Source of the DNA: Methylobacterium sp. FF17
GTDB taxonomy: Bacteria > Pseudomonadota > Alphaproteobacteria > Rhizobiales > Beijerinckiaceae
DNA length: 64,000 nt
Assembly: GCF_025813715.1 (NCBI RefSeq)
Contig: NZ_CP107532.1
Location: 1,116,001-1,180,000, forward strand
Reading direction: 5' to 3'
Made by a program: the position numbers and the translations under genes. Below, piece by piece: positions 1-64,000 of this stretch (position 1 is the stretch's first letter; every line of letters starts with the position of its first letter). The notes beneath the pieces were generated by a model. That model did no database searches and was not told the DNA's origin. It saw only the letters and a program-made list of their open reading frames with translations.

Positions 1-414
1 ATCGCGGATCTACCGGCCCTGATCGGCTCCGTTCACGCGACGCTGGGCAAGCTGACGCAATCCTCGGTTGAGGAAAAGCCCGAGCCGCTGACGCCGGCCG
101 TGTCGATCAAGCGTTCGATCACGCCCGACTACATCGTCTGCCTGGAAGACGGTAAGAAGTTCAAATCGCTCAAGCGCCACCTGCGGACGCGCTACGACAT
201 GACGCCCGATCAGTACCGCGCCAAGTGGAACCTCGCGAGCGACTACCCCATGGTGGCGCCGAACTACGCGGCCGCCCGTTCCGAGCTTGCGAAGAACATG
301 GGCCTGGGCCAGCAGCGCCGGAAGCAGGACAGCGTCCCGACCGAGGTCGAGACCGATGCCAAGGCGGCCCCGGCGCCGCGCGGCCGCCGTCCGAAGGTCG
401 CCGCGCAGGCCTGA
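1..414 (+). CDS. mucR: MucR/Ros family transcriptional regulator, 5' end missing
   Basis: This is the 3' part of a gene whose start lies left of the window; the frame is open from base 1 to a TGA at 412-414. The visible 137 residues contain the MucR/Ros zinc-finger region, with the Cys in YIVCLEDG and the pair of His residues around LKRHLRTRYDM, followed by the family's YRAKWNL and YPMVAPNYA signatures. The Lys/Arg/Pro-rich tail ends in RGRRPKVAAQA. Ros/MucR proteins bind AT-rich DNA and globally repress surface polysaccharide, motility and cell-cycle genes in alphaproteobacteria. The specific targets here are unknown. Family assignment is firm; which of the several MucR paralogues usual in these genomes this is cannot be told. 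Confidence 0.9.
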   Translation: MADLPALIGSVHATLGKLTQSSVEEKPEPLTPAVSIKRSITPDYIVCLEDGKKFKSLKRHLRTRYDMTPDQYRAKWNLASDYPMVAPNYAAARSELAKNMGLGQQRRKQDSVPTEVETDAKAAPAPRGRRPKVAAQA

Positions 415-791
415 TCGGGCCTGCGCGCACGGCATCCTCCGCGACGGGGCGTCCTCCGCTTTGCAGACCCGACCGGCGACCGCGGCTCAGGCCCCGGTCG
501 CCGCTCCCGTTGTCCACAGCTTGTGCACCCGGCGGGCCGCGCAAGCATCGAGATCGCCGACCGGGCCGCGCGGCAAGGTCAGCGCGCCCTCCCGCTTGCG
601 CGGATACAGTTCTGTGAGGCTCGGCCGAGGCCACGGCCGCGGAATCACGCGGGTCCTCCCCGGGGACCGTGTCCGCGCCGGGCGTCGGCGTTAGAGATCG
701 TGCAACGCCTCGCTGGCAGGGTCCCGGACATCGACGCCGCCCTTCGCCCCGATCCCGGTGAAGGCCCGGCTCCCTGGACCCGGGCCACCAC
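415..791. other. intergenic region without a recognisable gene
   Basis: These 377 bp separate mucR from the Mrr-like gene. The open frames here are GC-rich antisense shadows with no family-like composition. I see no strong terminator behind mucR and no convincing promoter. A single DnaA-box-like 9-mer lies at 510-518 and is not interpreted as an origin. Confidence 0.5.
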
Positions 792-1598
792 ATGACGGAC
801 CGTTCGCGCCTCGTGGCGCGCCTGTTCTGGACCACCGTCGCCGGGGGCTGCCTCGCCTTCTGGCTCGGCCCCCCGGCCGCGGCGGCCACCGGCCTCGCGC
901 TCGCCGCCCTCCTCCTCCACCGGCTCGACCGGCCACGGCGCGTCCGGCGGCTGATCCGGCGGGTCACGCGCCGTCACGCCGCGACCCTCGCCCTGCGACG
1001 CCGGCAGGAAAGCTACACCGACGCCTACGGGAACCTGATCCGGGACGGCTGGGAGCGCGAGCGCGCCTATTTCGCCGAGCGCAACGTGGTGCCGGCCCTC
1101 GAGGCGCGGGGCCTGCCCGAGATCGACGACGCCCTGTGGGCGGACATTCTCGCGATCATCGAGGAGGTGGCGGAGGCCGTCGACCTCCCCGACGAGGACG
1201 AGGCCCCCGAGGACGGCATCGCCTACGAGCGCTACTGCGCCGCGCAGTTGCGGGAGGCGGGCTGGGAGGCCCGGGCGACCCGCGCCAGCGGCGACCAGGG
1301 CGCCGACATCGTCGCCGAGCAGGCGGGGATCCGCCTCGTGGTCCAGTGCAAGCGCTACGCGAAACCGGTCGGGAACGGCGCCGTCCAGGAGATCGTGGCC
1401 GCGACCCATTACTGGTCGGGCGACATGGCGGCGGTCGTCTCCAATGCCGGCTTCACGCCCGCCGCGCGCAAGCTCGCGGCCGCGACGGGCATCCTGCTCC
1501 TGCACCACGACGATCTGCCGGAACTGCGGCCCGCACGCCGGGCCGAAACCCGGCGGCGGCCGGGCGGCCAGAGGGACTCAACCCGCGCCGAGCGGTGA
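792..1598 (+). CDS. membrane-anchored Mrr-type restriction endonuclease-like protein
   Basis: The 268-residue protein starts with a hydrophobic segment (about residues 10-45, two short helices) followed by a basic stretch, so it is probably membrane anchored. The C-terminal half carries the Mrr_cat core of the PD-(D/E)XK superfamily: GIAYERYCAAQL (the GxxFE-like helix, about 140), GDQGADIV (catalytic Asp, about 168) and VVQCKRY (the Q-x-K motif, about 184). Such proteins are related to the methylation-dependent nuclease Mrr, but membrane-linked versions are not proven restriction enzymes. The last 21 bp overlap the 3' end of zwf, which is convergent. The start has no strong ribosome-binding site; the ATG at 792 is kept because the hydrophobic segment begins right after it. 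Confidence 0.75.
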   Translation: MTDRSRLVARLFWTTVAGGCLAFWLGPPAAAATGLALAALLLHRLDRPRRVRRLIRRVTRRHAATLALRRRQESYTDAYGNLIRDGWERERAYFAERNVVPALEARGLPEIDDALWADILAIIEEVAEAVDLPDEDEAPEDGIAYERYCAAQLREAGWEARATRASGDQGADIVAEQAGIRLVVQCKRYAKPVGNGAVQEIVAATHYWSGDMAAVVSNAGFTPAARKLAAATGILLLHHDDLPELRPARRAETRRRPGGQRDSTRAER

Positions 1599-3095
1599 CC
1601 AGCGGTGGCCCTCGCGGGCGAGCAGCGCCTCGGCACCGGCCGGCCCGTCGCTGCCGGCGGGGTAGGCCTCGACCCCGGCCTCGGCCCAGGCCCTGAGCAG
1701 CGGCTCGACGGCGGCCCAGGCCGCCTCGATGCTGTCGGCGCGCTGGAAGAGCGTCGCGTCACCGATCATGCAATCGTAGAGCAGGGTCTCGTAGCCGACG
1801 CTCGGCGTCTCCTGGAAGAAGTCGCCGTAATCGAACGCGGCGGTGACGCGACCGAGATCCATGCGCGGGCCGGGGCGCTTGGCGTTGAGGACGAGGTCGA
1901 GCCCCTGCTCGGGGTCGATCCGGAAGCGCAGGACGTCCGGCGCGACCGCGCCGTCCGGCCCGGCGAAGGGCGAGGCGGCCGGCGCCCTGACATGCAGCGC
2001 GATCTCGGTGACCCGGCCCGCCATCCGCTTGCCGGTGCGCAGGTAGAACGGCACGCCGGCCCAGCGCGCGTTGTCGATGCCGAGCTTCAGGGCGACGTAG
2101 GTCTCGGTGTGCGAATCACCGGCCACGTTCGGCTCTTCCCGGTAACCCGGGACGGAGTGGCCGTGCTCCTGGCCGGCCGCGTACTGGCCACGCACCGCAT
2201 CCGTGAGCGGGATCGGCCGCACCGCCTGGATCAGGCGGGCCTTCTCGTCGCGCACGGCCTCGGCATCGAGGGTGGCGGGCGCCTCCATCGCCACCATGCA
2301 GAGGAGCTGGAACAGGTGGTTCGGCACCATGTCGCGCAGCGCGCCGGTCGGCTCGTAGAAGGCGCCGCGCGCCTCGACGCCGATGGTCTCGGCCGCCGTG
2401 ATCTCCACATGATCGATGTGGTCGCGGTGCCAGACGGGGCCGAGCAGGCCGTTGGCGAAGCGGATCGCCAGGATGCTCTGCACGGTCTCCTTGCCGAGGA
2501 AGTGGTCGATGCGGAAGAACTGGCTCTCGGCGCCCCGCTTCAGGATGCGGGTGTTGAGGGCGCGGGCGGATTCGAGGTCGCTGCCGAACGGCTTCTCGAT
2601 GACCACGCGGCGGAAGGCGCCTTCCGCTTCCTTGAGGAGACCGGCCTCGCCGAGCGCGTCCACGATCGGCCCGAAGAAGCGGGCCGAGACCGCCAGATAG
2701 AAGATCACGTTGCCGGTCAGCGCCCCGGCCAGCCCCGAGAAGGTCTCGGGCGCCGTGAAGTCGCTCTGCCGGAAGGTCAGGCGCTCCCGCACGAAGCCCC
2801 AGGCCCGCGGGTCGATGTGCTCGGGGTGGAACTCGGAGGTGCGGTCCGTGGTGAAGGACTGCATCGTGTCGGAGAGGCTCTGGCGCCAGCCCTCGTCGGT
2901 GTTCGGGTTGTGATCGACCCCGATGATGCGGATGGCGTCGTCGAGGAGGCCGCCCTCGGCGAGATTGTAGAGGGCCGGCATCAGCAGGCGCTTCGTCAGG
3001 TCGCCGGCGGCCCCGAAGATCACCAGGGTGCAGGGCGGCGCCTTGGCGATGGCCTCGCCGGCATCGGGGGCCTTCGGAGCGGGGTTCGGGTCCAT
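1578..3095 (-). CDS. zwf: glucose-6-phosphate 1-dehydrogenase
   Basis: Zwf oxidises glucose 6-phosphate to 6-phosphogluconolactone with NADP(+) or NAD(+), the entry to the oxidative pentose phosphate and Entner-Doudoroff pathways, in the cytoplasm. The N-terminal nucleotide-binding motif GAAGDLTKR and the active-site signature RIDHFLGKE (about residue 197) are both intact, and the 505-residue length is normal. An upstream in-frame ATG at 3152 exists, but the ATG at 3095 follows a GGAG ribosome-binding site at normal spacing and removes an uncharacteristic N-terminus. No pgl or edd neighbours are present, so it appears to be a stand-alone gene. It converges on the Mrr-like gene with a 21-bp 3' overlap. 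Confidence 0.93.
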   Translation of the reverse strand: MDPNPAPKAPDAGEAIAKAPPCTLVIFGAAGDLTKRLLMPALYNLAEGGLLDDAIRIIGVDHNPNTDEGWRQSLSDTMQSFTTDRTSEFHPEHIDPRAWGFVRERLTFRQSDFTAPETFSGLAGALTGNVIFYLAVSARFFGPIVDALGEAGLLKEAEGAFRRVVIEKPFGSDLESARALNTRILKRGAESQFFRIDHFLGKETVQSILAIRFANGLLGPVWHRDHIDHVEITAAETIGVEARGAFYEPTGALRDMVPNHLFQLLCMVAMEAPATLDAEAVRDEKARLIQAVRPIPLTDAVRGQYAAGQEHGHSVPGYREEPNVAGDSHTETYVALKLGIDNARWAGVPFYLRTGKRMAGRVTEIALHVRAPAASPFAGPDGAVAPDVLRFRIDPEQGLDLVLNAKRPGPRMDLGRVTAAFDYGDFFQETPSVGYETLLYDCMIGDATLFQRADSIEAAWAAVEPLLRAWAEAGVEAYPAGSDGPAGAEALLAREGHRWSPLGAG

Positions 3096-3223
3096 GGCGC
3101 TCGGTCTCCACGCGCGGGTGCCGCACGGCGCATCGGCGAAATCGCTCGTCAACCTCCGGCGCCCGGCGACGTTCCTGCCGGCCCCGTGAGAGATCGCACG
3201 CGCCGAGACTTATGCCGCGAGGC

Positions 3224-4693
3224 TCATTCGTCGGGGCGCACCGCCTGACCGGAATCGATGGGCAGGCGAACCTCCTTCAGTTCCTCGCCCGTGGGCAGGC
3301 TGCGCGCGTCCCAGCCGCCGCCGAGCGCGCGGATCAGCGCCACGGCGGTGGTGAAGCGGTTGAGGCGCACCTGGAGGGACGTGACCTCGTTGTTGAGGGC
3401 GAGCGCCTGGGCCGTGACCACGGTGGTGAAGTTCTGGGTGCCGGCCCGGTACTCGTTGAGGGTGATCTCCACCGCGCGGCGGGCGGAGGCCACGGCCGCG
3501 TCCTGGGCGGCCTGCTGGCGGGCGAGGATGCGCACGCCGGCCAGCCCGTTCTCCACCTCCGCGAAGGCGGTGAGCACGGTCTGGCGATAATTCGCCACGC
3601 TGGCGTCGTAGGCCGCGCGGGTGATGCGCAGGGCCGCCGCGAGGGCGCCGCCGTCGTAGAGCACCTGCGAGCCGGAGGCCGCCACCGCCCAGACCTGATT
3701 GGCCGCCGAGAACAGGCCCCCCGCCGGGCTTCCCGAGATGCCGCCGGAGGCCGAGAGGGTCACGGTGGGGTAGAAGGCTGCCACGGCGACGCCGATCTGC
3801 TCGCTCTGCGCCTGGACGTTGCGCTCGGCCTGGGCCACGTCGGGCCGCCGCTCGAGGAGCGCCGAGGGGATGCCGACGGGCACCGCCGGGGGCCGGGCCG
3901 CGAGCGGCGCCACGGGCAGGCTCAGTTCCGAGGGCGGGCGGCCGACGAGGAGCGCGATAGCGTGCTCGAAGGTAGCGCGCTGGAGGCCGACCGCGATGGC
4001 CTGGGCCTGGGTGGTCTGGAGCTGGGTCTGGGCCGTGATCACGTCCGACCGGGCCGCGACACCGGCATTGTACTGGTTCTCGGTGATCGCGAGGCTGCGC
4101 TTGAAGCCCTCGATGTTCTCGTTGAGCACGCGCTGCAGCGAATCCTGGTAACGCAGGGTGAGGTAGTTGGTGGCGACCTCGGATTGCAGCGTCAGGCGCA
4201 CCAGGGCGAGATCCGCGGCGCTCGCCTGCGCGGTGGCCACCTCGCTCTCGATGTTGCGGCGGATGCGCCCGAACAGGTCGAGCTCCCAGGTCGCCTGGCC
4301 CTGGAGCGAGACGTTGGTGCGCTCGATCCCGAGGGCGCGCGAGCGGGTGATGCTGGGCGCCCCGATCACCGTGGGGAACAGGGCCGCGCGGGCCTGGGCC
4401 ACGAAGCCGCGCGCCTGCTCGTAGGCCGCGACCTGGGCCCGCAGGCTCTGGTTGTCGACATCGACCAGCCGGATCAGCCGGTCGAGGGTGGGATCGCGGA
4501 ACACCCGCCACCAGTCACCGCGCTCGGCCCCGTCGTTGGGGGCGGCCTGGCGCCAGCCCTTGCGGCTCGCAACATAGCCCGCGCTGTCCTCCCGGGTGCC
4601 GCCTTCCTTGAAGGCGAGCGGCGTCTCCACGGAGGGCCGGGAATAATCGGGGCCGACCATGCAGCCGGAGAGGCCCGCCGTGAGCAGGAGCAT
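3224..4693 (-). CDS. RND efflux outer-membrane lipoprotein, NodT/OprM family
   Basis: This is the outer-membrane channel of the tripartite pump encoded upstream. The N-terminus MLLLTAGLSGC is a lipobox, then comes MVGPDYSRP, the typical mature start of NodT-type proteins. The two OEP domains follow, with AYEQARGFVAQARAALFPTV and LLERRPDVAQAERNVQAQ as recognisable family segments. The ATG at 4693 gives 489 residues but leaves a signal peptide without basic residues. The frame stays open upstream (RLSAT, then a repeat-derived ATG at 4795), so the true start may be a non-ATG codon slightly upstream. The 188-bp gap to the preceding permease contains one copy of a dispersed repeat. It is the last gene of the operon. 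Confidence 0.88.
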   Translation of the reverse strand: MLLLTAGLSGCMVGPDYSRPSVETPLAFKEGGTREDSAGYVASRKGWRQAAPNDGAERGDWWRVFRDPTLDRLIRLVDVDNQSLRAQVAAYEQARGFVAQARAALFPTVIGAPSITRSRALGIERTNVSLQGQATWELDLFGRIRRNIESEVATAQASAADLALVRLTLQSEVATNYLTLRYQDSLQRVLNENIEGFKRSLAITENQYNAGVAARSDVITAQTQLQTTQAQAIAVGLQRATFEHAIALLVGRPPSELSLPVAPLAARPPAVPVGIPSALLERRPDVAQAERNVQAQSEQIGVAVAAFYPTVTLSASGGISGSPAGGLFSAANQVWAVAASGSQVLYDGGALAAALRITRAAYDASVANYRQTVLTAFAEVENGLAGVRILARQQAAQDAAVASARRAVEITLNEYRAGTQNFTTVVTAQALALNNEVTSLQVRLNRFTTAVALIRALGGGWDARSLPTGEELKEVRLPIDSGQAVRPDE

Positions 4694-4754
4694 CGTCGCC
4701 GAAAGCCGCGCGCAGCCGAACAGGCTGCCCGGTGGATTGAGGCGCGACAGGCGC

Positions 4755-4844
4755 CCCCTCCCGGACGGAGAGGGTTGGGGTGAGGTGTGGTCCATCTGAG
4801 AGGTCACGCCCCTCACCCAGTCCCTCTCCTGCCAGGAGAGGGGA
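4755..4844. repeat. dispersed intergenic repeat, copy A
   Basis: The sequence includes GGGTTGGGGTGAGGTGTGG, then TCCATCT, AGGTCACGC, a CCTCACCC block, and a short inverted pair ccctctcct/aggagaggg. Near-identical blocks occur at 11430-11522 and 11614-11690. This resembles the widespread palindromic repeats of high-GC proteobacteria that translate as LTPALS-like peptides. It lies between the second permease and the outer-membrane gene. Confidence 0.75.
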
Positions 4845-4881
4845 CGGCAGAGGGTCGCCTGTCCCGAGAACACGCCCCTGC

Positions 4882-7800
4882 TCATTCGGCCGGGCTCAGC
4901 GAAGCGCCGGCCGCCGGCTTCCGACGCCGGAGACGGTCGAGGTACAGGTAGACGACGGGGGTGGTGTAGAGGGTCAGGATCTGACTCACGATGAGGCCGC
5001 CGACGATGGCGATGCCGAGGGGCCGGCGCAGTTCGGAGCCCTCCCCGCCGGCGAGGATGAGGGGCAGGGCGCCGAGCATCGCGGCGAGCGTTGTCATCAT
5101 GATCGGACGGAAGCGCAAGAGGCAGGCCTCGAAGATCGCGTCGCGGGGCGAGGCACCGTGGCTGCGCTCCGCGTCGAGGGCGAAGTCGATCATCATGATC
5201 GCGTTCTTCTTCACGATGCCGATGAGCAGGAACACCGCGATCAGCGCGATCACGGTGAACTCCGTGTCCGAGACGAGGAGCGCCAGCAGGGCGCCGATGC
5301 CGGCGGACGGCAGGGTCGAGAGGATCGTCACCGGGTGGATGAAGCTCTCGTAGAGGATTCCGAGGATCGTGTAGACGGCGATGAGCGCGGCCAGGATCAG
5401 CAGCGGCTGGCGCGAGGACGATTCCTGGAAGCTCTTGGCCGAGCCCGCGAACTCGCCGTGGATGGTGGCCGGCAGGCGCAGGTCCGTGATGGCCGCCTCG
5501 ATGGCCGCGGTGGCATCCGACAGGCTCTTGCCCGGCACGAGGTTGAACGAGATCGTGGTGGCCACGAACAGGCCCTGGTGGCTGACCTGCACGGGGGCGT
5601 TGCCGGTCTCCAGGCGGGCGAAGGCCGAGAGCGGGACCATCGTCTCCCGGGAACTCGAGACCGGTGCGCTCGAACTCGCGCCGCTCCTGCCGCCCGCGAT
5701 GGCGTTGGAGGCGGCGTTGCGGGCCGAATCCGTGGCGATGGAGGCGGCCGTGGCCTCCGCGGTCGTGCTCGTGCTGCTCGCCGCCACGGTGCCCGCCACC
5801 GCGTTGGTGGTGGCCGAGCCCCGCGCCTTGCCCCCCGAGGTCGAGACGAAGATCGTCTTCAGGGTGTCGGGGCTCTGGAGGTAGCGCGGCGCGATCTCCA
5901 TCACGACGTGGTACTGGTTGAGCGGGTTGTAGATGGTCGAGACCTGGCGCTGGCCGAAGGCGTCGTAGAGCGTGTTGTCGATCTTGTCCGGGGTGAGCCC
6001 GTAGCGGTAGGCGCTGGCCCGGTCGATGACGAGGCGGCTCTCCAGCCCGCCCTCCTGCTGGTCCGAGGTGACGTCGGCGAAGATCGGGTTCTTCTGCAGC
6101 GCCTGAACCAGCTTCGGGGCGGCCTGGTAGAGTTCCTCCGCCGTGTCGCCCTGGAGGGTGTACTGGTACTGGGCGAAGCTCTGGCGGCCCCCCATGCGCA
6201 GGTCCTGGCGCGGGAACAGGAAGAGCCGGGCGCCGGCGACGCGGGAGAGCTTCGGGCGCAGCCGCGCCATCACCGCCGTGATCGGATCGCGCTCGCCCCG
6301 GGGCTTGAGGCCCACGAAGACGTTGGCCGAGTTGGTGCCGCGCCCGCCCGTGAAGCCGACCACGCTGTCCACCGCCGGATCGGCCTGGACGATGGCGGTG
6401 GCCTGTTCGAGCTTCTGCTTCATCGACTGGAAGGAGATGCGCTGGTCGGCCTGGATGCCGCCCATCATCTGCCCCGTATCCTGCTCGGGGAAGAAGCCCT
6501 TCGGCACGATGATGTAGAGGTAGACGTTGAGCCCGACGGTCGCCAGCAGCGAGAGCGCCACCAGCCGGCGGTGGCGCATGGCGATGCGCAGGGTGCGCTC
6601 GTAGCCCGCCAGCATGGCGTCGAACCCGGCCTCCAGGCCGCGCACGAGCAGGTTCGGGCGCGCGTGGCCGTGGGCGGCTTCCGGACGCAGGAACAGCGCG
6701 CACATCATCGGCGTCGTGGTGAGCGAGAGCACCAGCGAGATCAGGATCGCCAGCGAGAGCGTGACGGCGAATTCCTGGAACAGGCGCCCGACGATGCCGC
6801 CCATCAGCAGGATCGGCAGGAACACCGCCACCAGGGACAGGCTCATGGAGATGACGGTGAAACCGACCTCGCGCGAGCCCAGCAGCGCGGCCTCCACGCG
6901 CGACCGGCCCTTCTCGATGTGGCGCTGGATGTTCTCCAGCACCACGATGGCGTCGTCGACCACGAAGCCCGTGGCGATGATGAGCGCCATCAGCGAGAGG
7001 ATGTTGAGGCTGTAATCGAGCAGGTACATCGCCGAGTAGGTGCCGACGATGGAGATCGGCACCGCCACGGCCGGGATCAGCGTGGCCCGCCCCGAGCGCA
7101 GGAACAGGAACACCACGCAGACCACGAGGACGACCGCGATGAGCAAGGTCTCCTCGGTCTCGGCCAGCGAGGCCCGGATGGTGGCGCTGCGGTCGCCGGT
7201 GATCGTGAGTTCGATGTCGCCGGGAAGCGCGGCCTTTACCTGCGGGATCGCGGCCTTCAGGCCCCTGATCGTGTCGACGACGTTGGAGCCCGGTTCCTTG
7301 TAGATGAACAGGATCACGCCCGGCTTGCCGTTGACGAGGCCGAGGTTGCGGCGGTCCTCGACGGAATCCTCGATGGTGCCGACATCGGTGAGGCGCACGG
7401 CGGCGCCGTTGCGGTAGGCCACGACGATGTCGCGGTAATCGGCCGCCACGCGGCCCTGGTCGTTGGCGTAGAGCTGGTAGCGGCGCGTGTCGGTCTCGAT
7501 GGCGCCCTTGGGCGAGTTCGCGTTGGCCGAGGCGAGCGCCGCGCGGATGCCCTCCAGGCCGATGCCGTAGTTGAACAGCGCGGTCGGATCGAGGGCCACC
7601 CGCACCGCCGGGAGCGAGGATCCGCCGATGTCGACGTTCCCGACGCCGGGCAGCTGGGCCATCTTCTGCTGCACCACCGTGGCGGCGGAATCGTAGAGCT
7701 GGCCCGGCGTCAGGGTGTCGGAGGTAAGCCCGAGGATGAGGATCGGCGCGTCGGCCGGGTTGAACTTGCGGTAGGTCGGATTCGAGCGCAGCGCCGTGGG

Positions 7801-8153
7801 CAGGTCGGCCCGCGCGGCGTTGATGGCGGCCTGCACGTCGCGGGCCGCACCGTCGATGTTCCGGTTCAGGCCGAACATCAGCACGAGGCGCACCGAGCCG
7901 AGCGAACTCGTCGAGGTCATCTCGGTGACGTCGGCGATGGCGCCGAGGCGCCGCTCCAGGGGGGCCGCCACGGTGGTGGCCATGGTCTCCGGCGAGGCGC
8001 CGGCCATCTGCGCCTGGACCAGGATGACGGGGAAATCCACCTGCGGCAGCGGCGCCACCGGCAGCTTCAGGAAGGCGAAGATGCCGGCCAGCAGCACGCC
8101 GATGGTGAGCAGCGTGGTGGCAACGGGCCGCCGGATGAACGGCTCGGAGATGT

Positions 8154-8157
<4 letters not shown>
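4882..8157 (-). CDS. RND efflux permease, MdtC-like second inner-membrane subunit
   Basis: This is a proton-driven multidrug or metabolite efflux permease of the HAE1 family. It shows the RND hallmarks: [20 protein letters not shown] at the N-terminus, a [10 protein letters not shown] loop after TM4, and a repeat of the topology in the second half. The start is a GTG at 8157 that overlaps the TGA of the upstream permease (GTGA), so translation is coupled. At 1091 residues it is about 50-60 residues longer than usual, because an Ala/Ser/Thr/Gly-rich insertion sits near residues 776-836 between IFVSTSGGK and ETMVPLSAF, in the periplasmic funnel (docking) region. Paired unequal permeases as in MdtBC suggest a hetero-trimeric pump. 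The substrate is unknown. Confidence 0.9.
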
Positions 8158-11279
<3,122 letters not shown>

Positions 11280-11429
11280 GGCCGGAACCCGATCCCCTCG
11301 AACCGCAAGCCCCGGCGCTTGCCCGAATGCTCATGGCATGGCGAAAACGCGCTCCGACCGTCGATGGAGACGGCCACAGGGCGCCCTCGCGTGGACGAAG
11401 CGGGGTGGGATGAGCCGTACCGGAACGCC

Positions 11430-11522
11430 CTCTCCGCGACGGAAAGGGTTGGGGTGAGGTGTGGTCCATCTCCGGACAGGTCACGCACCTCACCCTGTCC
11501 CTCTCCTTCCAGGAGAGGGGAC
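11430..11522. repeat. dispersed intergenic repeat, copy B
   Basis: It matches copy A over AGGGTTGGGGTGAGGTGTGG, TCCATCTC, CAGGTCACGC, CCTCACCCTGTCCCTCTCCT and the closing AGGAGAGGGGAC. The last part forms a small inverted repeat. Confidence 0.75.
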
Positions 11523-11613
11523 CCGCGGGATTCCTCGAAAGTCTGGCGACGAAAGCCTTCCGGGAGAACGACGGGATGCAGGCCATCCCGGTTCGCTCGT
11601 GAAGCACCACCGC

Positions 11614-11690
11614 GCTCCCTCTCCTGGAAGGAGAGGGCTGGGGTGAGGTGTGGTCCATCTCCGAAGAGGTCACGCCCCGCGCCCGACCCC
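11614..11690. repeat. dispersed intergenic repeat, copy C
   Basis: This is a shorter copy that begins with the inverted pair CCCTCTCCTGG/AAGGAGAGGG and continues through GGGGTGAGGTGTGG, TCCATCTCC and AGAGGTCACGCCCC. It has diverged after the CACGCC block compared with copies A and B. Confidence 0.7.
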
Positions 11691-11727
11691 TGCCACGCCG
11701 GGGCGGTCATGATGCCGGTATCGCCCA

Positions 11728-13149
11728 TCACTCGGCGGGCCTCTGGCGGCGGCGCTCGCGCTTCTGGCCCTCGGGAGCGACGGCGTCCGCCTTGGTGGCG
11801 TCGGGCTTGGCGCCCTCCGTCACCGGCGCGGCGGCGGGCATCGCCTGGGCCTCGGCCGGGGCGCCGTCCCGACGCGGGGCCGGGACGGCCTTGCCGCCGG
11901 CCTCGGTGACGCGCACGCTGGCACCGTCCCGAAGCCGGTCGGTGCCGTCCACGACCACGCGGTCACCCGGCTGCAGGCCCTCGAGCACCACCGTCCGGGC
12001 GCCGTCGGCCTCCCCGAGCTTGATCGGGCGAACCACCACCTTGTCGTCGCCCTGCATCAAGTAGACGTAGGTGCCGGGCGTGCCGCGCAGGATCGCCGCC
12101 GTCGGGACGATCGGCGCATCGCGCACCGTGTCGACGGTGAGCTTGGCGTTGACGAACTGGTTCGGGAACAGGGCGTCGTCCTGGTTCTGGAAGATCGCCC
12201 GCAGCTTCACGGTGCCGGTGGTGGTGTCGATCTGGTTGTCCACCGTGTCGAGGGTGCCGGTGGCGATGGCGTTGACGTCGCCCCGGTCGTAGGCCGTCAC
12301 CGCGAGCTTGGCGCCCGAGCGCACCCGCCGCATCACCCGGGCGACGTCGTCCTCCGGCAGGGTGAACACCACCGAGATCGGATGGAGCTGCGTCACCACC
12401 ACGATGCTGGTGGTGGCGGCGGTGACGTAGTTGCCCTGGTCGATCTGGCGTAAACCCACGCGGCCCTCCACCGGCGAGACGATGCGGGTGTAGGTGATGT
12501 TGAGGCGCTGCTGGTCGACGAGGGCCTGGTCGGCCGCCACCGTCCCCTCGTTCTGCTTCACCAGGGCGCCTTGCGTGTCGACGTTCTGCTTCGAGATCGA
12601 ATCCTGCTGGGCGAGGCGCTGGAAGCGGGCGAGGTCGAGCTTCGAGTTCTGCAGGAGCGCCTGATCGCGCATGAGCTGGCCCTGGTACTGGGCGAGCTGC
12701 GCTTCGTAGGGGCGGGAATCGATCTGGGCGAGGAAGTCGCCCTTCTTCACGGTCTGGCCCTCGCGAAAGCCGATCTCGGTGAGGTAGCCGCTGATCTGCG
12801 AGCGCACCGTGACGGTGGCGAGCGGCGTCACCGTACCGAGGCCGGCGAGCACGATCGGCACGTCGCCGGGCGTGATCGTGGCGATGCCCACCGCCTGGGG
12901 CGGCTCCGCATGCTGTCCGCCGCGCGCGCCCCTGCCCCGGCCCTGCGAGGCGGCGGTCTGGGTGTCGGCCTTCGGTGCGAGGTAGAACCGGTATCCGGCA
13001 TAGCCCGCCCCCGCCAGGATCAGGAGCAGCACGAGCCACAGCCAGCCCCGGCGGCGCCGGCGGACGGGCGGCGCGCTTCGCGTCTCGGCCGGCATCGCGT
13101 CGGGATATTCCCGCGCGGTCTCGGTTCGGATGGGCGAGGTTTCGTTCAT
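11728..13149 (-). CDS. RND efflux periplasmic membrane-fusion protein (HlyD/MdtA family)
   Basis: This adaptor links the RND permeases to the outer-membrane channel. After a short cytoplasmic N-terminus rich in Arg there is one membrane anchor, GWLWLVLLLILAGAGYAGY (about residues 34-52). A barrel-sandwich/lipoyl part (VRSQISGYLTEIGFREGQ), an alpha-hairpin and the beta-barrel part (YTRIVSPVEGRVGLRQID) follow. The C-terminus is Ala/Pro/Lys-rich and charged. The start at 13149 is chosen because the family N-terminus begins there; the frame continues upstream into pentapeptide-like sequence that is merely the translation of a 15-bp tandem repeat. It is the first gene of the four-gene efflux operon. 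Confidence 0.9.
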   Translation of the reverse strand: MNETSPIRTETAREYPDAMPAETRSAPPVRRRRRGWLWLVLLLILAGAGYAGYRFYLAPKADTQTAASQGRGRGARGGQHAEPPQAVGIATITPGDVPIVLAGLGTVTPLATVTVRSQISGYLTEIGFREGQTVKKGDFLAQIDSRPYEAQLAQYQGQLMRDQALLQNSKLDLARFQRLAQQDSISKQNVDTQGALVKQNEGTVAADQALVDQQRLNITYTRIVSPVEGRVGLRQIDQGNYVTAATTSIVVVTQLHPISVVFTLPEDDVARVMRRVRSGAKLAVTAYDRGDVNAIATGTLDTVDNQIDTTTGTVKLRAIFQNQDDALFPNQFVNAKLTVDTVRDAPIVPTAAILRGTPGTYVYLMQGDDKVVVRPIKLGEADGARTVVLEGLQPGDRVVVDGTDRLRDGASVRVTEAGGKAVPAPRRDGAPAEAQAMPAAAPVTEGAKPDATKADAVAPEGQKRERRRQRPAE

Positions 13150-13160
13150 GGCCTGACGAT

Positions 13161-13235
13161 CTTGTCGTTCCGGATCATGGCGTTCGCGAACTTGGCATTC
13201 GGGATCTTGGCAATCGGGATCTTGGCGTGTCGGGA
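13161..13235. repeat. 15-bp tandem repeat array upstream of the efflux operon
   Basis: Five adjacent 15-bp units read on the plus strand CTTGTCGTTCCGGAT, CATGGCGTTCGCGAA, CTTGGCATTCGGGAT, CTTGGCAATCGGGAT and CTTGGCGTGTCGGGA. In the orientation of the efflux operon the consensus is ATCCCGAATGCCAAG. The array abuts the start codon of the fusion-protein gene, whose ATG lies in a further degenerate unit. Unit 2 supplies an upstream ATG (13178) opening a 10-codon reading frame whose TGA overlaps the real start. Confidence 0.85.
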
Positions 13236-13390
13236 ACGGCGTGACGAGCCGGCGGTCAGCGGGCAAGCCCCGGCGTTCCACCTTCGAGACATTCCAGATA
13301 AGGCCGTTGGCGACGGAGCGACAGCGTCGAACGGGGTCGCACCCCCAGATCTCGACAGGTCCGTATGCCCGATCCCGCCCGTTCAGGGTT

Positions 13391-13450
13391 TGCAGGATCA
13401 GAACTTGTAGGTTCGAAGCTTGCCAAACCCGGCCTTGCCGGGCCTGGGCT
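13391..13450. repeat. degenerate 15-bp periodic repeat block
   Basis: On the minus strand the tetramer CAAG (once CAAA) recurs at exact 15-bp spacing in the units CAAGGCCGGGTTTGG, CAAGCTTCGAACCTA, CAAGTTCTGATCCTG and CAAACCC. The CAAGTTC core matches unit 3 of the array at 13161-13235, so this looks like an older, diverged array of the same family. Confidence 0.55.
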
Positions 13451-13639
13451 CCGCGTCGCCGTTGCGGCGCGGCAAGACCTCGTCAGGCAAAGGCTCACGC
13501 GGTTGAGGATTGGCAGCATGGGCGCTTCCTGAAGGACCAATGCGTCTCCAGTGGGGCCTTCGGGTTTCCCCCGTGTTGCTGGCCCGCGCGCCTGCGGAAA
13601 CCTTGGACCGCCGGGCGAAATCCTGTGGAGCGGGCACGA

Positions 13640-13675
13640 AAAAGGCCGCCGCCTGGGGGGGAGCGACGGCCTTTT
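13640..13675. terminator. Rho-independent terminator-like hairpin
   Basis: A 9-bp stem AAAAGGCCG (13640-13648) pairs with CGGCCTTTT (13667-13675) around an 18-nt loop. Read on the minus strand it ends in TTTTT, the better terminator direction. It stands between two divergently transcribed genes, so neither annotated neighbour ends here. Confidence 0.55.
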
Positions 13676-13956
13676 CAGGAACGGACCGGAGCGGTGACAC
13701 GTCGAGTACGGAACGAGGGGGCGAAGTCCCGCGCTGGCAATCACCGCTCCAGCCGTGAGATGACCGTGCCGTGATGGCTGATGATTGTCAATAATCGTCA
13801 GTCGACATCGCCGCCCGACTGGGAAGCCGCGTGCGGGGACGCACATTTCGTTGCCGGATGGGGCCGTGCTAGGCCACGCCGTCAGGAGCCTCGGCGTCCT
13901 CCCCACCTCCATCGCTTCCCCGTCACGCCCTTCCGCGTCATGAATTCTGTCCCAGC

Positions 13957-15111
13957 ATGAATCCTGTCCTCGCCGACCTGCCGACGACCATCTTCACGGT
14001 GATGTCGGGCCTCGCCCGAGAACTCGGTGCGATCAATCTCGGCCAGGGCTTCCCCGACGATCCGGGACCGGAGGACGTGCGCCGTCGGGCCGCCGAGGCG
14101 GTGCTGCACGGCGACAACCAGTACCCGCCGATGATGGGGCTGCCGACCCTGCGCTCGGCAATCGCGGCGCATTACGCGCATCACCAGGGCCTCGACCTCG
14201 ACCCGATGGCGGAGGTGATGGTCACCTCGGGCGCCACCGAAGCCATCGCGGCAGCCCTGTTCGCCCTGATCGCGCCGGGGGACGAGGTGGTGCTGTTCGC
14301 CCCCCTCTACGACGCCTACCTCCCGCTGGTGCGTCGCGCCGGGGGCGTGGCCCGCATCGTGCCCCTGCAGCCCCCGCATTTCCGCCTCGACGCGTCGGCG
14401 CTTGCCGAGGCCTTCTCCGACCGGACGAAGCTCGTCGTCCTCAACAACCCGCTCAATCCCAGCGCCACGGTGTTCGGGCGGGAGGACCTGGCCCTACTGG
14501 CGGGGTTCTGCACCCGACACGACGTGGTGGCGGTCTGCGACGAGGTCTGGGAGCACATCGTGTTCGACGGCGCGCGGCACTGCCCGCTGATGGCCCTGCC
14601 GGGCATGCGCGCCCGCACCGTCAAGATCGGCTCGGCCGGCAAGATCTTCGGGCTGACGGGCTGGAAGGTCGGCTTCGTGATGGCGGCCCCGCCCCTGCTG
14701 CGGGTGGTGGCCAACGCGCACCAGTTCCTCACCTTCACGACGCCGCCCGCCCTGCAGGAGGCGGTGGCCTACGGTCTCGCAAAGGAGGACGGCTACTTCG
14801 ACGGGATGCGGGCGCGTCTGGCCGCCTCCCGAGACCGCCTGACGGCGGGCCTGAGCGAGCGGGGCTTCCGGGTGCTGCCCTCCCATGGCACCTACTTCCT
14901 CAACGTCGACCTCGCGCCGCTCGGCTGGACCGACGACGTCGCCTTCTGCGACGCGCTGGTGCGCCGGCACGGAGTCGCGGCGATTCCCGTCAGCGCATTC
15001 TATCCCGACGCCGCGGTGCGCCACATCGTCCGGCTGTGCTTCGCCAAGGCCGATCCCGTCCTCGATGCGGCCCTCGACCGGCTTGCCTCCGTCGCCGGGG
15101 AGCGGGCCTGA
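13957..15111 (+). CDS. PLP-dependent class I/II aminotransferase
   Basis: The 384-residue protein is a fold-type I aminotransferase. It has GQGFPDDPGP near the N-terminus, the cofactor-binding region VTSGATEAIAAAL (about 88-100), NNPLNPSATV, and the PLP-binding lysine in KIGSAGKIFGLTGWKVGF (about 230). The closest well-known groups are YbdL/kynurenine-type (methionine or kynurenine transaminases) and DapC-like succinyldiaminopimelate aminotransferases; motifs alone do not decide. It stands alone on its strand apart from the DUF4112 gene 123 bp downstream. The ATG at 13957 gives the usual family N-terminus and length. Confidence 0.9.
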   Translation: MNPVLADLPTTIFTVMSGLARELGAINLGQGFPDDPGPEDVRRRAAEAVLHGDNQYPPMMGLPTLRSAIAAHYAHHQGLDLDPMAEVMVTSGATEAIAAALFALIAPGDEVVLFAPLYDAYLPLVRRAGGVARIVPLQPPHFRLDASALAEAFSDRTKLVVLNNPLNPSATVFGREDLALLAGFCTRHDVVAVCDEVWEHIVFDGARHCPLMALPGMRARTVKIGSAGKIFGLTGWKVGFVMAAPPLLRVVANAHQFLTFTTPPALQEAVAYGLAKEDGYFDGMRARLAASRDRLTAGLSERGFRVLPSHGTYFLNVDLAPLGWTDDVAFCDALVRRHGVAAIPVSAFYPDAAVRHIVRLCFAKADPVLDAALDRLASVAGERA

Positions 15112-15122
15112 TGCGCGGGATC

Positions 15123-15174
15123 CAGCAGGTCGCGCCTGCGCGCGGCACGGTCGAACAGGTCGCGCTTGCGCGCA
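15123..15174. repeat. imperfect 30-bp direct repeat
   Basis: GCAGGTCGCGCCTGCGCGC and ACAGGTCGCGCTTGCGCGC recur 30 bp apart between the aminotransferase and the DUF4112 gene. Each half contains an internal GCGC-rich inverted element, so a small hairpin is also possible. Confidence 0.5.
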
Positions 15175-15234
15175 GTTGGGGCCGGGGCCACATCCTCGCC
15201 CATGACAACGCCGCGCATCCCCCGGAGCCCGCAG

Positions 15235-15675
15235 ATGGACTTCACCCAATCCGCCGGTGCCACGACCCGCTTCAAGCCGAAGGCGGACGACCGGGAGGCG
15301 ACGCTGCTGCGCCTGGAGGCGTTCGCGCACCTCATGGATTCGGCCTTCGTGATCCCGGGGATCAACCGCCGGGTGGGCCTCGACGCCCTGGTCGGCCTCG
15401 TGCCGGTGGTGGGGGATGTCGCCGGCATGCTGCTGGCCTCCTACATCGTGGTGGAGGCGCGCCGGCTCGGGGCCCCGCGCTGGCTGATCGCCCGGATGGC
15501 GATGAACATCGCCGCCGACGGGGCGCTCGGCGCCGTCCCCCTGGCGGGCGACCTGTTCGATGCGGCCTTCAAGGCCAACCGCCGCAACGTGCGCCTGCTG
15601 CGGCGCCACCTCGAGCGCCATGGCGGCCTGCGGCCCAACGAGATCGAAGGAACGGCCACCCGCATCGACGGCTGA
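15235..15675 (+). CDS. DUF4112 family small membrane protein
   Basis: The 146-residue protein matches the DUF4112 pattern: a helical N-terminus (LLRLEAFAHLMDSAF), then PGINRRVGLDALVGLVPVVGDVAGMLLASYIV, which forms the first hydrophobic hairpin, and ADGALGAVPLAGDLFDAAFKANRRN near the C-terminus. Function is unknown for the family. The ATG at 15235 follows CCGGAG at good spacing and gives the family's usual start; an in-frame ATG at 15202 would add 11 residues. The permease gene begins 1 bp after its stop, so the two may be co-translated. Confidence 0.85.
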   Translation: MDFTQSAGATTRFKPKADDREATLLRLEAFAHLMDSAFVIPGINRRVGLDALVGLVPVVGDVAGMLLASYIVVEARRLGAPRWLIARMAMNIAADGALGAVPLAGDLFDAAFKANRRNVRLLRRHLERHGGLRPNEIEGTATRIDG

Positions 15676-15676
15676 C

Positions 15677-16831
15677 ATGCGGGATGGGGGGCGCCCGGTG
15701 AACGAGGTCGTGCGCCCCGACGCCACGCCGGCCGTCGCCCTGCCCCCGCCCACGCGCGGGCTCTCGCCGCTGAACCGGCGGCGGCTCGCCAATTTCCGGC
15801 GCAACCGCCTCGGCTACTGGTCCTTCCTGATCTTCACCGGGCTCTTCGTCACGAGCCTGTTCGCCGAATTCATCGCCAACGACCGGCCCCTCGTGGTCTC
15901 GTACAAGGGCGAGATCCTGTTTCCGGTCGTCATCGACTATCCGGACGAGAAGTTCGGCGGCTTCTACGCGCGTCCGGACTACCGCTCGGCGGAGACGCGC
16001 AAGGAGATCGCCGAGCACGGCTGGGCGATCTGGCCGCCGATCCCCTATTCCTACGCCACCATCATCCAGGGCCTGCCGACCCCCTCCCCCTCCCCGCCGA
16101 CCTGGATGCTGACCGAGGCGCAGTGCCAGTCCGTCGGAAAGCCGTGCTCCGAACTCGAGACGCACTGGCTCGGCACCGACAACACCACCCGCGACGTGCT
16201 CGCCCGCATCATCTACGGCTTTCGCATCTCGGTGCTATTCGGGCTGATCCTCGCCCTGGTCTCCTCGGTGATCGGGGTGATCGCGGGGGCGGTCCAGGGC
16301 TATTTCGGCGGCTGGGTCGACCTCGCGCTGCAGCGCTTCATCGAGGTCTGGAGCGGGATCCCGACCCTCTACCTCATCATCATCATCTCGGCCTTCATCG
16401 AGCCGGGCTTCTTCGTCCTGCTGGGAATCCTGCTGCTGTTCTCGTGGGTGTCGCTGGTGGGCGTGGTGCGGGCCGAGTTCCTGCGGGCGCGCAACTTCGA
16501 ATACGTGCGGGCCGCCCGCGCCCTCGGGCTGTCGAACATCCGCATCATGAGCCGCCACCTCCTGCCCAACGCGATGGTGGCGACGCTGACCTTCCTGCCC
16601 TTCATCCTGAACGGCTCGATCGGGACGCTGACCTCCCTCGACTTCCTCGGCTTCGGCCTGCCCCCCGGATCCGCGTCCCTCGGCGAGCTGCTGGCCCAGG
16701 GCAAGGACAACATCCAGGCGCCCTGGCTCGGGCTCACGGGCTTCTTCGTGGTCGCCGTGATGCTGAGCCTGCTGGTGTTTTCCGGAGAAGCGGTGCGCGA
16801 CGCCTTCGATCCGCGCAAATCCTTCCGCTGA
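15677..16831 (+). CDS. peptide ABC transporter permease, YejE-like
   Basis: This is an inner-membrane permease of a microcin C/oligopeptide-type ABC importer. The N-terminus RRLANFRRNRLGYWSFLIF is the OppC_N segment. A long YejE-type periplasmic loop follows (NDRPLVVSYKGEILFPV, then GGFYARPDYR). The BPD_transp_1 domain contains LGTDNTTRDVLARIIYG and the cytoplasmic EAA loop VRAARALGLSNIRIMSRHLL. The normal partners (YejA binding protein, YejB permease, YejF ATPase) are not next to it, which is unusual because they normally form one operon. A GTG at 15698 is an alternative start. The 384-residue length fits the family. Confidence 0.88.
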   Translation: MRDGGRPVNEVVRPDATPAVALPPPTRGLSPLNRRRLANFRRNRLGYWSFLIFTGLFVTSLFAEFIANDRPLVVSYKGEILFPVVIDYPDEKFGGFYARPDYRSAETRKEIAEHGWAIWPPIPYSYATIIQGLPTPSPSPPTWMLTEAQCQSVGKPCSELETHWLGTDNTTRDVLARIIYGFRISVLFGLILALVSSVIGVIAGAVQGYFGGWVDLALQRFIEVWSGIPTLYLIIIISAFIEPGFFVLLGILLLFSWVSLVGVVRAEFLRARNFEYVRAARALGLSNIRIMSRHLLPNAMVATLTFLPFILNGSIGTLTSLDFLGFGLPPGSASLGELLAQGKDNIQAPWLGLTGFFVVAVMLSLLVFSGEAVRDAFDPRKSFR

Positions 16832-16861
16832 CGGGCGCCGTCACCTCACGGACCCCGATTC

Positions 16862-17197
16862 TCAGAGCGGGCGCGGGCCGCCCTCGAGGAGCCAGCCCTT
16901 CGCCCGCAGCAGCAGGGCCGGCCGGACGCGGGCGACATCCTCGTCGTCCACGAGCGGCGAGGTCGAGAGCGCGGCGAGATAGGCCTGCTCGCTGGGACGG
17001 CAGGTCCGCAGCGCCGCATCCGCCGCGATCACCCGGCTGGACAGGGCGGCCTGCAGGGCGAAGTTGCGATGCAGGCAGGCGCGCCAGGCGCCATGGCGAT
17101 CGGCCACGCCGGGCCGGTCCTCGGCCTGGGCGAGGGGGGCGGACAGGATCACGCAGAGCAGGGTGAGCGCCGGCAGGGCGCGGTCGCGGATCGTCAT
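16862..17197 (-). CDS. small secreted protein of unknown function
   Basis: The 111-residue protein opens with a clear signal peptide (MTIRDRALPALTLLCVILSA, cleavage likely after PLAQA). The mature part has two Cys residues (WRACLHRNFA and LRTCRPSEQ) that could form a disulphide, and repeated Ala/Leu-rich helices. I do not recognise a family. It is transcribed away from the BTLCP protease gene's 3' end, 149 bp apart and on the same strand, and converges with the YejE-like gene. Confidence 0.65.
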   Translation of the reverse strand: MTIRDRALPALTLLCVILSAPLAQAEDRPGVADRHGAWRACLHRNFALQAALSSRVIAADAALRTCRPSEQAYLAALSTSPLVDDEDVARVRPALLLRAKGWLLEGGPRPL

Positions 17198-17346
17198 GGC
17201 GAGGCTTTCCCGAACCCGGCCACCCTCGCGCCGCCACGCTTAACCCATGATGAAAGGCTTGGATTGTCCCCAGTCCCGTTTCGGGACGCTTTTCCACGCA
17301 GCGCTCTCAACCCACCCTCGTGAGCGGTCAGTCGGGCCGAACGGCT

Positions 17347-18000
17347 TCAGCGGTTCGCGGTGGTGGCCGGCGAGGCGGCCCGGCCGAGGGAGACCCAGCC
17401 GACGGCGTTCTGGCTCTCGCGCTTGATGAAGGTGTAGCCGGTCTGGCGCCAGGGCAGGACGGCACTGGTCTTGTTGTCGAGGATGATGTCGCCGCGATCG
17501 GTGATCAGGGTAAGCACCGCATGGCCTTCGCCCTTCTCGTCGATCACGACCGTCATCCGCATGGCCCGGCGCGACAGGCCGGCCTCGGCCAGGAGCTTGC
17601 GCTTCACGAGCTGGAAGTCCTCGCAATCGCCCGAGCCGTCCTCGGCGAGGTCCCAGCGGTCCGGCACGTGCAGGTGATCCATGTCGGTCACCGCCTGGAT
17701 GGACCGGTTCACCCGCCGGTTGACCGAGACGATGGTGGCCCAGGTCGCCGCGGTCAGGGTGATCTGGGCGGGCGCCGCCACATCCACCGCGCATTCCGCC
17801 GCGTAGCCCTGGCAGAAATCCACCCAGGCGGCGATCGGCCGGGCCGGGGCACCGGTGCTGACGGCGCTCGACACGGTCGGCAGCGCGGCGAGGGTCTGTG
17901 CCTGCGCCGAAGGGGCGAGGACGAGCCCGGCGACCAGGGCGACGCCCATCAGGGTCTTCGCTGTCAGGGCCTGGAGACGCCGGGAAAACACGTACCGCAT
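17347..18000 (-). CDS. bacterial transglutaminase-like cysteine proteinase (BTLCP)
   Basis: The 217-residue exported protein has a signal peptide (MRYVFSRRLQALTAKTLMGV to SAQAQ). The catalytic triad of BTLCP proteins is visible: Cys in GSGDCEDFQLVKRKLL, His in GEGHAVLTL and Asp in IILDNKT, with IVSVNRRVNRSI ahead of it. These periplasmic proteases are typified by LapG, which cleaves large adhesins, but the related DUF920 group in rhizobia has no known substrate; no LapA/LapD-like gene is in the window. The start at 18000 follows GAGGCGGTC, and the upstream 80 bp are AT-rich (TTAAC boxes), consistent with a promoter. Confidence 0.87.
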   Translation of the reverse strand: MRYVFSRRLQALTAKTLMGVALVAGLVLAPSAQAQTLAALPTVSSAVSTGAPARPIAAWVDFCQGYAAECAVDVAAPAQITLTAATWATIVSVNRRVNRSIQAVTDMDHLHVPDRWDLAEDGSGDCEDFQLVKRKLLAEAGLSRRAMRMTVVIDEKGEGHAVLTLITDRGDIILDNKTSAVLPWRQTGYTFIKRESQNAVGWVSLGRAASPATTANR

Positions 18001-18279
18001 GACCGCCTCGGGCCTCGTTAAGCTTCTGTTAACGAATGTCCCACGGCCGGCGTTGCACGACAATCGGCGGGTTAAGAAAAGGTTAACACTGTGGATGGCG
18101 GCGGCCCACGACGTGGGCGGGGCCGAATCCCGAGAGGACCAGAGCCGGCACGGCGGGGCGGCGGGCGTGCCGGGCGGCACGGGGCCGAGCCGGCGGACCA
18201 GCGGTTGCGCTTGCCGCATTTCGGCGCGGCCCCATCTCTCCCCGCGAGGGTGCAACAGACCAGGAGGACCAGGATCTTG

Positions 18280-18696
18280 ATGCTTGCAATCGCTCGACCT
18301 TCGCGGACCGCCCGGCTGCGCCTTGGGCCGTCGCGTCTTAGACAGCCGCTTCTGGCGGGCCTGCTCGCCGCCGCGAGCCTCTCGGCCGCGCTGGCCGTCC
18401 CGGCCCGAGCCCAGGAGATGCCCTTCATCGATGCCGAGCGCGGCACCCTGCTGATCCACGGCAACTATTGCGGCCCGGGCAACCGCAGCCCGCGCCCTCC
18501 GGTGGACGCCCTCGACGTCGCCTGCATGCACCACGACCAGTGCTCGCCGCCGCGCGGGCAGATCCCCACCTGCGCCTGCAATGACCGCCTGCACCGGGAG
18601 GCGGAGGCGGTCTCCCTAGATCCGACGCAGGCCGAGACCCTGCGCGACACGGCGGGCTTCGTCGCCGACACCGCCACGGCGCTGCCCTGCCGGTAG
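18280..18696 (+). CDS. secreted phospholipase A2-like protein
   Basis: The 138-residue protein has a signal peptide (basic start MLAIARPSRTARLR, hydrophobic LAGLLAAASLSAALAV, cleavage near ARAQ). The mature part holds a calcium-loop-like NYCGPGNRSP and the PLA2 active-site signature ACMHHDQC, followed by CACNDRLHREAE. Secreted PLA2 enzymes hydrolyse the sn-2 ester of phospholipids, using a His-Asp pair and Ca(2+). A start at 18280 is preceded by GGAGGA about 11 nt away; a TTG one codon upstream is an alternative. It diverges from the BTLCP gene with a shared 279-bp AT-rich promoter region. Enzyme activity is inferred from motifs only. Confidence 0.78.
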   Translation: MLAIARPSRTARLRLGPSRLRQPLLAGLLAAASLSAALAVPARAQEMPFIDAERGTLLIHGNYCGPGNRSPRPPVDALDVACMHHDQCSPPRGQIPTCACNDRLHREAEAVSLDPTQAETLRDTAGFVADTATALPCR

Positions 18697-18744
18697 CGGC
18701 CGTGGGGGTGGGACGTCGCGCCGGGCGTGACGTCCCACGCCGGA

Positions 18745-19143
18745 TCAGGCCTGCGGCAGGTCCGGCGTGATGCCGAGGTTGGACAGCCCCTCGTCGAGCA
18801 GGTCGCCCGCGTTGGGAATGCCGAGGATCTCGCGGGCCGCACCCTCGCCGGCGGCTTCGCGCTCCCGGGCGAAGCGCACCGCGTCCGCCCATTCCTCCGG
18901 CTCCATGTCCCCGCGCCCGATATAGAGGAGCGCGAGCAGGTCGGCCCGCTCGTCGTCGTTGAGCGCGCCGATCATGTCGCGCAGTTCCTCCTCGGTGGCG
19001 TCGTCCGTTCCCGACATCAGCACGTCGGTGGCGCCGTCATCGATGGGGTTGGAGCCGGAATCGGGGTCGGTCGGCCCTTCCTTCACATCGACGGCGCGCA
19101 CGCGCAGGATGATCTCGGTGACCTTGTCGACGGCGATGTCCAT
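18745..19143 (-). CDS. DUF3775 family protein
   Basis: The 132-residue acidic protein carries the DUF3775 core, LNDDERADLLALLYIGRGD followed by EEWADAVRFARERE, and ends in a segment on niche-specific domains (EILGIPNAGDLLDEGL). The middle (DPDSGSNPIDDGATDVLMSG) is low in complexity and Asp-rich. No function is known for the family. The ATG at 19143 is the only sensible start. It is divergent from the DUF429 gene with 99 bp between them. Confidence 0.8.
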   Translation of the reverse strand: MDIAVDKVTEIILRVRAVDVKEGPTDPDSGSNPIDDGATDVLMSGTDDATEEELRDMIGALNDDERADLLALLYIGRGDMEPEEWADAVRFAREREAAGEGAAREILGIPNAGDLLDEGLSNLGITPDLPQA

Positions 19144-19242
19144 GAACGCATTCCCGGTTCGGCGGGCGCCCGCAGCGGCAGCCCTGAGCAGCGACAACGA
19201 GCGAGGTCCGATCCGGTTCGCGTCGTGCGCCCGGAGGCTGCG

Positions 19243-20016
19243 GTGACGCGCTGGGTCGGCGGCCTCGACGGCTGTCGCGGTGCCTGGGCCGGCGTCCTCC
19301 TCGACCTCGACGACCCGACGCGCTACCGCGCCGCGCGCTTTGCCCGGGTGGCCGATTTCCTCGACGCCGCCGAAGCGCCGCTGCGCGTCGGCATCGACAT
19401 CCCCATCGGCCTCGACACGCATGTCACGGCGGGCGGCCGCGTGGCCGACCGTGCGGCGCGGGCCCGGCTCGGGGCGGGGCGCGCCAGCGTGTTTCCGGTG
19501 CCCGCCCGCGCGGCGGTCTATGCGGAGACCTACGCGGAAGCGAAGGTGCTCTCGCGGGCGAACAGCACGCCGCCCTTCGCGCCCTCGATCCAGTGCTGGA
19601 ACATCCTGGCCTACATCCGGGAGGTGGACGGGCTGCTCCGCGCGCGGCCGGAACTCGGCGCGCGTCTGCACGAGGTGCATCCCGAGATCGCCTTCCGTCG
19701 CCTCAACGGCGACCGGCCCCTCGCGGCGGGCAAGAAAGGCCCGGCACGCGGGGCCGGACTCGCCGAACGCCGGGCGCTCCTGACCGCCGCCGGCCTGCCC
19801 GAGGGGCTGATCGCGGCCCGCCCGCGCGGGGTCGGAGCCGACGACCACCTCGACGCCCTGGCCGGCCTCGTCGTCGCCCGCGACCTCCTGGGAGGGACCG
19901 CCCGGCCGCTGCCCGATCCCCCCGGCCGCGACACGCACGGGTTGCCGATCGTGATCTGGATGCCGGACGGGCCGCCCCTGGCCCCGCACGAATTCCCTGC
20001 TAAAGCGGGGGCCTGA
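19243..20016 (+). CDS. DUF429 family protein, predicted RNase H-like fold
   Basis: The start is a GTG at 19243, with a GGAGG six bases upstream, giving 257 residues. The N-terminus WVGGLDGCRGAWAGVLLDL is the DUF429 signature with its conserved Asp, and IDIPIGLD, the RASVFPVPAR block and LHEVHPEIAF also match. The family is predicted to have an RNase H-like nuclease or ATPase fold; activity has not been shown to my knowledge. The Nudix gene starts 22 bp after the stop on the same strand, so the two probably form an operon. Confidence 0.85.
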   Translation: MTRWVGGLDGCRGAWAGVLLDLDDPTRYRAARFARVADFLDAAEAPLRVGIDIPIGLDTHVTAGGRVADRAARARLGAGRASVFPVPARAAVYAETYAEAKVLSRANSTPPFAPSIQCWNILAYIREVDGLLRARPELGARLHEVHPEIAFRRLNGDRPLAAGKKGPARGAGLAERRALLTAAGLPEGLIAARPRGVGADDHLDALAGLVVARDLLGGTARPLPDPPGRDTHGLPIVIWMPDGPPLAPHEFPAKAGA

Positions 20017-20038
20017 AGCGAAACCGCAGGAGGCACGC

Positions 20039-20551
20039 GTGACCCAGGATCTACCGGTTCGCGACATCGCACGGGCGCTGGTGTTCGACCCGGACCAGCG
20101 CCTCCTCCTCATCGCCTACGAGGCGGTGCGCCCCATCGATCCGGCGACCCCTGAGGCCCGCACCTTCTGGTTCATGCCCGGCGGCGGGCTGGAGGCGGGC
20201 GAGACCCACGTGGAGGCCTGCCGGCGCGAATTGTCGGAGGAGATCGGCGTGCACGATGCCGAGATCGGACCGCAGGTCGCCGCCTGCGACGGTCCCTTCC
20301 ACCTGTTCCGCGCGCCGCGCTTCGCCCGCGAGCGCTACTTCGTGGTCCGGCTCCCCGACGCCACCGTCGACACCAGCCGGCTCGCCGAGACCGAGGACAA
20401 CCCGGTGCTCGGAACCCGCTGGTGGACGCTCGATGAACTCGACGCGACGGCGGAACGGATCGAGCCGGCCGGGCTTGCCCGGGTGGCGCGTGCTGTCGCC
20501 GAGGGTCGGCTCCCGGACTCGCCTTTCGCCCTCAGCTGGCAGCCGCGCTGA
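20039..20551 (+). CDS. Nudix hydrolase
   Basis: The 170-residue protein contains a complete Nudix box (GGLEAGETHVEACRRELSEEIGV, residues about 50-72), so it should hydrolyse a nucleoside diphosphate linked to another group using Mg(2+). The substrate cannot be predicted. The start is a GTG at 20039 with a strong AGGAGG at 7-nt spacing, overlapping no other gene. It lies in the same orientation as the DUF429 gene, and carbonic anhydrase follows 83 bp later. Confidence 0.88.
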   Translation: MTQDLPVRDIARALVFDPDQRLLLIAYEAVRPIDPATPEARTFWFMPGGGLEAGETHVEACRRELSEEIGVHDAEIGPQVAACDGPFHLFRAPRFARERYFVVRLPDATVDTSRLAETEDNPVLGTRWWTLDELDATAERIEPAGLARVARAVAEGRLPDSPFALSWQPR

Positions 20552-20634
20552 TCCGGCATGCCGCAGGACGGCACGCTTTCATCCCTCTACCCTGGCCTCC
20601 ACCCTGCCCTCCAACCTGAAACGAGGATCCCCGT

Positions 20635-21306
20635 ATGTTTCCTGAGAAGCTCAAAGCCGGCTATCGCTCGTTCATCGACGGACGGCTGACCGACGAGGCC
20701 AAGCGCTATGCGAAGCTGGCCGAGAGCCAGAGCCCGGAAGTGCTGATGATCAGCTGTTGCGACAGCCGGGTCTCGCCCGAGGTCATCTTCAATACCGGAC
20801 CGGGCGAACTCTTCGTCATCCGCAACGTCGCCAACATCGTTCCGCCCCATGAGACGGGCGGCGACTTCCACGGCACCTCGGCGGCGATCGAGTTCGCGGT
20901 GGAGGGTCTGGAGGTCAAGCACATCGTCGTGCTCGGGCATGCCACCTGCGGCGGTATCAAGGCTTACGCGAATCCCGCCAAGCCCCTCTCGAACAGCGAC
21001 TTCATCGGAAGCTGGGTCTCGCTGGTCGAGCCCGCCGCCGCCATGGCGGGCAACCCGAGCGATCCGGATTACCTCACGCGGCTCGAATACTCGATGGTCG
21101 CGCAGAGCCTCAAGAACCTGATGACCTTCCCCTTCGTGCGCACGCGCGTCGAGAGCGGACGCCTCGCCCTGCACGGGGCCCATTTCGGCATCGCACGCGG
21201 GGAACTCCTCCTGCGCGACCCGGAGACCGGCGAGTTCAAGCCGGCCGTCGATCAGGCCGGCCGGAGCCTGAGCCCCGCCTCGCTGATCGGCTGCGTCGAG
21301 CAGTAA
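20635..21306 (+). CDS. beta-class carbonic anhydrase
   Basis: This 223-residue enzyme interconverts CO2 and bicarbonate. The zinc site is intact: the first Cys with its Asp-Arg dyad in ISCCDSRVSPE, and the His and second Cys in LGHATCGGI. The segment FVIRNVANIVPP is also typical. Length is normal for the cytoplasmic plant-type beta class. It is followed by a strong hairpin terminator, so it is likely the last gene of its transcript. Bicarbonate supply is relevant to carboxylations in a methylotroph, but the role here is inference. Confidence 0.93.
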   Translation: MFPEKLKAGYRSFIDGRLTDEAKRYAKLAESQSPEVLMISCCDSRVSPEVIFNTGPGELFVIRNVANIVPPHETGGDFHGTSAAIEFAVEGLEVKHIVVLGHATCGGIKAYANPAKPLSNSDFIGSWVSLVEPAAAMAGNPSDPDYLTRLEYSMVAQSLKNLMTFPFVRTRVESGRLALHGAHFGIARGELLLRDPETGEFKPAVDQAGRSLSPASLIGCVEQ

Positions 21307-21322
21307 GGCACCCCCGAACGAA

Positions 21323-21353
21323 AAGGACGTCGAGCCCCGGGCTCGACGTCCTT
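21323..21353. terminator. strong hairpin after carbonic anhydrase
   Basis: AAGGACGTCGAGCCC (21323-21337) and its exact complement (21339-21353) form a nearly perfect 15-bp hairpin followed by a weak T/C-rich tail. It lies between the convergent carbonic anhydrase and DUF4142 genes and may serve both strands. Confidence 0.75.
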
Positions 21354-21403
21354 CTCGTCTCGAACCATGCCGGGCGACGCGCCCGGCATGTCATTTCACG
21401 CGA

Positions 21404-22114
21404 TCAGCGAGCGCCGGGCAGGCGCTGGGCCATCTGGTAGTGCGACTGCAGCACCGGCAGGGCCTGCTCCGCATGGGCGCGCAGGGCCGGGTTCGGGCCG
21501 GACGCCGCGTAGGCGCGGAACATGCCGATCGTCATCTCGTGGGACTGCACCTGCATGCGGCCGTAGAGGCTGTCGAAGCGCGGGCCGGCCGGGGTCTGCG
21601 ACAGCTCGGCCAGCATCGCCTGCTGCTGCGGGTTCGGCGGGATGATCGTGGTGCCGGCGGTGGTGTCCACGTCGCCCCGGAAGGCACGGCTCCCGGCCTC
21701 GGCGCCGCGCGCCGCACCGCTGCCGATGCCCTCGACGCCGCCCACCGGGCCGCCGCTCAGGGTGCCGCCGACGACACCGGTGGCGATCCCCGTGGCGGCG
21801 CCGACCGCGCCACCGGCCACCGCGAGGGGTGCCGTGATCAGGCCGCCCACACCTTCGCCGCCGCGCACGGCCGCGTAATTGTTCTCGCCGCCGGCCAGCG
21901 CCACGTTGGCGGCGCGGTGGTCGCGGACGGCCTCGCGGGCGAAGCGCAGAACCTGCGGGTTACGGCTCTTGCTGAGGGCGATCTGGCTCGACTGGATCTC
22001 GAAGGCGTTGGCCTGCATCGCCTCCATGCGGAAATCGCCCTGCATGCCCTGTGCGAAGGCCGGGGTGGCGAGGGCGGCGAGAACGGCGGTGGCGGCGAAA
22101 GTCGTCTTGATCAT
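21404..22114 (-). CDS. DUF4142 exported protein with a glycine-rich insertion
   Basis: The 236-residue protein has a signal peptide (MIKTTFAATAVLAALATPAFA) and begins the DUF4142 four-helix pattern: AMQANAFEIQSSQIALSKS, then VLRFAREAVRDHRAANVAL. Instead of continuing directly, it has about 75 residues of Gly/Ala/Val-rich sequence (VGGLITAPLAVAGGAVGAAT onward), after which the second half of the domain resumes (QQQAMLAELSQTPAGPRFDSL). Proteins of this group are often stress-induced. A general-stress sigma-factor promoter motif lies about 90 bp upstream. The ATG at 22114 has a GAGG ribosome-binding site. Confidence 0.82.
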   Translation of the reverse strand: MIKTTFAATAVLAALATPAFAQGMQGDFRMEAMQANAFEIQSSQIALSKSRNPQVLRFAREAVRDHRAANVALAGGENNYAAVRGGEGVGGLITAPLAVAGGAVGAATGIATGVVGGTLSGGPVGGVEGIGSGAARGAEAGSRAFRGDVDTTAGTTIIPPNPQQQAMLAELSQTPAGPRFDSLYGRMQVQSHEMTIGMFRAYAASGPNPALRAHAEQALPVLQSHYQMAQRLPGAR

Positions 22115-22469
22115 GAGAACCTCGAAAAGAGTTGGAGTCCGTGACAGGCGCCGGCCCGAAGCAGTACAGCCTCTGGGCGGCATCGATCCGTCGCGGTTGT
22201 GGGGCCAACGAACCCCGAACGATACGGTTCCCCATAAAGAACATCTCTTCCTTGTGCCGAACGCAAACGCATCCGGTCTTTCCAAGGCCAAGCTTCGTGC
22301 ATTCTATAGCCTCGTGGTGGCTCCCGGATCTGGTCCTCGTCCCGGTGGACAGGCTCGCGTCGACGCTCTCAAAAAACCTCTGGGGGCCGGTGGCGTGCCG
22401 CAGTTTGCCGCCGGGCCGTTTGGCTCTAGCCTGTCGGGGTTTCGTGCCGCTTCGTAGGAAGCCACTCCG
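22115..22469. other. divergent promoter region, DUF4142 / universal stress protein
   Basis: These 355 bp separate two divergently transcribed stress-type genes. Apart from the EcfG-type promoter at 22207-22231 on the minus strand, the region is relatively AT-rich around 22225-22310. I find no matching EcfG motif for the plus-strand gene and no small gene. Confidence 0.55.
22207..22231 (-). promoter_or_regulatory. EcfG (general stress response) type promoter
   Basis: On the minus strand GGAAC (22231-22227) and CGTT (22210-22207) are separated by exactly 16 bp, the established consensus for the alphaproteobacterial stress sigma factor EcfG, controlled by PhyR-NepR. It would give a leader of roughly 85 nt for the DUF4142 gene starting at 22114. 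Confidence 0.7.
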
Positions 22470-23330
22470 ATGCAGACCTTGCTCGTTCCCGTCGCGTCGC
22501 ATGACGCGCTCCCCTCGGTCTTCGAGACCGCGATCCTCGCCGCCCGGCGCTTCGGCAGCCTCATCGAAGGCGTGTCCCTGCGCCCGGCGCTCGCCGAGTA
22601 CGTCCCCGTCGACATGGTGGGCGGCATGACCTGGCTGCGTGACGAGGAGGCCGACAAGGCCGAGGCCGAGACGGCGGGCCAGGCGTTCGTCGCCTTCATG
22701 GAGCAGGCCGGGCTGCCGCTGGCGGCGCAGGGCCCCTGCACGCCGGAGACGGTCGCGGCCGCTGGAGCCCGCTACCGCTGGCGGGCCGACGTGCCGGCGG
22801 GGGATGCCTTCCTCGGGCAATATGCCCGCCTGTTCACCGCCACCGTCGTGGGCCGGCCCGGCGGTTCGGATGGCACGCCGCGCATGACCACCTTCGAGAC
22901 CGCGCTGTTCGAGAGCGGCCGGCCCATCCTGCTCGCCCCCCCGATCGCCCCGGCGACGCTCGGCGAGGCGATCCTGATCGCCTGGAACGGCTCCACGGAG
23001 ACCGCCCGGGCCGTGGCCTTCGCGATGCCGTTCCTGCGTCAGGCCCGGCGCATCCGGGTGATCAGCGTCGAGGGCGGCACGGTGCCGGGGCCGAGCGCGG
23101 AGGATCTGGCCCAGGCGCTCGCCTGCGAGGGCATCGCGGCCGATTTCCGGGCCTATTCGGCCGGCCGGCGCACCCCGGGGGAAGTCTTCCTGACGGAGGC
23201 CGAAACCTTCGGCTGCGACCTGCTGATCAAGGGGGCCTACACCCAGAGCCGCCTGCGCCAGATGATCTTCGGCGGGCCGACGAGCCACCTCCTGGCCCAT
23301 GCCGGCATCCCGATGCTGATGGCGCATTAG
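22470..23330 (+). CDS. universal stress protein, tandem UspA-like
   Basis: The 286-residue protein is a two-module UspA-type protein. The first module starts MQTLLVPVASHDALPSVFETA. The second is the better conserved and ends with LIKGAYTQSRLRQMIFGGPT and HLLAHAGIPMLMAH, the usual G-x-S-like nucleotide-loop region of this clade. Such proteins bind ATP or AMP and are induced by stress; no enzymatic role is assigned. It diverges from the DUF4142 gene. The start at 22470 gives the canonical N-terminal beta strand. Confidence 0.87.
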   Translation: MQTLLVPVASHDALPSVFETAILAARRFGSLIEGVSLRPALAEYVPVDMVGGMTWLRDEEADKAEAETAGQAFVAFMEQAGLPLAAQGPCTPETVAAAGARYRWRADVPAGDAFLGQYARLFTATVVGRPGGSDGTPRMTTFETALFESGRPILLAPPIAPATLGEAILIAWNGSTETARAVAFAMPFLRQARRIRVISVEGGTVPGPSAEDLAQALACEGIAADFRAYSAGRRTPGEVFLTEAETFGCDLLIKGAYTQSRLRQMIFGGPTSHLLAHAGIPMLMAH

Positions 23331-23486
23331 GGCGTCGGTTCCGGCTAGCGCAGGCCGTCCCATCGTCAACGTTTCAACGGGCCGCAGGCCCGGGCATCCG
23401 GGTCGCGCGCAATTGACTTGCGCATGCATCCCGATTGGGCGCAGCCTGCGGGAGGCCGGCAGGGATCGGTCGCCAGGAACTTGCGC

Positions 23487-24110
23487 ATGACGTCGTCGAC
23501 CGTTGCCCTCGCCCTCTCCGGCCTGACCTTGAGCCTCGGACTCACCCTGGGCCTGACTGCCCCGGCCCGCGCCGAGGCCCCCGTGGTCCGCATCCGGGGT
23601 ACGATCGAGGCGGTGGACGGGACGAACGTCACGATCAAGCCGCGCCTCGGCGCACCCGTGCAGGTCAGGCTCGGCGAGGCCGTGCGCGTGGCCACCGCCA
23701 ACACCGCCAAGATCAGCGACATCCAGTCCGACAGCTACATCGGCACCGCCGCGACCCCGCAGGCGGACGGCACCCTCAAGGCCCTCGAGGTCGCGGTCTT
23801 CGCGCCGAGCATGCGCGGCACCGGCGACGGCCACTACCCGTGGGACCTCGAGAAGGAGAACACCATGACCAACGGTGCGGTGGGCGCCCTCTCGGGCACC
23901 GCCGGCCGCACGATCACGGTGACCTACAAGGGCGGCGAGAAGACCATCACGGTGCCGGAGGACGTGCCGGTGGTTTCCATCGCCCCCGGCGACGTCGGCA
24001 AGATCCGGCCGGGCGCCCGGGTCGTGGCCTTCACCCGGGCCGATGCCGGCGGCACCGCCGTGGCCGACCGCATGATCGTGGGCGAGAACGGCACCGTCCC
24101 GCCCATGTGA
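23487..24110 (+). CDS. exported protein with beta-rich repeat domain, paralogue 1
   Basis: The 207-residue protein has a signal peptide (MTSSTVALALSGLTLSLGLT, cleavage near ARAE). The mature part begins VRIRGTIEAVDGTNVTIKPR, resembling the small OB-like DUF5666 module, and contains SYIGTAATPQ, GDGHYPWDLE and a C-terminal VADRMIVGENGTVPPM. The next gene is a clear paralogue with the same blocks in the same order. AGGAA sits upstream of the ATG at 23487. Family function is unknown; position ahead of a cytochrome b and a molybdenum oxidoreductase suggests a periplasmic accessory or ligand-binding role, which is inference. Confidence 0.72.
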   Translation: MTSSTVALALSGLTLSLGLTLGLTAPARAEAPVVRIRGTIEAVDGTNVTIKPRLGAPVQVRLGEAVRVATANTAKISDIQSDSYIGTAATPQADGTLKALEVAVFAPSMRGTGDGHYPWDLEKENTMTNGAVGALSGTAGRTITVTYKGGEKTITVPEDVPVVSIAPGDVGKIRPGARVVAFTRADAGGTAVADRMIVGENGTVPPM

Positions 24111-24189
24111 TCGTCGGGATCCCGATGAGAACCGCCCGATGAGAATCGCGCGGGCCTCCGTGCCCGGTCGACGCGCAAGGAAGAACGCC

Positions 24190-24789
24190 ATGATGAAGAC
24201 GCTGCTCACCGGCCTGACCCTCGGCCTCGTCGTCGCGACGGCCCCGGCCCGCGCCGACGACATCGTGCGCTACCGGGGCACCATCGAGGCCATCGACGGC
24301 TCGACCCTGACGATCAAGCCCCGCACCGGCGAGGCGAAGACCGTGACCTTCGGGAGCGACACCAAGATCCTGGCCGCCAGCAGCGGCCAGATCTCGGACA
24401 TCAAGTCCGAGAGCTACATCGGCACCGCCGCGATCCCGCAGCCCGACGGCACCCAGAAGGCCCTGCAGGTGACGGTGTTCGCCTCCTCCCTGCGCGGCAC
24501 CGCCGACGGGCACTACCCGTGGGATCTCGGCGCGAACTCCACCATGACCAACGGCGCCATCGGCAGCCTGTCGGGCACGGAGGGCCGCACCCTCCTGGTC
24601 AAGTACAACGGCGGCGAGAAGAAGGTGTTGGTGCCCGAGGACGTGCCGGTGACCCTGGTCGATCCCGGCGAGAAGAGCATCGTGGTGGCCGGCGCCAAGG
24701 TCGTGGCCTTCACCAAGGCCGGTCCCGACGGCAAGCTCAACGCCGCAATCCTCATCGTCGGCCGCAACGGCACCGTCCCGTCGATGTGA
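24190..24789 (+). CDS. exported protein with beta-rich repeat domain, paralogue 2
   Basis: This 199-residue protein (signal peptide MMKTLLTGLTLGLVVATAPA) is a tandem paralogue of the preceding gene. The two share RGTIEA(V/I)DG, the SYIGTAA(T/I)PQ block, DGHYPWDL, the T-M-T-N-G-A(V/I)G segment and a C-terminal NGTVP(P/S)M. The start ATG at 24190 has AAGGAAG seven bases ahead. The duplication is old enough to have many substitutions yet keeps identical blocks, so both copies are probably functional. It is 69 bp upstream of the cytochrome b gene. Confidence 0.72.
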   Translation: MMKTLLTGLTLGLVVATAPARADDIVRYRGTIEAIDGSTLTIKPRTGEAKTVTFGSDTKILAASSGQISDIKSESYIGTAAIPQPDGTQKALQVTVFASSLRGTADGHYPWDLGANSTMTNGAIGSLSGTEGRTLLVKYNGGEKKVLVPEDVPVTLVDPGEKSIVVAGAKVVAFTKAGPDGKLNAAILIVGRNGTVPSM

Positions 24790-24858
24790 GCGCATCCCGC
24801 CCCGCCGGCACCCGCCGGCGGGACGGAGGACAGCATTCCGAGGTCCGGAGATTTCCCG

Positions 24859-25497
24859 TTGACGATCGTGCCCGAAACGCCCGCGCGCCTCACGGTGATC
24901 CACCCCCTCGTGGTGCGGATCACCCACTGGATCAACGCGGTGGCGGTGTTCTGCATGCTGTTCAGCGGCTGGGCGATCTACAACGCCTCGCCGCTGTTCC
25001 CCTTCGTGTTCCCGAAATGGGCGATCCTCGGCGGCTGGCTCGGCGGCGCACTCGCCTGGCACTTCGCCGCGATGTGGCTGTTCGCCCTGAACGGTCTCGC
25101 CTACGTGCTCTACGGCCTGCTCGCCCGGCACTTCGCCACCGCCTTCCTGCCCCTGAGCCCGCGCGCCGTCTGGCGCGATGCCGGGGCGGCCCTGCGCCTG
25201 TCCCTCGCCCACCGGGTCGGGCGCTACAACGCCGTGCAGCGCCTCGCCTACGTGGTCGCGGTCGTCCTCGGCCTCCTGCTCGTCGCCTCGGGCTGCGCCC
25301 TGTGGAAGCCGGTGCAGTGGCAGGGGCTCACGAACCTGTTCGGCGGCTACGAGTGGGCGCGCCGGGTCCACTTCTTCGCCATGGCGGGCCTGGGCGCCTT
25401 CATCGTCCTGCACCTCGCCCTCGTCCTCGTCGTGCCGCGCACGCTCGTGGCGATGATCACCGGCCGCGCCCGCGTCGCCGAGGAGCCCGTTCGCTGA
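24859..25497 (+). CDS. cytochrome b subunit, b561 / Ni-Fe hydrogenase type
   Basis: The 212-residue membrane protein has four to five transmembrane helices and the His residues expected for two b hemes: HPLVVRITHWINA in helix 1, LAWHFAAMW in helix 2, and VHFFAMAGLGAFIVLHLAL in the last helix. It should pass electrons between the quinone pool and a periplasmic partner. The next gene overlaps its stop by 1 bp (TGATG) and encodes a molybdopterin oxidoreductase, so they form an electron-transfer pair as in MsrQ/MsrP-like systems. The start is a TTG at 24859 behind CCGGAG; an in-frame GTG at 24868 is the alternative. Confidence 0.85.
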   Translation: MTIVPETPARLTVIHPLVVRITHWINAVAVFCMLFSGWAIYNASPLFPFVFPKWAILGGWLGGALAWHFAAMWLFALNGLAYVLYGLLARHFATAFLPLSPRAVWRDAGAALRLSLAHRVGRYNAVQRLAYVVAVVLGLLLVASGCALWKPVQWQGLTNLFGGYEWARRVHFFAMAGLGAFIVLHLALVLVVPRTLVAMITGRARVAEEPVR

Positions 25498-26276
25498 TGC
25501 CCCGCAATCCCGACGACGCCGCCCGCCTGCGGGCCCTGCGCCGCGACATCGCCCCGGAACTGGCCGGCCTCGAACGCCGCATGGTCCTGCGCGGCGGCCT
25601 CTCGCTCGGCGCCCTGACCCTTCTCTCCGGCTGCGACCTCTCCACGGGGAGCAACGGCACCCTGGCCGACCGGGTGCTCTGGACGATGTCGCGGGCCAAC
25701 GACCGGGTGCAGCAGTGGCTGTTCGACCCGGCGACCCTGGCCCCGACCTACCCGGCCTCGATGATCGACACGCCGTTCCGCTTCAACGCCTATTACCCGC
25801 CGGACAACATCCCGGAGATCGACACGGCGACCTGGAAGCTCGACGTCGGCGGCCGCGTCGCCGACAAGGCGTCCTGGACGCTCGCGAAGCTGCGCGCCCT
25901 GCCGCAGGAGAGCCAGATCACCCGGCACATCTGCATCGAGGGCTGGAGCCAGATCGGTCAGTGGAGCGGCGTGCCCCTGCGGACCTTCCTGGAGCGCACC
26001 GGCGCGGACCTGACCGCGAAGTATGTCGGCTTCAAATGCACCGACCGCTATTACGGCAGCCTCGACATGCCGAGCGCGCTCCACCCGCAGACCATCCTGG
26101 CCCTCGACTTCGCCGGCCAGACGCTGGCTCCCGAATACGGCTATCCCGTGCGGGTGCGGGTGCCGACCAAGCTCGGCTTCAAGAGCCCCAAGCACATCGC
26201 GGAGATCTTCGTGACCAACGATTATCCGGGCGGCTACTGGGAGGACCAGGGCTACAACTGGTTCAGCGGGATCTGA
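25497..26276 (+). CDS. Tat-exported molybdopterin-dependent oxidoreductase, sulfite-oxidase fold
   Basis: The 259-residue protein has a twin-arginine leader (ERRMVLRGGLSLGALTLLSGC), whose LLSGC may also be a lipobox. The catalytic domain of the sulfite oxidase/YedY family follows. The molybdenum-binding Cys is in RHICIEGWSQIG, and GFKCTDRYYGSLDMP and YGYPVRVRVPTKLGFKSPKHI are family blocks. It ends in the characteristic GYWEDQGYNWFSGI. Substrate is unknown: related proteins reduce methionine sulfoxide or oxidise sulfite. It is translationally coupled to the cytochrome b gene and downstream of two exported paralogues, suggesting one operon. Confidence 0.88.
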   Translation: MPRNPDDAARLRALRRDIAPELAGLERRMVLRGGLSLGALTLLSGCDLSTGSNGTLADRVLWTMSRANDRVQQWLFDPATLAPTYPASMIDTPFRFNAYYPPDNIPEIDTATWKLDVGGRVADKASWTLAKLRALPQESQITRHICIEGWSQIGQWSGVPLRTFLERTGADLTAKYVGFKCTDRYYGSLDMPSALHPQTILALDFAGQTLAPEYGYPVRVRVPTKLGFKSPKHIAEIFVTNDYPGGYWEDQGYNWFSGI

Positions 26277-26325
26277 GCGGGGCGCCCCTCGCATCGGCCA
26301 CGGTTCCGCTCTACATCGCTGCGCG

Positions 26326-26742
26326 ATGAGCACCGACTTCACCCTCGACCCGCGGCTTGCCGCCGACACCGTGCATGTGGGCGACCTCGCCCTGTGCAGC
26401 GTCCTCCTCATGGACGATGCCCGCTTCCCCTGGCTGATCCTGGTGCCGCGCCGGGCCGGCGCCAGCGAGATCACCGATCTCGGGCCGGACGACGCCCACG
26501 CCCTCATGGACGAGATGCGCCTCGCCACCGGGGTGATGCTGGAACTGGCCAAGCCCGACAAGGTCAACGTCGCGGCCCTCGGCAACATGGTGCCCCAGCT
26601 CCACGTCCACGTGATCGGGCGCTTCCGCTCCGATCCCGCCTGGCCGAAGCCGATCTGGGGCGTCGGCACCGCGACCCCCTACCCGCACCACGCGCGCGCC
26701 CAGATGATCGAGCGCATCGGCGCCCTGTTCGCGGCGGCCTGA
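26326..26742 (+). CDS. HIT family protein
   Basis: The 138-residue protein has the histidine-triad motif in the variant form QLHVHVIGR (about residues 88-96), in which the first His is Gln, as in one common bacterial HIT subgroup; the central catalytic His is kept. FPWLILVPRR and LAKPDKVNVAALGNMVPQ are family blocks. HIT proteins are nucleotide hydrolases or transferases. The NudC gene begins 4 bp after its stop, so the two are co-transcribed, matching a frequent HIT-nudC pairing in alphaproteobacteria. Confidence 0.9.
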   Translation: MSTDFTLDPRLAADTVHVGDLALCSVLLMDDARFPWLILVPRRAGASEITDLGPDDAHALMDEMRLATGVMLELAKPDKVNVAALGNMVPQLHVHVIGRFRSDPAWPKPIWGVGTATPYPHHARAQMIERIGALFAAA

Positions 26743-26746
26743 GGCG

Positions 26747-27652
26747 ATGCCCGATTCCGCGAACCGGCTCGGCTACGTCCACAGCCGCCTCGTGCGTCAC
26801 TCCGCCGAGAGCGCGGCGGCGATCCCGGATTTCGGCGCGGAGGGCGACCGGATCGTGATCCTGGCCGGCGACCGGGTCCTGCTGTCCGGCGACACCGCCC
26901 TCCTCACCCCCGCCGAGGCGTCACGGGCGGGGGTGCCCGGCCTGACCCTGTTCCTCGGCCGCCTCGACGGGGCCCCGGTCTTCGCCGCCGCCTTGCCGGC
27001 GGAGGTGGCGGAGGCGTACGACGCCGAGCCGCCGTTCCGCAGCAACGACCTGCGCAGCCTCGCCGGCGAGGGCCGGATCGCAGCCCACGAACTCGGGCTG
27101 CTCGCCACCGCGAAGTCGCTGCTCGGCTGGCACGCGCGCCACGGCTTCTGCGCCAATTGCGGAACCCCGACGACGCTGGCGGCCGGCGGCTACCGCCGCG
27201 AATGCGCGGCCTGCGGGACGCACCACTTCCCCCGCACCGATCCCGTGGTGATCATGCTCATCACCCGGGGCGAGGCCTGCCTGCTCGGCCGCTCGCCGCG
27301 CTTCAACGAGGGCATGTATTCCTGCCTCGCCGGCTTCCTCGAACCCGGCGAGACCATCGAGGACGCCGTGCGGCGCGAGACCTTCGAGGAGGTCGGCCTG
27401 ACCATCGGCGCGGTGCGCTACCACGCCTCGCAGCCCTGGCCGTTTCCCGCCTCGCTGATGATCGGCTGCGTCGCGGAGGCGCTCGACGACGCCATCACGA
27501 TCGACCCCGTGGAACTCGCCGATGCGCGCTGGTTCACGCGGGCGGAGGCCGCGGCGATGCTGGAGGCCCGCCACCCGGAGGGCTTCACCGCTCCGCCCCC
27601 CCTGGCGATCGCCAACCTGCTGGTGCGGGCCTTCGTGGACGGGCGGGTGTGA
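26747..27652 (+). CDS. nudC: NAD(+)/NADH diphosphatase NudC
   Basis: The 301-residue Nudix enzyme hydrolyses NADH to NMNH and AMP and can remove NAD caps from RNA. It has the zinc ribbon (CANCGT and CAACGTHHFPRTDP), the Nudix box GFLEPGETIEDAVRRETFEE, and the NADH-pyrophosphatase-specific SQPWPFPASLM just after it. The N-terminal domain is the usual divergent one. It follows the HIT gene by 4 bp and is convergent with the dehydrogenase gene (9 bp between stops). Confidence 0.93.
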   Translation: MPDSANRLGYVHSRLVRHSAESAAAIPDFGAEGDRIVILAGDRVLLSGDTALLTPAEASRAGVPGLTLFLGRLDGAPVFAAALPAEVAEAYDAEPPFRSNDLRSLAGEGRIAAHELGLLATAKSLLGWHARHGFCANCGTPTTLAAGGYRRECAACGTHHFPRTDPVVIMLITRGEACLLGRSPRFNEGMYSCLAGFLEPGETIEDAVRRETFEEVGLTIGAVRYHASQPWPFPASLMIGCVAEALDDAITIDPVELADARWFTRAEAAAMLEARHPEGFTAPPPLAIANLLVRAFVDGRV

Positions 27653-27661
27653 GGCCCGATC

Positions 27662-28618
27662 TCAGGTGAGAACCCGGATCGGCGCCCCGTCGAGGAAGGC
27701 GCCGATATCCTCCACGATCTCGGGGAAGTAGGTGCGGTAGTTGCGCTCGGTGACATAGCCGAGATGCGGCGTCGCCAGCACGTTGGGCAGGGTGCGCCAG
27801 GGCGAATCCGGCGGCAGCGGCTCGGTTTCGAAGACGTCGAGGCCGGCGCCCGCGATGGCGCCCGCCCGGAGCGCGGCGAGCAGGGCCGCTTCGTCGACGA
27901 TCGCGGCGCGCGACGTGTTGATGAGGAGGGCATCGGGCCGCATCCGGCTCAAGGCACGCGCATCGATCAGGCCCCGCGTGCGGTCGCCGAGGACGAGGTG
28001 GATCGAGACGACGTCGCTCGCCTCCAGCAGCGCCTCCAGGGAGGGCGCCAGGGCGACGCCCTCCGCCTCCGCGCGCTCGGTCGTGAGGTTCCGGCTCCAG
28101 GCGCTGACCTGCATGCCGAAGGCCTGCGCGATCCGGGCGACGCGGGCGCCGGTCTTGCCGAGGCCGAGGAGGCCGAGGCGGCGGCCGGCGAGGTCCGTGC
28201 CGACGCTGCCCTGCCAGGGCCCGCCGGACCGCAGGGCCTGGACCTCGGGCACGAGGTGGCGGGCAAGCCCGAGGATCAGCGCGAAGGTGAGTTCCACCGG
28301 CGGCTCGGGGTGGCTCGCGGTGCCGCAGACCGTGACGCCGTGCGCCTTCGCGGCGGCGAGGTCGATCGACGCGTTGCGCATGCCGCTGGTGAGGAGGAGC
28401 TTCAGCCGCGGCAGGCGCGCGAACAACGCGGCCGGGAACGGCGTGCGCTCGCGCATCATCACCACGATCTCGCAATCCCGGATCGCGTCGACCAGCGCGT
28501 CCTGCGTCGCGAAGGTGGTGCGCAGGTCCCGCAGCACGAGGCGGTCCGTCAGCCCCGACCAGTCCGCCATCGTCGGACCGACGCCCTGGTAGTCGTCGAG
28601 GATCGCGCAGGTCAGCAT
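27662..28618 (-). CDS. D-isomer-specific 2-hydroxyacid dehydrogenase
   Basis: The 318-residue NAD(P)-dependent enzyme has the Rossmann motif [15 protein letters not shown] (about 145-160). The catalytic Arg is in [10 protein letters not shown], Glu in DVFETEPLP, and His in [10 protein letters not shown]. The substrate is uncertain: the family includes phosphoglycerate, glyoxylate/hydroxypyruvate and formate dehydrogenases. In a methylotroph a hydroxypyruvate reductase role (serine cycle) is conceivable, but no serine-cycle gene is nearby. It diverges from dnaE2. Confidence 0.9.
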
Positions 28619-28780
28619 GGGACATCCTGTCTGGGGAGGACCGGGCTAGCGCACGGCGAACCGGTTGGCCAGCGGCCCCGAAGCTTTGACTCCCGCGCAC
28701 GAAACCGGCACCCCGGGATCCAATATGATCACGGTTCGTTCTCTATCCTGAGACGGGTTCCGGAAGCGGGAGCGAGGGAG

Positions 28781-31700
28781 ATGGCACTGACGTCCGAGCC
28801 GCCCGCCTATGCCGAACTCGTCGTCACCACGAACTTCTCGTTCCTGCGGGGAGCCTCGCATCCCGGCGAGATGGTGGGCCAGGCCGCCGAACTCGGGCTG
28901 CACGCCATCGGCATCGCCGACCGCAACACCCTGGCGGGCATCGTGCGGGGCCATGCCGAGGTCAAGCGCCGCAAGGCGGCGGGCGAGCCGGGCATCCGCT
29001 TCCTGCCGGGCGTGCGGCTCGTGACCGAGGCCGGCTTCGAGGCCGTGGCCTACCCGATGGACCGGGTTGCCTACGGGCGCCTGTGCCGGCTCCTCACCCG
29101 GGGCAACCGCCGGTCCGAGAAGGGCCAGTGCCGGTTCGACTTTTCGGAGCTGCTGGAGGCCAGCGAGGGGCAGATGCTGATCGCGGTCCCGCCCGAGCAT
29201 CTCGGCGACGACGACCCCTTCCTGTCTCACCTCGCGGACCTCGCCGCCCACGCCCCCGGCCGGGTCACCCTGGCGGGGAGCCATCGCCGGCGCGGCGACG
29301 AGCGCCGCCGCCTCGGGCGTCTCGCGGAACTCGGCGCGCGCCTCGGCGCCCCCCTGGTGGCGGTCTCGGACGCGCTCTACCACCACCCGGACCGGCGCCC
29401 CCTGCAGGACATCGTCGCCTGCATCCGCGAGGGCTGCACCCTGGCGTCGGCGGGCTACCGCCTGGAGGCCAATGCCGAGCGCCACCTGAAGCCGGCCGCC
29501 GAGATGGCGCGCCTGTTCGCCGACCACCCGGAGGCCCTGGCCCGCACCATCGAGATCGTGCAGGCCTGCGACTTCTCCCTCGATGAACTCAAGTACGAGT
29601 ATCCCGACGAGCCGGTGCCGCCGGGATCGACCGCGCAGGGTTACCTGACCGACCAAGTCCTGCACCGGGCCCGCTGGCGTTATCCGGAGGGTATACCAGA
29701 ACAAATCATGAACACGATCCACGAGGAACTGCGTCTCATCGAGAAGATGGACTATGCGCGCTACTTCCTGACTCTGTTCGACATCGTCGAATTCGCCCGC
29801 AAGCGCGGCATCCTCTGCCAGGGGCGCGGCTCGGCGGCCAATTCGGTGGTCTGCTACTGCCTCGGCATCACGGCGGTCGACCCCACCGAGATCCGGCTGC
29901 TGTTCGCGCGCTTCATCTCGGAGAACCGGGCCGAGCCCCCCGACATCGACGTGGATTTCGAGCACGAGCGCCGCGAGGAGGTGATCCAGTACCTCTACGA
30001 CCGCTACGGCCGCGACCGCGCCGCGATCTGCGCCACGGTGATCCACTACCGCCCGCGCAGCGCCATCCGGGAGGTCGGCAAGGTCTTGGGGTTGCCCCCC
30101 GACATCACCGGCGTGATGGCCGACACGGTCTGGGGCTCCTGGGGCAAGGACCTGCCGGACGCGCATATCCGGCAGGCCGGCCTCGACCCGGACAACCCGT
30201 CGATCCGGCAGGCGCTGGAGCTCGCCCATGCGCTGATCGGCTTCCCGCGCCACCTCTCGCAGCATGTGGGCGGGTTCGTGCTGACGCGCGGGCGCCTCGA
30301 CGAGACCGTGCCGGTGGGCAACGCCGCCATGGCGGACCGCACCTTCATCGAGTGGGACAAGGACGACATCGACGTGCTCGGCCTGATGAAGGTCGACGTG
30401 CTGGCGCTCGGCATGCTGAGCTGCCTGCGCCGGGGCGTCGATTTCCTCCAGCGCGACTATGGGCACGACTACCCGACCCTGGCCGACCTGCCGCGCGAGG
30501 ACCCCGCCACCTACGCGATGCTGGCGAAGGCCGATTCGGTCGGCGTGTTCCAGGTCGAGAGCCGGGCCCAGATGTCGATGCTGCCGCGCCTGAAGCCGCG
30601 GGAATTCTACGACCTCGTGGTGCAGGTGGCGATCGTCCGGCCCGGGCCGATCCAGGGCGACATGGTCCATCCCTACCTGCGCCGCCGCCAGGGGCTGGAG
30701 CCCGTCAGCTACCCCTCCCCCCATCCCGATCACGGGCCGAAGGACGAGCTGGAGAGCGTGCTGAAGCGGACCTACGGCGTGCCCCTGTTCCAGGAGCACG
30801 CCATGCAGATCGCGATCACGGCCGCCGGCTTCGCGCCGTCCGAGGCCGACGGCCTGCGCCGGGCCATGGCGACCTTCCGGCACAACGGCCAGATCGTGAA
30901 CTTCCGCACCAAGTTCGTGGAGGGCATGGTGGCACGCGGCTACCCGCGCGACTTCACCGAGCGCTGCTTCAAGCAGATCGAGGGGTTCTCGACCTACGGC
31001 TTCCCCGAGAGCCACGCGGCGAGCTTCGCGCTGCTGGTCTACGCCTCGGCCTGGATGAAGTGTCGGCACCCGGACGTCTTCCTCGCCGCCATCCTGAACT
31101 CCCAGCCCATGGGGTTCTACCAGCCGGCGCAGCTCGTGCGCGATGCCCGCGCCCACGGGGTCGAGGTGCGGAGCGTCGACGTCAATGCCAGCGACTGGGA
31201 CTGCACCCTGGAGCCGGCCTCCGAGCCCCCGCCCCCCGGCGTGGCGCGGCGCCTCGCCGTGCGCCTCGGCCTGCGCCAGGTCAGCGGGGTGCCGCAGGCC
31301 GCCATGCACCGCCTCGTGGCGCTGCGCGGCAACGGCTACGCCAGCATCGAGGGGTTGCAGGCGGCCCTGGCGCTGCCCCGCAACGCCCTGGAGCGGCTGG
31401 CCGAGGCGGATGCGTTCCGCTCCCTCGACCTCGACCGGCGGGCCGCCCTCTGGGCGGTGCGGACCCTGGAAGGCACCTCCGCCCGCAAGGCCGCCCTGCG
31501 GGCCGCCGGCGACCGGCGGGCCCATCTCCTCGACACGCCGATGCCGCTCTTCGCCTTCCACGCCGATGACGGGCTGTTTCGCCACGAGCCTGCGGTGAGC
31601 CTCCCCGCCATGGCGGCCTCCGAGCACGTGGCGGAAGATTACGCCGCCACCGGCCTCTCCCTGAAGGGCCACCCGGTGGCGTTCTTCCGGACCCGGCTCG

Positions 31701-32104
31701 CCCGGATCGGCGCGATCCCCGCCCGCGACCACCATGACGGGGCCAAGGTGGCCAACAACGCCCGGATCATGGTGGCGGGCCTCGTCCTCACCCGGCAGCG
31801 GCCGGGCACGGCGCGCGGCACCGTGTTCCTGACCCTGGAGGACGAGACCGGCATCGCCAACGTCATCGTCTGGCGCGACGTGTTCGAGGCCAACCGCGCC
31901 GTGGCCATGGGTGCCCGCTTCCTCGCGGTGCGGGGCCGGGTGCAGCGCCAGGGCCTCGTCGTGCACCTGCTGGCCGAGCGGTTCCGCGACCTCTCGCCGG
32001 CCCTGCGCGACCTGCGCGCCGGGGGCCTGCGCCTGCCGCCCGAGACCACGGATTTCGGCGCCCCCGAGGATCGGCGGATTTACCGCAGCCGCGATTTCCA
32101 TTGA
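28781..32104 (+). CDS. dnaE2: error-prone DNA polymerase DnaE2 (ImuC)
   Basis: The 1107-residue polymerase is the DnaE2/ImuC branch of the C-family. It opens with the PHP domain ([19 protein letters not shown]), has the polymerase core [17 protein letters not shown] and [20 protein letters not shown], and later [16 protein letters not shown] and [19 protein letters not shown]. It ends with an OB fold ([21 protein letters not shown]). With ImuA and ImuB it performs damage-induced mutagenic synthesis. Here imuA and imuB are absent on both sides, so the cassette is split. The ATG at 28781 has GGAG at good spacing. I find no clear alphaproteobacterial LexA box in the 160-bp upstream gap. Confidence 0.93.
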
Positions 32105-32210
32105 GGCCGAAACGCGACCGGGCACGATCCGAGCTGGTCAGCCGTTGCCGCCGCCCGTAAATCTGGTGCGATTCCAAAGAGACGACGACGCTGCCCCGAT
32201 CTTCGACGCG

Positions 32211-32255
32211 TACCTCCGAGATTCCGGCCTCCAAGATTCCGGCCTCCAAGATTTC
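32211..32255 (+). repeat. 15-bp tandem repeat before the histidine kinase
   Basis: Three 15-bp units read TACCTCCGAGATTCC, GGCCTCCAAGATTCC and GGCCTCCAAGATTTC, followed by a more diverged TGCTTCGTGGTGGAA. The core CCAAGATTCC matches the CCAAGATCCC core of the array at 13161-13235 in the same orientation relative to the downstream gene. The units are in frame with the kinase and would encode repeated Ile-Pro-Ala-Ser-Lys. Confidence 0.85.
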
Positions 32256-32337
32256 TGCTTCGTGGTGGAAGGGCTGGCAGGCCGTCCACGCGACCGAACG
32301 CCTGCGCGCGCGCATCTGGCTCGGCGAGGCCGCCGCC

Positions 32338-33270
32338 GTGGCCGCCTCGGCCCTGGCCCTGGCCCTGCGCTTCGCCCTCGACGACGTGCTGCCGCCGGGC
32401 TTTCCCTACCTGACCTTCTTCCCGGCCGTGATCCTCACGACCTTCTTCTTCGGCCTGCGCCCCGGCATCACCTGCGCGATTCTGAGCGGGCTCGCCGCCT
32501 GGTACTTCTTCATCCCGCCGGCCAGCGCCTTCCTCATCGACGGGCCGACCGCGCTGGCCCTGGCCTTCTACGCCTTCATCGTCACGGTCGACATCGCGCT
32601 GATCCACATCATGCACCGGGCGGGCGAGCGCCTGCGCACCGAGCAGGCGGTGACGGCGGGGCTCTACGAGCAGCAGCGCACCATGTTCCAGGAGCTGCAG
32701 CACCGGGTCGCCAACAACATGCAGTTCGTGGCCGCCCTGCTCACCCTGCAGAAGCGCAAGGTCGGGGACGACCCGAAGGCGGCGCTGACCGCCCTCGACG
32801 AGGCGCGGGTGCGGCTGGAGACGATCTCCCGCATCCACCGCCGCCTCTACGACCCGAGCAGCATCGAGGCCCCCGTCGGCCAGTACCTGAAGGAACTCTG
32901 CGCCGACCTCCTCGACGCCACGGGCGCGCAGAACATCGTCTGCCTCGTGGACATGCCCCCGGTGCGCCTCGACCTCACCCGACTGACCACCCTGTCGCTC
33001 CTCGTGGTCGAGGTGGTCACCAACGCCCTCAAGCACGCCTTCCCGGCGGGTGGGCGGGGCACCATCACGATCCAGATCGAACGGATCGACGCGGAGCGGC
33101 TCCGGCTCACCATCGCGGATGACGGACGCGGCATGCCGGTGGATTTCGACCCCGGCACCACGCGCAGCCTCGGCTTTCGCATCGCGCAGGGGCTGGCCGG
33201 ACAGTTGGGCGGGCAGCTCGCCTACAGCAACGAGGGCGGTACCGTGGTCCGCCTCGCCTTCCAGGCCTGA
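32338..33270 (+). CDS. HisKA_2/HWE-type sensor histidine kinase with DUF4118 membrane domain
   Basis: From a GTG at 32338 this encodes 310 residues: a DUF4118 (KdpD-like) block of transmembrane helices (RFALDDVLPPGFPYLTFFP), the phospho-acceptor region FQELQHRVANNMQFVAALLTL (His near residue 122), and an ATPase domain (LVVEVVTNALKHAFPAGG, ADDGRGMPVDF, GFRIAQGLAGQLGG). The frame is clearly coding before this GTG: ERLRARIWLGEAAAV completes the first membrane helix, and coding character extends to about 32248, where an in-frame AAG occupies the place a start codon would have. No ATG, GTG or TTG occurs between the stop at 32160 and 32338, so the true start is unresolved. No response regulator is adjacent. 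Confidence 0.82.
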   Translation: MAASALALALRFALDDVLPPGFPYLTFFPAVILTTFFFGLRPGITCAILSGLAAWYFFIPPASAFLIDGPTALALAFYAFIVTVDIALIHIMHRAGERLRTEQAVTAGLYEQQRTMFQELQHRVANNMQFVAALLTLQKRKVGDDPKAALTALDEARVRLETISRIHRRLYDPSSIEAPVGQYLKELCADLLDATGAQNIVCLVDMPPVRLDLTRLTTLSLLVVEVVTNALKHAFPAGGRGTITIQIERIDAERLRLTIADDGRGMPVDFDPGTTRSLGFRIAQGLAGQLGGQLAYSNEGGTVVRLAFQA

Positions 33271-33396
33271 AGCACTCCGCCCCTCGGCGGCGCGGACCGT
33301 CGTTGTCACACCCGCCAGCTTGCAAATTCGACCGGCTTATCTGACGAAGACAGCCGGCGAAGCTGCGCCGTACTGGCCCGTGAGCGGGAGCGAAGC

Positions 33397-35019
33397 ATGG
33401 AAACCATCGGCCGTGACCTGCGCGAGATGCAGCGCGTCCCCCTCGCGGCCTCGCATATCGCGGCGCTGCGGGCCGCCGGCACCGAGCGGCTTTATCCGGC
33501 CGGGACCTTCCTCGCGCGGGCCGGCCAGCCGGCCGACCGCTTCGTCTACGTCCTCACGGGCGAGATCGAGGTGGTGGACCCCTTCACGGACGAGCGGCAC
33601 CTCCCGTCCACCCTCGGGCCGACGCAGTTCATGGGGGAGATCGCCTTCCTGAACGGCGGCAACTGGTCGATGCCGATGCGGGCGGTGACGGAGACCCGCG
33701 TCATCGAGGTGCCGCGCCCGGAGATGCTGCGGCTGATGTCCGAGATCCCGGAGATGTCGGACATCGTGATCACGGTGCTGGCGGCCCGGCGGCGACGGCA
33801 GCTCGATTCGCGCGACGGCACCCTGGTGCTGATCGGCGAGGACGACGACCGCGCCGTTCGGCGGATCGCGGAGTTCGCCAGCCGCAACCGCCTCCCCTAC
33901 CAATCCTATGCCCTGGGCAGCCCGGAGGCGGCCCGCGTCGCGACGAGCTGCGCCATCGGGGCCGACCGGCCCGCGGTGATCTTCGGCCGCGACGTGGTCC
34001 TGACCGATCCGACCCCCGACAAGGTCGCCCACCTGCTCGGCCTCAACCACGACCTCGTGGACGACGAGGTCTTCGACGTGCTCATCGTCGGCGGCGGCCC
34101 GGCCGGCGTGGCGGCCGGCGTCTATGCGGGCGCGGAGGGCCTGCGCGCCCTGGTGGTGGAGGACGTCGCCATCGGCGGGCAAGCCGGCACGTCGAGCCGG
34201 ATCGAGAACTACATGGGATTCCCGACCGGGATCTCCGGGGCCGACCTCGTCTGGCGGGGCGAGGTCCAGGCGATGAAGTTCGGGACGCGGTTCGCGATGC
34301 CGCGGCGGGTGGCCAAGCTGGAGCGGCTCGCGGATGGGGGCTTCTGCGCGACCTTCGAGACCGGCCAGCGCGTGCGCGGGCAGGCCGTCGTCGTGGCGAC
34401 CGGGGTGCAGTACCGGCGCCTGCCGATCGAGCGCCTCGAGGCGTTCGAGGGCGCGGGCGTCTACTACGCGGCGACGGAAATCGAGGCGCGCTACTGCCGG
34501 AACGCCGAGGTGGTCATCATCGGCGGCGGCAATTCCGCCGGGCAGGCGGCGATGTTCCTCAGCCGCGCGGCCCGTCACGTCCGCCTCCTGGTGCGGGGGC
34601 CGTCGCTCGCGACCTCGATGTCGCGCTACCTTTCGAGCCGCCTGGAGGCCGATCCGGCGATCACGATCGAGTACGGGGCCGAGGTCGCCGCCCTCCACGG
34701 GGCGGATCGCCTGGAGGCGGTGACGATCCGCAGCGTCGGCGACGGCGGCTCCCGCCGCCTCGCGACCTGCGCGGTCTTCATCATGGTGGGGGCCGCGCCC
34801 AACACCCGCTGGCTCTCGGGCCTCGTCGAACTCGACAGCCACGGCTTCGTGCTGACCGGGGACATCGACGGCGCGGGCTCGCCCTACGCCACGTCGCATC
34901 CGGGCATCTTCGCGGTGGGCGACGTGCGGGCCGGCTCCGTCAAGCGCGTCGCCTCGTCGGTCGGCGAGGGCTCGGTGGTGATCTCCAAGGTCTGGGAGCA
35001 CGTCCGCGCCCGGACCTGA
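33397..35019 (+). CDS. cNMP-binding domain fused to thioredoxin-reductase-like flavoprotein
   Basis: The 540-residue protein has three parts. Residues 1-140 are a cyclic-nucleotide-binding-type domain (GTFLARAGQPADRFVYVLTG, then FMGEIAFLNGG). Residues 150-215 are a small thioredoxin-like linker. From about 225 it is a thioredoxin-reductase-like flavoprotein, with the FAD motif DVLIVGGGPAGVAAGVYA, the NAD(P) motif VVIIGGGNSAGQAAMF, and AVGDVRAGSVKRVASSVGEG at the C-terminus. The redox CxxC of true thioredoxin reductases is missing; the matching region reads YYAATEIEARYC. It is therefore probably not a thioredoxin reductase, but a cNMP-gated or redox-sensing flavoprotein. The partner is unknown. 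Confidence 0.88.
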   Translation: METIGRDLREMQRVPLAASHIAALRAAGTERLYPAGTFLARAGQPADRFVYVLTGEIEVVDPFTDERHLPSTLGPTQFMGEIAFLNGGNWSMPMRAVTETRVIEVPRPEMLRLMSEIPEMSDIVITVLAARRRRQLDSRDGTLVLIGEDDDRAVRRIAEFASRNRLPYQSYALGSPEAARVATSCAIGADRPAVIFGRDVVLTDPTPDKVAHLLGLNHDLVDDEVFDVLIVGGGPAGVAAGVYAGAEGLRALVVEDVAIGGQAGTSSRIENYMGFPTGISGADLVWRGEVQAMKFGTRFAMPRRVAKLERLADGGFCATFETGQRVRGQAVVVATGVQYRRLPIERLEAFEGAGVYYAATEIEARYCRNAEVVIIGGGNSAGQAAMFLSRAARHVRLLVRGPSLATSMSRYLSSRLEADPAITIEYGAEVAALHGADRLEAVTIRSVGDGGSRRLATCAVFIMVGAAPNTRWLSGLVELDSHGFVLTGDIDGAGSPYATSHPGIFAVGDVRAGSVKRVASSVGEGSVVISKVWEHVRART

Positions 35020-35086
35020 GCCCGGCGGGCTCGCGCGCATACGGACCCAGCGCGAACGGTTCGCGCCGGGTCCGGATCGTACACGA

Positions 35087-35626
35087 TCAGTACTCGATCA
35101 CGTCCTCCAGGGCGTAGTGCTTCACCGTCTTCCGATTGGCGATGAGCTCGTCGATGGTCGGCTCGCCCCGCATGGCGCGCCCGATGGCGAGCTTCGTCGC
35201 CTCGTAGTTGGTGCGGTAGAGGTCCTTCTGGTCGAGGTTGGCGTCTTCGGCGCAGCGCGGGTCGAGCCAGATCATGATGATCATGCACAGGTCGTCGAGG
35301 CCGTCCTTCGGCAGCACGCCCTCGATCACGCAGTCGATGATCGCGTCGCCGGTGGCGGCCTGGACCACGCCGCCGAGGAGCTCGACGTAGGCCGCCGTGT
35401 GAATCGTCGCCTTCGTGGTCATCATCGTGGCCGGGCGCACGAGCTGGTTGAGGTCGCGCACCACGAACATCCGGGTGTGGCCCTGGACCTGCCCCATCAT
35501 GCCGGCGAAGGCCTGGCCCGCCGGGCCCCGGGTGGAGCCGATCAGCACTTCGGGCATGGCGTCGGTGTACTGTCCGTCCGCCGCGAGCACGGTCGCCTCG
35601 CCGGTACGGAACCAGATCTCGGACAT
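35087..35626 (-). CDS. formaldehyde-activating enzyme (Fae) paralogue
   Basis: The 179-residue protein belongs to the Fae family, which condenses formaldehyde with tetrahydromethanopterin. The core LIGSTRGPAGQAFAGMMGQV, the segment TKATIHTAAYVELLGGVVQA and RTNYEATKLAIGRAMRGEPT match family blocks. The position of the catalytic His that precedes the L-I-G motif in true Fae reads T-D-A-M-P-E-V, so the His is absent. This fits the Fae2/Fae3-type homologues of methylotrophs, whose function is unknown. The ATG at 35626 is preceded by GGAGGA; an upstream in-frame ATG at 35794 is not supported. It supports a methylotrophic host. Confidence 0.85.
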   Translation of the reverse strand: MSEIWFRTGEATVLAADGQYTDAMPEVLIGSTRGPAGQAFAGMMGQVQGHTRMFVVRDLNQLVRPATMMTTKATIHTAAYVELLGGVVQAATGDAIIDCVIEGVLPKDGLDDLCMIIMIWLDPRCAEDANLDQKDLYRTNYEATKLAIGRAMRGEPTIDELIANRKTVKHYALEDVIEY

Positions 35627-35814
35627 GGGGTCTTCCTCCAACGCTGTTTCGATGGCCCCGGCGGGCCGGGGACGGGTCGGGCGGACAAACACCACCGGGC
35701 CGGGGGCCGTCAATCGCGGCGCGGCGCGCCGTCGGCCACCCCCTGGCCTCGCGCCCCGGGATCGGTCATGCAGGGCCGCCGGGATCGACGGCACGGTAAG
35801 AGGCGCGTGACCCG

Positions 35815-36024
35815 ATGAGCACGGAACGGGACTGGAGCTTGGCGGTGGCGGCGGAGGCCGGGGGCGTACGGGTCGAGATCGACCTGCCCGACCTGGAGGG
35901 CCGGCCCGTCACGGCGATCCTGGCGCTGAGCCGGGAGGAGGCCCGCACCCTCGCCCGGGCGCTGCTGGCCGCCTCGGGCGACGCGATGGAGCGGACGTTC
36001 CCCCACGTGCCCGGCGGGGCCTAG
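35815..36024 (+). CDS. small hypothetical protein
   Basis: The 69-residue protein (MSTERDWSLAVAAEAGGVRV at the start) looks like a compact alpha/beta fold with an amphipathic helix, LSREEARTLARALLAASGDA. No signal peptide and no family is recognised. It fills the gap between the Fae paralogue (divergent) and the lipoprotein gene (convergent, 12 bp), which supports its being a real gene, but evidence is limited to composition and position. Confidence 0.5.
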   Translation: MSTERDWSLAVAAEAGGVRVEIDLPDLEGRPVTAILALSREEARTLARALLAASGDAMERTFPHVPGGA

Positions 36025-36036
36025 GCCAGGCGCGCC

Positions 36037-36483
36037 CTAGAGCCCGACGCGGTTGCTGCGGCCGGGCAGGCGCGGCACCTTGGCGTCGCGGGGCTCGATC
36101 GGCGCGGCGCAGGTATAGGTGAACTCGGTCTGCAGGTCGGTGAACACGGTCTCGCCGCTGATCCGGCAATCCTCGCGCACAGTCTCGTTCAGGTAGGTGC
36201 GCGCCGCCTCGCGGAAACGCTTGACCCGGGTCAGGGCCGGGTCGCCCCCGGCCAGCGCGTCGTCGATGCCGCAGCCCGTGGTCTCCCGCAGGGCGTTCGA
36301 GACGATCAGCATCCGGCGCACCCGGCGCTGGTCGTAGACCTCGTAGGGGTCCTTGCAGCCGATGGTCACGACCTGGGGCGTCAGGCTGACATAGGTCTTC
36401 GAGATGTAGGCAAAGCCCGTGCAGCCCGAGGCGACGAGCCCGAGCGCGACGGTGGCGACGAGGGAGCCGGTGAGCCGGTACAC
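36037..36483 (-). CDS. putative lipoprotein of unknown function
   Basis: From a GTG at 36483 the protein has 148 residues: a lipoprotein signal VYRLTGSLVATVALGLVASGC, then a mature part with IGCKDPYEVYDQRRVRRMLIVS, a Cys-rich ETTGCGIDDA, and REDCRISGETVFTDLQ. Several Cys residues suggest disulphides and a periplasmic location. An ATG at 36534 in the same frame would add a 17-residue N-terminus that spoils the signal peptide. I do not recognise a family, although the Y-E-V-Y-D-Q-R-R-V block looks conserved. Confidence 0.65.
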   Translation of the reverse strand: MYRLTGSLVATVALGLVASGCTGFAYISKTYVSLTPQVVTIGCKDPYEVYDQRRVRRMLIVSNALRETTGCGIDDALAGGDPALTRVKRFREAARTYLNETVREDCRISGETVFTDLQTEFTYTCAAPIEPRDAKVPRLPGRSNRVGL

Positions 36484-36637
36484 GTTTCGGACGCCCTTCG
36501 CTGATCTCGGGCCATGGTTGAGCCGGACCGGCATTGAAGCGCAGGCACGCCCACGGTCAAGCCTCGCCGGGACACATGCCTGGGGTTTTCGGTCCCGCCT
36601 CCACCCCGGCCATGGAGAGGAGGCGGGCAGCGAAGAC

Positions 36638-39600
36638 CTACTCGGCGGCCGCCGCGAGGTAGCGGGCCGGATCGTAGTTGAGGATCGGGCCGAGCCAGCG
36701 CTCGACCTCCCGCAGATCCATCCCCTTGCGGATCGCGTAATCCTCGACCTGATCGCGCTCCACCTTCGCCACGCCGAAGTAATGCGCCTCCGGGTGGGCG
36801 ATGTAGAGGCCCGAGACCGAGGAGCCCGGCCACATGGCGTAGCTCTCGGTGAGCTTCACGCCGATGCGGGACTCGGCCTTGAGCAGGTCGAACAGCGTGA
36901 CCTTCTCGGTGTGGTCGGGCTGGGACGGGTAGCCGGGGGCCGGACGGATGCCGGCGTATTCCTCGCGCACGAGGTCCTCCGGCGCATAGGTCTCGTCGGC
37001 GGCGTAACCCCAGAATTCCTTGCGCACCCGCTCGTGCATGCGCTCGGCGAGCGCCTCGGCGATGCGGTCGGCGAGCGCCTTGACCAGGATCGAGCGGTAA
37101 TCGTCGTTGGCCCGCTCGAAGCGCTCGGCGATGCGCACCTCCTCCAGGCCCGCCGTGACCACGAAGCCGCCGACGTAATCGGCGATCCCCGTCTCGGCCG
37201 GCGCCACGAAGTCGGACAGGCAGGTGTTGGCGCGCCCGTCCCGCTTCGACAATTGCTGGCGCAGGCCGAAGAAGGTCGCGAGCTTGTCCGAGCGGCTCTC
37301 GCCGGTGAAGAGCGCGATGTCGTCGCCGACGCTGTTGGCCGGCCAGAAGCCGATGATCGCCTTCGGGTTGAACCAGCGCTCGTCGACGATCTGCTTCAGC
37401 ATCTCCTGCGCGTCGTCGAACAGGGCCTTCGCGGCCGCCCCCTGGTTCGGGTCCTCGAAGATCGCGGGATAGCGGCCCTTGAACTCGTAGGTCTGCAGGA
37501 ACGGCGTCCAGTCGATATAGGGCACGAGGTCGGCGACCTCGTAGGAGGAATAGACCCGCACGCCGGTGAAGCTCGGCTTCTTCGGCTGGTAGCCGGACCA
37601 GTCGATCTTGAACGGGTTGGCGCGGGCTTTGGCCAGCGGCAGGCGCTGCTTGTCGAGTTCCGAGCGGGCATGCGCGTCCGAGACCTTTTTGTACTCGGCC
37701 CGGATGTTGGCGATGGTGGTGTCCCGCGTCTCCCGCGAGAGCAGGCTCGAGACCACGCCGACGGCGCGGCTCGCATCGGTGACGTAGACGGTCTGGCCCC
37801 GGTTGTACGAGGGGTGGATCTTCACGGCGGTGTGGACGCGGCTGGTGGTGGCCCCGCCGATGAGGAGCGGCACGTCGAAGCCCTCGCGCTCCATCTCGGC
37901 GGCCACGTGCACCATCTCGTCCAGCGACGGGGTGATGAGGCCGGACAGGCCGACGATGTCGACGTTCTCGCGCTTGGCCACGTCGAGGATCTTGGCCGCC
38001 GGCACCATCACGCCGAGATCGATGATCTCGTAGTTGTTGCAGGCGAGCACGACGCCGACGATGTTCTTGCCGATGTCGTGCACATCGCCCTTCACCGTCG
38101 CCATCAGGATCTTGCCGGCGGCCTGGCGCTTGCCGTCGCCGCCATTGGCGCGCTTCTCCTCCTCCATGAAGGGTTCGAGATAGGCCACCGCCTGCTTCAT
38201 CACGCGGGCGGATTTCACCACCTGCGGCAGGAACATCTTGCCCGAGCCGAACAGGTCGCCGACCACGTTCATGCCGGCCATGAGCGGCCCCTCGATGACG
38301 TGGAGCGGGCGCTCCACGCCGAGGCGGGCCTCCTCGGTGTCGGCCACGATGTACTCGGTGATGCCGTTGACCAGGGCATGCTCGATGCGCTTGGCCACCG
38401 GGGCCTCGCGCCAGGTGAGGTCGGCGGTCTTGGCCTGGGTGGAGGCCCCGCTCTTGAAGCGCGCGGCCGCCTCCAGCAGGCGGTCGGTGGCATCCTCGCG
38501 GCGGTTGAGGACGACGTCCTCGCAGAGTTCGCGGAGCTCGGGCGGCAGCTCGTCGTAGATCGCGAGCTGGCCCGCGTTGACGATGCCCATGTCCATGCCG
38601 ACCTGGATCGCGTGGTACAGGAACACCGCGTGCATGGCCTCGCGCACGGGCTCGTTGCCCCGGAAGGCGAAGCTGAGGTTCGAGATGCCGCCCGAGATGT
38701 GGGCGTGGGGCAGGGTCTCGCGGATGGTCTTGGTCGCCTCGATGAAGGCGACGCCGTAGCCGTTATGCTCCTCGATGCCGGTGGCGACCGCGAACACGTT
38801 CGGATCGAAGATGATGTCCTCGGGCGGGAAGCCGACCTCCTCGGTCAGCACCCGGTACGCCTTGGCGCAGATCTCGACCTTGCGCTCGTAGCTGTCGGCC
38901 TGGCCCTGCTCGTCGAAGGCCATGACCACGATCGCCGCGCCGTAGGAGCGGCACACCCGCGCGTCGGCGATGAACTTCTCGATGCCCTCCTTCATGGAGA
39001 TGGAGTTCACGATGGCCTTGCCCTGGACGCACTTGAGGCCGGCCTCGATGACGTGGAACTTGGACGAGTCGATCATCACCGGCACGCGGGCGATGTCGGG
39101 CTCGGCCGCCACGAGGTTGAGGAACTCGACCATGGCCTTCTCGGAATCGAGCAGGCCCTCGTCCATGTTGATGTCGATGATGCTGGCGCCCGCCGCGACC
39201 TGGTCGCGCGCCACGTCCAGCGCCGCCGCGTAGTCGCCCGCCGTGACGAGCTTCCTGAACTTGGCCGAGCCGGTGACGTTGGTGCGCTCGCCGACGTTCA
39301 CGAAGGGGATCTCCTTCGTCAGCGTGAAGGGCTCGAGGCCCGACAGGCGCATCAGGCGGGGCACCTCAGGGATGGCGCGGGGCTTCACGCCCTCGACAGC
39401 CTGCGCGATGGCGCGGATGTGGTCCGGCGTGGTGCCGCAGCAGCCGCCCACCATGTTGACGAGGCCGGCGGTGGCGAACTCGCCCACCAGCTTGCCCATG
39501 GCCTCGGGGCTCTCGTCATAGAGGCCGAACTCGTTGGGCAGGCCCGCATTCGGATAGGCACAGACCAGGGTGTCGGCGATGCGCGACAGCTCCGAGATGT

Positions 39601-40390
39601 GGCCGCGCATCTCCCGGGCGCCCAGCGCGCAGTTGAGGCCGATGGTCAGCGGGCTGGCGTGGCGCAGCGCGTTCCAGAACGCCTCCGGGGTCTGGCCCGA
39701 CAGGGTGCGGCCGGAGAGATCGGTGATCGTGCCCGAGATCATGATCGGCAGGACCATGCCCCGCTCCTCGAACACCGCCCAGGCGGCGGCGACCGCCGCT
39801 TTGGCGTTGAGGGTGTCGAAGATGGTCTCGATCAGGATGAGTTCGGCGCCGCCATCCATCAGGCCGCGCACCTGCTCGATATAAGCCTGCTTGACCTCGT
39901 CGAAGGTCACGGCCCGGTAGCCGGGATTGTTCACGTCCGGCGAGATCGAGAGGGTGCGGTTCGTCGGGCCGATGGCGCCGGCCACGAAGCGGCGGCGGCC
40001 GTCCTGCGCCTCGGCCAGGGCCGCCGCCTCGCGGGCCAGTCGGGCGCCCTGCGCGTTCAGCTCGTGGATGATCGATTCCATGCCGTAATCGGCCTGGGCG
40101 ATGGTGGTGCCGGAGAAGGTGTTGGTCTCGCAGACGTCGGCGCCCGCGAGGAAGTAGTCGAGGTGGATCTGCCGGATCGCGTCCGCTTGCGTCAGGATCA
40201 GGAGGTCGTTGTTGCCCTTCTGGTCGTGGCCGTGATCGACGAAGCGCTCCCCGCGGAAATCCGCCTCGCCGTAGCCGAGGCGCTGGATCACGGTCCCCAT
40301 CGCCCCGTCGAGGACGAGGATTTTTTCCGCCGCCCGCTGGCGCAGGGCGGCTTCGATCTCTTTTCCGTCGACGGGGCGCAGGTCGGTCAT
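36638..40390 (-). CDS. metH: cobalamin-dependent methionine synthase
   Basis: This 1250-residue enzyme transfers the methyl group of 5-methyltetrahydrofolate to homocysteine through cob(I)alamin. All four modules are present: the homocysteine domain with its zinc ligands (GLNCALG near residue 252 and GGCCGTT near 318), the pterin-binding domain ([17 protein letters not shown]), the B12 domain with the lower-ligand His in DVHDIGKN (about 770), and the C-terminal activation domain that uses SAM ([20 protein letters not shown]). It lies downstream of metF and sahR on the same strand, giving a methyl-cycle operon, and depends on the cobalamin made by the cob genes at 55-64 kb. Confidence 0.97.
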
Positions 40391-40416
40391 GTGTGTCTCG
40401 GATTCCGTCGCTGATG

Positions 40417-40521
40417 AGTCCCCTCCCCCTTGCGGGGAGGAGTTAGGGGTTGAAGCGAAGGTGCCGCGCCGTATCCGACACCGCCCCCACCTCCGGCTCC
40501 TCCCCGCAAGGGGGGAGGAGA
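40417..40521. repeat. long inverted repeat between metF and metH
   Basis: CCCCTCCCCCTTGCGGGGAGG near 40419-40440 is complementary, with few mismatches, to TCCTCCCCGCAAGGGGGGAGG near 40498-40519. The roughly 55-nt interior is unpaired and GC-rich. It may be a dispersed palindromic element or a stability or attenuation hairpin in the sahR-metF-metH message. Confidence 0.7.
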
Positions 40522-40547
40522 GGTCCCGTGCCCCGGGATGATTGGCT

Positions 40548-41468
40548 TCAGGCTGCCTTGGCAGCCGCCACCTTCGGCGCCTGGGCCCGCAGGCCGAGCA
40601 CGTGGCAGATGGCGTAGACGAGGTCGGAGCGGTTCATCGAGTAGAAGTGGAAGTCGTTGACGCCGTGGTCGACGAGGTCGAGCACCTGCTCGGCCGCCAC
40701 CGCCGCCGCCACGAGGCGCCGGGTCTCGACGTCGTTGTCCAGGCCCTCGAACCGGGCCGCGAGCCAGTACGGAACCGAGGCGCCGGTGCGGCGGGCGAAG
40801 TTCGCCGCCTGCTTGAAGTTCTGCACCGGCAGGATGCCGGGGATGATCGGGATGTCGATGCCGGCGGCGCGCACCTTGTCGACGTAGCGCAGATAGATGT
40901 CGTTCTCGAAGAAGAACTGGGTGATCGCCTGGTCGGCGCCGGCATCGACCTTGGCCTTCAGGGCATCGATGTCCGCGTCCAGCGAGGAGGCTTCCGGGTG
41001 CTTCTCCGGATAGGCCGAGACCGAGACCTTGAAGTCGCCGATGCGCTTGATGCCGGCGACGAGATCGGCGGTCTGGGCATAGCCGCCGGGATGGGGCCGG
41101 TAGGCGGTGCCGACGCCGTCCTGCGGGTCGCCGCGCAGGGCCACGATGTGGCGCACGCCGGCATCCCAGTAGGATTGCACGACGGCGTCGATCTCCTCGC
41201 GGGTGGCGTCGACGCAGGTGAGGTGGGCGGCCGGCTGGAGGCTCGTCTCCTTCACCATCCGGGCGACGGTGTTGTGCGTGCGCTCGCGGGTGGAGCCGCC
41301 GGCGCCGTAGGTCACCGAGACGAATTTCGGCTGGAGCGGCGCGAGGCGCTCGATCGAGGACCAGAGGATCTTCTCCATCTCCTCGGTCTTGGGGGGGAAG
41401 AACTCGATGGAGACCCGGATCGGACGGTAGCCGTCGCGGCTGGCGCGATGGTGGGAGGCGGATGGCAT
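40548..41468 (-). CDS. metF: methylenetetrahydrofolate reductase [NAD(P)H]
   Basis: The 306-residue flavoprotein reduces methylene-tetrahydrofolate to 5-methyltetrahydrofolate, the methyl donor for MetH. Family blocks visible are [55 protein letters not shown] and [19 protein letters not shown]. Length and start (ATG 41468) are normal. It is the middle gene of sahR-metF-metH and is separated from metH by a 157-bp region with a large inverted repeat. Confidence 0.96.
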
Positions 41469-41536
41469 CGGGGTCGTCCTCTATGTCGGTCGGTTCAGAC
41501 GGTCGGCGGAAGGGGTGTTCGAGGTGGCGGCCGCCC

Positions 41537-42562
41537 TCAGGCGACGGCCCGCTCCTCGTGGCGAAGCGGCGGCCGGGCCTGCGCCTCGGCGGCGTCGGTG
41601 GCGAGCCAGAGGGTCACGGTCAGCTGATCCTCCACCTCTCCGGTGGGGGCGAGGTCCCGGACCGTGACGCTCGGCAGGCCCGCATCGGCGAGCCAGCCCG
41701 TCACCTGTTCGGGCGCGAAGCCGAGGCGGCGATGCGCCTGGGCTTCGCGCAGGAATTCGAGGTCGTGGGGCGCGAAATCCACCACGAGCAGGCGCCCGCC
41801 CGGGGCGACGAGGCGGGCGGCTTCGCGCAGGGCGCGCGCCGGGTCGTCGAGGTAGTGCAGCACCTGATGTACCACGACGAGGTCGAAGGCGCCGCGTCCG
41901 AAGGGCGGCGCGTGGATGTCGCCCTGGCGCAGGTCGACCCGCGCGAGGCCCGCGCGCTCAAGGTTCGCCCGCGCCACGGACAGCATGGCGTGGCTCGAAT
42001 CGAGACCGACCGCCCGCGCGGCCCGGGCGGCGAGCAGCCCGAGCATGCGCCCGGTGCCGGTGCCGAGGTCGACGAGGTTCTGGATCGGCCGGTCGCCGAG
42101 GGCGTCGAGCACCGCCGCCTCGACGGTGGCCTCCGGCACGTGCAGCGAGCGCAGGTGGTCCCATTTCGGCGCGAGGCGCGCGAAGAACGCCTGGGCCGCC
42201 TCGGCCCGCTGGCCCCGCACCGCGCCGAGGCGGGCGAGATCCTCGGAGAGCGGCGGCCGCGCGGCGTCGAGCCCGGCGATCAGCGGCTGGACGAGGGCGG
42301 CGCGCTCCTCCACGAGGCGGAAGAAGGCCCAGGCCCCCTCGCGGTGCCGCTCCACCAGACCGGCCTCGACCAGCAGCTTGAGGTGGCGCGAGATGCGCGG
42401 CTGCGACTGCCCCAGGATGTCCGTGAGGTCCGAGACCGACAATTCCCCGGCGGCCAGCAGCGCGAGGACGCGCAGGCGCGTCTCCTCGGCCGCCGCGCGC
42501 AGGATGGCGAGGGCGTCGGTGAACGGCAGGGTCGACGTGAAGGCAGGGCCCGCGTGAGACAT
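41537..42562 (-). CDS. sahR: SahR-like ArsR-family regulator fused to a SAM-methyltransferase domain
   Basis: The 341-residue protein joins an ArsR winged helix (residues about 10-90, with LSVSDLTDILGQSQPRISRH as the recognition region) to a class I methyltransferase fold with motif I NLVDLGTGTGRMLGLLA (about 170) and VVHQVLHYLDDP. This is the architecture of SahR, which senses S-adenosylhomocysteine and controls the methionine cycle in proteobacteria. Its position just upstream of metF and metH fits that role. The start codon lies inside a perfect 20-bp palindrome that is the likely operator. The start at 42562 gives the expected N-terminus; there is no ribosome-binding site, consistent with a leaderless message. 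Confidence 0.85.
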   Translation of the reverse strand: MSHAGPAFTSTLPFTDALAILRAAAEETRLRVLALLAAGELSVSDLTDILGQSQPRISRHLKLLVEAGLVERHREGAWAFFRLVEERAALVQPLIAGLDAARPPLSEDLARLGAVRGQRAEAAQAFFARLAPKWDHLRSLHVPEATVEAAVLDALGDRPIQNLVDLGTGTGRMLGLLAARAARAVGLDSSHAMLSVARANLERAGLARVDLRQGDIHAPPFGRGAFDLVVVHQVLHYLDDPARALREAARLVAPGGRLLVVDFAPHDLEFLREAQAHRRLGFAPEQVTGWLADAGLPSVTVRDLAPTGEVEDQLTVTLWLATDAAEAQARPPLRHEERAVA

Positions 42563-42578
42563 AAAGATATCTTTATGT
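42559..42578. promoter_or_regulatory. palindromic operator over the sahR start codon
   Basis: The 20 bases 42559-42578 are a perfect palindrome with core ATAAAGATATCTTTAT, in a region otherwise lacking AT-rich sequence. The palindrome contains the sahR ATG and the inferred -10 box, so a bound regulator would block transcription. AT-rich GATATC-centred palindromes fit the ArsR/SahR type of operator as I recall it; binding itself is inferred. Confidence 0.75.
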
Positions 42579-42598
42579 GAAAACACCGTCCCTGACAA
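42570..42598 (-). promoter_or_regulatory. sahR promoter
   Basis: On the minus strand TTGTCA (42598-42593) and TAAAGA (42575-42570) are 17 bp apart, a good sigma-70 pair. The transcription start would fall seven or eight bases after the -10 box, at or beside the A of the sahR ATG (42562), so the mRNA would be leaderless. Confidence 0.6.
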
Positions 42599-42717
42599 GC
42601 GCCTCTCGCACGGCTCCCGGTGGGATCGTGGCGGATCCTCGGAGCTGCCGACGTCGACAGCCCTGGCGCGCGGGGCCTCGGGCCCATGCTGAGCGCGCGG
42701 ACGTCGACGGTCCGCGA

Positions 42718-43635
42718 TCAGCCGCGCGGCGGGTTCCAGAGCCAGGCCGCGCCCCGGACCCCCGAGGCGTCGCCGTGGCGGCTCGGGAGGATCGGCGTGT
42801 CGAAGCCGTCCGAGAAGACGTGCGGCGCGATCGCATCGGGCAGGCCCGCGAGGATCTCGGGCACACGGGAGAGCCCGCCGCCGATGACGATGACGTCCGG
42901 GTCGATGAGGTTGACCACGTGGGCGATGCCCCGCCCGAGCCGGTCGCGGTAACGGGCGAGCGTCGCCCCGGCCGCGTCGTCCCCGGCCCGCAGGGCGGCG
43001 ATCACCCCCTCCCCGACCAGGGCGCCCCCGCCGTGCCGGGCGTGGTCGGCGGCGAGCGCGGGGCCCGAGAGCCAGGTCTCCAGGCAGCCGTGGCGCCCGC
43101 AATAGCAGGCGGGGCCGGGGCGCTCGTCGTCGCGGGGGCGGGGCAGCGGGTTGTGGCCCCATTCTCCGGCGATGCGCCCGCGCCCCGACAGCGCCCGGCC
43201 CTGGATCGCGATCCCGGAGCCGACGCCGGTGCCGAGGATGATGGCCCAGACGAGGCCGAGCCCGGCCCCCGCGCCGTCGACCGCCTCGGAGACCGCGAGG
43301 CAATTGGCGTCGTTCTCCACCCGAACGAGGCGGCCGAGCGCACGCTCCATATCCGCGGCGAAGGGGCGTCCGTTCAGCCAGACCGAGTTGGCGTTCATGA
43401 CGCGGCCGCTGCGGGGCGAGACGGCCCCGGGCATCCCGACGCCCACCGTGCCGGGCGCCCCGGCCTCGGCCTCCAGGGCCGCGACGAGGCCCGCGATGGC
43501 CCCGAGCGTCCCGTCGTAATCACCGCGTGGGGTCGCGACGCGGCGCTCCCCCCGCGTCGCCCCGGTTTCGTCGAGGGCGATCCCGGCGATCTTGGTGCCG
43601 CCGAGATCGATGCCGATGCGCAGGGGACCGGTCAG
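42718..43635 (-). CDS. ROK family sugar kinase (fructokinase-like)
   Basis: This roughly 305-residue ROK protein has the ATP-binding DLGGTK at its N-terminus, VRVENDANCLAVSEA, the ATP-loop GTGVGSGIAI, GEWGHNPLPRP, and the ROK zinc motif GPACYCGRHGCLETWLSG. It should phosphorylate a sugar such as fructose, glucose or N-acetylglucosamine. The kinase homology begins 5 residues after a CTG at 43635, and no ATG, GTG or TTG is available there; the first ATG (43446) would delete the phosphate loop. GAGGGG ahead of the CTG supports CTG as start. It starts 10 bp after the dctA stop, on the same strand. Confidence 0.85.
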   Translation of the reverse strand: MTGPLRIGIDLGGTKIAGIALDETGATRGERRVATPRGDYDGTLGAIAGLVAALEAEAGAPGTVGVGMPGAVSPRSGRVMNANSVWLNGRPFAADMERALGRLVRVENDANCLAVSEAVDGAGAGLGLVWAIILGTGVGSGIAIQGRALSGRGRIAGEWGHNPLPRPRDDERPGPACYCGRHGCLETWLSGPALAADHARHGGGALVGEGVIAALRAGDDAAGATLARYRDRLGRGIAHVVNLIDPDVIVIGGGLSRVPEILAGLPDAIAPHVFSDGFDTPILPSRHGDASGVRGAAWLWNPPRG

Positions 43636-43645
43636 CGCGGACCCC

Positions 43646-45049
43646 TCAGCGCGCCGGGGCCGGGATCGGCGCCGCCGCGCTCGACGGGGTCGTCGTGTCC
43701 ATGTTCGGCGCGTGATCCGAGATGTCGGTGCCGATGGAGACCGGATGCGCCATGACCTGGTTCAGCTTCTCCTGGTCGAGCTCGCCCTCCCAGCGGCTGA
43801 CCACGACGGTGGCGACGCCGTTGCCGATCAGGTTGGTGATGGCGCGGCACTCCGACATGAACTTGTCGACGCCGAGGATCAGGGTCATGGCCGCAACGGG
43901 GACCGGGTTGTTGGGGATCGCCGAGAGCGTGGCCGCGAGCGTGATGAACCCGGCGCCGGTGACGCCGGAGGCGCCCTTCGAAGTCAGCATCGCGACCAGG
44001 ATGATGGTGGCGTACTGGGCGAACGAGAGGTCCGCTCCCACCGCCTGCGCCAGGAACAGCGAGGCCAGCGTCATGTAGATGTTGGTGCCGTCGAGGTTGA
44101 ACGAGTAGCCCGTCGGGATCACGAGGCCGACCACGGAGTCGGAGGCGCCGAGCCGGCGCATCTTCGTCATCATGTGCGGCAGCACCGTCTCGGAGGAGGA
44201 GGTGCCGAGCACGATGAGGAGCTCGTCCTTGATGTAGGCCAGGAACTTGAAGATCGAGAAGCCGGCGACGCGGGCGATGCCGCCGAGCACCAGGACCACG
44301 AACAGGAAGGCGGTGACGTAGAAGGTGCCCACCAGCCAGGCGAGGTCGACCACCTTGCCGATGCCGTATTGGCCGATGGTGAAGGCCATGGCGCCGAAGG
44401 CGCCGATGGGCGCGAGCTTCACCACGAGGCCGATGATGCGGAAGAAGACCTGGCCCGCCGTGTCGATGGCGTGGGTGATGGCCTGGCCGCGCTCGCCCAT
44501 GCCGGTGACGACGACGCCGGTGAGGATCGAGATCAGCAGCACCTGCAGCAGGTCGCCGGTGGCGAAGGCGTCGAAGAAGCTCTTCGGGATCAGCGCCATG
44601 ATGTGGCCGGTCACCGAATCGTCGGCCGCCATCTTGGCGTACTTCTCCACCGCCTTGGCGTCGAGCTTGGTCACGTCGGCGTTGAAGCCGGCGCCCGGCT
44701 TGACCACCTCGCCCACGAGGACGCCGATGAGGAGCGCGATGGTGGAGACCACCTCGAAGTAGATCAGCGCCTTCAGGCCGACGCGGCCGACCTTCTTCAG
44801 GTCGCCGATCGAGGCGATGCCGTGCACGATGGTACAGAAGATGATCGGCGCGATCATCATCTTGATCAGTGCGATGAAGGCGTCGCCGAGCCACTTGACC
44901 GACTTGCCCCATTCCGGGTGCAGGTAGCCGAGCAGGATGCCGAGCGCGATGGCGATCAGCACCTGGATGTAGAGCACCTTGTACCAGGCTTCCTTCTGGG
45001 GAGGAGCGGAGGGCGCATGAACCGCTCCGTGTGTCGTTGCCTGAGCCAT
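43646..45049 (-). CDS. dctA: C4-dicarboxylate transport protein DctA
   Basis: The 467-residue inner-membrane symporter imports succinate, fumarate and malate with protons or Na(+). It has the DAACS-family serine-rich loop [16 protein letters not shown], the [20 protein letters not shown] segment and [19 protein letters not shown]. An in-frame ATG at 45124 would add 25 residues, but the ATG at 45049 follows GGGAGG and gives the family N-terminus. C4-dicarboxylates are preferred growth substrates of Methylobacterium-like bacteria. A sigma-70-type promoter is at 45096-45124; I see no sigma-54 site. Confidence 0.94.
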
Positions 45050-45095
45050 GATGCCTCCCGCCGCGCTCTGCGCGTCCCGTCGATTGTTAATCCCG

Positions 45096-45124
45096 ACGCT
45101 AGCCACTTTATTCTCATGGCTCAA
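45096..45124 (-). promoter_or_regulatory. putative dctA promoter
   Basis: On the minus strand TTGAGC (45124-45119) and TAGCGT (45101-45096) are spaced by 17 bp, in the only AT-rich patch of this gap. The leader to the ATG at 45049 would be about 40 nt and contains the GGGAGG ribosome-binding site. Confidence 0.4.
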
Positions 45125-45388
45125 TCGCGCGCGCCCGCCACCGGTGACAAACGGCGGGGCGTCCCACCCCCTCCGCGCGGAAGGCGGCGGCGCGTCGGCG
45201 CGGGGTCGGGCGGGGGTTCAGACGGCAAGGGCGTGGGCAGGCGGGCCGATGCCGGCCGATGCCGGCGCGACCGCGTCGCGGGAAACGCGCGATCCCCCGA
45301 TGCCGGGGGCCCGCCCCGGCAGGGGTTCGTCAGGCGGGCTCCGCAGCTCGACGCCGGGAGCGCCCTCCGGTCCGGAGGGCGACGGCGC

Positions 45389-46342
45389 TCAGGTCTGCTG
45401 GGTGCGCCGGGGGCGGACGGTCCAGCGCTCGAACTCGGCCGCGATGTCCTCCTCGCCCCGGGAGGGGCCCTGGGGCTGCGGGTTGCCCAGCGCCTGGGAC
45501 AGGCTCTCGATGACGTCGTCGATCCGGGAATCGATGGGCTGGCCCGCATCCGGGGCCGGCTCGGACTCCGCGGCCGCGGCATGCGCGGGCTCCGGGTGCG
45601 GCTCCGCCGGCACGGCTTCGGCGGGCGGGGTTTCGACTGGCGGGGTTTCGGCGTGCTGGGCTTCGGCGGGCGCGCTCGCTTCCGCCGGGGCGGGCGCGGT
45701 GGCCCCGGCCACCACCGGAGCGGCGACGGCGGCGCCCCCGGCCACGCGGCGCAGGGCCTTCATCATCCCGTCGCCGTCGCCGGTCTTGGCGGTGCCGCCG
45801 AAGCGGCCGAAGCCGAAGCGCGGCTCCACGAGGTCGAGGACCGCCTCGAGGGCGGCGTTGCTCAGAGCGATCTCGCCGGGCTGGGGCGGGCCCTGCAGGG
45901 CGACGGCGTGCCGGTCATAGGCGGCATCGCCCGTGACCTCGGGTCCGAACCAGGCCGGCACCGGGAAGGCGCCCGCCTCGTCGGGGCCCTCGAAGGCGAC
46001 GCTGACGAGGTCGAGCTCGCCCGGCACCACGTAGCGGTCGACCAGGGCCTCCCGCCCGCCGCCGAGGGCGAGGCTGGTCCGGTCATAGGCGGCCTTGCCC
46101 GAGCACACATCCATGAGCGCGTCGCCATGGGCGCGCGGCACGTCGGTGCGCTCCTCGCTCGTGGCGCCGTCCGGCGCGGAGGTGACGAGGACGAGGTGGC
46201 AGGTCTGGCCGTCCACCCGCACGTAGGAGACGCGCCCGGCCTGGGGCGCGAAGTAGCCCTCGCTGATCCGGGCGGCCCCCCGCTCCTTGCGGACGAGGCG
46301 GACCAGGGACGGGGCCACGAGAAACCGGCGTACGAGGCTCAT
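45389..46342 (-). CDS. degenerate CYTH-domain protein with Pro/Ala-rich tail
   Basis: The 317-residue protein is unannotated by motif at first sight, but its first 150 residues follow the CYTH (triphosphate tunnel) pattern: MSLVRRFLVAP at the place of the ExExK-F strand, ISEGYFAPQ, VSYVRVDG, and the C-terminal WFGPEVTGDAAYDRHAVAL, which is a typical end of bacterial CYTH proteins. The catalytic ExExK motif is replaced by S-L-V-R-R and the later Arg/Lys tunnel residues are also changed, so it is probably not an active phosphatase. Residues about 195-280 are Ala/Pro/Glu repeats, followed by a conserved-looking RIDDVIESLSQAL. The start at 46342 has a GGAG at 7-nt spacing. Confidence 0.65.
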   Translation of the reverse strand: MSLVRRFLVAPSLVRLVRKERGAARISEGYFAPQAGRVSYVRVDGQTCHLVLVTSAPDGATSEERTDVPRAHGDALMDVCSGKAAYDRTSLALGGGREALVDRYVVPGELDLVSVAFEGPDEAGAFPVPAWFGPEVTGDAAYDRHAVALQGPPQPGEIALSNAALEAVLDLVEPRFGFGRFGGTAKTGDGDGMMKALRRVAGGAAVAAPVVAGATAPAPAEASAPAEAQHAETPPVETPPAEAVPAEPHPEPAHAAAAESEPAPDAGQPIDSRIDDVIESLSQALGNPQPQGPSRGEEDIAAEFERWTVRPRRTQQT

Positions 46343-46647
46343 CGACATTCTCCGCGCGAGGGCAGGTCGTCCGGGCATGCGGAGCCGGGCGGACCCTGAG
46401 GTCAGGACCGCCGACCTCCCGCAAGGCGAGGCGGACCGCCGGCTCTTCGAGGTGGCGTCACGGACCGGAGAGGACGAACCGACCCGTCAAGCCATTGACA
46501 AAGGTTATCTTCTGCGCTCGCCCCAAGCGTTGCGAGGCAGAAGGTCAATAATACGTCGTTCCGGACTAAGCAAAACCGCGGCGAAATCAAGACCATCGCG
46601 CCCGCACGGGCCGGATCATCCCCATCCCAATGTGCCGCCCCCGTCGA
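46343..46647. other. divergent-type intergenic region
   Basis: The gap between the CYTH-like gene and msrB (both minus strand) contains an AT-richer block at 46490-46590. TTGACA is seen on the plus strand near 46495, and a TATTAT hexamer on the minus strand near 46550 could be a promoter for the CYTH-like gene. No gene is evident. Confidence 0.4.
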
Positions 46648-47076
46648 TCAGGCGTTCGGCTCGAACCGCAGCGCGATGCCGTTCATGCAGTAGCGCAGGC
46701 CGGTGGGCGCGGGGCCGTCGTCGAAGACGTGGCCGAGATGGCCCTTGCAGCGGGCGCAATGGGCCTCCGTGCGGGTCATCCAGTGGCTGCGGTCCACCTG
46801 GGTCTCCACGGCGCCGTCGATCGGATCGAAGAAGCTCGGCCAGCCGGTGCCGGATTCGAACTTGGTGCCGTTCACGAAGAGCGGCGCGTCGCAACCGGCG
46901 CAGTGGAAGGTGCCGGCCCGCTTCTCGGCGTTGAGGCAGCTCGTGCCCGCCCGCTCGGTGCCGTGCTCGCGCAGCACCCGGTACTGCTCCGGGGTGAGGA
47001 GGGCGCGCCACTCCGCCTCGGTGCGGGCCGCGATCGCGTCGTCGGCGGGGGCGTGAGGGGTTGAGGATTGGCTCAT
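46648..47076 (-). CDS. msrB: peptide-methionine (R)-S-oxide reductase
   Basis: The 142-residue enzyme reduces methionine-R-sulfoxide in oxidised proteins. The zinc CxxC pairs ([10 protein letters not shown] and [13 protein letters not shown]), the substrate segment [12 protein letters not shown] and the catalytic Cys in LRYCMNG near the C-terminus are intact. A second Cys (TSCLN) could act in resolution. An ATG at 47127 lies in frame, but the ATG at 47076 gives the usual start; the upstream extension is repeat-free and not family-like. No msrA is adjacent. Confidence 0.94.
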
Positions 47077-47161
47077 GGGGCACGGATTCCAGGCGGGGTG
47101 GCGGGTTCGTGAAACGCTTCCCCCCACATAGGTGCCCGGCCCCCGAAAGGGGAGCCCGCCG

Positions 47162-48316
47162 TCAGGCCACGGCCCCGAGAGTGTCGGCCATGCGGGCGCG
47201 GCGGGCGCCCATCGGCCGCTCCGGCCCGGTGGTGGTGTCGCGGGCGGTCTGGTGCTCCATCTCGGCGTTGATCTCGCCCCCGAGCAGGACGATCGTCACG
47301 GAGATCCAGATCCAGGTCATGAAGCCGATCGCGGCGCCGAGCGAGCCGTAGGTCTCGTTGTAGTTGCCGAAGCTCGAGACGTACCAGGAGAACAGGATCG
47401 AGGCGACGAGCCAGAGCAGGCCCGCCACCGCGCCGCCGATGCCCACCCAGCGCCAGCGCGGACGCTCGCGGCTCGGACCGTAGCGGTAGAGCAGCGACAG
47501 GCCGCCGAGCAGCACCACGAGGAGCGCCGGCCAGCGCAGGAGGGCGATCAGCCAGGCCGTGTCGCTCAGCCCCACGAATTTGAACACCACCGGCAGCACC
47601 ACGATGCCGGTGAGCGCCAGGATGATGAAGCCCAGCGCCCCGATGGTGAAGGTGAGCGCGCGCAGGTTCAGCATGACGAAGGAGCGCTTCTCCTCCTCCT
47701 CGTAGACGACGTTGAGGGCGTCGAACATCGCCTTCATGGCGGCGTTGGCGCTCCAGAGCGAGAGCACGAGGCTGGTGAAGAAGGTCAGCCCCAGGGTGCC
47801 GTTGCCCTTGGCGGCGATGCGCTTGACCTGATCGCCGATGATCTCGATGGCGCCGGACGGCAGCACGCCCTGCATGCTGGCCAGGTGCTCGTTGATGGAG
47901 TTCACATCCGCCACGAGGCCGTAGCAGGAGACGAGCGCGGCCACTGCCGGGAACAGCGATAGCAGGGAGTAGAAGGTCACGCCCGCCGCGACCGAGAGCA
48001 CCCGGTCCTGGTTGAACTCGAGGTAGACCCGGTAGAGGATGTCCTTCCAGCCCGAGGCGGTGATCTCGGTCGGCGAGCGCGCGGCGCGGCCCCGCGCCAC
48101 CTGCGTCGCCGCCACGTGCTCGGCCGCCGCCCCCGTATGCGAGCGCGCGCCCTCCCCCGCGTCCGGTCCGGAGACCCGGACCGGGGGGCGGGAGCCGCCC
48201 GTCCGTCGCGGCCCCGCCGCCAGCACGATCAGCGTGGTTCCGAGCAGCAGCGTCCAGAGGACCGGGCTCGCCGCTTCGCCGGCGCGCGCGGGGTTGGGGC
48301 GGGGTGAGGCGGGCAT
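47162..48316 (-). CDS. YihY/BrkB family membrane protein
   Basis: The 384-residue protein has one N-terminal hydrophobic segment and then the six-helix YihY/virulence-factor-BrkB domain: [59 protein letters not shown] and [16 protein letters not shown]. The old name ribonuclease BN for this family is a misassignment; its function is unknown. The 70-residue N-terminal extension with its extra helix and basic linker is unusual. It is followed 86 bp later by msrB on the same strand. Confidence 0.85.
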
Positions 48317-48831
48317 GGCAGGACCGGAAGGAAGCTGGACGGCGTGGGGCCGCGCGATGTTTCAGCGCATGGCATCAACGTCACGCAGGCTTGACCGTTC
48401 CGGAGCGCGCAGCCGCATCCGACCGGTCCCGGCGGAGCCAGACGCCCCATCGGGCCGCAGGTCGAACTGGGGACGAACCCGAGTCATCAGGATCTCCCCG
48501 CAAAGTCTCCCGACCGGGTTCGAAGGTTCCTTCCGACGCCGGGCGTCCCTCCGTGCCGCCGTCTTGTTCCCAGACCTGCGCGTGCGCACCGATCCCGCTC
48601 AAGACGTCTTGAACAATCGCCGATAGCCGCCCCGACAATCTTATCGGAATCGTCTTCAGTCGATCAGATACACGCGATGAATTTAGAACAATCTTTCACG
48701 CGCACGACAAGAATACACAACAGAGACGCGGCCAACTGAATAAAGATTTTTTCAACACTCTCAATCACTGACTGTCTCGATGGTGGCCGAGACTACGGCC
48801 GATGCACTGTCGCGCCGTAGGAGTTGAGAGC
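48317..48831. other. intergenic region ahead of the chemotaxis gene
   Basis: The 515 bp between the divergent YihY and chemotaxis genes contain a notably AT-rich stretch at 48625-48780 (TTATCGGAATCG, then a T-run near 48750), likely the promoter region for the chemotaxis gene. No gene with family features was found; open frames at 48304-48630 are shadow-like. Confidence 0.5.
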
Positions 48832-50528
48832 ATGAAAATCGTCAATGGAGCCAGCGTTCTGGCCAAGATCGCCGTCCCCCTCGTGACCCTGGGTATCCTG
48901 ACGATCGGGCTCATCCTCTACGCGCGGATCAAGCTGGAGACCGTCGCGGACCAGACGCGGAACGTGGTCGAAGTCCTCAGCGTGCGCCAGGAGGCGTATC
49001 TCAGGCTTCAGATGAACATCTCCGAGGCCGGCCTGATGTCGCGGAACATCGTCCTGGAAACGGGGCCGGCCGAGATGGCGCGGTACAGAGTTTGTATCAG
49101 ACCGCCTCCTAGAGAGCCTATGAATCGGTCGACAAGCTGAGCACGCTGGCCGGGACGGTCGAGCGCCGCAAGATCGCCGACGAGGTGCGTGTGTTGGCGG
49201 ATGGCTACTTCGCGGCGCTGAACCGCGGCATCGAGCAGGGGCTTCGAAACAACAATGTCGTCGCGACCGAGATCATCCTGCGGGAAGCCCCGCCCGCCCG
49301 CGCCAAGTTGAACGCCCTGGTGGATGCGCGCACGCGCGCCATCGCGGAGCAGATGCAGGCCGGGAAGCAGTCCCTCCAGGCGGAGGTGTCCGGCACGATC
49401 GAGCGCCTGATCGCGTTCACGGTGATCGGGCTCGGTCTCGCCGCCATCCTGTGCGGGAGCATCGTCGTGTTCGGGATCACCCGGCCGCTCGCCCGCCTCG
49501 TGGCGGTCCTGCGCCGGATGGCGGAGGGCGAGGTCAACGCCGACATCGCGGAAGCCCGGCGCGGCGACGAGATCGGCGCGGTCGGCAAGGCCGTGGACGG
49601 CATCAAGGCCATGGTCGCCCGCAAGGCCGCCGAGGAGGCCGAGGTCCGGCGGATCGCCGACACGGCCGCCGTGGCGGAGCGCCGCCGCACCATGATCGAA
49701 CTGGCCGACAGCTTCGAGGGTGCCGTCGGGGGCATCATCGGCATGGTCTCCTCCTCGTCGACCGAGCTGCAGGCGACGGCGCAGACCATGACCGCGACCG
49801 CCACCCAGACCGCCTCGCAATCCACCACCGTGGCGGCGGCCGCCGAGGAGGCTGCGACCAACGTCCAGACCGTCGCGGCGGCCGCCGAGGAACTCGGCTC
49901 CTCCGTGCAGGAGATCGGCCGTCAGGTCGCGAACTCGGCCCATCTCGCGCAGTCCGCCGTCACCGAGTCGGACACCACCTCGGCCTTGATCCAGGATCTC
50001 AGCGCTGCCGTGAGCCGGATCGGCGACGTGGTCAGCCTGATCTCGACGATCGCCAGTCAGACCAACCTGCTGGCCCTGAACGCCACGATCGAGGCGGCCC
50101 GGGCCGGCGAAGCGGGTCGCGGGTTCGCGGTGGTCGCCGCCGAGGTGAAGGAACTCGCCAACCAGACCGCCCGGGCCACCGAGGAGATCAGCGGACAGAT
50201 CGGGCATATCCAGGGGGCGACCGGCCAGGCGGTCGCGGCGATCGGTTCGATCACGACACGGATCCGCGACATCAACACGGTGGCGGCGGCGATCGCGGCG
50301 GCGGTCGAGCAGCAGGGCGCGGCGACGCAGGAGATCGTGCGCAACGTCGCCCAGGCGTCCGCGGGCACGAACGAGGTGACGGGCAACATCACGGGCGTCG
50401 CGCAGGCGGCCGAGGAGACGGGCGCGGCCGCGAGCCAGGTGCTCGGCGCCGCCGGCGAGCTCTCGCGTCAGTCGGAGCACCTCAGCGCCGAGGTGCAGCG
50501 CTTCCTCGGCACCGTCCGGGCGGCGTAG
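48832..50528 (+). pseudogene. methyl-accepting chemotaxis protein, disrupted by a frameshift and a stop
   Basis: An ATG at 48832 (AGGAG upstream) starts a receptor with a first membrane helix and the 4-helix-bundle sensor. After A-E-M-A-R-Y (about 49080) the frame is lost: the continuation is in another frame, QSLYQTAS, then an in-frame TAG at 49110-49112, then [19 protein letters not shown] and an intact remainder to 50528. The intact part has the second helix, HAMP ([20 protein letters not shown]) and the full signalling domain ([24 protein letters not shown]). One base lost near 49085 plus one nonsense codon explain it. A GTG at 49185 could still produce a 447-residue truncated receptor. 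Sequencing error is a possibility. Confidence 0.8.
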
Positions 50529-50585
50529 CGGGCGGGCCGCCGGGCGTCGGAGACGAGGCCCGGCGGCGCGAAGCCGCCGGACGCC

Positions 50586-52115
50586 TCAGGCCCGCCCGGC
50601 GGCGTAGAGCCCCGCATGGGTGTCCCGCAGGAGGTTCTTCTGAACCTTGCCCATGGCGTTGCGGGGCAATTCCTCCACGAAGAGCACCCGCTTGGGGCAC
50701 TTGTAGCGGGCGAGGCGCGCCTCCAGGGTCCGCAGGATCGTGGCCTCGTCGGGAACGCCGGCGCCGCCCACGACCACGGCCGTGACGCCCTCGCCGAAAT
50801 CCGGATGGGCGATCCCGATCACGGCGGATTCGACCACGCCCGGCAGCGCGTCGATCTCGTTCTCGACCTCCTTCGGGTAGACGTTGTAGCCCCCCGTGAT
50901 GATGAGGTCCTTGCCGCGCCCGACGATGTGGACGTAGCCCTGGGCGTCGATCTTGCCGAGATCCCCGGTGATGAAGAAGCCGTCGGCCTTGAACTCGGCG
51001 GCCGTCTTCTCCGGCATCCGCCAGTAGCCCTGGAACACGTTCGGGCCCTTCACCTCCACCATCCCCACGGCGTCGGTGCCGAGGGCGGCGCCGGTCTCGG
51101 GGTCGACCACCCGCACGCTGACCCCGGGCAGCGCCGGCCCGACCGTGCCCGCCACCCGCGCCCCCGCATAGGGGTTGGAGGTGTTCATGTTGGTCTCGGT
51201 CATGCCGTAGCGTTCGAGGATGGCGTGGCCGGTGCGGGCCTCCCAGTCGCGGTGCGTCTCGGCGAGGAGCGGCGCGGAGCCCGAGACGAACAGGCGGATG
51301 CCGGCGGCGACCTCGCGCGTCAGGCCCGGCTCCCTCAGGAGGCGGGTGTAGAAGGTCGGCACGCCCATCATCGCGGTGGCGCGCGGCATCAGGGCCAGCA
51401 CCCGGGCGGGCTCGAAGCGGGGCAGGAACAGCATCGTGGCGCCGGTGGCGAGCACCGTGTTGGTGGCCACGAACAGGCCGTGGGTGTGGAACACCGGCAG
51501 GGCGTGGATGAGCACGTCGTCGGCGGTGAAGCGCCAGGACTCGACGAGGGTGCGGGCGTTCGAGGCGAGGTTCTCGTGGCTGAGCATGGCGCCCTTCGAG
51601 CGCCCGGTGGTGCCCGAGGTGTAGAGGATGGCCGCGAGGTCCTCAGGGCCCCGCGCCACGTCGGCGAAGGCCTGCGCGGCGGCGGTGGCGGCCTCCGCCA
51701 GGGTGCCGCGCCCCTCGGCGTCGAGGGTGTGCACGAGGGCCACGCCCGCGCCCTCGGCCACGGGCTCCAGCAGCGCGCGCCTGCCCGGATCGCAGACGAA
51801 CACGGCCGGCTCGGCATCCCCGAGGAAATAGGCGACCTCGGGGGCGGTGTAGGCGGTGTTGAGCGGCAGGAAGACCGCGCCGGCCCGCACCGCGCCGAGG
51901 TAGAGGAACAGCACCTCCGGGCTCTTCTCGACCTGCACCGCGACCCGGTCCCCGGGCGTCACTCCCGCCGCCACCAGGGCCGCCGCGTAGGCGCCCGAGC
52001 GCACGATGAGGTCGGCGTAGGTGTAGCGCGCGCCGTCCGCCGTCTCCAGGAAGAGCTTGGCGGCCGGGTCGGCGGGCAGGTTGGCGCGGACGAGATCGAA
52101 GAGGTGATTGGACAT
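50586..52115 (-). CDS. matB: malonyl-CoA synthetase
   Basis: The 509-residue acyl-CoA synthetase activates malonate to malonyl-CoA. It has the AMP-binding P-loop YTSGTTGRSKGAMLSH, the ERYGMTETNMNTSNPY motif, which is typical of MatB-type malonate/methylmalonate synthetases, GFFITGDLGKID, and the catalytic Lys in PRNAMGKVQKN. It follows the malonyl-CoA decarboxylase gene by 58 bp on the same strand, so the pair converts malonate to acetyl-CoA. The length is normal and the start at 52115 is standard. Confidence 0.93.
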   Translation of the reverse strand: MSNHLFDLVRANLPADPAAKLFLETADGARYTYADLIVRSGAYAAALVAAGVTPGDRVAVQVEKSPEVLFLYLGAVRAGAVFLPLNTAYTAPEVAYFLGDAEPAVFVCDPGRRALLEPVAEGAGVALVHTLDAEGRGTLAEAATAAAQAFADVARGPEDLAAILYTSGTTGRSKGAMLSHENLASNARTLVESWRFTADDVLIHALPVFHTHGLFVATNTVLATGATMLFLPRFEPARVLALMPRATAMMGVPTFYTRLLREPGLTREVAAGIRLFVSGSAPLLAETHRDWEARTGHAILERYGMTETNMNTSNPYAGARVAGTVGPALPGVSVRVVDPETGAALGTDAVGMVEVKGPNVFQGYWRMPEKTAAEFKADGFFITGDLGKIDAQGYVHIVGRGKDLIITGGYNVYPKEVENEIDALPGVVESAVIGIAHPDFGEGVTAVVVGGAGVPDEATILRTLEARLARYKCPKRVLFVEELPRNAMGKVQKNLLRDTHAGLYAAGRA

Positions 52116-52173
52116 GATCGGACGGGATACGCTTTCGAACTTCGGGTAGAGGGGCGCGGCGGCCGGGGTGCCG

Positions 52174-53580
52174 TCAGGCTTCGGCCAGGGCCACCGCGCG
52201 CATCGGCGGCAGGTTGGTGCGCAGTTCGCGGCTCACCGCGCCGGAGGCGGCGACGGTGCCGAGATTGGCATAGGTCTCGTGGTTCTTCTCGATGGCGGAC
52301 AGGTCGTAGAGGTAGTTGACCATCAGCCCGCGCGACTGGGCGAGCCCCTTGCCCGAGACGTCGCCGAGGAAGTTCAGGCGCTCCAGACGGGCGCCGTTGC
52401 CGAGGTGGAAGCGGGCCACCGGATCGAGGGGCCGTCCGCGCTCGTTCTTGGCGCGCAGGAAATAGGCCGCCGCCGCCGGGATCATCGCCTTGCGCACGGC
52501 CTCGCACCGGGCCTTGTCGGCGTGCCAGTCCGGCTCGTCGATGGCGCGCAGCGCCTCGACATCCTCGCGGGTCAATCCCTGCGGCGCGTCGGAGCGGCGC
52601 TCGCGGTCGAGCCAGGCCGAGAAGCCTGGCACCGGCGAGAGGGTGACGAAGGTCTTCAGGCTCGGGATCTCGCGGGCGAGATCCTCCACCACCTGCTTGA
52701 TCAGGAAGTTGCCGAAGGTGACGCCGGCCAGGCCCTTCTGGCAGTTCGAGATCGAGTAGAAGATCGCCGTGGTGGCGGCCTTCAGGGGCAGCGGCTGGCG
52801 CTCGTGGGCCAGGATCGGCGCGATGGCCGGGGCGATGCCGTCGGTGAGCGCCACCTCCACGAAGATCAGCGGCTCGTCCACCAGGGCGGGGTGGAAGAAG
52901 GCGAAGCAGCGCCGGTCGGTGGGTTCGATGCGCCGGCGCAGGTCGTCCCAGCCCGTGATCGCGTGCACCGCCTCGTAGCGGATGATCTTCTCGAGGATAT
53001 GGGCCGGCGTCGTCCAGTCGATGTGGCGCAGCACCAGGAAGCCCCGGTTGAACCAGGAGGCGAACAGGTGCTCGAAATCGCTGTCCAGGCTGTCGGCGGC
53101 GTCGATGAGGTCGGGGTCGGCCTCCTCGCGGCGCAGGTCCCGGCGCAGGGTGAACAGGTCCTCGCGCATCCGCACTAGGGCGCGGGTGCCGTCGCGGGCG
53201 AGGTTCAGGCGGCGGATGAGTTCCTGGCTGCGCGGCTCGGCGGCGTCGTGGAGCGCGCTCAGGGCCGCCCGGGTCGGGTCGGCCCGGTAGGCCGCGATGG
53301 CCTCGTCCACGGCGGCATGGTCGGCGGAGAACTCGGTGGCCACGAGGCGCAGGAAGCCGCCGCGCTCGGCCGGGCCGAGGGTGGCGTAGCGTTCGAGGAT
53401 CAGGCGGGCCAGGGCGACGCCGGAGGCCTCGCCGCGCCGGGAGATCAGGTCCTCGCAGAGCTTGACGAGTTCCGGCGCGGTGGCACGGGCGCCGAGTTCG
53501 CCCCGCCCGATCCCGATGAGGTCCCGGCCCCGGTCGCTGATGGTCTGGAGCAGATCGCCGAAGAAAGAGATCGCCGCCAT
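52174..53580 (-). CDS. malonyl-CoA decarboxylase
   Basis: The 468-residue enzyme converts malonyl-CoA to acetyl-CoA and CO2 (MatA/MCD family). Helical N-terminal and GNAT-like catalytic domains are visible, with SNCQKGLAGVTFGNFLIKQV, KTFVTLSPVPGFSAWL (probable active-site Ser region) and VARFHLGNGARLERLNFLGD (probable catalytic His region). It is the first gene of the mcd-matB pair. No dedicated malonate carrier (MatC) or regulator (MatR) is adjacent; a major-facilitator transporter lies about 1 kb away on the other strand. Confidence 0.93.
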   Translation of the reverse strand: MAAISFFGDLLQTISDRGRDLIGIGRGELGARATAPELVKLCEDLISRRGEASGVALARLILERYATLGPAERGGFLRLVATEFSADHAAVDEAIAAYRADPTRAALSALHDAAEPRSQELIRRLNLARDGTRALVRMREDLFTLRRDLRREEADPDLIDAADSLDSDFEHLFASWFNRGFLVLRHIDWTTPAHILEKIIRYEAVHAITGWDDLRRRIEPTDRRCFAFFHPALVDEPLIFVEVALTDGIAPAIAPILAHERQPLPLKAATTAIFYSISNCQKGLAGVTFGNFLIKQVVEDLAREIPSLKTFVTLSPVPGFSAWLDRERRSDAPQGLTREDVEALRAIDEPDWHADKARCEAVRKAMIPAAAAYFLRAKNERGRPLDPVARFHLGNGARLERLNFLGDVSGKGLAQSRGLMVNYLYDLSAIEKNHETYANLGTVAASGAVSRELRTNLPPMRAVALAEA

Positions 53581-53606
53581 GTCACGCCGCCTGACCCTTC
53601 ACTGAC

Positions 53607-53662
53607 GCCCGGCTCGGGCGGACCCAAACCCTCCGCCCGGCTCGGGCGAATCCAAACGCCGC
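53607..53662. repeat. 28-bp tandem repeat, two copies
   Basis: Two 28-bp units both begin GCCCGGCTCGGGCG and share CCAAAC at the same spot; a third partial GCCCGGCTGGGC follows at 53671. It lies just upstream of the malonyl-CoA decarboxylase start. Confidence 0.65.
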
Positions 53663-53770
53663 GCATGCGCGCCCGGCTGGGCCATTCGTTGGCTTGGCCG
53701 TCACTTTAGGGCGGGAGCGCCCTGAGGGCCAGAGCCGGAACCGAAGAGCCGAACCGCCGGGTCGCGGGAA

Positions 53771-53866
53771 AGGGATCAGCCCGGCTCGCTGGTTGGGGTG
53801 AAAGGGGTCAGCTCGGCTCGCCGGGCCGCACGAAAGGGATCAGCCCAATTCGCCGGGCCCGGACGC
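53771..53866. repeat. 32-bp tandem repeat overlapping a gene end, three copies
   Basis: Three 32-bp units begin AGGGATCAGCCCGGCTCGCT, AGGGGTCAGCTCGGCTCGCC and AGGGATCAGCCCAATTCGCC. The third contains the stop codon of the small gene ending at 53840, and the other two carry the TCA (minus-strand TGA) in the same register, so the stop codon has been duplicated downstream. Confidence 0.75.
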
Positions 53867-54043
53867 GATCTCGGCCCGGTCCGCCCGTTCGCGCCAATCC
53901 TCGACGCCGTGCAGGCGGGCGAAGCGCAGTTCGGCCGCGCGCAGCGCCCGCATGGGGTCGCGGGCGCGGGTGATGTCCACCGACCCGACCGTGAACGGGA
54001 CGCCGAGGATCTGCTTGGCAAAGTTGACGCGATAGGTCGCCAT
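53840..54043 (-). CDS. small conserved-looking hypothetical protein
   Basis: The 67-residue protein begins MATYRVNFAKQILGVPFTVG and contains ITRARDPMRALRAAELRFAR, a pattern of short strands and one basic helix that looks like a small folded domain. No family is recognised by eye. Its 3' end is covered by a 32-bp tandem repeat. Evidence rests on composition and on a start at 54043 in an otherwise empty gap. Confidence 0.6.
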   Translation of the reverse strand: MATYRVNFAKQILGVPFTVGSVDITRARDPMRALRAAELRFARLHGVEDWRERADRAEIASGPGELG

Positions 54044-54538
54044 CCGAAACTCCCTGGCCGATGCGGCGGGCTTCGCGCAGGAGGGCCCGTCACGCCCCGC
54101 GAATCCGGCGACTCATCGGTGCCGGCCGCGATCAAAGCGCAGAATGCGAAGAATTCCAAGCACCGTCGCTGTGAAAGCCGGCCAACTCCGTAGTCGCCGC
54201 TAACACGCGGTATATGGCGACCTTGAAATCGCTCGCAATGGCCGCCGCGACGACATGCCCGCACGGGTCGAGCCAAGACAAACCTCGCCCCTGAGCAAGA
54301 TGAGCACGGCAATCGACGGGCCGGGAACGCCGGTGCGGCGTCCTGCCCGGCCATCGCGAAGGTCGTATCCGGGTTGCCGAAGCCGCCGCACGCGCTTAAC
54401 CGACCGGGTCATGCCGTCCAGTCCCTCCTATTCTCTCGCGGCGCCCGCGCCGCAGACGTGCGAGCTCCCTCCGATGACCGTCGCATCCGATCCGGAATTC
54501 CTTCCGTCCCCGCGTCCCGCCCCGGCGGGCCGCCGCGC
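54044..54538. other. intergenic region before the transporter
   Basis: About 500 bp separate the small minus-strand gene from the plus-strand transporter. There is a moderately AT-rich spot near 54150-54240 (GCAGAATGCGAAGAATTCC). I see no repeats, terminators or convincing gene; an alternative upstream start of the transporter frame (54374) is not family-like. Confidence 0.45.
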
Positions 54539-55726
54539 ATGAGCGGCGTGGACGGGACGGCCGCCCCGGCGCACGGCTTCACCCCCAGGGCGCGCTTCGG
54601 CCTCACCCTGATCGCGGGCGGCGCGGTCGCCAACATCTACTACAACCAGCCCCTGCTGGCGCTGCTGGTGGGCGAGTTCGGCGAGCGGGCGGCGCTCTGG
54701 GTGCCGACTGCCTCCCTCATCGGCTACGGCCTCGGCATCCTCGGCCTGGTGCCGCTCGGCGACAGCCTGTCCCGCCGCAGCCTGATCATCGGCCAGACCC
54801 TGGGTCTCGCGGTGGCGCTCCTGGCGGCGGCGCTGAGCCCGACGCTGACGACGCTGGTGCTCGCCAGCCTCGTCATCGGCGTCCTGGCCTCGGCGGCGCA
54901 GCAGGCGGTGCCCTTCGCCGCCGAACTCGCGCCCGATGCCAGCCGGGGCAGCATGGTCGGCCAGGTCATGACCGGGCTCCTCACCGGCATCCTGCTGGCG
55001 CGGACGGCCAGCGGCCTCGTCGGCGCGCAGTACGGCTGGCGCGCCGTGTTCTTCGCCGCCAGCGCCGTGGCGGTCGGCATGGCGGCCGTCGCCGCCGCCA
55101 CCCTACCGGGCCCGGCGCAGACGCGGCCCCTGCGCTACCGCGCGCTGATGCTGTCGATCCTCCACCTCGTTCGCACGCAGCCCGCCCTGCGCCGCGCCAG
55201 CCTCTCGCAGGGCCTGCTGTTCGGCAGCTTCAACGCCTTCTGGGCGACCCTCGCGCTGCTGGTGGAGGCGCCGCCCTTCGACCTCACCGCCGCCGGCGCC
55301 GGGCTCTTCGGGGTGATCGGCGTCGCGGGCGCCTGCGTCGCGCCGCTGTCCGGGCGCTTCACCGACCGCCACGGCGCCCGCCCGATGGTGGTGATCGGCG
55401 CCGGGCTGGTGGTCGCCTCCTTCGCGGTGCTCTGGATCGGCGGCACCTGGTCCCTGGTGGCGGTGGGTCTCGGCGTCCTGCTCATCGATATCGGGCTGAA
55501 CGCCGCCCTCATCGCCAACCAGACCCGGGTCTACGCCCTGGTGCCGAGCGCGCGGGGGCGGATCAACACGGTGCTGTTCACGGTGATGTTCGTGTTCGGG
55601 GCGCTCGGGGCCTTCGCGGGTTCGCAGGCCTTCCTGGTCGCGGGCTGGTCCGGGGTCTGCGCGGTGGGCATCGCGCTCGCGGGCGCGGGCTTCCTCGTCA
55701 ACGTGCTGGAGCCCCGCGCGGCCTGA
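54539..55726 (+). CDS. major facilitator superfamily transporter
   Basis: The 395-residue protein has twelve predicted helices. The N-terminus FGLTLIAGGAVANIYYNQPLLALL and LIGYGLGILGLVPLGDSLSRRSLII are typical of the YnfM/DHA1-like transporters with no assigned substrate. The start at 54539 (MSGVDG) is chosen because the open frame upstream lacks hydrophobic character. It converges with cobC (6 bp between stops) and lies near the malonate genes, so malonate transport is a possible but unsupported idea. Confidence 0.82.
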   Translation: MSGVDGTAAPAHGFTPRARFGLTLIAGGAVANIYYNQPLLALLVGEFGERAALWVPTASLIGYGLGILGLVPLGDSLSRRSLIIGQTLGLAVALLAAALSPTLTTLVLASLVIGVLASAAQQAVPFAAELAPDASRGSMVGQVMTGLLTGILLARTASGLVGAQYGWRAVFFAASAVAVGMAAVAAATLPGPAQTRPLRYRALMLSILHLVRTQPALRRASLSQGLLFGSFNAFWATLALLVEAPPFDLTAAGAGLFGVIGVAGACVAPLSGRFTDRHGARPMVVIGAGLVVASFAVLWIGGTWSLVAVGLGVLLIDIGLNAALIANQTRVYALVPSARGRINTVLFTVMFVFGALGAFAGSQAFLVAGWSGVCAVGIALAGAGFLVNVLEPRAA

Positions 55727-55732
55727 CGCCCC

Positions 55733-56749
55733 TCACTTCAGGACGCGCGACAGGCGGCACCATTCGCCCCGGTCCGCCGGCAGGCCGAAGCGCAGGCGCC
55801 GGGGTGCGTCCGAAAAGCGGCGGACATAGATCCCGGCCCCGCCGAGGCGCGCGAACAGGTCCGGCCCGTCCGGGAAATCGGCGGTGCGGAACAGGCGGGT
55901 GCCGCCGACCACCGCGCCGCCGGCCCGGACGATCATCCGGTCGAGGCGCGCGGCGTCCCGCCCCCGCGCGGCGACGGCCGATCGGCGCCAGGCGTCGTCC
56001 GAGAGGGCGGCGCGGCCGATCGCCAGGGCCGGGCCGGACACCGCCCAGGGCCCCAGCGCCCGCGCGATCGCGGCGACGAGACCGGGCTCGCCGAGGGCGA
56101 AGCCGAGCCGGATGCCCGCGAGCCCGTAGGTCTTGCCGAAGGAGCGCAGGACCACGAGGCCGGGGCGCGGGCTGCCGGCCAGCGTCGCGACGGGTTCGAG
56201 GTCGGCGAAGGCCTCGTCCACCACGAGGAGCCCGCCCCGCCCCGCGAGTTCGGCGGCGAGCGCCAGCAGGGTCGCGGCCTCCCAGCTCCGCCCGTCCGGG
56301 TTGTTGGGGTTCACCACCACGGCGACATCGGCGCCCCCGATCCGGGCCATCTCCGGCACGGTCTCGACGGCGTGGCCCGCGCGGGCCCAGGCCGCCGCGT
56401 GCTCGGCATAGGTCGGCCCCAGCACGGCGACGCGGCCCGGCGGCCTCAGGCGCGGCAGGGTCTCGATCAGGATCTGGGTTCCGGGCGCCGCCGCGATGCC
56501 GTCCGGGTCGGGCGCGCCGTAGGCCCCGGCCGCCGCCCGCCGCAGCGCCGCGAGGTCGGCCGCCGAGGGCAGGCGACGCAAGGCGCTGGCCTCCAGGGCC
56601 GGACACGGATAGGGCACCGGGTTGATCCCCGTGGAGAGATCGACCCAGGGCTCGGGCGCCCCGGGGAACAGGCGCCGCGCGGCATCGAGGTCGCCCCCGT
56701 GGTCGATGGCCCCGCCCGTCGCCGGTTCCCCCGGGCCCCGCGCCCTCAC
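55733..56749 (-). CDS. cobC: threonine-phosphate decarboxylase-like PLP enzyme of cobalamin synthesis
   Basis: The 338-residue PLP enzyme supplies the aminopropanol phosphate arm of cobalamin (CobC/CobD-type). It has HGGDLDAARRLFPGAPEP and DLSTGINPVPYP, the classical N-terminus of the family, NPNNPDG, and the PLP lysine in VLRSFGKTYGLAGIRLGF. The start is a GTG at 56749; no ATG lies closer. It is divergent from cobD, and the 39 bp between the starts are made of a 15-bp repeat, so the promoters of the two genes overlap. Confidence 0.9.
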   Translation of the reverse strand: MRARGPGEPATGGAIDHGGDLDAARRLFPGAPEPWVDLSTGINPVPYPCPALEASALRRLPSAADLAALRRAAAGAYGAPDPDGIAAAPGTQILIETLPRLRPPGRVAVLGPTYAEHAAAWARAGHAVETVPEMARIGGADVAVVVNPNNPDGRSWEAATLLALAAELAGRGGLLVVDEAFADLEPVATLAGSPRPGLVVLRSFGKTYGLAGIRLGFALGEPGLVAAIARALGPWAVSGPALAIGRAALSDDAWRRSAVAARGRDAARLDRMIVRAGGAVVGGTRLFRTADFPDGPDLFARLGGAGIYVRRFSDAPRRLRFGLPADRGEWCRLSRVLK

Positions 56750-56754
56750 CGAGA

Positions 56755-56799
56755 CGTCATGTATCAAGACGCCATGTACCGAGACGTCATGCCCTGGAC
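56755..56799 (+). repeat. 15-bp tandem repeat carrying three copies of the cobD start codon
   Basis: Units CGTCATGTATCAAGA, CGCCATGTACCGAGA and CGTCATGCCCTGGAC follow one another at exact 15-bp spacing. Each contains an in-frame ATG (56759, 56774, 56789). The pattern C-A-T/A-G with CC downstream matches units of the arrays at 13161 and 57780. Confidence 0.85.
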
Positions 56800-57790
56800 C
56801 GCCCTCACCCATCCGCCCGATACGCTCATCGTCCTGGTGCTGGCCCTCGCCGCAGAGGCGGCGGCCGGCTATCCGGACCGGCTCTACAGGGCGCTCGGCC
56901 ACCCTGTCACCTGGATCGGCGCGCTGACCGGCGGGCTCGACCGGCGCCTGAACCGGGGGAACGACGCGCAGCGCCGGATCGCCGGGCTCCTCGGCCTCGG
57001 GATCCTGCTCGCTTGCGTCGGCGGCGTCGCCCTGGCGCTCACCGCGCTCGCGGGCGCGGCCGGGGCGGTCCCGGCCCTCGGCCTCCTCGCCCTGCTCTGC
57101 GCCAGCCTGCCGGCCCAGCGCAGCCTGCACGACCACGTCGCCCGCGTCGCCACGGACCTGCGCCGCGACGGGCTGGCGGGCGGACGGATCGCGGTCTCGA
57201 TGATCGTCGGGCGCGACCCCGAGAGCCTGGACGAGGCCGGGATCTGCCGCGCCGCCATCGAGAGCCTCTCCGAGAACTTCTCCGACGGGATCGTGGCGCC
57301 GGCCTTCTGGATCGGGGCCGGCGGGCTGCCCGGCGGCGCGCTCTACAAGGCGATCAACACCGCCGACAGCATGATCGGCCACCGCACGCCGCGCCACGAA
57401 GCCTATGGCTGGGCCGCCGCCCGCCTCGACGACCTTGTGAACCTGCCGGCCTCGCGGCTGACCGCCCTCCTCCTCGTGGCGGCCGCCGCGCTCCATCGCG
57501 GGGCCTCGCCCGGGGCGGCGTGGCGGGCGGTCCGGCGCGATGCGCGCCACCACCGCTCGCCCAATGCGGGCTGGCCGGAGGCCGCCATAGCCGGGGCGCT
57601 GGGCCTGCGGCTCGCCGGTCCGCGCGTCTATGGCGCCACCCGCGTCGCGGATGGCTGGATGGGCGACGGCCGCGCCGAGGCGACGCCCGCCGACGTGGAG
57701 CGGGCGCTGGCGCTCTACCGGACGGCCTGCGCGCTCCTGTTCGGCCTCGCCCTCGCGCTCCTGGCCCTCCTCACCCTGGTGTTCGCATGA
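56789..57790 (+). CDS. cobD: adenosylcobinamide-phosphate synthase
   Basis: The 333-residue membrane protein (CbiB/CobD) attaches aminopropanol phosphate to adenosylcobyric acid. It shows GYPDRLYRALGHPVTWIGAL, a ARVATDLRRDGLAGGRIAVSMIVGRD segment with the family's GRD, and NFSDGIVAPAFWIGAGGLPG and INTADSMIGHRTPRHEAYGW, which are diagnostic. Three in-frame ATGs (56759, 56774, 56789) are equally poor in ribosome-binding sites because of the 15-bp repeat; 56789 gives the conventional N-terminus. The next gene overlaps the stop by ATGA. Confidence 0.92.
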   Translation: MPWTALTHPPDTLIVLVLALAAEAAAGYPDRLYRALGHPVTWIGALTGGLDRRLNRGNDAQRRIAGLLGLGILLACVGGVALALTALAGAAGAVPALGLLALLCASLPAQRSLHDHVARVATDLRRDGLAGGRIAVSMIVGRDPESLDEAGICRAAIESLSENFSDGIVAPAFWIGAGGLPGGALYKAINTADSMIGHRTPRHEAYGWAAARLDDLVNLPASRLTALLLVAAAALHRGASPGAAWRAVRRDARHHRSPNAGWPEAAIAGALGLRLAGPRVYGATRVADGWMGDGRAEATPADVERALALYRTACALLFGLALALLALLTLVFA

Positions 57791-57809
57791 TCCCGGTTCG
57801 CATGATCCG
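57780..57809 (+). repeat. 15-bp duplication containing the start codon of the secreted-protein gene
   Basis: TGTTCGCATGATCCC and GGTTCGCATGATCCG stand side by side. Each has an ATG (57787 and 57802) in the same frame, so the gene has two start codons one unit apart. The CATGATCC core also occurs in unit 2 of the array at 13161-13235 (read on the minus strand). Confidence 0.85.
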
Positions 57810-58908
57810 TCTTCCCCTGCTCGCCGCCCTCGGAGGCGCCCTCTCGGCCGCGAGCCCGGGATGGGCCGAGGCCCCGGGGCCCGGCCCGACCCCCTACGCC
57901 CTGGCCCGGGATTTCGACGGGGAGACCGAGGACGGCGCGATACGCCCGGCCTACGACATCAGCGGCGCGGCCTGCCGGCCGGCCGGGCCGGACGGCACCC
58001 GGACCTGCATCGCGGTGAACGACGAGAATTCCGGCGCGCAGGTCTTCCGCCTCGCCGGCACCACGGTCTCGCCCGGCCCCACCGCCTTCGACCAGGGCCG
58101 GGCACCCTCGCCCGAGACGCGGGGCACGGCCCCTCGGGCCTGGTCCTGCAGCGGCGGCAAGGGCGGGTTCAACCAACTCGACGGGGAGGCCGTGGCCTAT
58201 GCCGAACCCTACTTCTACGTCACCGGCTCGCACGGCTGCACGCGCGGCAAGCGCAAGTACAAGCGCTCGTCGATGATCCTGACGCGCCTGCGGCTGGATG
58301 CGGCCGGAACGGCCTCGGAGATCGTGAGCACCTACCGGCTGACCGACGCGCTGAACGCGGCCGCGCCGGTGCGGGACGTCGTCCTGCGCGACCTCGAATT
58401 CGACCGCAACGACCCGCCCCCCGCCGGCACGCCCCAGCCGAACGGCCTCAACGTCGAGGGCCTCGCGGTGGTGGGCGCGCGGCTCTATGCGGGCCTGCGG
58501 GCCCCGAGCCGGGACGGCATCGCCTACCTCGTCTCGGTGCCGGTGGAGCCGCTGTTCGCGCCGGGCGAGGCGCCCCTGCGGGCCGAGATCGAGGCGATCC
58601 CCCTGCGGGTCGGGACCGATGCGGGCATCCGCGATCTGGCGGCCCTGGAGGACGGCCGCCTCCTCGTGCTCGCCGGGCCGGCCCGCAACGGGCTCTCCGC
58701 CCCCTACACCCTGTCCATCGCCGAACTGCCCTCGGGCCGGCTGACCCCGGTCGGAACCCTGGAGCCGGTGCGCGGCCAGGACGAGGACGGCAAGACGGTC
58801 AGCGGCAAGCCCGAGGCCATCGTCCGGCTCGGGCCGGGCCGCGTGCTGGTGCTGTTCGACAGCCTGCGCAACGGCGCGCCGCACGAATACGCGCTGCCGA
58901 TCCCGTAG
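57787..58908 (+). CDS. secreted DUF3616-like protein
   Basis: The 373-residue exported protein has a signal peptide (MIRLPLLAALGGALSAASPG, cleavage near WAEA). The mature part looks like a beta-propeller esterase-like domain: YDISGAACRPAGPDGTRTCI, CSGGKGGFNQLDGEAVAYAE, and NVEGLAVVGARLYAGLRAPS with LRDLEFDRNDP. The DUF3616 name is by resemblance only. It is translationally coupled to cobD through an ATGA overlap, yet nothing in it suggests a cobalamin role; in some genomes such neighbours are merely co-transcribed. The alternative ATG at 57802 would remove 5 residues and leave the signal peptide intact. Confidence 0.7.
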   Translation: MIPVRMIRLPLLAALGGALSAASPGWAEAPGPGPTPYALARDFDGETEDGAIRPAYDISGAACRPAGPDGTRTCIAVNDENSGAQVFRLAGTTVSPGPTAFDQGRAPSPETRGTAPRAWSCSGGKGGFNQLDGEAVAYAEPYFYVTGSHGCTRGKRKYKRSSMILTRLRLDAAGTASEIVSTYRLTDALNAAAPVRDVVLRDLEFDRNDPPPAGTPQPNGLNVEGLAVVGARLYAGLRAPSRDGIAYLVSVPVEPLFAPGEAPLRAEIEAIPLRVGTDAGIRDLAALEDGRLLVLAGPARNGLSAPYTLSIAELPSGRLTPVGTLEPVRGQDEDGKTVSGKPEAIVRLGPGRVLVLFDSLRNGAPHEYALPIP

Positions 58909-58940
58909 GGCCCAAGCGCTCGGGCCGGCATGCCGTCAGG

Positions 58941-59004
58941 CCACTCGGCGGTCAGGCCACTCGGCGGTCAGGCTACTCGGCGGTCAGGCCACTCGGCGGT
59001 CAGG
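58941..59004. repeat. 16-bp tandem repeat covering a stop codon, four copies
   Basis: Four units of CCACTCGGCGGTCAGG (one with CT for CC) lie at exact 16-bp spacing, preceded by a partial unit. The last unit contains the stop codon of the minus-strand transporter (TCA, 59000-59002), and every unit carries TCA in the same register. Confidence 0.85.
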
Positions 59005-60337
59005 CCACCTTCAGGCCGGGGGCGACCGCGCCGCGGCGGGCGGCGTCCCGGCGCAGCGCCGAGAGCACCACGAACATCAGGCTCGCGCCGAGCCCGAGGC
59101 AGGCGGCCAGGAAGTACATGGGCGCGAGGTTGCTGCCGGTCTGGTCGCGGATGAACGGCACGGCGTTCTGCGCGATGAAGCCGCCGAGGTTGCCCACCGC
59201 GTTGATGGCCGCGATGCCGGCGGCCGCGCTCGCGCCCGTCAGGAAGGTCGCGGGCAGGGACCAGAACACGGGCTGGGCCGAGAAGACGCCGGCCGCCGCC
59301 ACGCAGAGGCAGGCGAATTTCAGCGCCGCCCCGGGCAGCACCACGCTGAGCACCAGGGCGAGCGCCGCGACGAGGCCCGGCACCACCACGTGCCAGACCT
59401 GATCGCCCGAGCGCGCCGCCCGCCGGGGCACCCACCAGAGCGCGAACGCGGTGATCAGCCACGGGATGACGTTGATGAAGCCGTTGAGCGTGTTCGAGAC
59501 CTCGAAGCTCCGCACCACCGTGGGAAGCCAGTAGCTCAGCCCGTAGGCCGCCAGCGGAAACGCGATGTAGACGGAGGCCAGCATCCAGACGCGCCGGTCG
59601 AGGAGCGCCGCGAAGGGGTTGGCGTGCTCCACCTGCCCGCCCGCCGCGCGCTCGGCGGCCAGCGTCCGGCTCAGCCAGTCGCGCCCCTCCGGGCTGAGCC
59701 AGGGCGCCTGCTCGGGCCCGTCCGGCAGGATGCGCAGCACCACGACCGCCAGCGCCAGGGCGGGCAGGCCGGTGGCCACGAACACCCATTGCCAGCCCTT
59801 GAGGCCGAGCAGCCCGTCGAGGTCGAGGAGCGCCCCGCCGATGGCGGCCCCGACCGCGTTGGCGAGCGCGCTCGCGATCATGAACCAGCCGATCATCCGG
59901 GCCCGGTGCGATTGCGGGAACCACAGGGTCAGCGCGAACAGCACGCCGGGGAAGAAGCCGGCCTCCGCCACCCCGAGGAGGAAGCGCAGGGCGTAGAACA
60001 TCGTCGTGTTCTGGGTGAAGCCGAGCAGGATGGTGATGACACCCCAGGTCAGCATGATCCGGGCGAACCAGCGCCGGGCCCCGACCCGCTCCAGGATCAC
60101 GTTGCTCGGCACCTCGAACAGGAAGTAGCCGAGGAAGAACAGCGACGCCCCGAGGCCGTAGACGCTCTCGCTGAGGCCGAGGTCCCCCACCATCTGCAGC
60201 TTGGCGTAGGAGATGTTCTGCCGGTCGATATAGGCGATCAGGTACATCAGCCCGAGGAGCGGCATCAGCCGCAGGGTCACGGTGCGGATGGTGGCGTGCG
60301 CGAGCGGCGCATCCACGGGGGCCGGGGGCGTCGTCAT
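59000..60337 (-). CDS. major facilitator superfamily transporter, ACS (anion:cation symporter) type
   Basis: The 445-residue transporter has the ACS-family N-terminus YLIAYIDRQNISYAKLQMVG and GASLFFLGYFLFEVPSNVIL, a cytoplasmic linker near residues 190-230 and twelve helices. Members carry organic anions such as tartrate, phthalate or glucarate. The start at 60337 has a GAGGAAG ribosome-binding site; longer starts add a basic non-conserved tail. It sits 66 bp downstream of cobQ on the same strand, so it may be the last gene of the cob operon, though its substrate is unlikely to be a corrinoid. Confidence 0.87.
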   Translation of the reverse strand: MTTPPAPVDAPLAHATIRTVTLRLMPLLGLMYLIAYIDRQNISYAKLQMVGDLGLSESVYGLGASLFFLGYFLFEVPSNVILERVGARRWFARIMLTWGVITILLGFTQNTTMFYALRFLLGVAEAGFFPGVLFALTLWFPQSHRARMIGWFMIASALANAVGAAIGGALLDLDGLLGLKGWQWVFVATGLPALALAVVVLRILPDGPEQAPWLSPEGRDWLSRTLAAERAAGGQVEHANPFAALLDRRVWMLASVYIAFPLAAYGLSYWLPTVVRSFEVSNTLNGFINVIPWLITAFALWWVPRRAARSGDQVWHVVVPGLVAALALVLSVVLPGAALKFACLCVAAAGVFSAQPVFWSLPATFLTGASAAAGIAAINAVGNLGGFIAQNAVPFIRDQTGSNLAPMYFLAACLGLGASLMFVVLSALRRDAARRGAVAPGLKVA

Positions 60338-60402
60338 CGGGGGCTTCCTCGCGGGGCCCGTTCGGCGCGGGCCTTTCGCGACGACCCTAAGCCCAGGGCG
60401 GC

Positions 60403-61857
60403 CTACAACGCCAGCGCGAGCAGGCGCTCGCAATCCACGTGCGCTTCGAGGTGTTCGGCCAGGCGGTCCAGCACCGCCTCGATGCCGGCCTCGTAGGCGA
60501 GCCCGCTCGGGGCGGCCCCGAGGCGGGCGAGCCAGGCGCCCCGCTGCCGGTCGTCGGCGAACAGGCCGTGCACGTAGGTGCCGGTGACGAGGCCGTCCGC
60601 CGAGACCGCGCCGTCGCGGCGCCCGTCGCGCAGCCGGAGCGCGGGACGGTCCGTGTCGGGGCCGGTGGTGTTGCCCACATGCATCTCGTAGCCGGAGAAC
60701 GGCACCGCGTCGGGCAGGCTGGTGCCGGTGACGGCGGCGAGGTGCTTGAGCGGCGTCATCACGGTCTCGATGTCGAGGAGGCCGAGGCCCGGCACGGAGC
60801 GCGGCGCCCCCTCGATGCCGTGCGGATCGTCGATGCGCCGCCCCAGCATCTGGTAGCCGCCGCAGAGCCCGAGCACCCGCCCGCCCCGGCGGACATGGGC
60901 GCGGATGTCGATGTCCCAGCCCTGCGCGACGAGGAAGTCGAGGTCGTCGATGGTGGTCTTCGAGCCCGGCAGCAGCACGAGGTCGGCCACCGGGATCGCT
61001 TCGCCGGAGCGCACCAGCACCACCGCCAGGTCGGGCTCGGCCCGGAGCGGGTCGAGGTCGTCGAAATTGGCGATGCGCGGCAGCACGGGCACCGCCACGA
61101 CCCGGCGCCGCCCCGCCCCGGCGCCCGAGCCCACGAGCCCGAGCACGTCCTCGGCCGGCAGCCGGGCGGCATCGGGAAAGTGCGGGATCAGGCCGAGGGC
61201 GGGCCAGCCGGTGGCGTCCGCGATGGTGGCCATGCCGTCGGCGAACAGGCTCGGGTCGCCCCGGAAGCGGTTGACCAGGAACCCCCGGATCATCGCGGCG
61301 TCCTCCGCCGCGATCACCGCCTTGGTGCCGACGAGGCTGGCGATGACGCCGCCCCGGTCGATGTCGCCGAGCAGCACCACCGGCGTGTTCGCGGCGCGGG
61401 CGAATCCCATGTTGGCGATGTCGCCGGCCCGCAGGTTGACCTCGGAGGCCGAGCCCGCGCCCTCCACGATCACGAGGTCGGCCTCGGCCTTCAGGTGCGA
61501 AAAGCTCTCCAGCACCGAGGCGAGGAGGCGCGGCTTCCAGGCCTGGTAGTCCCGCGCCCTGGCGGTGCCGACCATGCGGCCCTGGACCACGACCTGGCTC
61601 CCGGTCTCGCTCTGGGGCTTCAGCAGCACCGGGTTCATGTGCACGGAGGGCGCGATTCCGGCCGCTCGCGCCTGCAGCGCCTGCGCCCGCCCGATCTCGC
61701 CGCCCTCCGCCGTGACGGCGGCGTTGTTCGACATGTTCTGCGGCTTGAACGGCCGCACCGCGAGGCCGCGCCGGGCGAAGACCCGGCAGAGCCCGGCGAC
61801 GATCAGCGACTTGCCGACATCCGAGCCGGTGCCCTGGATCATGATGGCGCGGGTCAT
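60403..61857 (-). CDS. cobQ: cobyric acid synthase
   Basis: The 484-residue amidotransferase adds four amides to adenosylcobyrinic acid diamide to give adenosylcobyric acid. The ATP-binding N-terminal part has [20 protein letters not shown] and [13 protein letters not shown]. The glutaminase-like part has the nucleophilic Cys in [18 protein letters not shown] and a His in [12 protein letters not shown]. The start may also be the ATG at 61875, which lies 1 bp after the stop of the preceding gene. It forms part of a minus-strand cobU-cobO-(UbiC-like)-cobQ cluster. Confidence 0.96.
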
Positions 61858-61876
61858 GCGGCGGGATCCGCTCATG

Positions 61877-62590
61877 TCAGGGCCGCGACGGCGGGGATGC
61901 CGAGCAGGCGGGATCGGCGGCGCGCGCAGCGCGACGGAAATCCAGGATGGCGGCCCCGTAGGTCTCGACGACTTCCGAGAACGGCGCCCGCTCCGCCGTG
62001 AACAGGACGGCGCGATGCTGGAAGAGCTGGCCGGGAATCGCGAGGTCGCCGCAGGAGGAGGCCGAGGGGGAAGCCTGGTCCCAGCCCTTCGGCAGCGGAT
62101 GCCAGAGAAACCGGGCATCGATAGTCTGGCGCGTCGTGCCGAGGGCCTGCACGGCCCGGCCGAACGGCGTGTCCGTCGTCTCGAGGAGGCGGTTCATCTC
62201 GGGCGTCAGACGCTCGGGGACATACCAGTTCTCCGCCTCCGACAGCACGTGATCGCCGCAGGCGAGCCGGACCTGCCTGTACTTCAGGATCGCGTCGGGG
62301 CCGACGCTCAGGCGCTGGCGCGTCTCCTGGGAGGCCGGCTTGTCCACCGCGCGCTGCAGGTGTGCCGCGAGGCGGGGCGTCGCCGCCATGCCGTGGTCGG
62401 CGCACCACGCCTCCAGCGTCGCCGTGGCGGAACGGCTGGCGAGCAGCCGGGCATTCAGCCCCTCCATCACCGCCAGCACCTCCACCCGGCCGAGATAGGT
62501 GTCGGGCCAAGGCGCTGCGGTTTGGGCACGCGCGGACGGGTTTCCCATCAGGGCCAGGAGGGTCACGGCCAGGATCGCGACCGCCCGCAT
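61877..62590 (-). CDS. secreted chorismate-lyase-like protein within the cob operon
   Basis: The 237-residue protein has a signal peptide ([20 protein letters not shown], cleavage near ARAQ). The segment [20 protein letters not shown] then [14 protein letters not shown] and TPFGRAV resembles the UbiC/UTRA chorismate lyase fold, but in an exported setting, and two or three Cys residues suggest a disulphide. The fold assignment is tentative. Its ATG overlaps the cobO stop by one base (TGATG) and cobQ starts just after its stop, so it is translationally embedded among cobalamin genes. No role in cobalamin synthesis is known to me. Confidence 0.6.
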
Positions 62591-63195
62591 CAGAACTCGA
62601 TCCCCACCTGCGCCTTCACCCCGGCGGCGAAGTGGTGCTTCACCGATGCCATCTCGGTGACGAGGTCGGCGGCCTCGATCAGCGCCGGCTTGGCGTTGCG
62701 GCCGGTGACGATGACGTGGAGGTCGGGGCGCCGGGCCCGGAACGCCGCCACCACCGCGTCGATGGCGAGGTAATCGTAGCGCAGGGCGATGTTGAGCTCG
62801 TCCAGCACCACGAGGCGGATCGTCGGATCGGCCATGAGGTCGAGGGCTTTCGCCCAGGCGTGCTCGGCGGCGGCGATGTCGCGGGCCTTGTCCTGGGTCT
62901 CCCAGGTGAAGCCCTCGCCCAGGGTATGCCAGTCGATCCGGTCGCCGAAAGCCTGGAGCGCATGCTTCTCGCCGGTGTCCCAGGCGCCCTTGATGAACTG
63001 GACCACCCCGACGCGCCAGCCATGGCCGAGCGCCCGCAGCATCAGCCCGAGGGCCGCCGTGGTCTTGCCCTTGCCGGGGCCGGTGTTGACGATGAGGAGG
63101 CCCTTCTCGATGGTCTTGCCCGCCACCTCGGCGTCCTGCACGGCCTTGCGCTTCTCCATCTTCTCCCGGTGACGGTCGGCCTCGGCATCGCTCAT
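62590..63195 (-). CDS. cobO: cob(I)yrinic acid a,c-diamide adenosyltransferase
   Basis: The 201-residue CobA/CobO-type enzyme adds the adenosyl ligand to the corrin ring from ATP. It has the N-terminal basic helix (RHREKMEKRKAV), the P-loop VNTGPGKGKTTAALGLMLRA, QFIKGAWDTGEK, and VVLDELNIALRYDYL. The ATG at 63195 overlaps the cobU stop by ATGA, and its own stop overlaps the next ATG by one base, so the cluster is tightly coupled. Confidence 0.96.
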   Translation of the reverse strand: MSDAEADRHREKMEKRKAVQDAEVAGKTIEKGLLIVNTGPGKGKTTAALGLMLRALGHGWRVGVVQFIKGAWDTGEKHALQAFGDRIDWHTLGEGFTWETQDKARDIAAAEHAWAKALDLMADPTIRLVVLDELNIALRYDYLAIDAVVAAFRARRPDLHVIVTGRNAKPALIEAADLVTEMASVKHHFAAGVKAQVGIEF

Positions 63196-63725
63196 GGGGT
63201 GGCTCCGGGTTGGGGTTTCACGAACATCGGCAGGCCCGCCACCATGAAGACCACGCGGTCGGCGCGGGCCGCGAGGCGCTGGTGCAGACGCCCGGCGGCA
63301 TCGCGAAAACGGCGGGCGAGGGCATTCTCCGGCACGATGCCGAGGCCGACCTCGCTGCCCACCAGCACCACCGGGCCGGGGGCCGCCGCACAGGCCGCGA
63401 TCAGCGCGTCGGTGGCGGCGTCCACTGCGGCCTCGGACAGAATGAGGTTGGTCAGCCACAGGGTCAGGCAATCGACCAGCACCGGGCCGGACGCGGAGGC
63501 GACGGCCTCCGGCAGGTCGATGGGCACGTCCCGGGTGATCCAGTCGCCGGAGCGGCGCTCCCGGTGAAGGGCGATGCGCGCGCGCATCTCGTCGTCCCAG
63601 GCCTGCGCCGTGGCGAGATAGAGCCAGGGCGCAGGGCAGGCCTCGATCAGCCCCTCGGCGTGGACGCTCTTGCCCGAGCGCGCGCCGCCGAGCACCAGGG
63701 TCAGTCGGGGAGGCAGTTGCGGCAT
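63192..63725 (-). CDS. cobU: bifunctional adenosylcobinamide kinase/guanylyltransferase
   Basis: The 177-residue CobU (CobP in Pseudomonas nomenclature) phosphorylates adenosylcobinamide and adds GMP. It has the P-loop LVLGGARSGKS at its start, LYLATAQAWDDEMRARIALH, HRERRSGDW and VDCLTLWLTNLI. The start at 63725 is the first codon giving the P-loop. It begins the minus-strand cob operon, divergent from the cobalamin riboswitch, from which it is separated by about 60 bp of promoter region. Confidence 0.95.
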   Translation of the reverse strand: MPQLPPRLTLVLGGARSGKSVHAEGLIEACPAPWLYLATAQAWDDEMRARIALHRERRSGDWITRDVPIDLPEAVASASGPVLVDCLTLWLTNLILSEAAVDAATDALIAACAAAPGPVVLVGSEVGLGIVPENALARRFRDAAGRLHQRLAARADRVVFMVAGLPMFVKPQPGATP

Positions 63726-63786
63726 GCGCCTCCTGTGCCCGAGATCGCCCCCTCCGGTCAAAGGCGGGAAACCCCGCATCGCCGCG

Positions 63787-63815
63787 TTGTCAGCGAACCG
63801 GCAACCGCGTAGAAG
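63787..63815 (+). promoter_or_regulatory. promoter of the cobalamin riboswitch transcript
   Basis: TTGTCA (63787-63792) and TAGAAG (63810-63815) have a 17-bp spacer. The transcript would start near 63822, right where the riboswitch begins. Confidence 0.55.
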
Positions 63816-63821
63816 CACAGG

Positions 63822-63990
63822 CTGGACGGTGCCCCGGCGACGGGGTGAAAAGGGAATGCGGTGAGGGGGCGACCCTGAAACCGCGGCTGCCCCCGCAACT
63901 GTGAGCGGAGACGGGACTGCCATCGGCCACTGGAGCGATCCGGGAAGGCGGCAGGACCAGCGACCCGCGAGCCAGGAGACCTGCCGTCCA
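63822..63990 (+). promoter_or_regulatory. cobalamin (B12) riboswitch
   Basis: The conserved elements are in order on the plus strand: GGTGCCC, GGGTGAAAAGGGAA with GCGGTG, CTGAAACCGCGGCTGCCCC, CGCAACTGTGAGCGG, and the B12-box GAGCCAGGAGACCTGCC (63969-63985). Adenosylcobalamin-bound riboswitches shut down translation or transcription of downstream genes. The regulated gene lies beyond 64000 and is not seen; typical targets are btuB, cobW and cobN-type genes. The nearby cob operon runs the opposite way and is not behind this element. Confidence 0.93.
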
Positions 63991-64000
63991 GAGGGGACTT

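What the first reader, a model, noticed from the sequence alone, without database searches (positions are those of the whole stretch)
13146..57809. A family of 15-bp tandem repeats seated at gene starts
At 13161-13235, 13391-13450, 32211-32255, 56755-56799 and 57780-57809 there are short arrays with a 15-bp period. Aligned in the orientation of the downstream gene they share a core CA(A/T)GATYCC-like sequence (CCAAGATCCC, CCAAGATTCC, CCATGTACC, GCATGATCC). At 56755 and 57780, and in degenerate form at 13149, the gene's own ATG falls on the A(T/A)G of a unit. Because 15 is a multiple of 3, unit gain or loss keeps the frame while changing N-terminal length and the distance to the ribosome-binding site. 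I know of no described element of this kind.
Basis: partly seen in the sequence, partly recalled or inferred. Interest (0 to 1): 0.72.

Follow-up and report, generated by a model that had tools for sequence, protein, structure and literature searches.

The report
Repeated start codons before Methylobacterium genes
In Methylobacterium, short DNA stretches holding a gene's start signal are sometimes copied head to tail, and most of the copied starts examined at gene starts are arranged so that a ribosome entering at any of them could still reach the gene; this is a little-noticed way for gene starts to change during evolution.

Summary
Partly confirmed. Four of the five arrays are real; 13391-13450 is chance-like. 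They are not a sequence family: what they share is position. In 1.66 Mb of this genome, 15 bp is the commonest tandem period at gene starts (15 arrays; every other period from 8 to 30 has 0-7), with largely unrelated units.

The genus is Methylobacterium. Its non-coding and start-zone DNA holds about 3.3 times more 10-24-bp tandem arrays than other alphaproteobacteria.

Where units carry the start codon, reading phase matters. Periods of 12, 15 or 18 keep starts in frame. In periods of 14 and 17 the unit usually carries ATGA: each start opens a 5-6 codon ORF whose UGA overlaps the next AUG (88 of 88 steps in 26 14-bp arrays). One array outside that set, L023, breaks the rule. Three ATGAs spaced 14, 17 or 16 bp occur in 74, 39 and 13 of 99 genomes. 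Copy number differs between species.

Best reading: frequent short tandem duplication filtered by translation. Tuning of expression is possible, untested. Ten library searches found no description.

The parts
13158..13235 (-). 15-bp array, about 5 units (GCCAAGATCCCGAAT on the gene strand), 8 nt upstream of the ATG (13149) of a HlyD-type membrane-fusion protein gene (11728-13149, -). ATGs at 13198 and 13178 form a two-step AUGA relay into the gene's ATGA.
   Evidence: Pfam
13939..13969 (+). 17-bp duplication CATGAATTCTGTCCCAG / CATGAATCCTGTCC at the called start (13957) of an aminotransferase gene. The ATG at 13940 opens MNSVPA-stop, whose TGA overlaps the gene's ATG: a one-step AUGA relay.
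   Evidence: Pfam
24121..24149 (+). 14-bp duplication CCCGATGAGAACCG. The ATG at 24125 opens MRTAR-stop, whose TGA overlaps the ATG at 24139; that ATG is in frame with the called start at 24190 (protein without a Pfam match).
32213..32253 (+). 15-bp array, 2.7 units (CCTCCAAGATTCCGG), 85 nt before the called GTG (32338) of a DUF4118/HisKA_2 histidine kinase gene; open in the kinase frame but with no ATG, GTG or TTG in the units.
56748..56799 (+). 15-bp array at the start of the CobD/CbiB gene: ATGs at 56759, 56774 and 56789, all in frame. Methylobacterium sp. Leaf117 has one unit there.
   Evidence: Pfam
57781..57808 (+). 15-bp duplication at the start of the DUF3616 gene that follows cobD: in-frame ATGs at 57787 and 57802; the cobD stop TGA overlaps the first ATG (ATGA). 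Leaf117 (L153) and Leaf112 (L159) have no 15-bp duplication there (best 15-mer identity at lag 15: 7 and 8, against 13 in the window).
   Evidence: Pfam
13391..13450 (.).
   Evidence: absent

Best explanation
These are lineage-specific short tandem duplications (unit about 12-20 bp) that happened to include, or lie beside, a translation start. Methylobacterium forms or keeps such duplications in non-coding DNA more often than other alphaproteobacteria (shown as density; the cause is inferred). Copies that carry the start codon persist when they leave translation of the gene intact. Units of 12, 15 or 18 nt keep every AUG in frame, so the protein gains an M-x-x-x-x type N-terminal repeat. Units of 14 or 17 nt carrying AUGA make a chain of 5- or 6-codon ORFs, each ending in a UGA that overlaps the next AUG, so a ribosome could reach the gene by termination-reinitiation. 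Units of 16 nt usually let a ribosome run out of frame past the gene start and are rare at starts. The arrangement is shown from sequence. That ribosomes use the extra starts, and that selection removed the other phases, is inferred.
For: Start-zone period counts in the own sample: 15 arrays of period 15, against 5, 5, 3 and 3 for periods 14, 16, 12 and 18, 7 for period 30, and 0-3 for the rest. With a second version of the gene caller: 12, against 4, 5, 3 and 3. The 13-mer around a start recurs (10 of 13 or better) at +15 in 7 of 1358 starts, at most 3 at any other offset. Array density: 28.0 per 100 kb (94 arrays) in own and 27.3 (63) in other Methylobacterium, against 8.3 (19) in other alphaproteobacteria (p = 8e-8 and 1e-6). 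Relatives without the copies: CobD in Leaf117 has one unit; dapB has no array at its start in the 13 other genomes whose start my script located, of 29 other loci returned, while the own dapB has four SD-spacer-ATG units (Pfam). Reading-phase rule: 43 of 63 listed 14-bp places fetched; 26 have the gene start in register; all 88 ATGs after the first carry A as 4th base and all 88 steps end in a TGA overlapping the next ATG; base rate of A 427 of 1120. 14-bp arrays classified: 23 of 29 ATGA-type and 0 of 10 others in register, p = 1e-5. 16-bp: 1 in register and 1 near of 17. Three-ATGA patterns: 74, 13 and 39 of 99 genomes at 14, 16 and 17 bp. Upstream ATGs in unbiased arrays run on out of frame less often than other upstream ATGs (5 of 33 against 406 of 1164, p = 0.02, though ATGs of one array are not independent). 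Copy-number change: one glycosyltransferase start has 0 to about 10 start-copy units in different genomes; orthologous relay pairs differ.
Against: Exceptions: L023 (own genome, 14 bp) is in register but ATGC-type, and by my reading one of its starts runs on; the 16-bp arrays L351, L360, L077 and L043 sit at starts. In the unbiased pooled sample arrays overlapping starts are few (periods 14-18: 4, 5, 1, 2, 3), so there period 15 hardly exceeds 14; the 15-bp excess comes mainly from arrays just upstream or just inside. G019 has no array overlapping a start in 400 kb. ATGA itself is not enriched in array units overall (11 against 9.4 expected). The ATG patterns bias what was found, my first batch of fetched 14-bp places favoured ATGA units, 19 listed places were not read, and starts come from my own gene caller.
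Confidence: 0.7

Rival explanations
1. The arrays are adaptive tuning devices. The number of units sets how many ribosomes reach the gene (several in-frame starts, or a lossy AUGA relay), and slippage changes the number, as in contingency loci.
For: Copy number differs between relatives at the same start. Of four glycosyltransferase orthologues not chosen for an array, three carry start-copy units (two further ones, L235 and L246, were chosen because they had arrays). 8 of 26 14-bp and 5 of 16 17-bp arrays begin exactly at the upstream gene's stop. Overlapping gene pairs were strictly coupled in 13 of 14 cases tested in H. volcanii and E. coli (PMC6728339, abstract).
Against: No expression data. 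By my rough estimate (12 start-overlapping arrays of period 12-20 and 43 in other intergenic DNA of the own sample), density at starts is close to that of other intergenic DNA, so no excess needs a benefit to explain it. ATGA is not enriched in units overall. No strain-level variation could be tested.
Confidence: 0.2
2. A true dispersed sequence family (core CAWGATYCC or similar) recognised by a protein or spread by copying.
For: Three of the window's units share 9-10 of 15 positions, and CAWGATYCC is denser near starts. CAAG is over-represented in units in two samples. The own-genome pattern search gave 12 places against 3 for the reversed pattern, though several of the 12 lie in the same two window arrays.
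Against: Most other own arrays near starts have unrelated units. Orthologous genes in relatives lack the unit or carry a different one. Where relatives could be compared, units are copies of the local start region.
Confidence: 0.07
3. Gene-start miscalls: the arrays are ordinary amino-acid repeats inside coding sequence or random intergenic repeats, and the start association is an artefact.
For: Starts come from my own caller. Many ATG-spaced hits are Met-rich coding repeats.
Against: For 14-bp arrays only every third ATG is in the gene's frame, so the register is not a free choice among starts. The ATGA rule (88 of 88) has no coding explanation. In coding DNA the periods 12, 15, 18 and 21 are of similar number (30, 42, 37, 33), in start zones they are not (3, 15, 3, 2).
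Confidence: 0.08

Closest known systems
Four-nucleotide ATGA gene overlaps with termination-reinitiation (PMC6728339 and PMC10666635, abstracts and section lists seen)
   Same: Same ATGA stop/start overlap; some arrays begin at a real operon junction.
   Different: Here the overlap is repeated head to tail and the ORFs between are 5-6 codons, not genes.
TAACTGA heptamer repeats just upstream of start codons in marine Beggiatoaceae (PMC4679880, abstract and passages seen)
   Same: Tandem repeats close to many starts, no clear functional class of genes, a translational role proposed.
   Different: One fixed 7-nt sequence mostly upstream of the start; here the sequence differs per gene, the unit is 12-18 nt and often contains the start codon.
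Contingency loci / VNTRs at gene starts (phase variation; recalled)
   Same: Tandem units at gene starts with copy number differing between lineages.
   Different: Classical loci switch genes by frameshift; these arrays are arranged so that the gene stays readable.
Minigene (two-codon ORF) in the axe-txe operon (PMC8708949, abstract seen)
   Same: A very short ORF upstream of a bacterial gene.
   Different: Single element, not a tandem chain with overlapping stop and start.
Engineered tandem translation initiation sites in Bacillus (PMC10821235, passages seen)
   Same: Several start codons in series before one gene.
   Different: Synthetic; the natural arrays arise by duplication. No benefit in titre was reported there.

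Membership tests
ATGA-coupled gene pairs (termination-reinitiation) | Stop codon overlaps the next start by 4 nt | tested here: met
   88 of 88 steps in 26 14-bp arrays; 35 of 36 at 17 bp, but ATGA was part of that search pattern
ATGA-coupled gene pairs (termination-reinitiation) | Both partners are protein-coding genes | tested here: not met
   Upstream partners are 5-6 codon ORFs; the first overlap is a called gene end in only 8 of 26 and 5 of 16
ATGA-coupled gene pairs (termination-reinitiation) | Translation experimentally coupled | not testable with these tools
   needs reporters
Contingency locus / phase-variable repeat | Tandem units with copy number differing between lineages | tested here: met
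   (between species)
Contingency locus / phase-variable repeat | Variation within a strain or population | not testable with these tools
   one genome per species held
Contingency locus / phase-variable repeat | Switching by frameshift of the gene | tested here: not met
   units are in frame or relay into the gene; exceptions L023 and some 16-bp arrays
   pairs with 9 or more of 15: 27 of 136 against about 13.7 expected; only three of the window's four units alike
TAACTGA-type start-proximal repeats | Fixed heptamer upstream of the start | tested here: not met
   unit sequence and length differ from array to array

The most novel reading that the evidence does not exclude
Methylobacterium carries a class of evolvable translational rheostat: tandem arrays of AUGA-overlapped micro-ORFs (14 or 17 nt) that pass ribosomes to the gene step by step, so that gain or loss of one unit changes expression by a set factor without touching the protein, alongside 15-nt multi-start arrays that change the N-terminus.
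Probability: 0.2. Interest if true: 0.82.

Novelty: new variant of a known kind. Interest (0 to 1): 0.6.

Why it matters
It shows a recurrent way in which bacterial gene starts change: the start codon and its surroundings are copied in tandem, and the surviving copies largely obey reading phase. That gives natural test series (0 to about 10 units at one gene) for multi-start initiation and for chained termination-reinitiation. It also warns that start-site annotation in this genus is ambiguous, and it points to a raised density of short tandem duplications as a genus trait whose cause can be sought.

Tried and rejected
A common core as the defining element was rejected. Mobile-element copies: rejected, because in the cases compared units are copies of the local start region and relatives lack them. 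Counts of 4xATG at 15 and 18 bp over 99 genomes (96 and 99 genomes with hits) were not used as evidence, because Met-rich coding repeats make up many of the listed rows and the lists are cut; the reversed-pattern control is weak for the same reason. The ATG-fate test on the unbiased sample points the expected way but is weak. Of 30 dapB loci my script located the start in 14, the own included; in 8 it printed a wrong place and in 8 it found none. A protein search in a wrong frame was repeated in frame. Searches failed through my own errors; one search was an idle script. In one search I searched one strand only; one search repeats it on both strands. Promoter scans, RNA folding and structure prediction were not run.
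Full report
WHAT WAS CHECKED. The window is G000:C1:1116001-1180000 of a 5.99-Mb genome. The genus is Methylobacterium: the best CobD loci in named genomes are Methylobacterium sp. Leaf117 (88% identity in the best segment), Leaf112 and W2. TRF finds 13158-13235, 32213-32253 and 56748-56791; my scan adds 57781-57808. The stretch 13391-13450 has 25/45 lag-15 matches, a level expected about 6.6 times in this window, and is set aside.

IS PERIOD 15 AT STARTS REAL? I fetched 80 stretches of 20 kb (a roughly even grid; one stretch, L081, was moved on purpose to hold a pattern hit and contributed none of the arrays) plus the window, 1.664 Mb in all, and called genes with a simple codon model (1426 genes). 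In the zone -60 to +30 of called starts, tandem segments by period were: 12:3, 13:0, 14:5, 15:15, 16:5, 17:3, 18:3, 30:7, the other periods 0-3. Per 100 kb, period 15 is 12.2 in start zones, 1.2 in other intergenic DNA and 3.2 in coding DNA, where 12, 18 and 21 have 2.3, 2.9 and 2.5. A second version of the caller gave 12 for period 15. The 13-mer around a start recurs at +15 in 7 of 1358 starts, no other offset exceeding 3. Counting only arrays that overlap the start codon itself, the pooled Methylobacterium sample (2.77 Mb) gives 4, 5, 1, 2 and 3 for periods 14-18, so the 15-bp excess lies mostly just upstream or just inside.

NOT ONE FAMILY. The arrays near starts have largely unrelated units. 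Examples are four units of GTGAGGCCGGACATG type at dapB (L039:13811; Pfam DapB), four of ATGCRAGGAACGCCC type (L039:8739) and ATGCCTTCYCCYGCC (L073:17192). A mild word bias exists: CAAG in 25 of 94 own units against 10.6 expected, and in 13 of 63 against 6.6 in other Methylobacterium. Pairs of own units are somewhat more alike than shuffles: 27 of 136 pairs reach 9 or more of 15, about 13.7 expected.

LINEAGE-SPECIFIC COPIES OF THE LOCAL START. Leaf117 has one ACCGAGACGCCATG before cobD where the window has three units. dapB has no array at its start in the 13 other genomes whose start my script located (of 29 other loci returned); by eye, two of them (G003, G058) carry short repeats farther upstream; the own genome has four SD-spacer-ATG units. 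A glycosyltransferase gene (named) read as DNA in six genomes shows start-copy units in five: about 10 units of 15 nt in L235, three in Methylobacterium frigidaeris (L246), five degenerate ones in L323, one in L325, two of 12 nt in L326; L324 shows none. L235 and L246 were fetched because they had arrays, so the fair count is three of four. Among protein records, N-termini of 2 (M. currus), 3 (M. frigidaeris) and 4 (P0003, P0004) pentads occur. In all six, a GGGAG lies shortly before the first ATG (my reading).

OTHER PERIODS. Arrays of 14, 16 and 17 bp also carry start codons, so frame-keeping is not the whole rule. Over 99 genus genomes, four ATGs at 14-bp spacing occur in 44 and at 16 bp in 26. 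I counted by hand 63 distinct 14-bp places and read 43, plus one, L023, in the own sample. My first batch favoured ATGA units; the last batch took most of the rest. In one search, 39 of the 43 passed the array threshold: ATGA-type, 23 of 29 with the called gene start in register and 1 near; other types, 0 of 10 in register and 1 near (p = 1e-5). The strand with the gene start was preferred in that table. 16-bp arrays: 17 read, 1 in register, 1 near, and 3 near a gene start on the other strand. 15-bp arrays: of 18 picked by eye, 16 were classified: 5 in register, 2 near, 6 inside ORFs, 3 elsewhere.

THE RELAY. By pattern, 26 of the 43 14-bp loci have the gene start in register. The first ATG is followed by A in 24 of 26 and every later ATG, the gene's own included, in 88 of 88; each of the 88 micro-ORFs ends in a TGA that overlaps the next ATG. 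Among called ATG starts of the own sample A follows in 427 of 1120. Position 4 varies less than positions 5-14 (2 of 88 against 116 of 880, p = 0.001). Three pairs among the 26 are orthologous between species by eye, so at most 23 are independent; with the exception L023, 23 of 24 against the base rate gives p = 4e-9. In 8 of 26 the first ATGA is the upstream gene's stop. Orthologous pair L333/L347 differs by one unit; L338/L344 differ in unit sequence and array length; L348/L366 have the same number of units. At 17 bp, of the 30 loci that the tool cut out, 16 are in register and 3 near. Three ATGAs occur in 74 genomes at 14 bp, 39 at 17 bp and 13 at 16 bp of 99; these patterns also catch a few weak, non-repetitive matches. 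Non-coding arrays of 14 and 16 bp in general are of similar number (own 8 and 8; other Methylobacterium 7 and 3).

THE WINDOW. It holds both kinds: in-frame multi-starts at 56759-56789 and 57787-57802; a one-step relay at 13940-13957; a two-unit 14-bp relay at 24125-24139; and in the 13158 array a two-step relay, 13198 to 13178 to the gene's ATG at 13149, with steps of 20 and 29 nt.

HOW WIDESPREAD. Non-coding array density is 28.0 and 27.3 per 100 kb in Methylobacterium samples against 8.3 in 64 other alphaproteobacterial loci (p below 1e-5). A 14-bp ATGA relay of four starts is found in 3 of 6 genus genomes, 0 of 6 from other genera of the family, and 11 of 285 from the rest of the order. 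So it is enriched in, not confined to, the genus. Within the genus it varies: G019 shows no start-overlapping array in 400 kb.

MECHANISM. Shown: position, period, phase rule, copy-number differences between species. Inferred: origin by replication slippage or another short-duplication process, loss of phases that divert ribosomes, and use of the extra starts. Termination-reinitiation at short overlaps is established for gene pairs (PMC6728339 and PMC10666635, abstracts). A tuning role is possible; my rough density comparison gives no large excess at starts over other intergenic DNA (counts). In the unbiased sample, array ATGs upstream of starts run on out of frame in 5 of 33 against 406 of 1164 other upstream ATGs, the expected direction but weak, because ATGs of one array are not independent.

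LITERATURE. Ten searches listed no paper that I recognised as describing start-codon arrays or AUGA chains; subscription papers are mostly not held. The nearest is the TAACTGA repeat set of Beggiatoaceae.

Noticed in passing
window 58935-59008: 16-bp array, 4.6 copies (GTCAGGCCACTCGGCG), between two convergent gene ends.
   Followed up: no
window 53755-53859: 32-bp array, 3.3 copies, overlapping a weak small-gene call at 53840-54043.
   Followed up: no
window about 11280-11730: Between two transporter-type genes, ORF translations contain LTPALSFQERER / LTPTLSVAERA-like strings that look like a dispersed non-coding repeat.
   Followed up: no
window 32161-32338: The histidine kinase frame stays open upstream of the called GTG without ATG, GTG or TTG; ATT recurs every 15 nt in frame (32221, 32236, 32251) in the array, so a non-standard or misplaced start is possible.
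   Followed up: partly
non-coding DNA of own sample and other Methylobacterium loci: The word CAAG/CTTG is about twice as frequent in tandem units as in background non-coding DNA, a possible hint at the duplication mechanism.
   Followed up: partly
L358 and L360 (16-bp arrays in relatives): Units carry their own in-frame stop (ATGGCTGCCTGATCGG; ATGGGCCTCGCCTGAG), so each is a closed micro-ORF.
   Followed up: no
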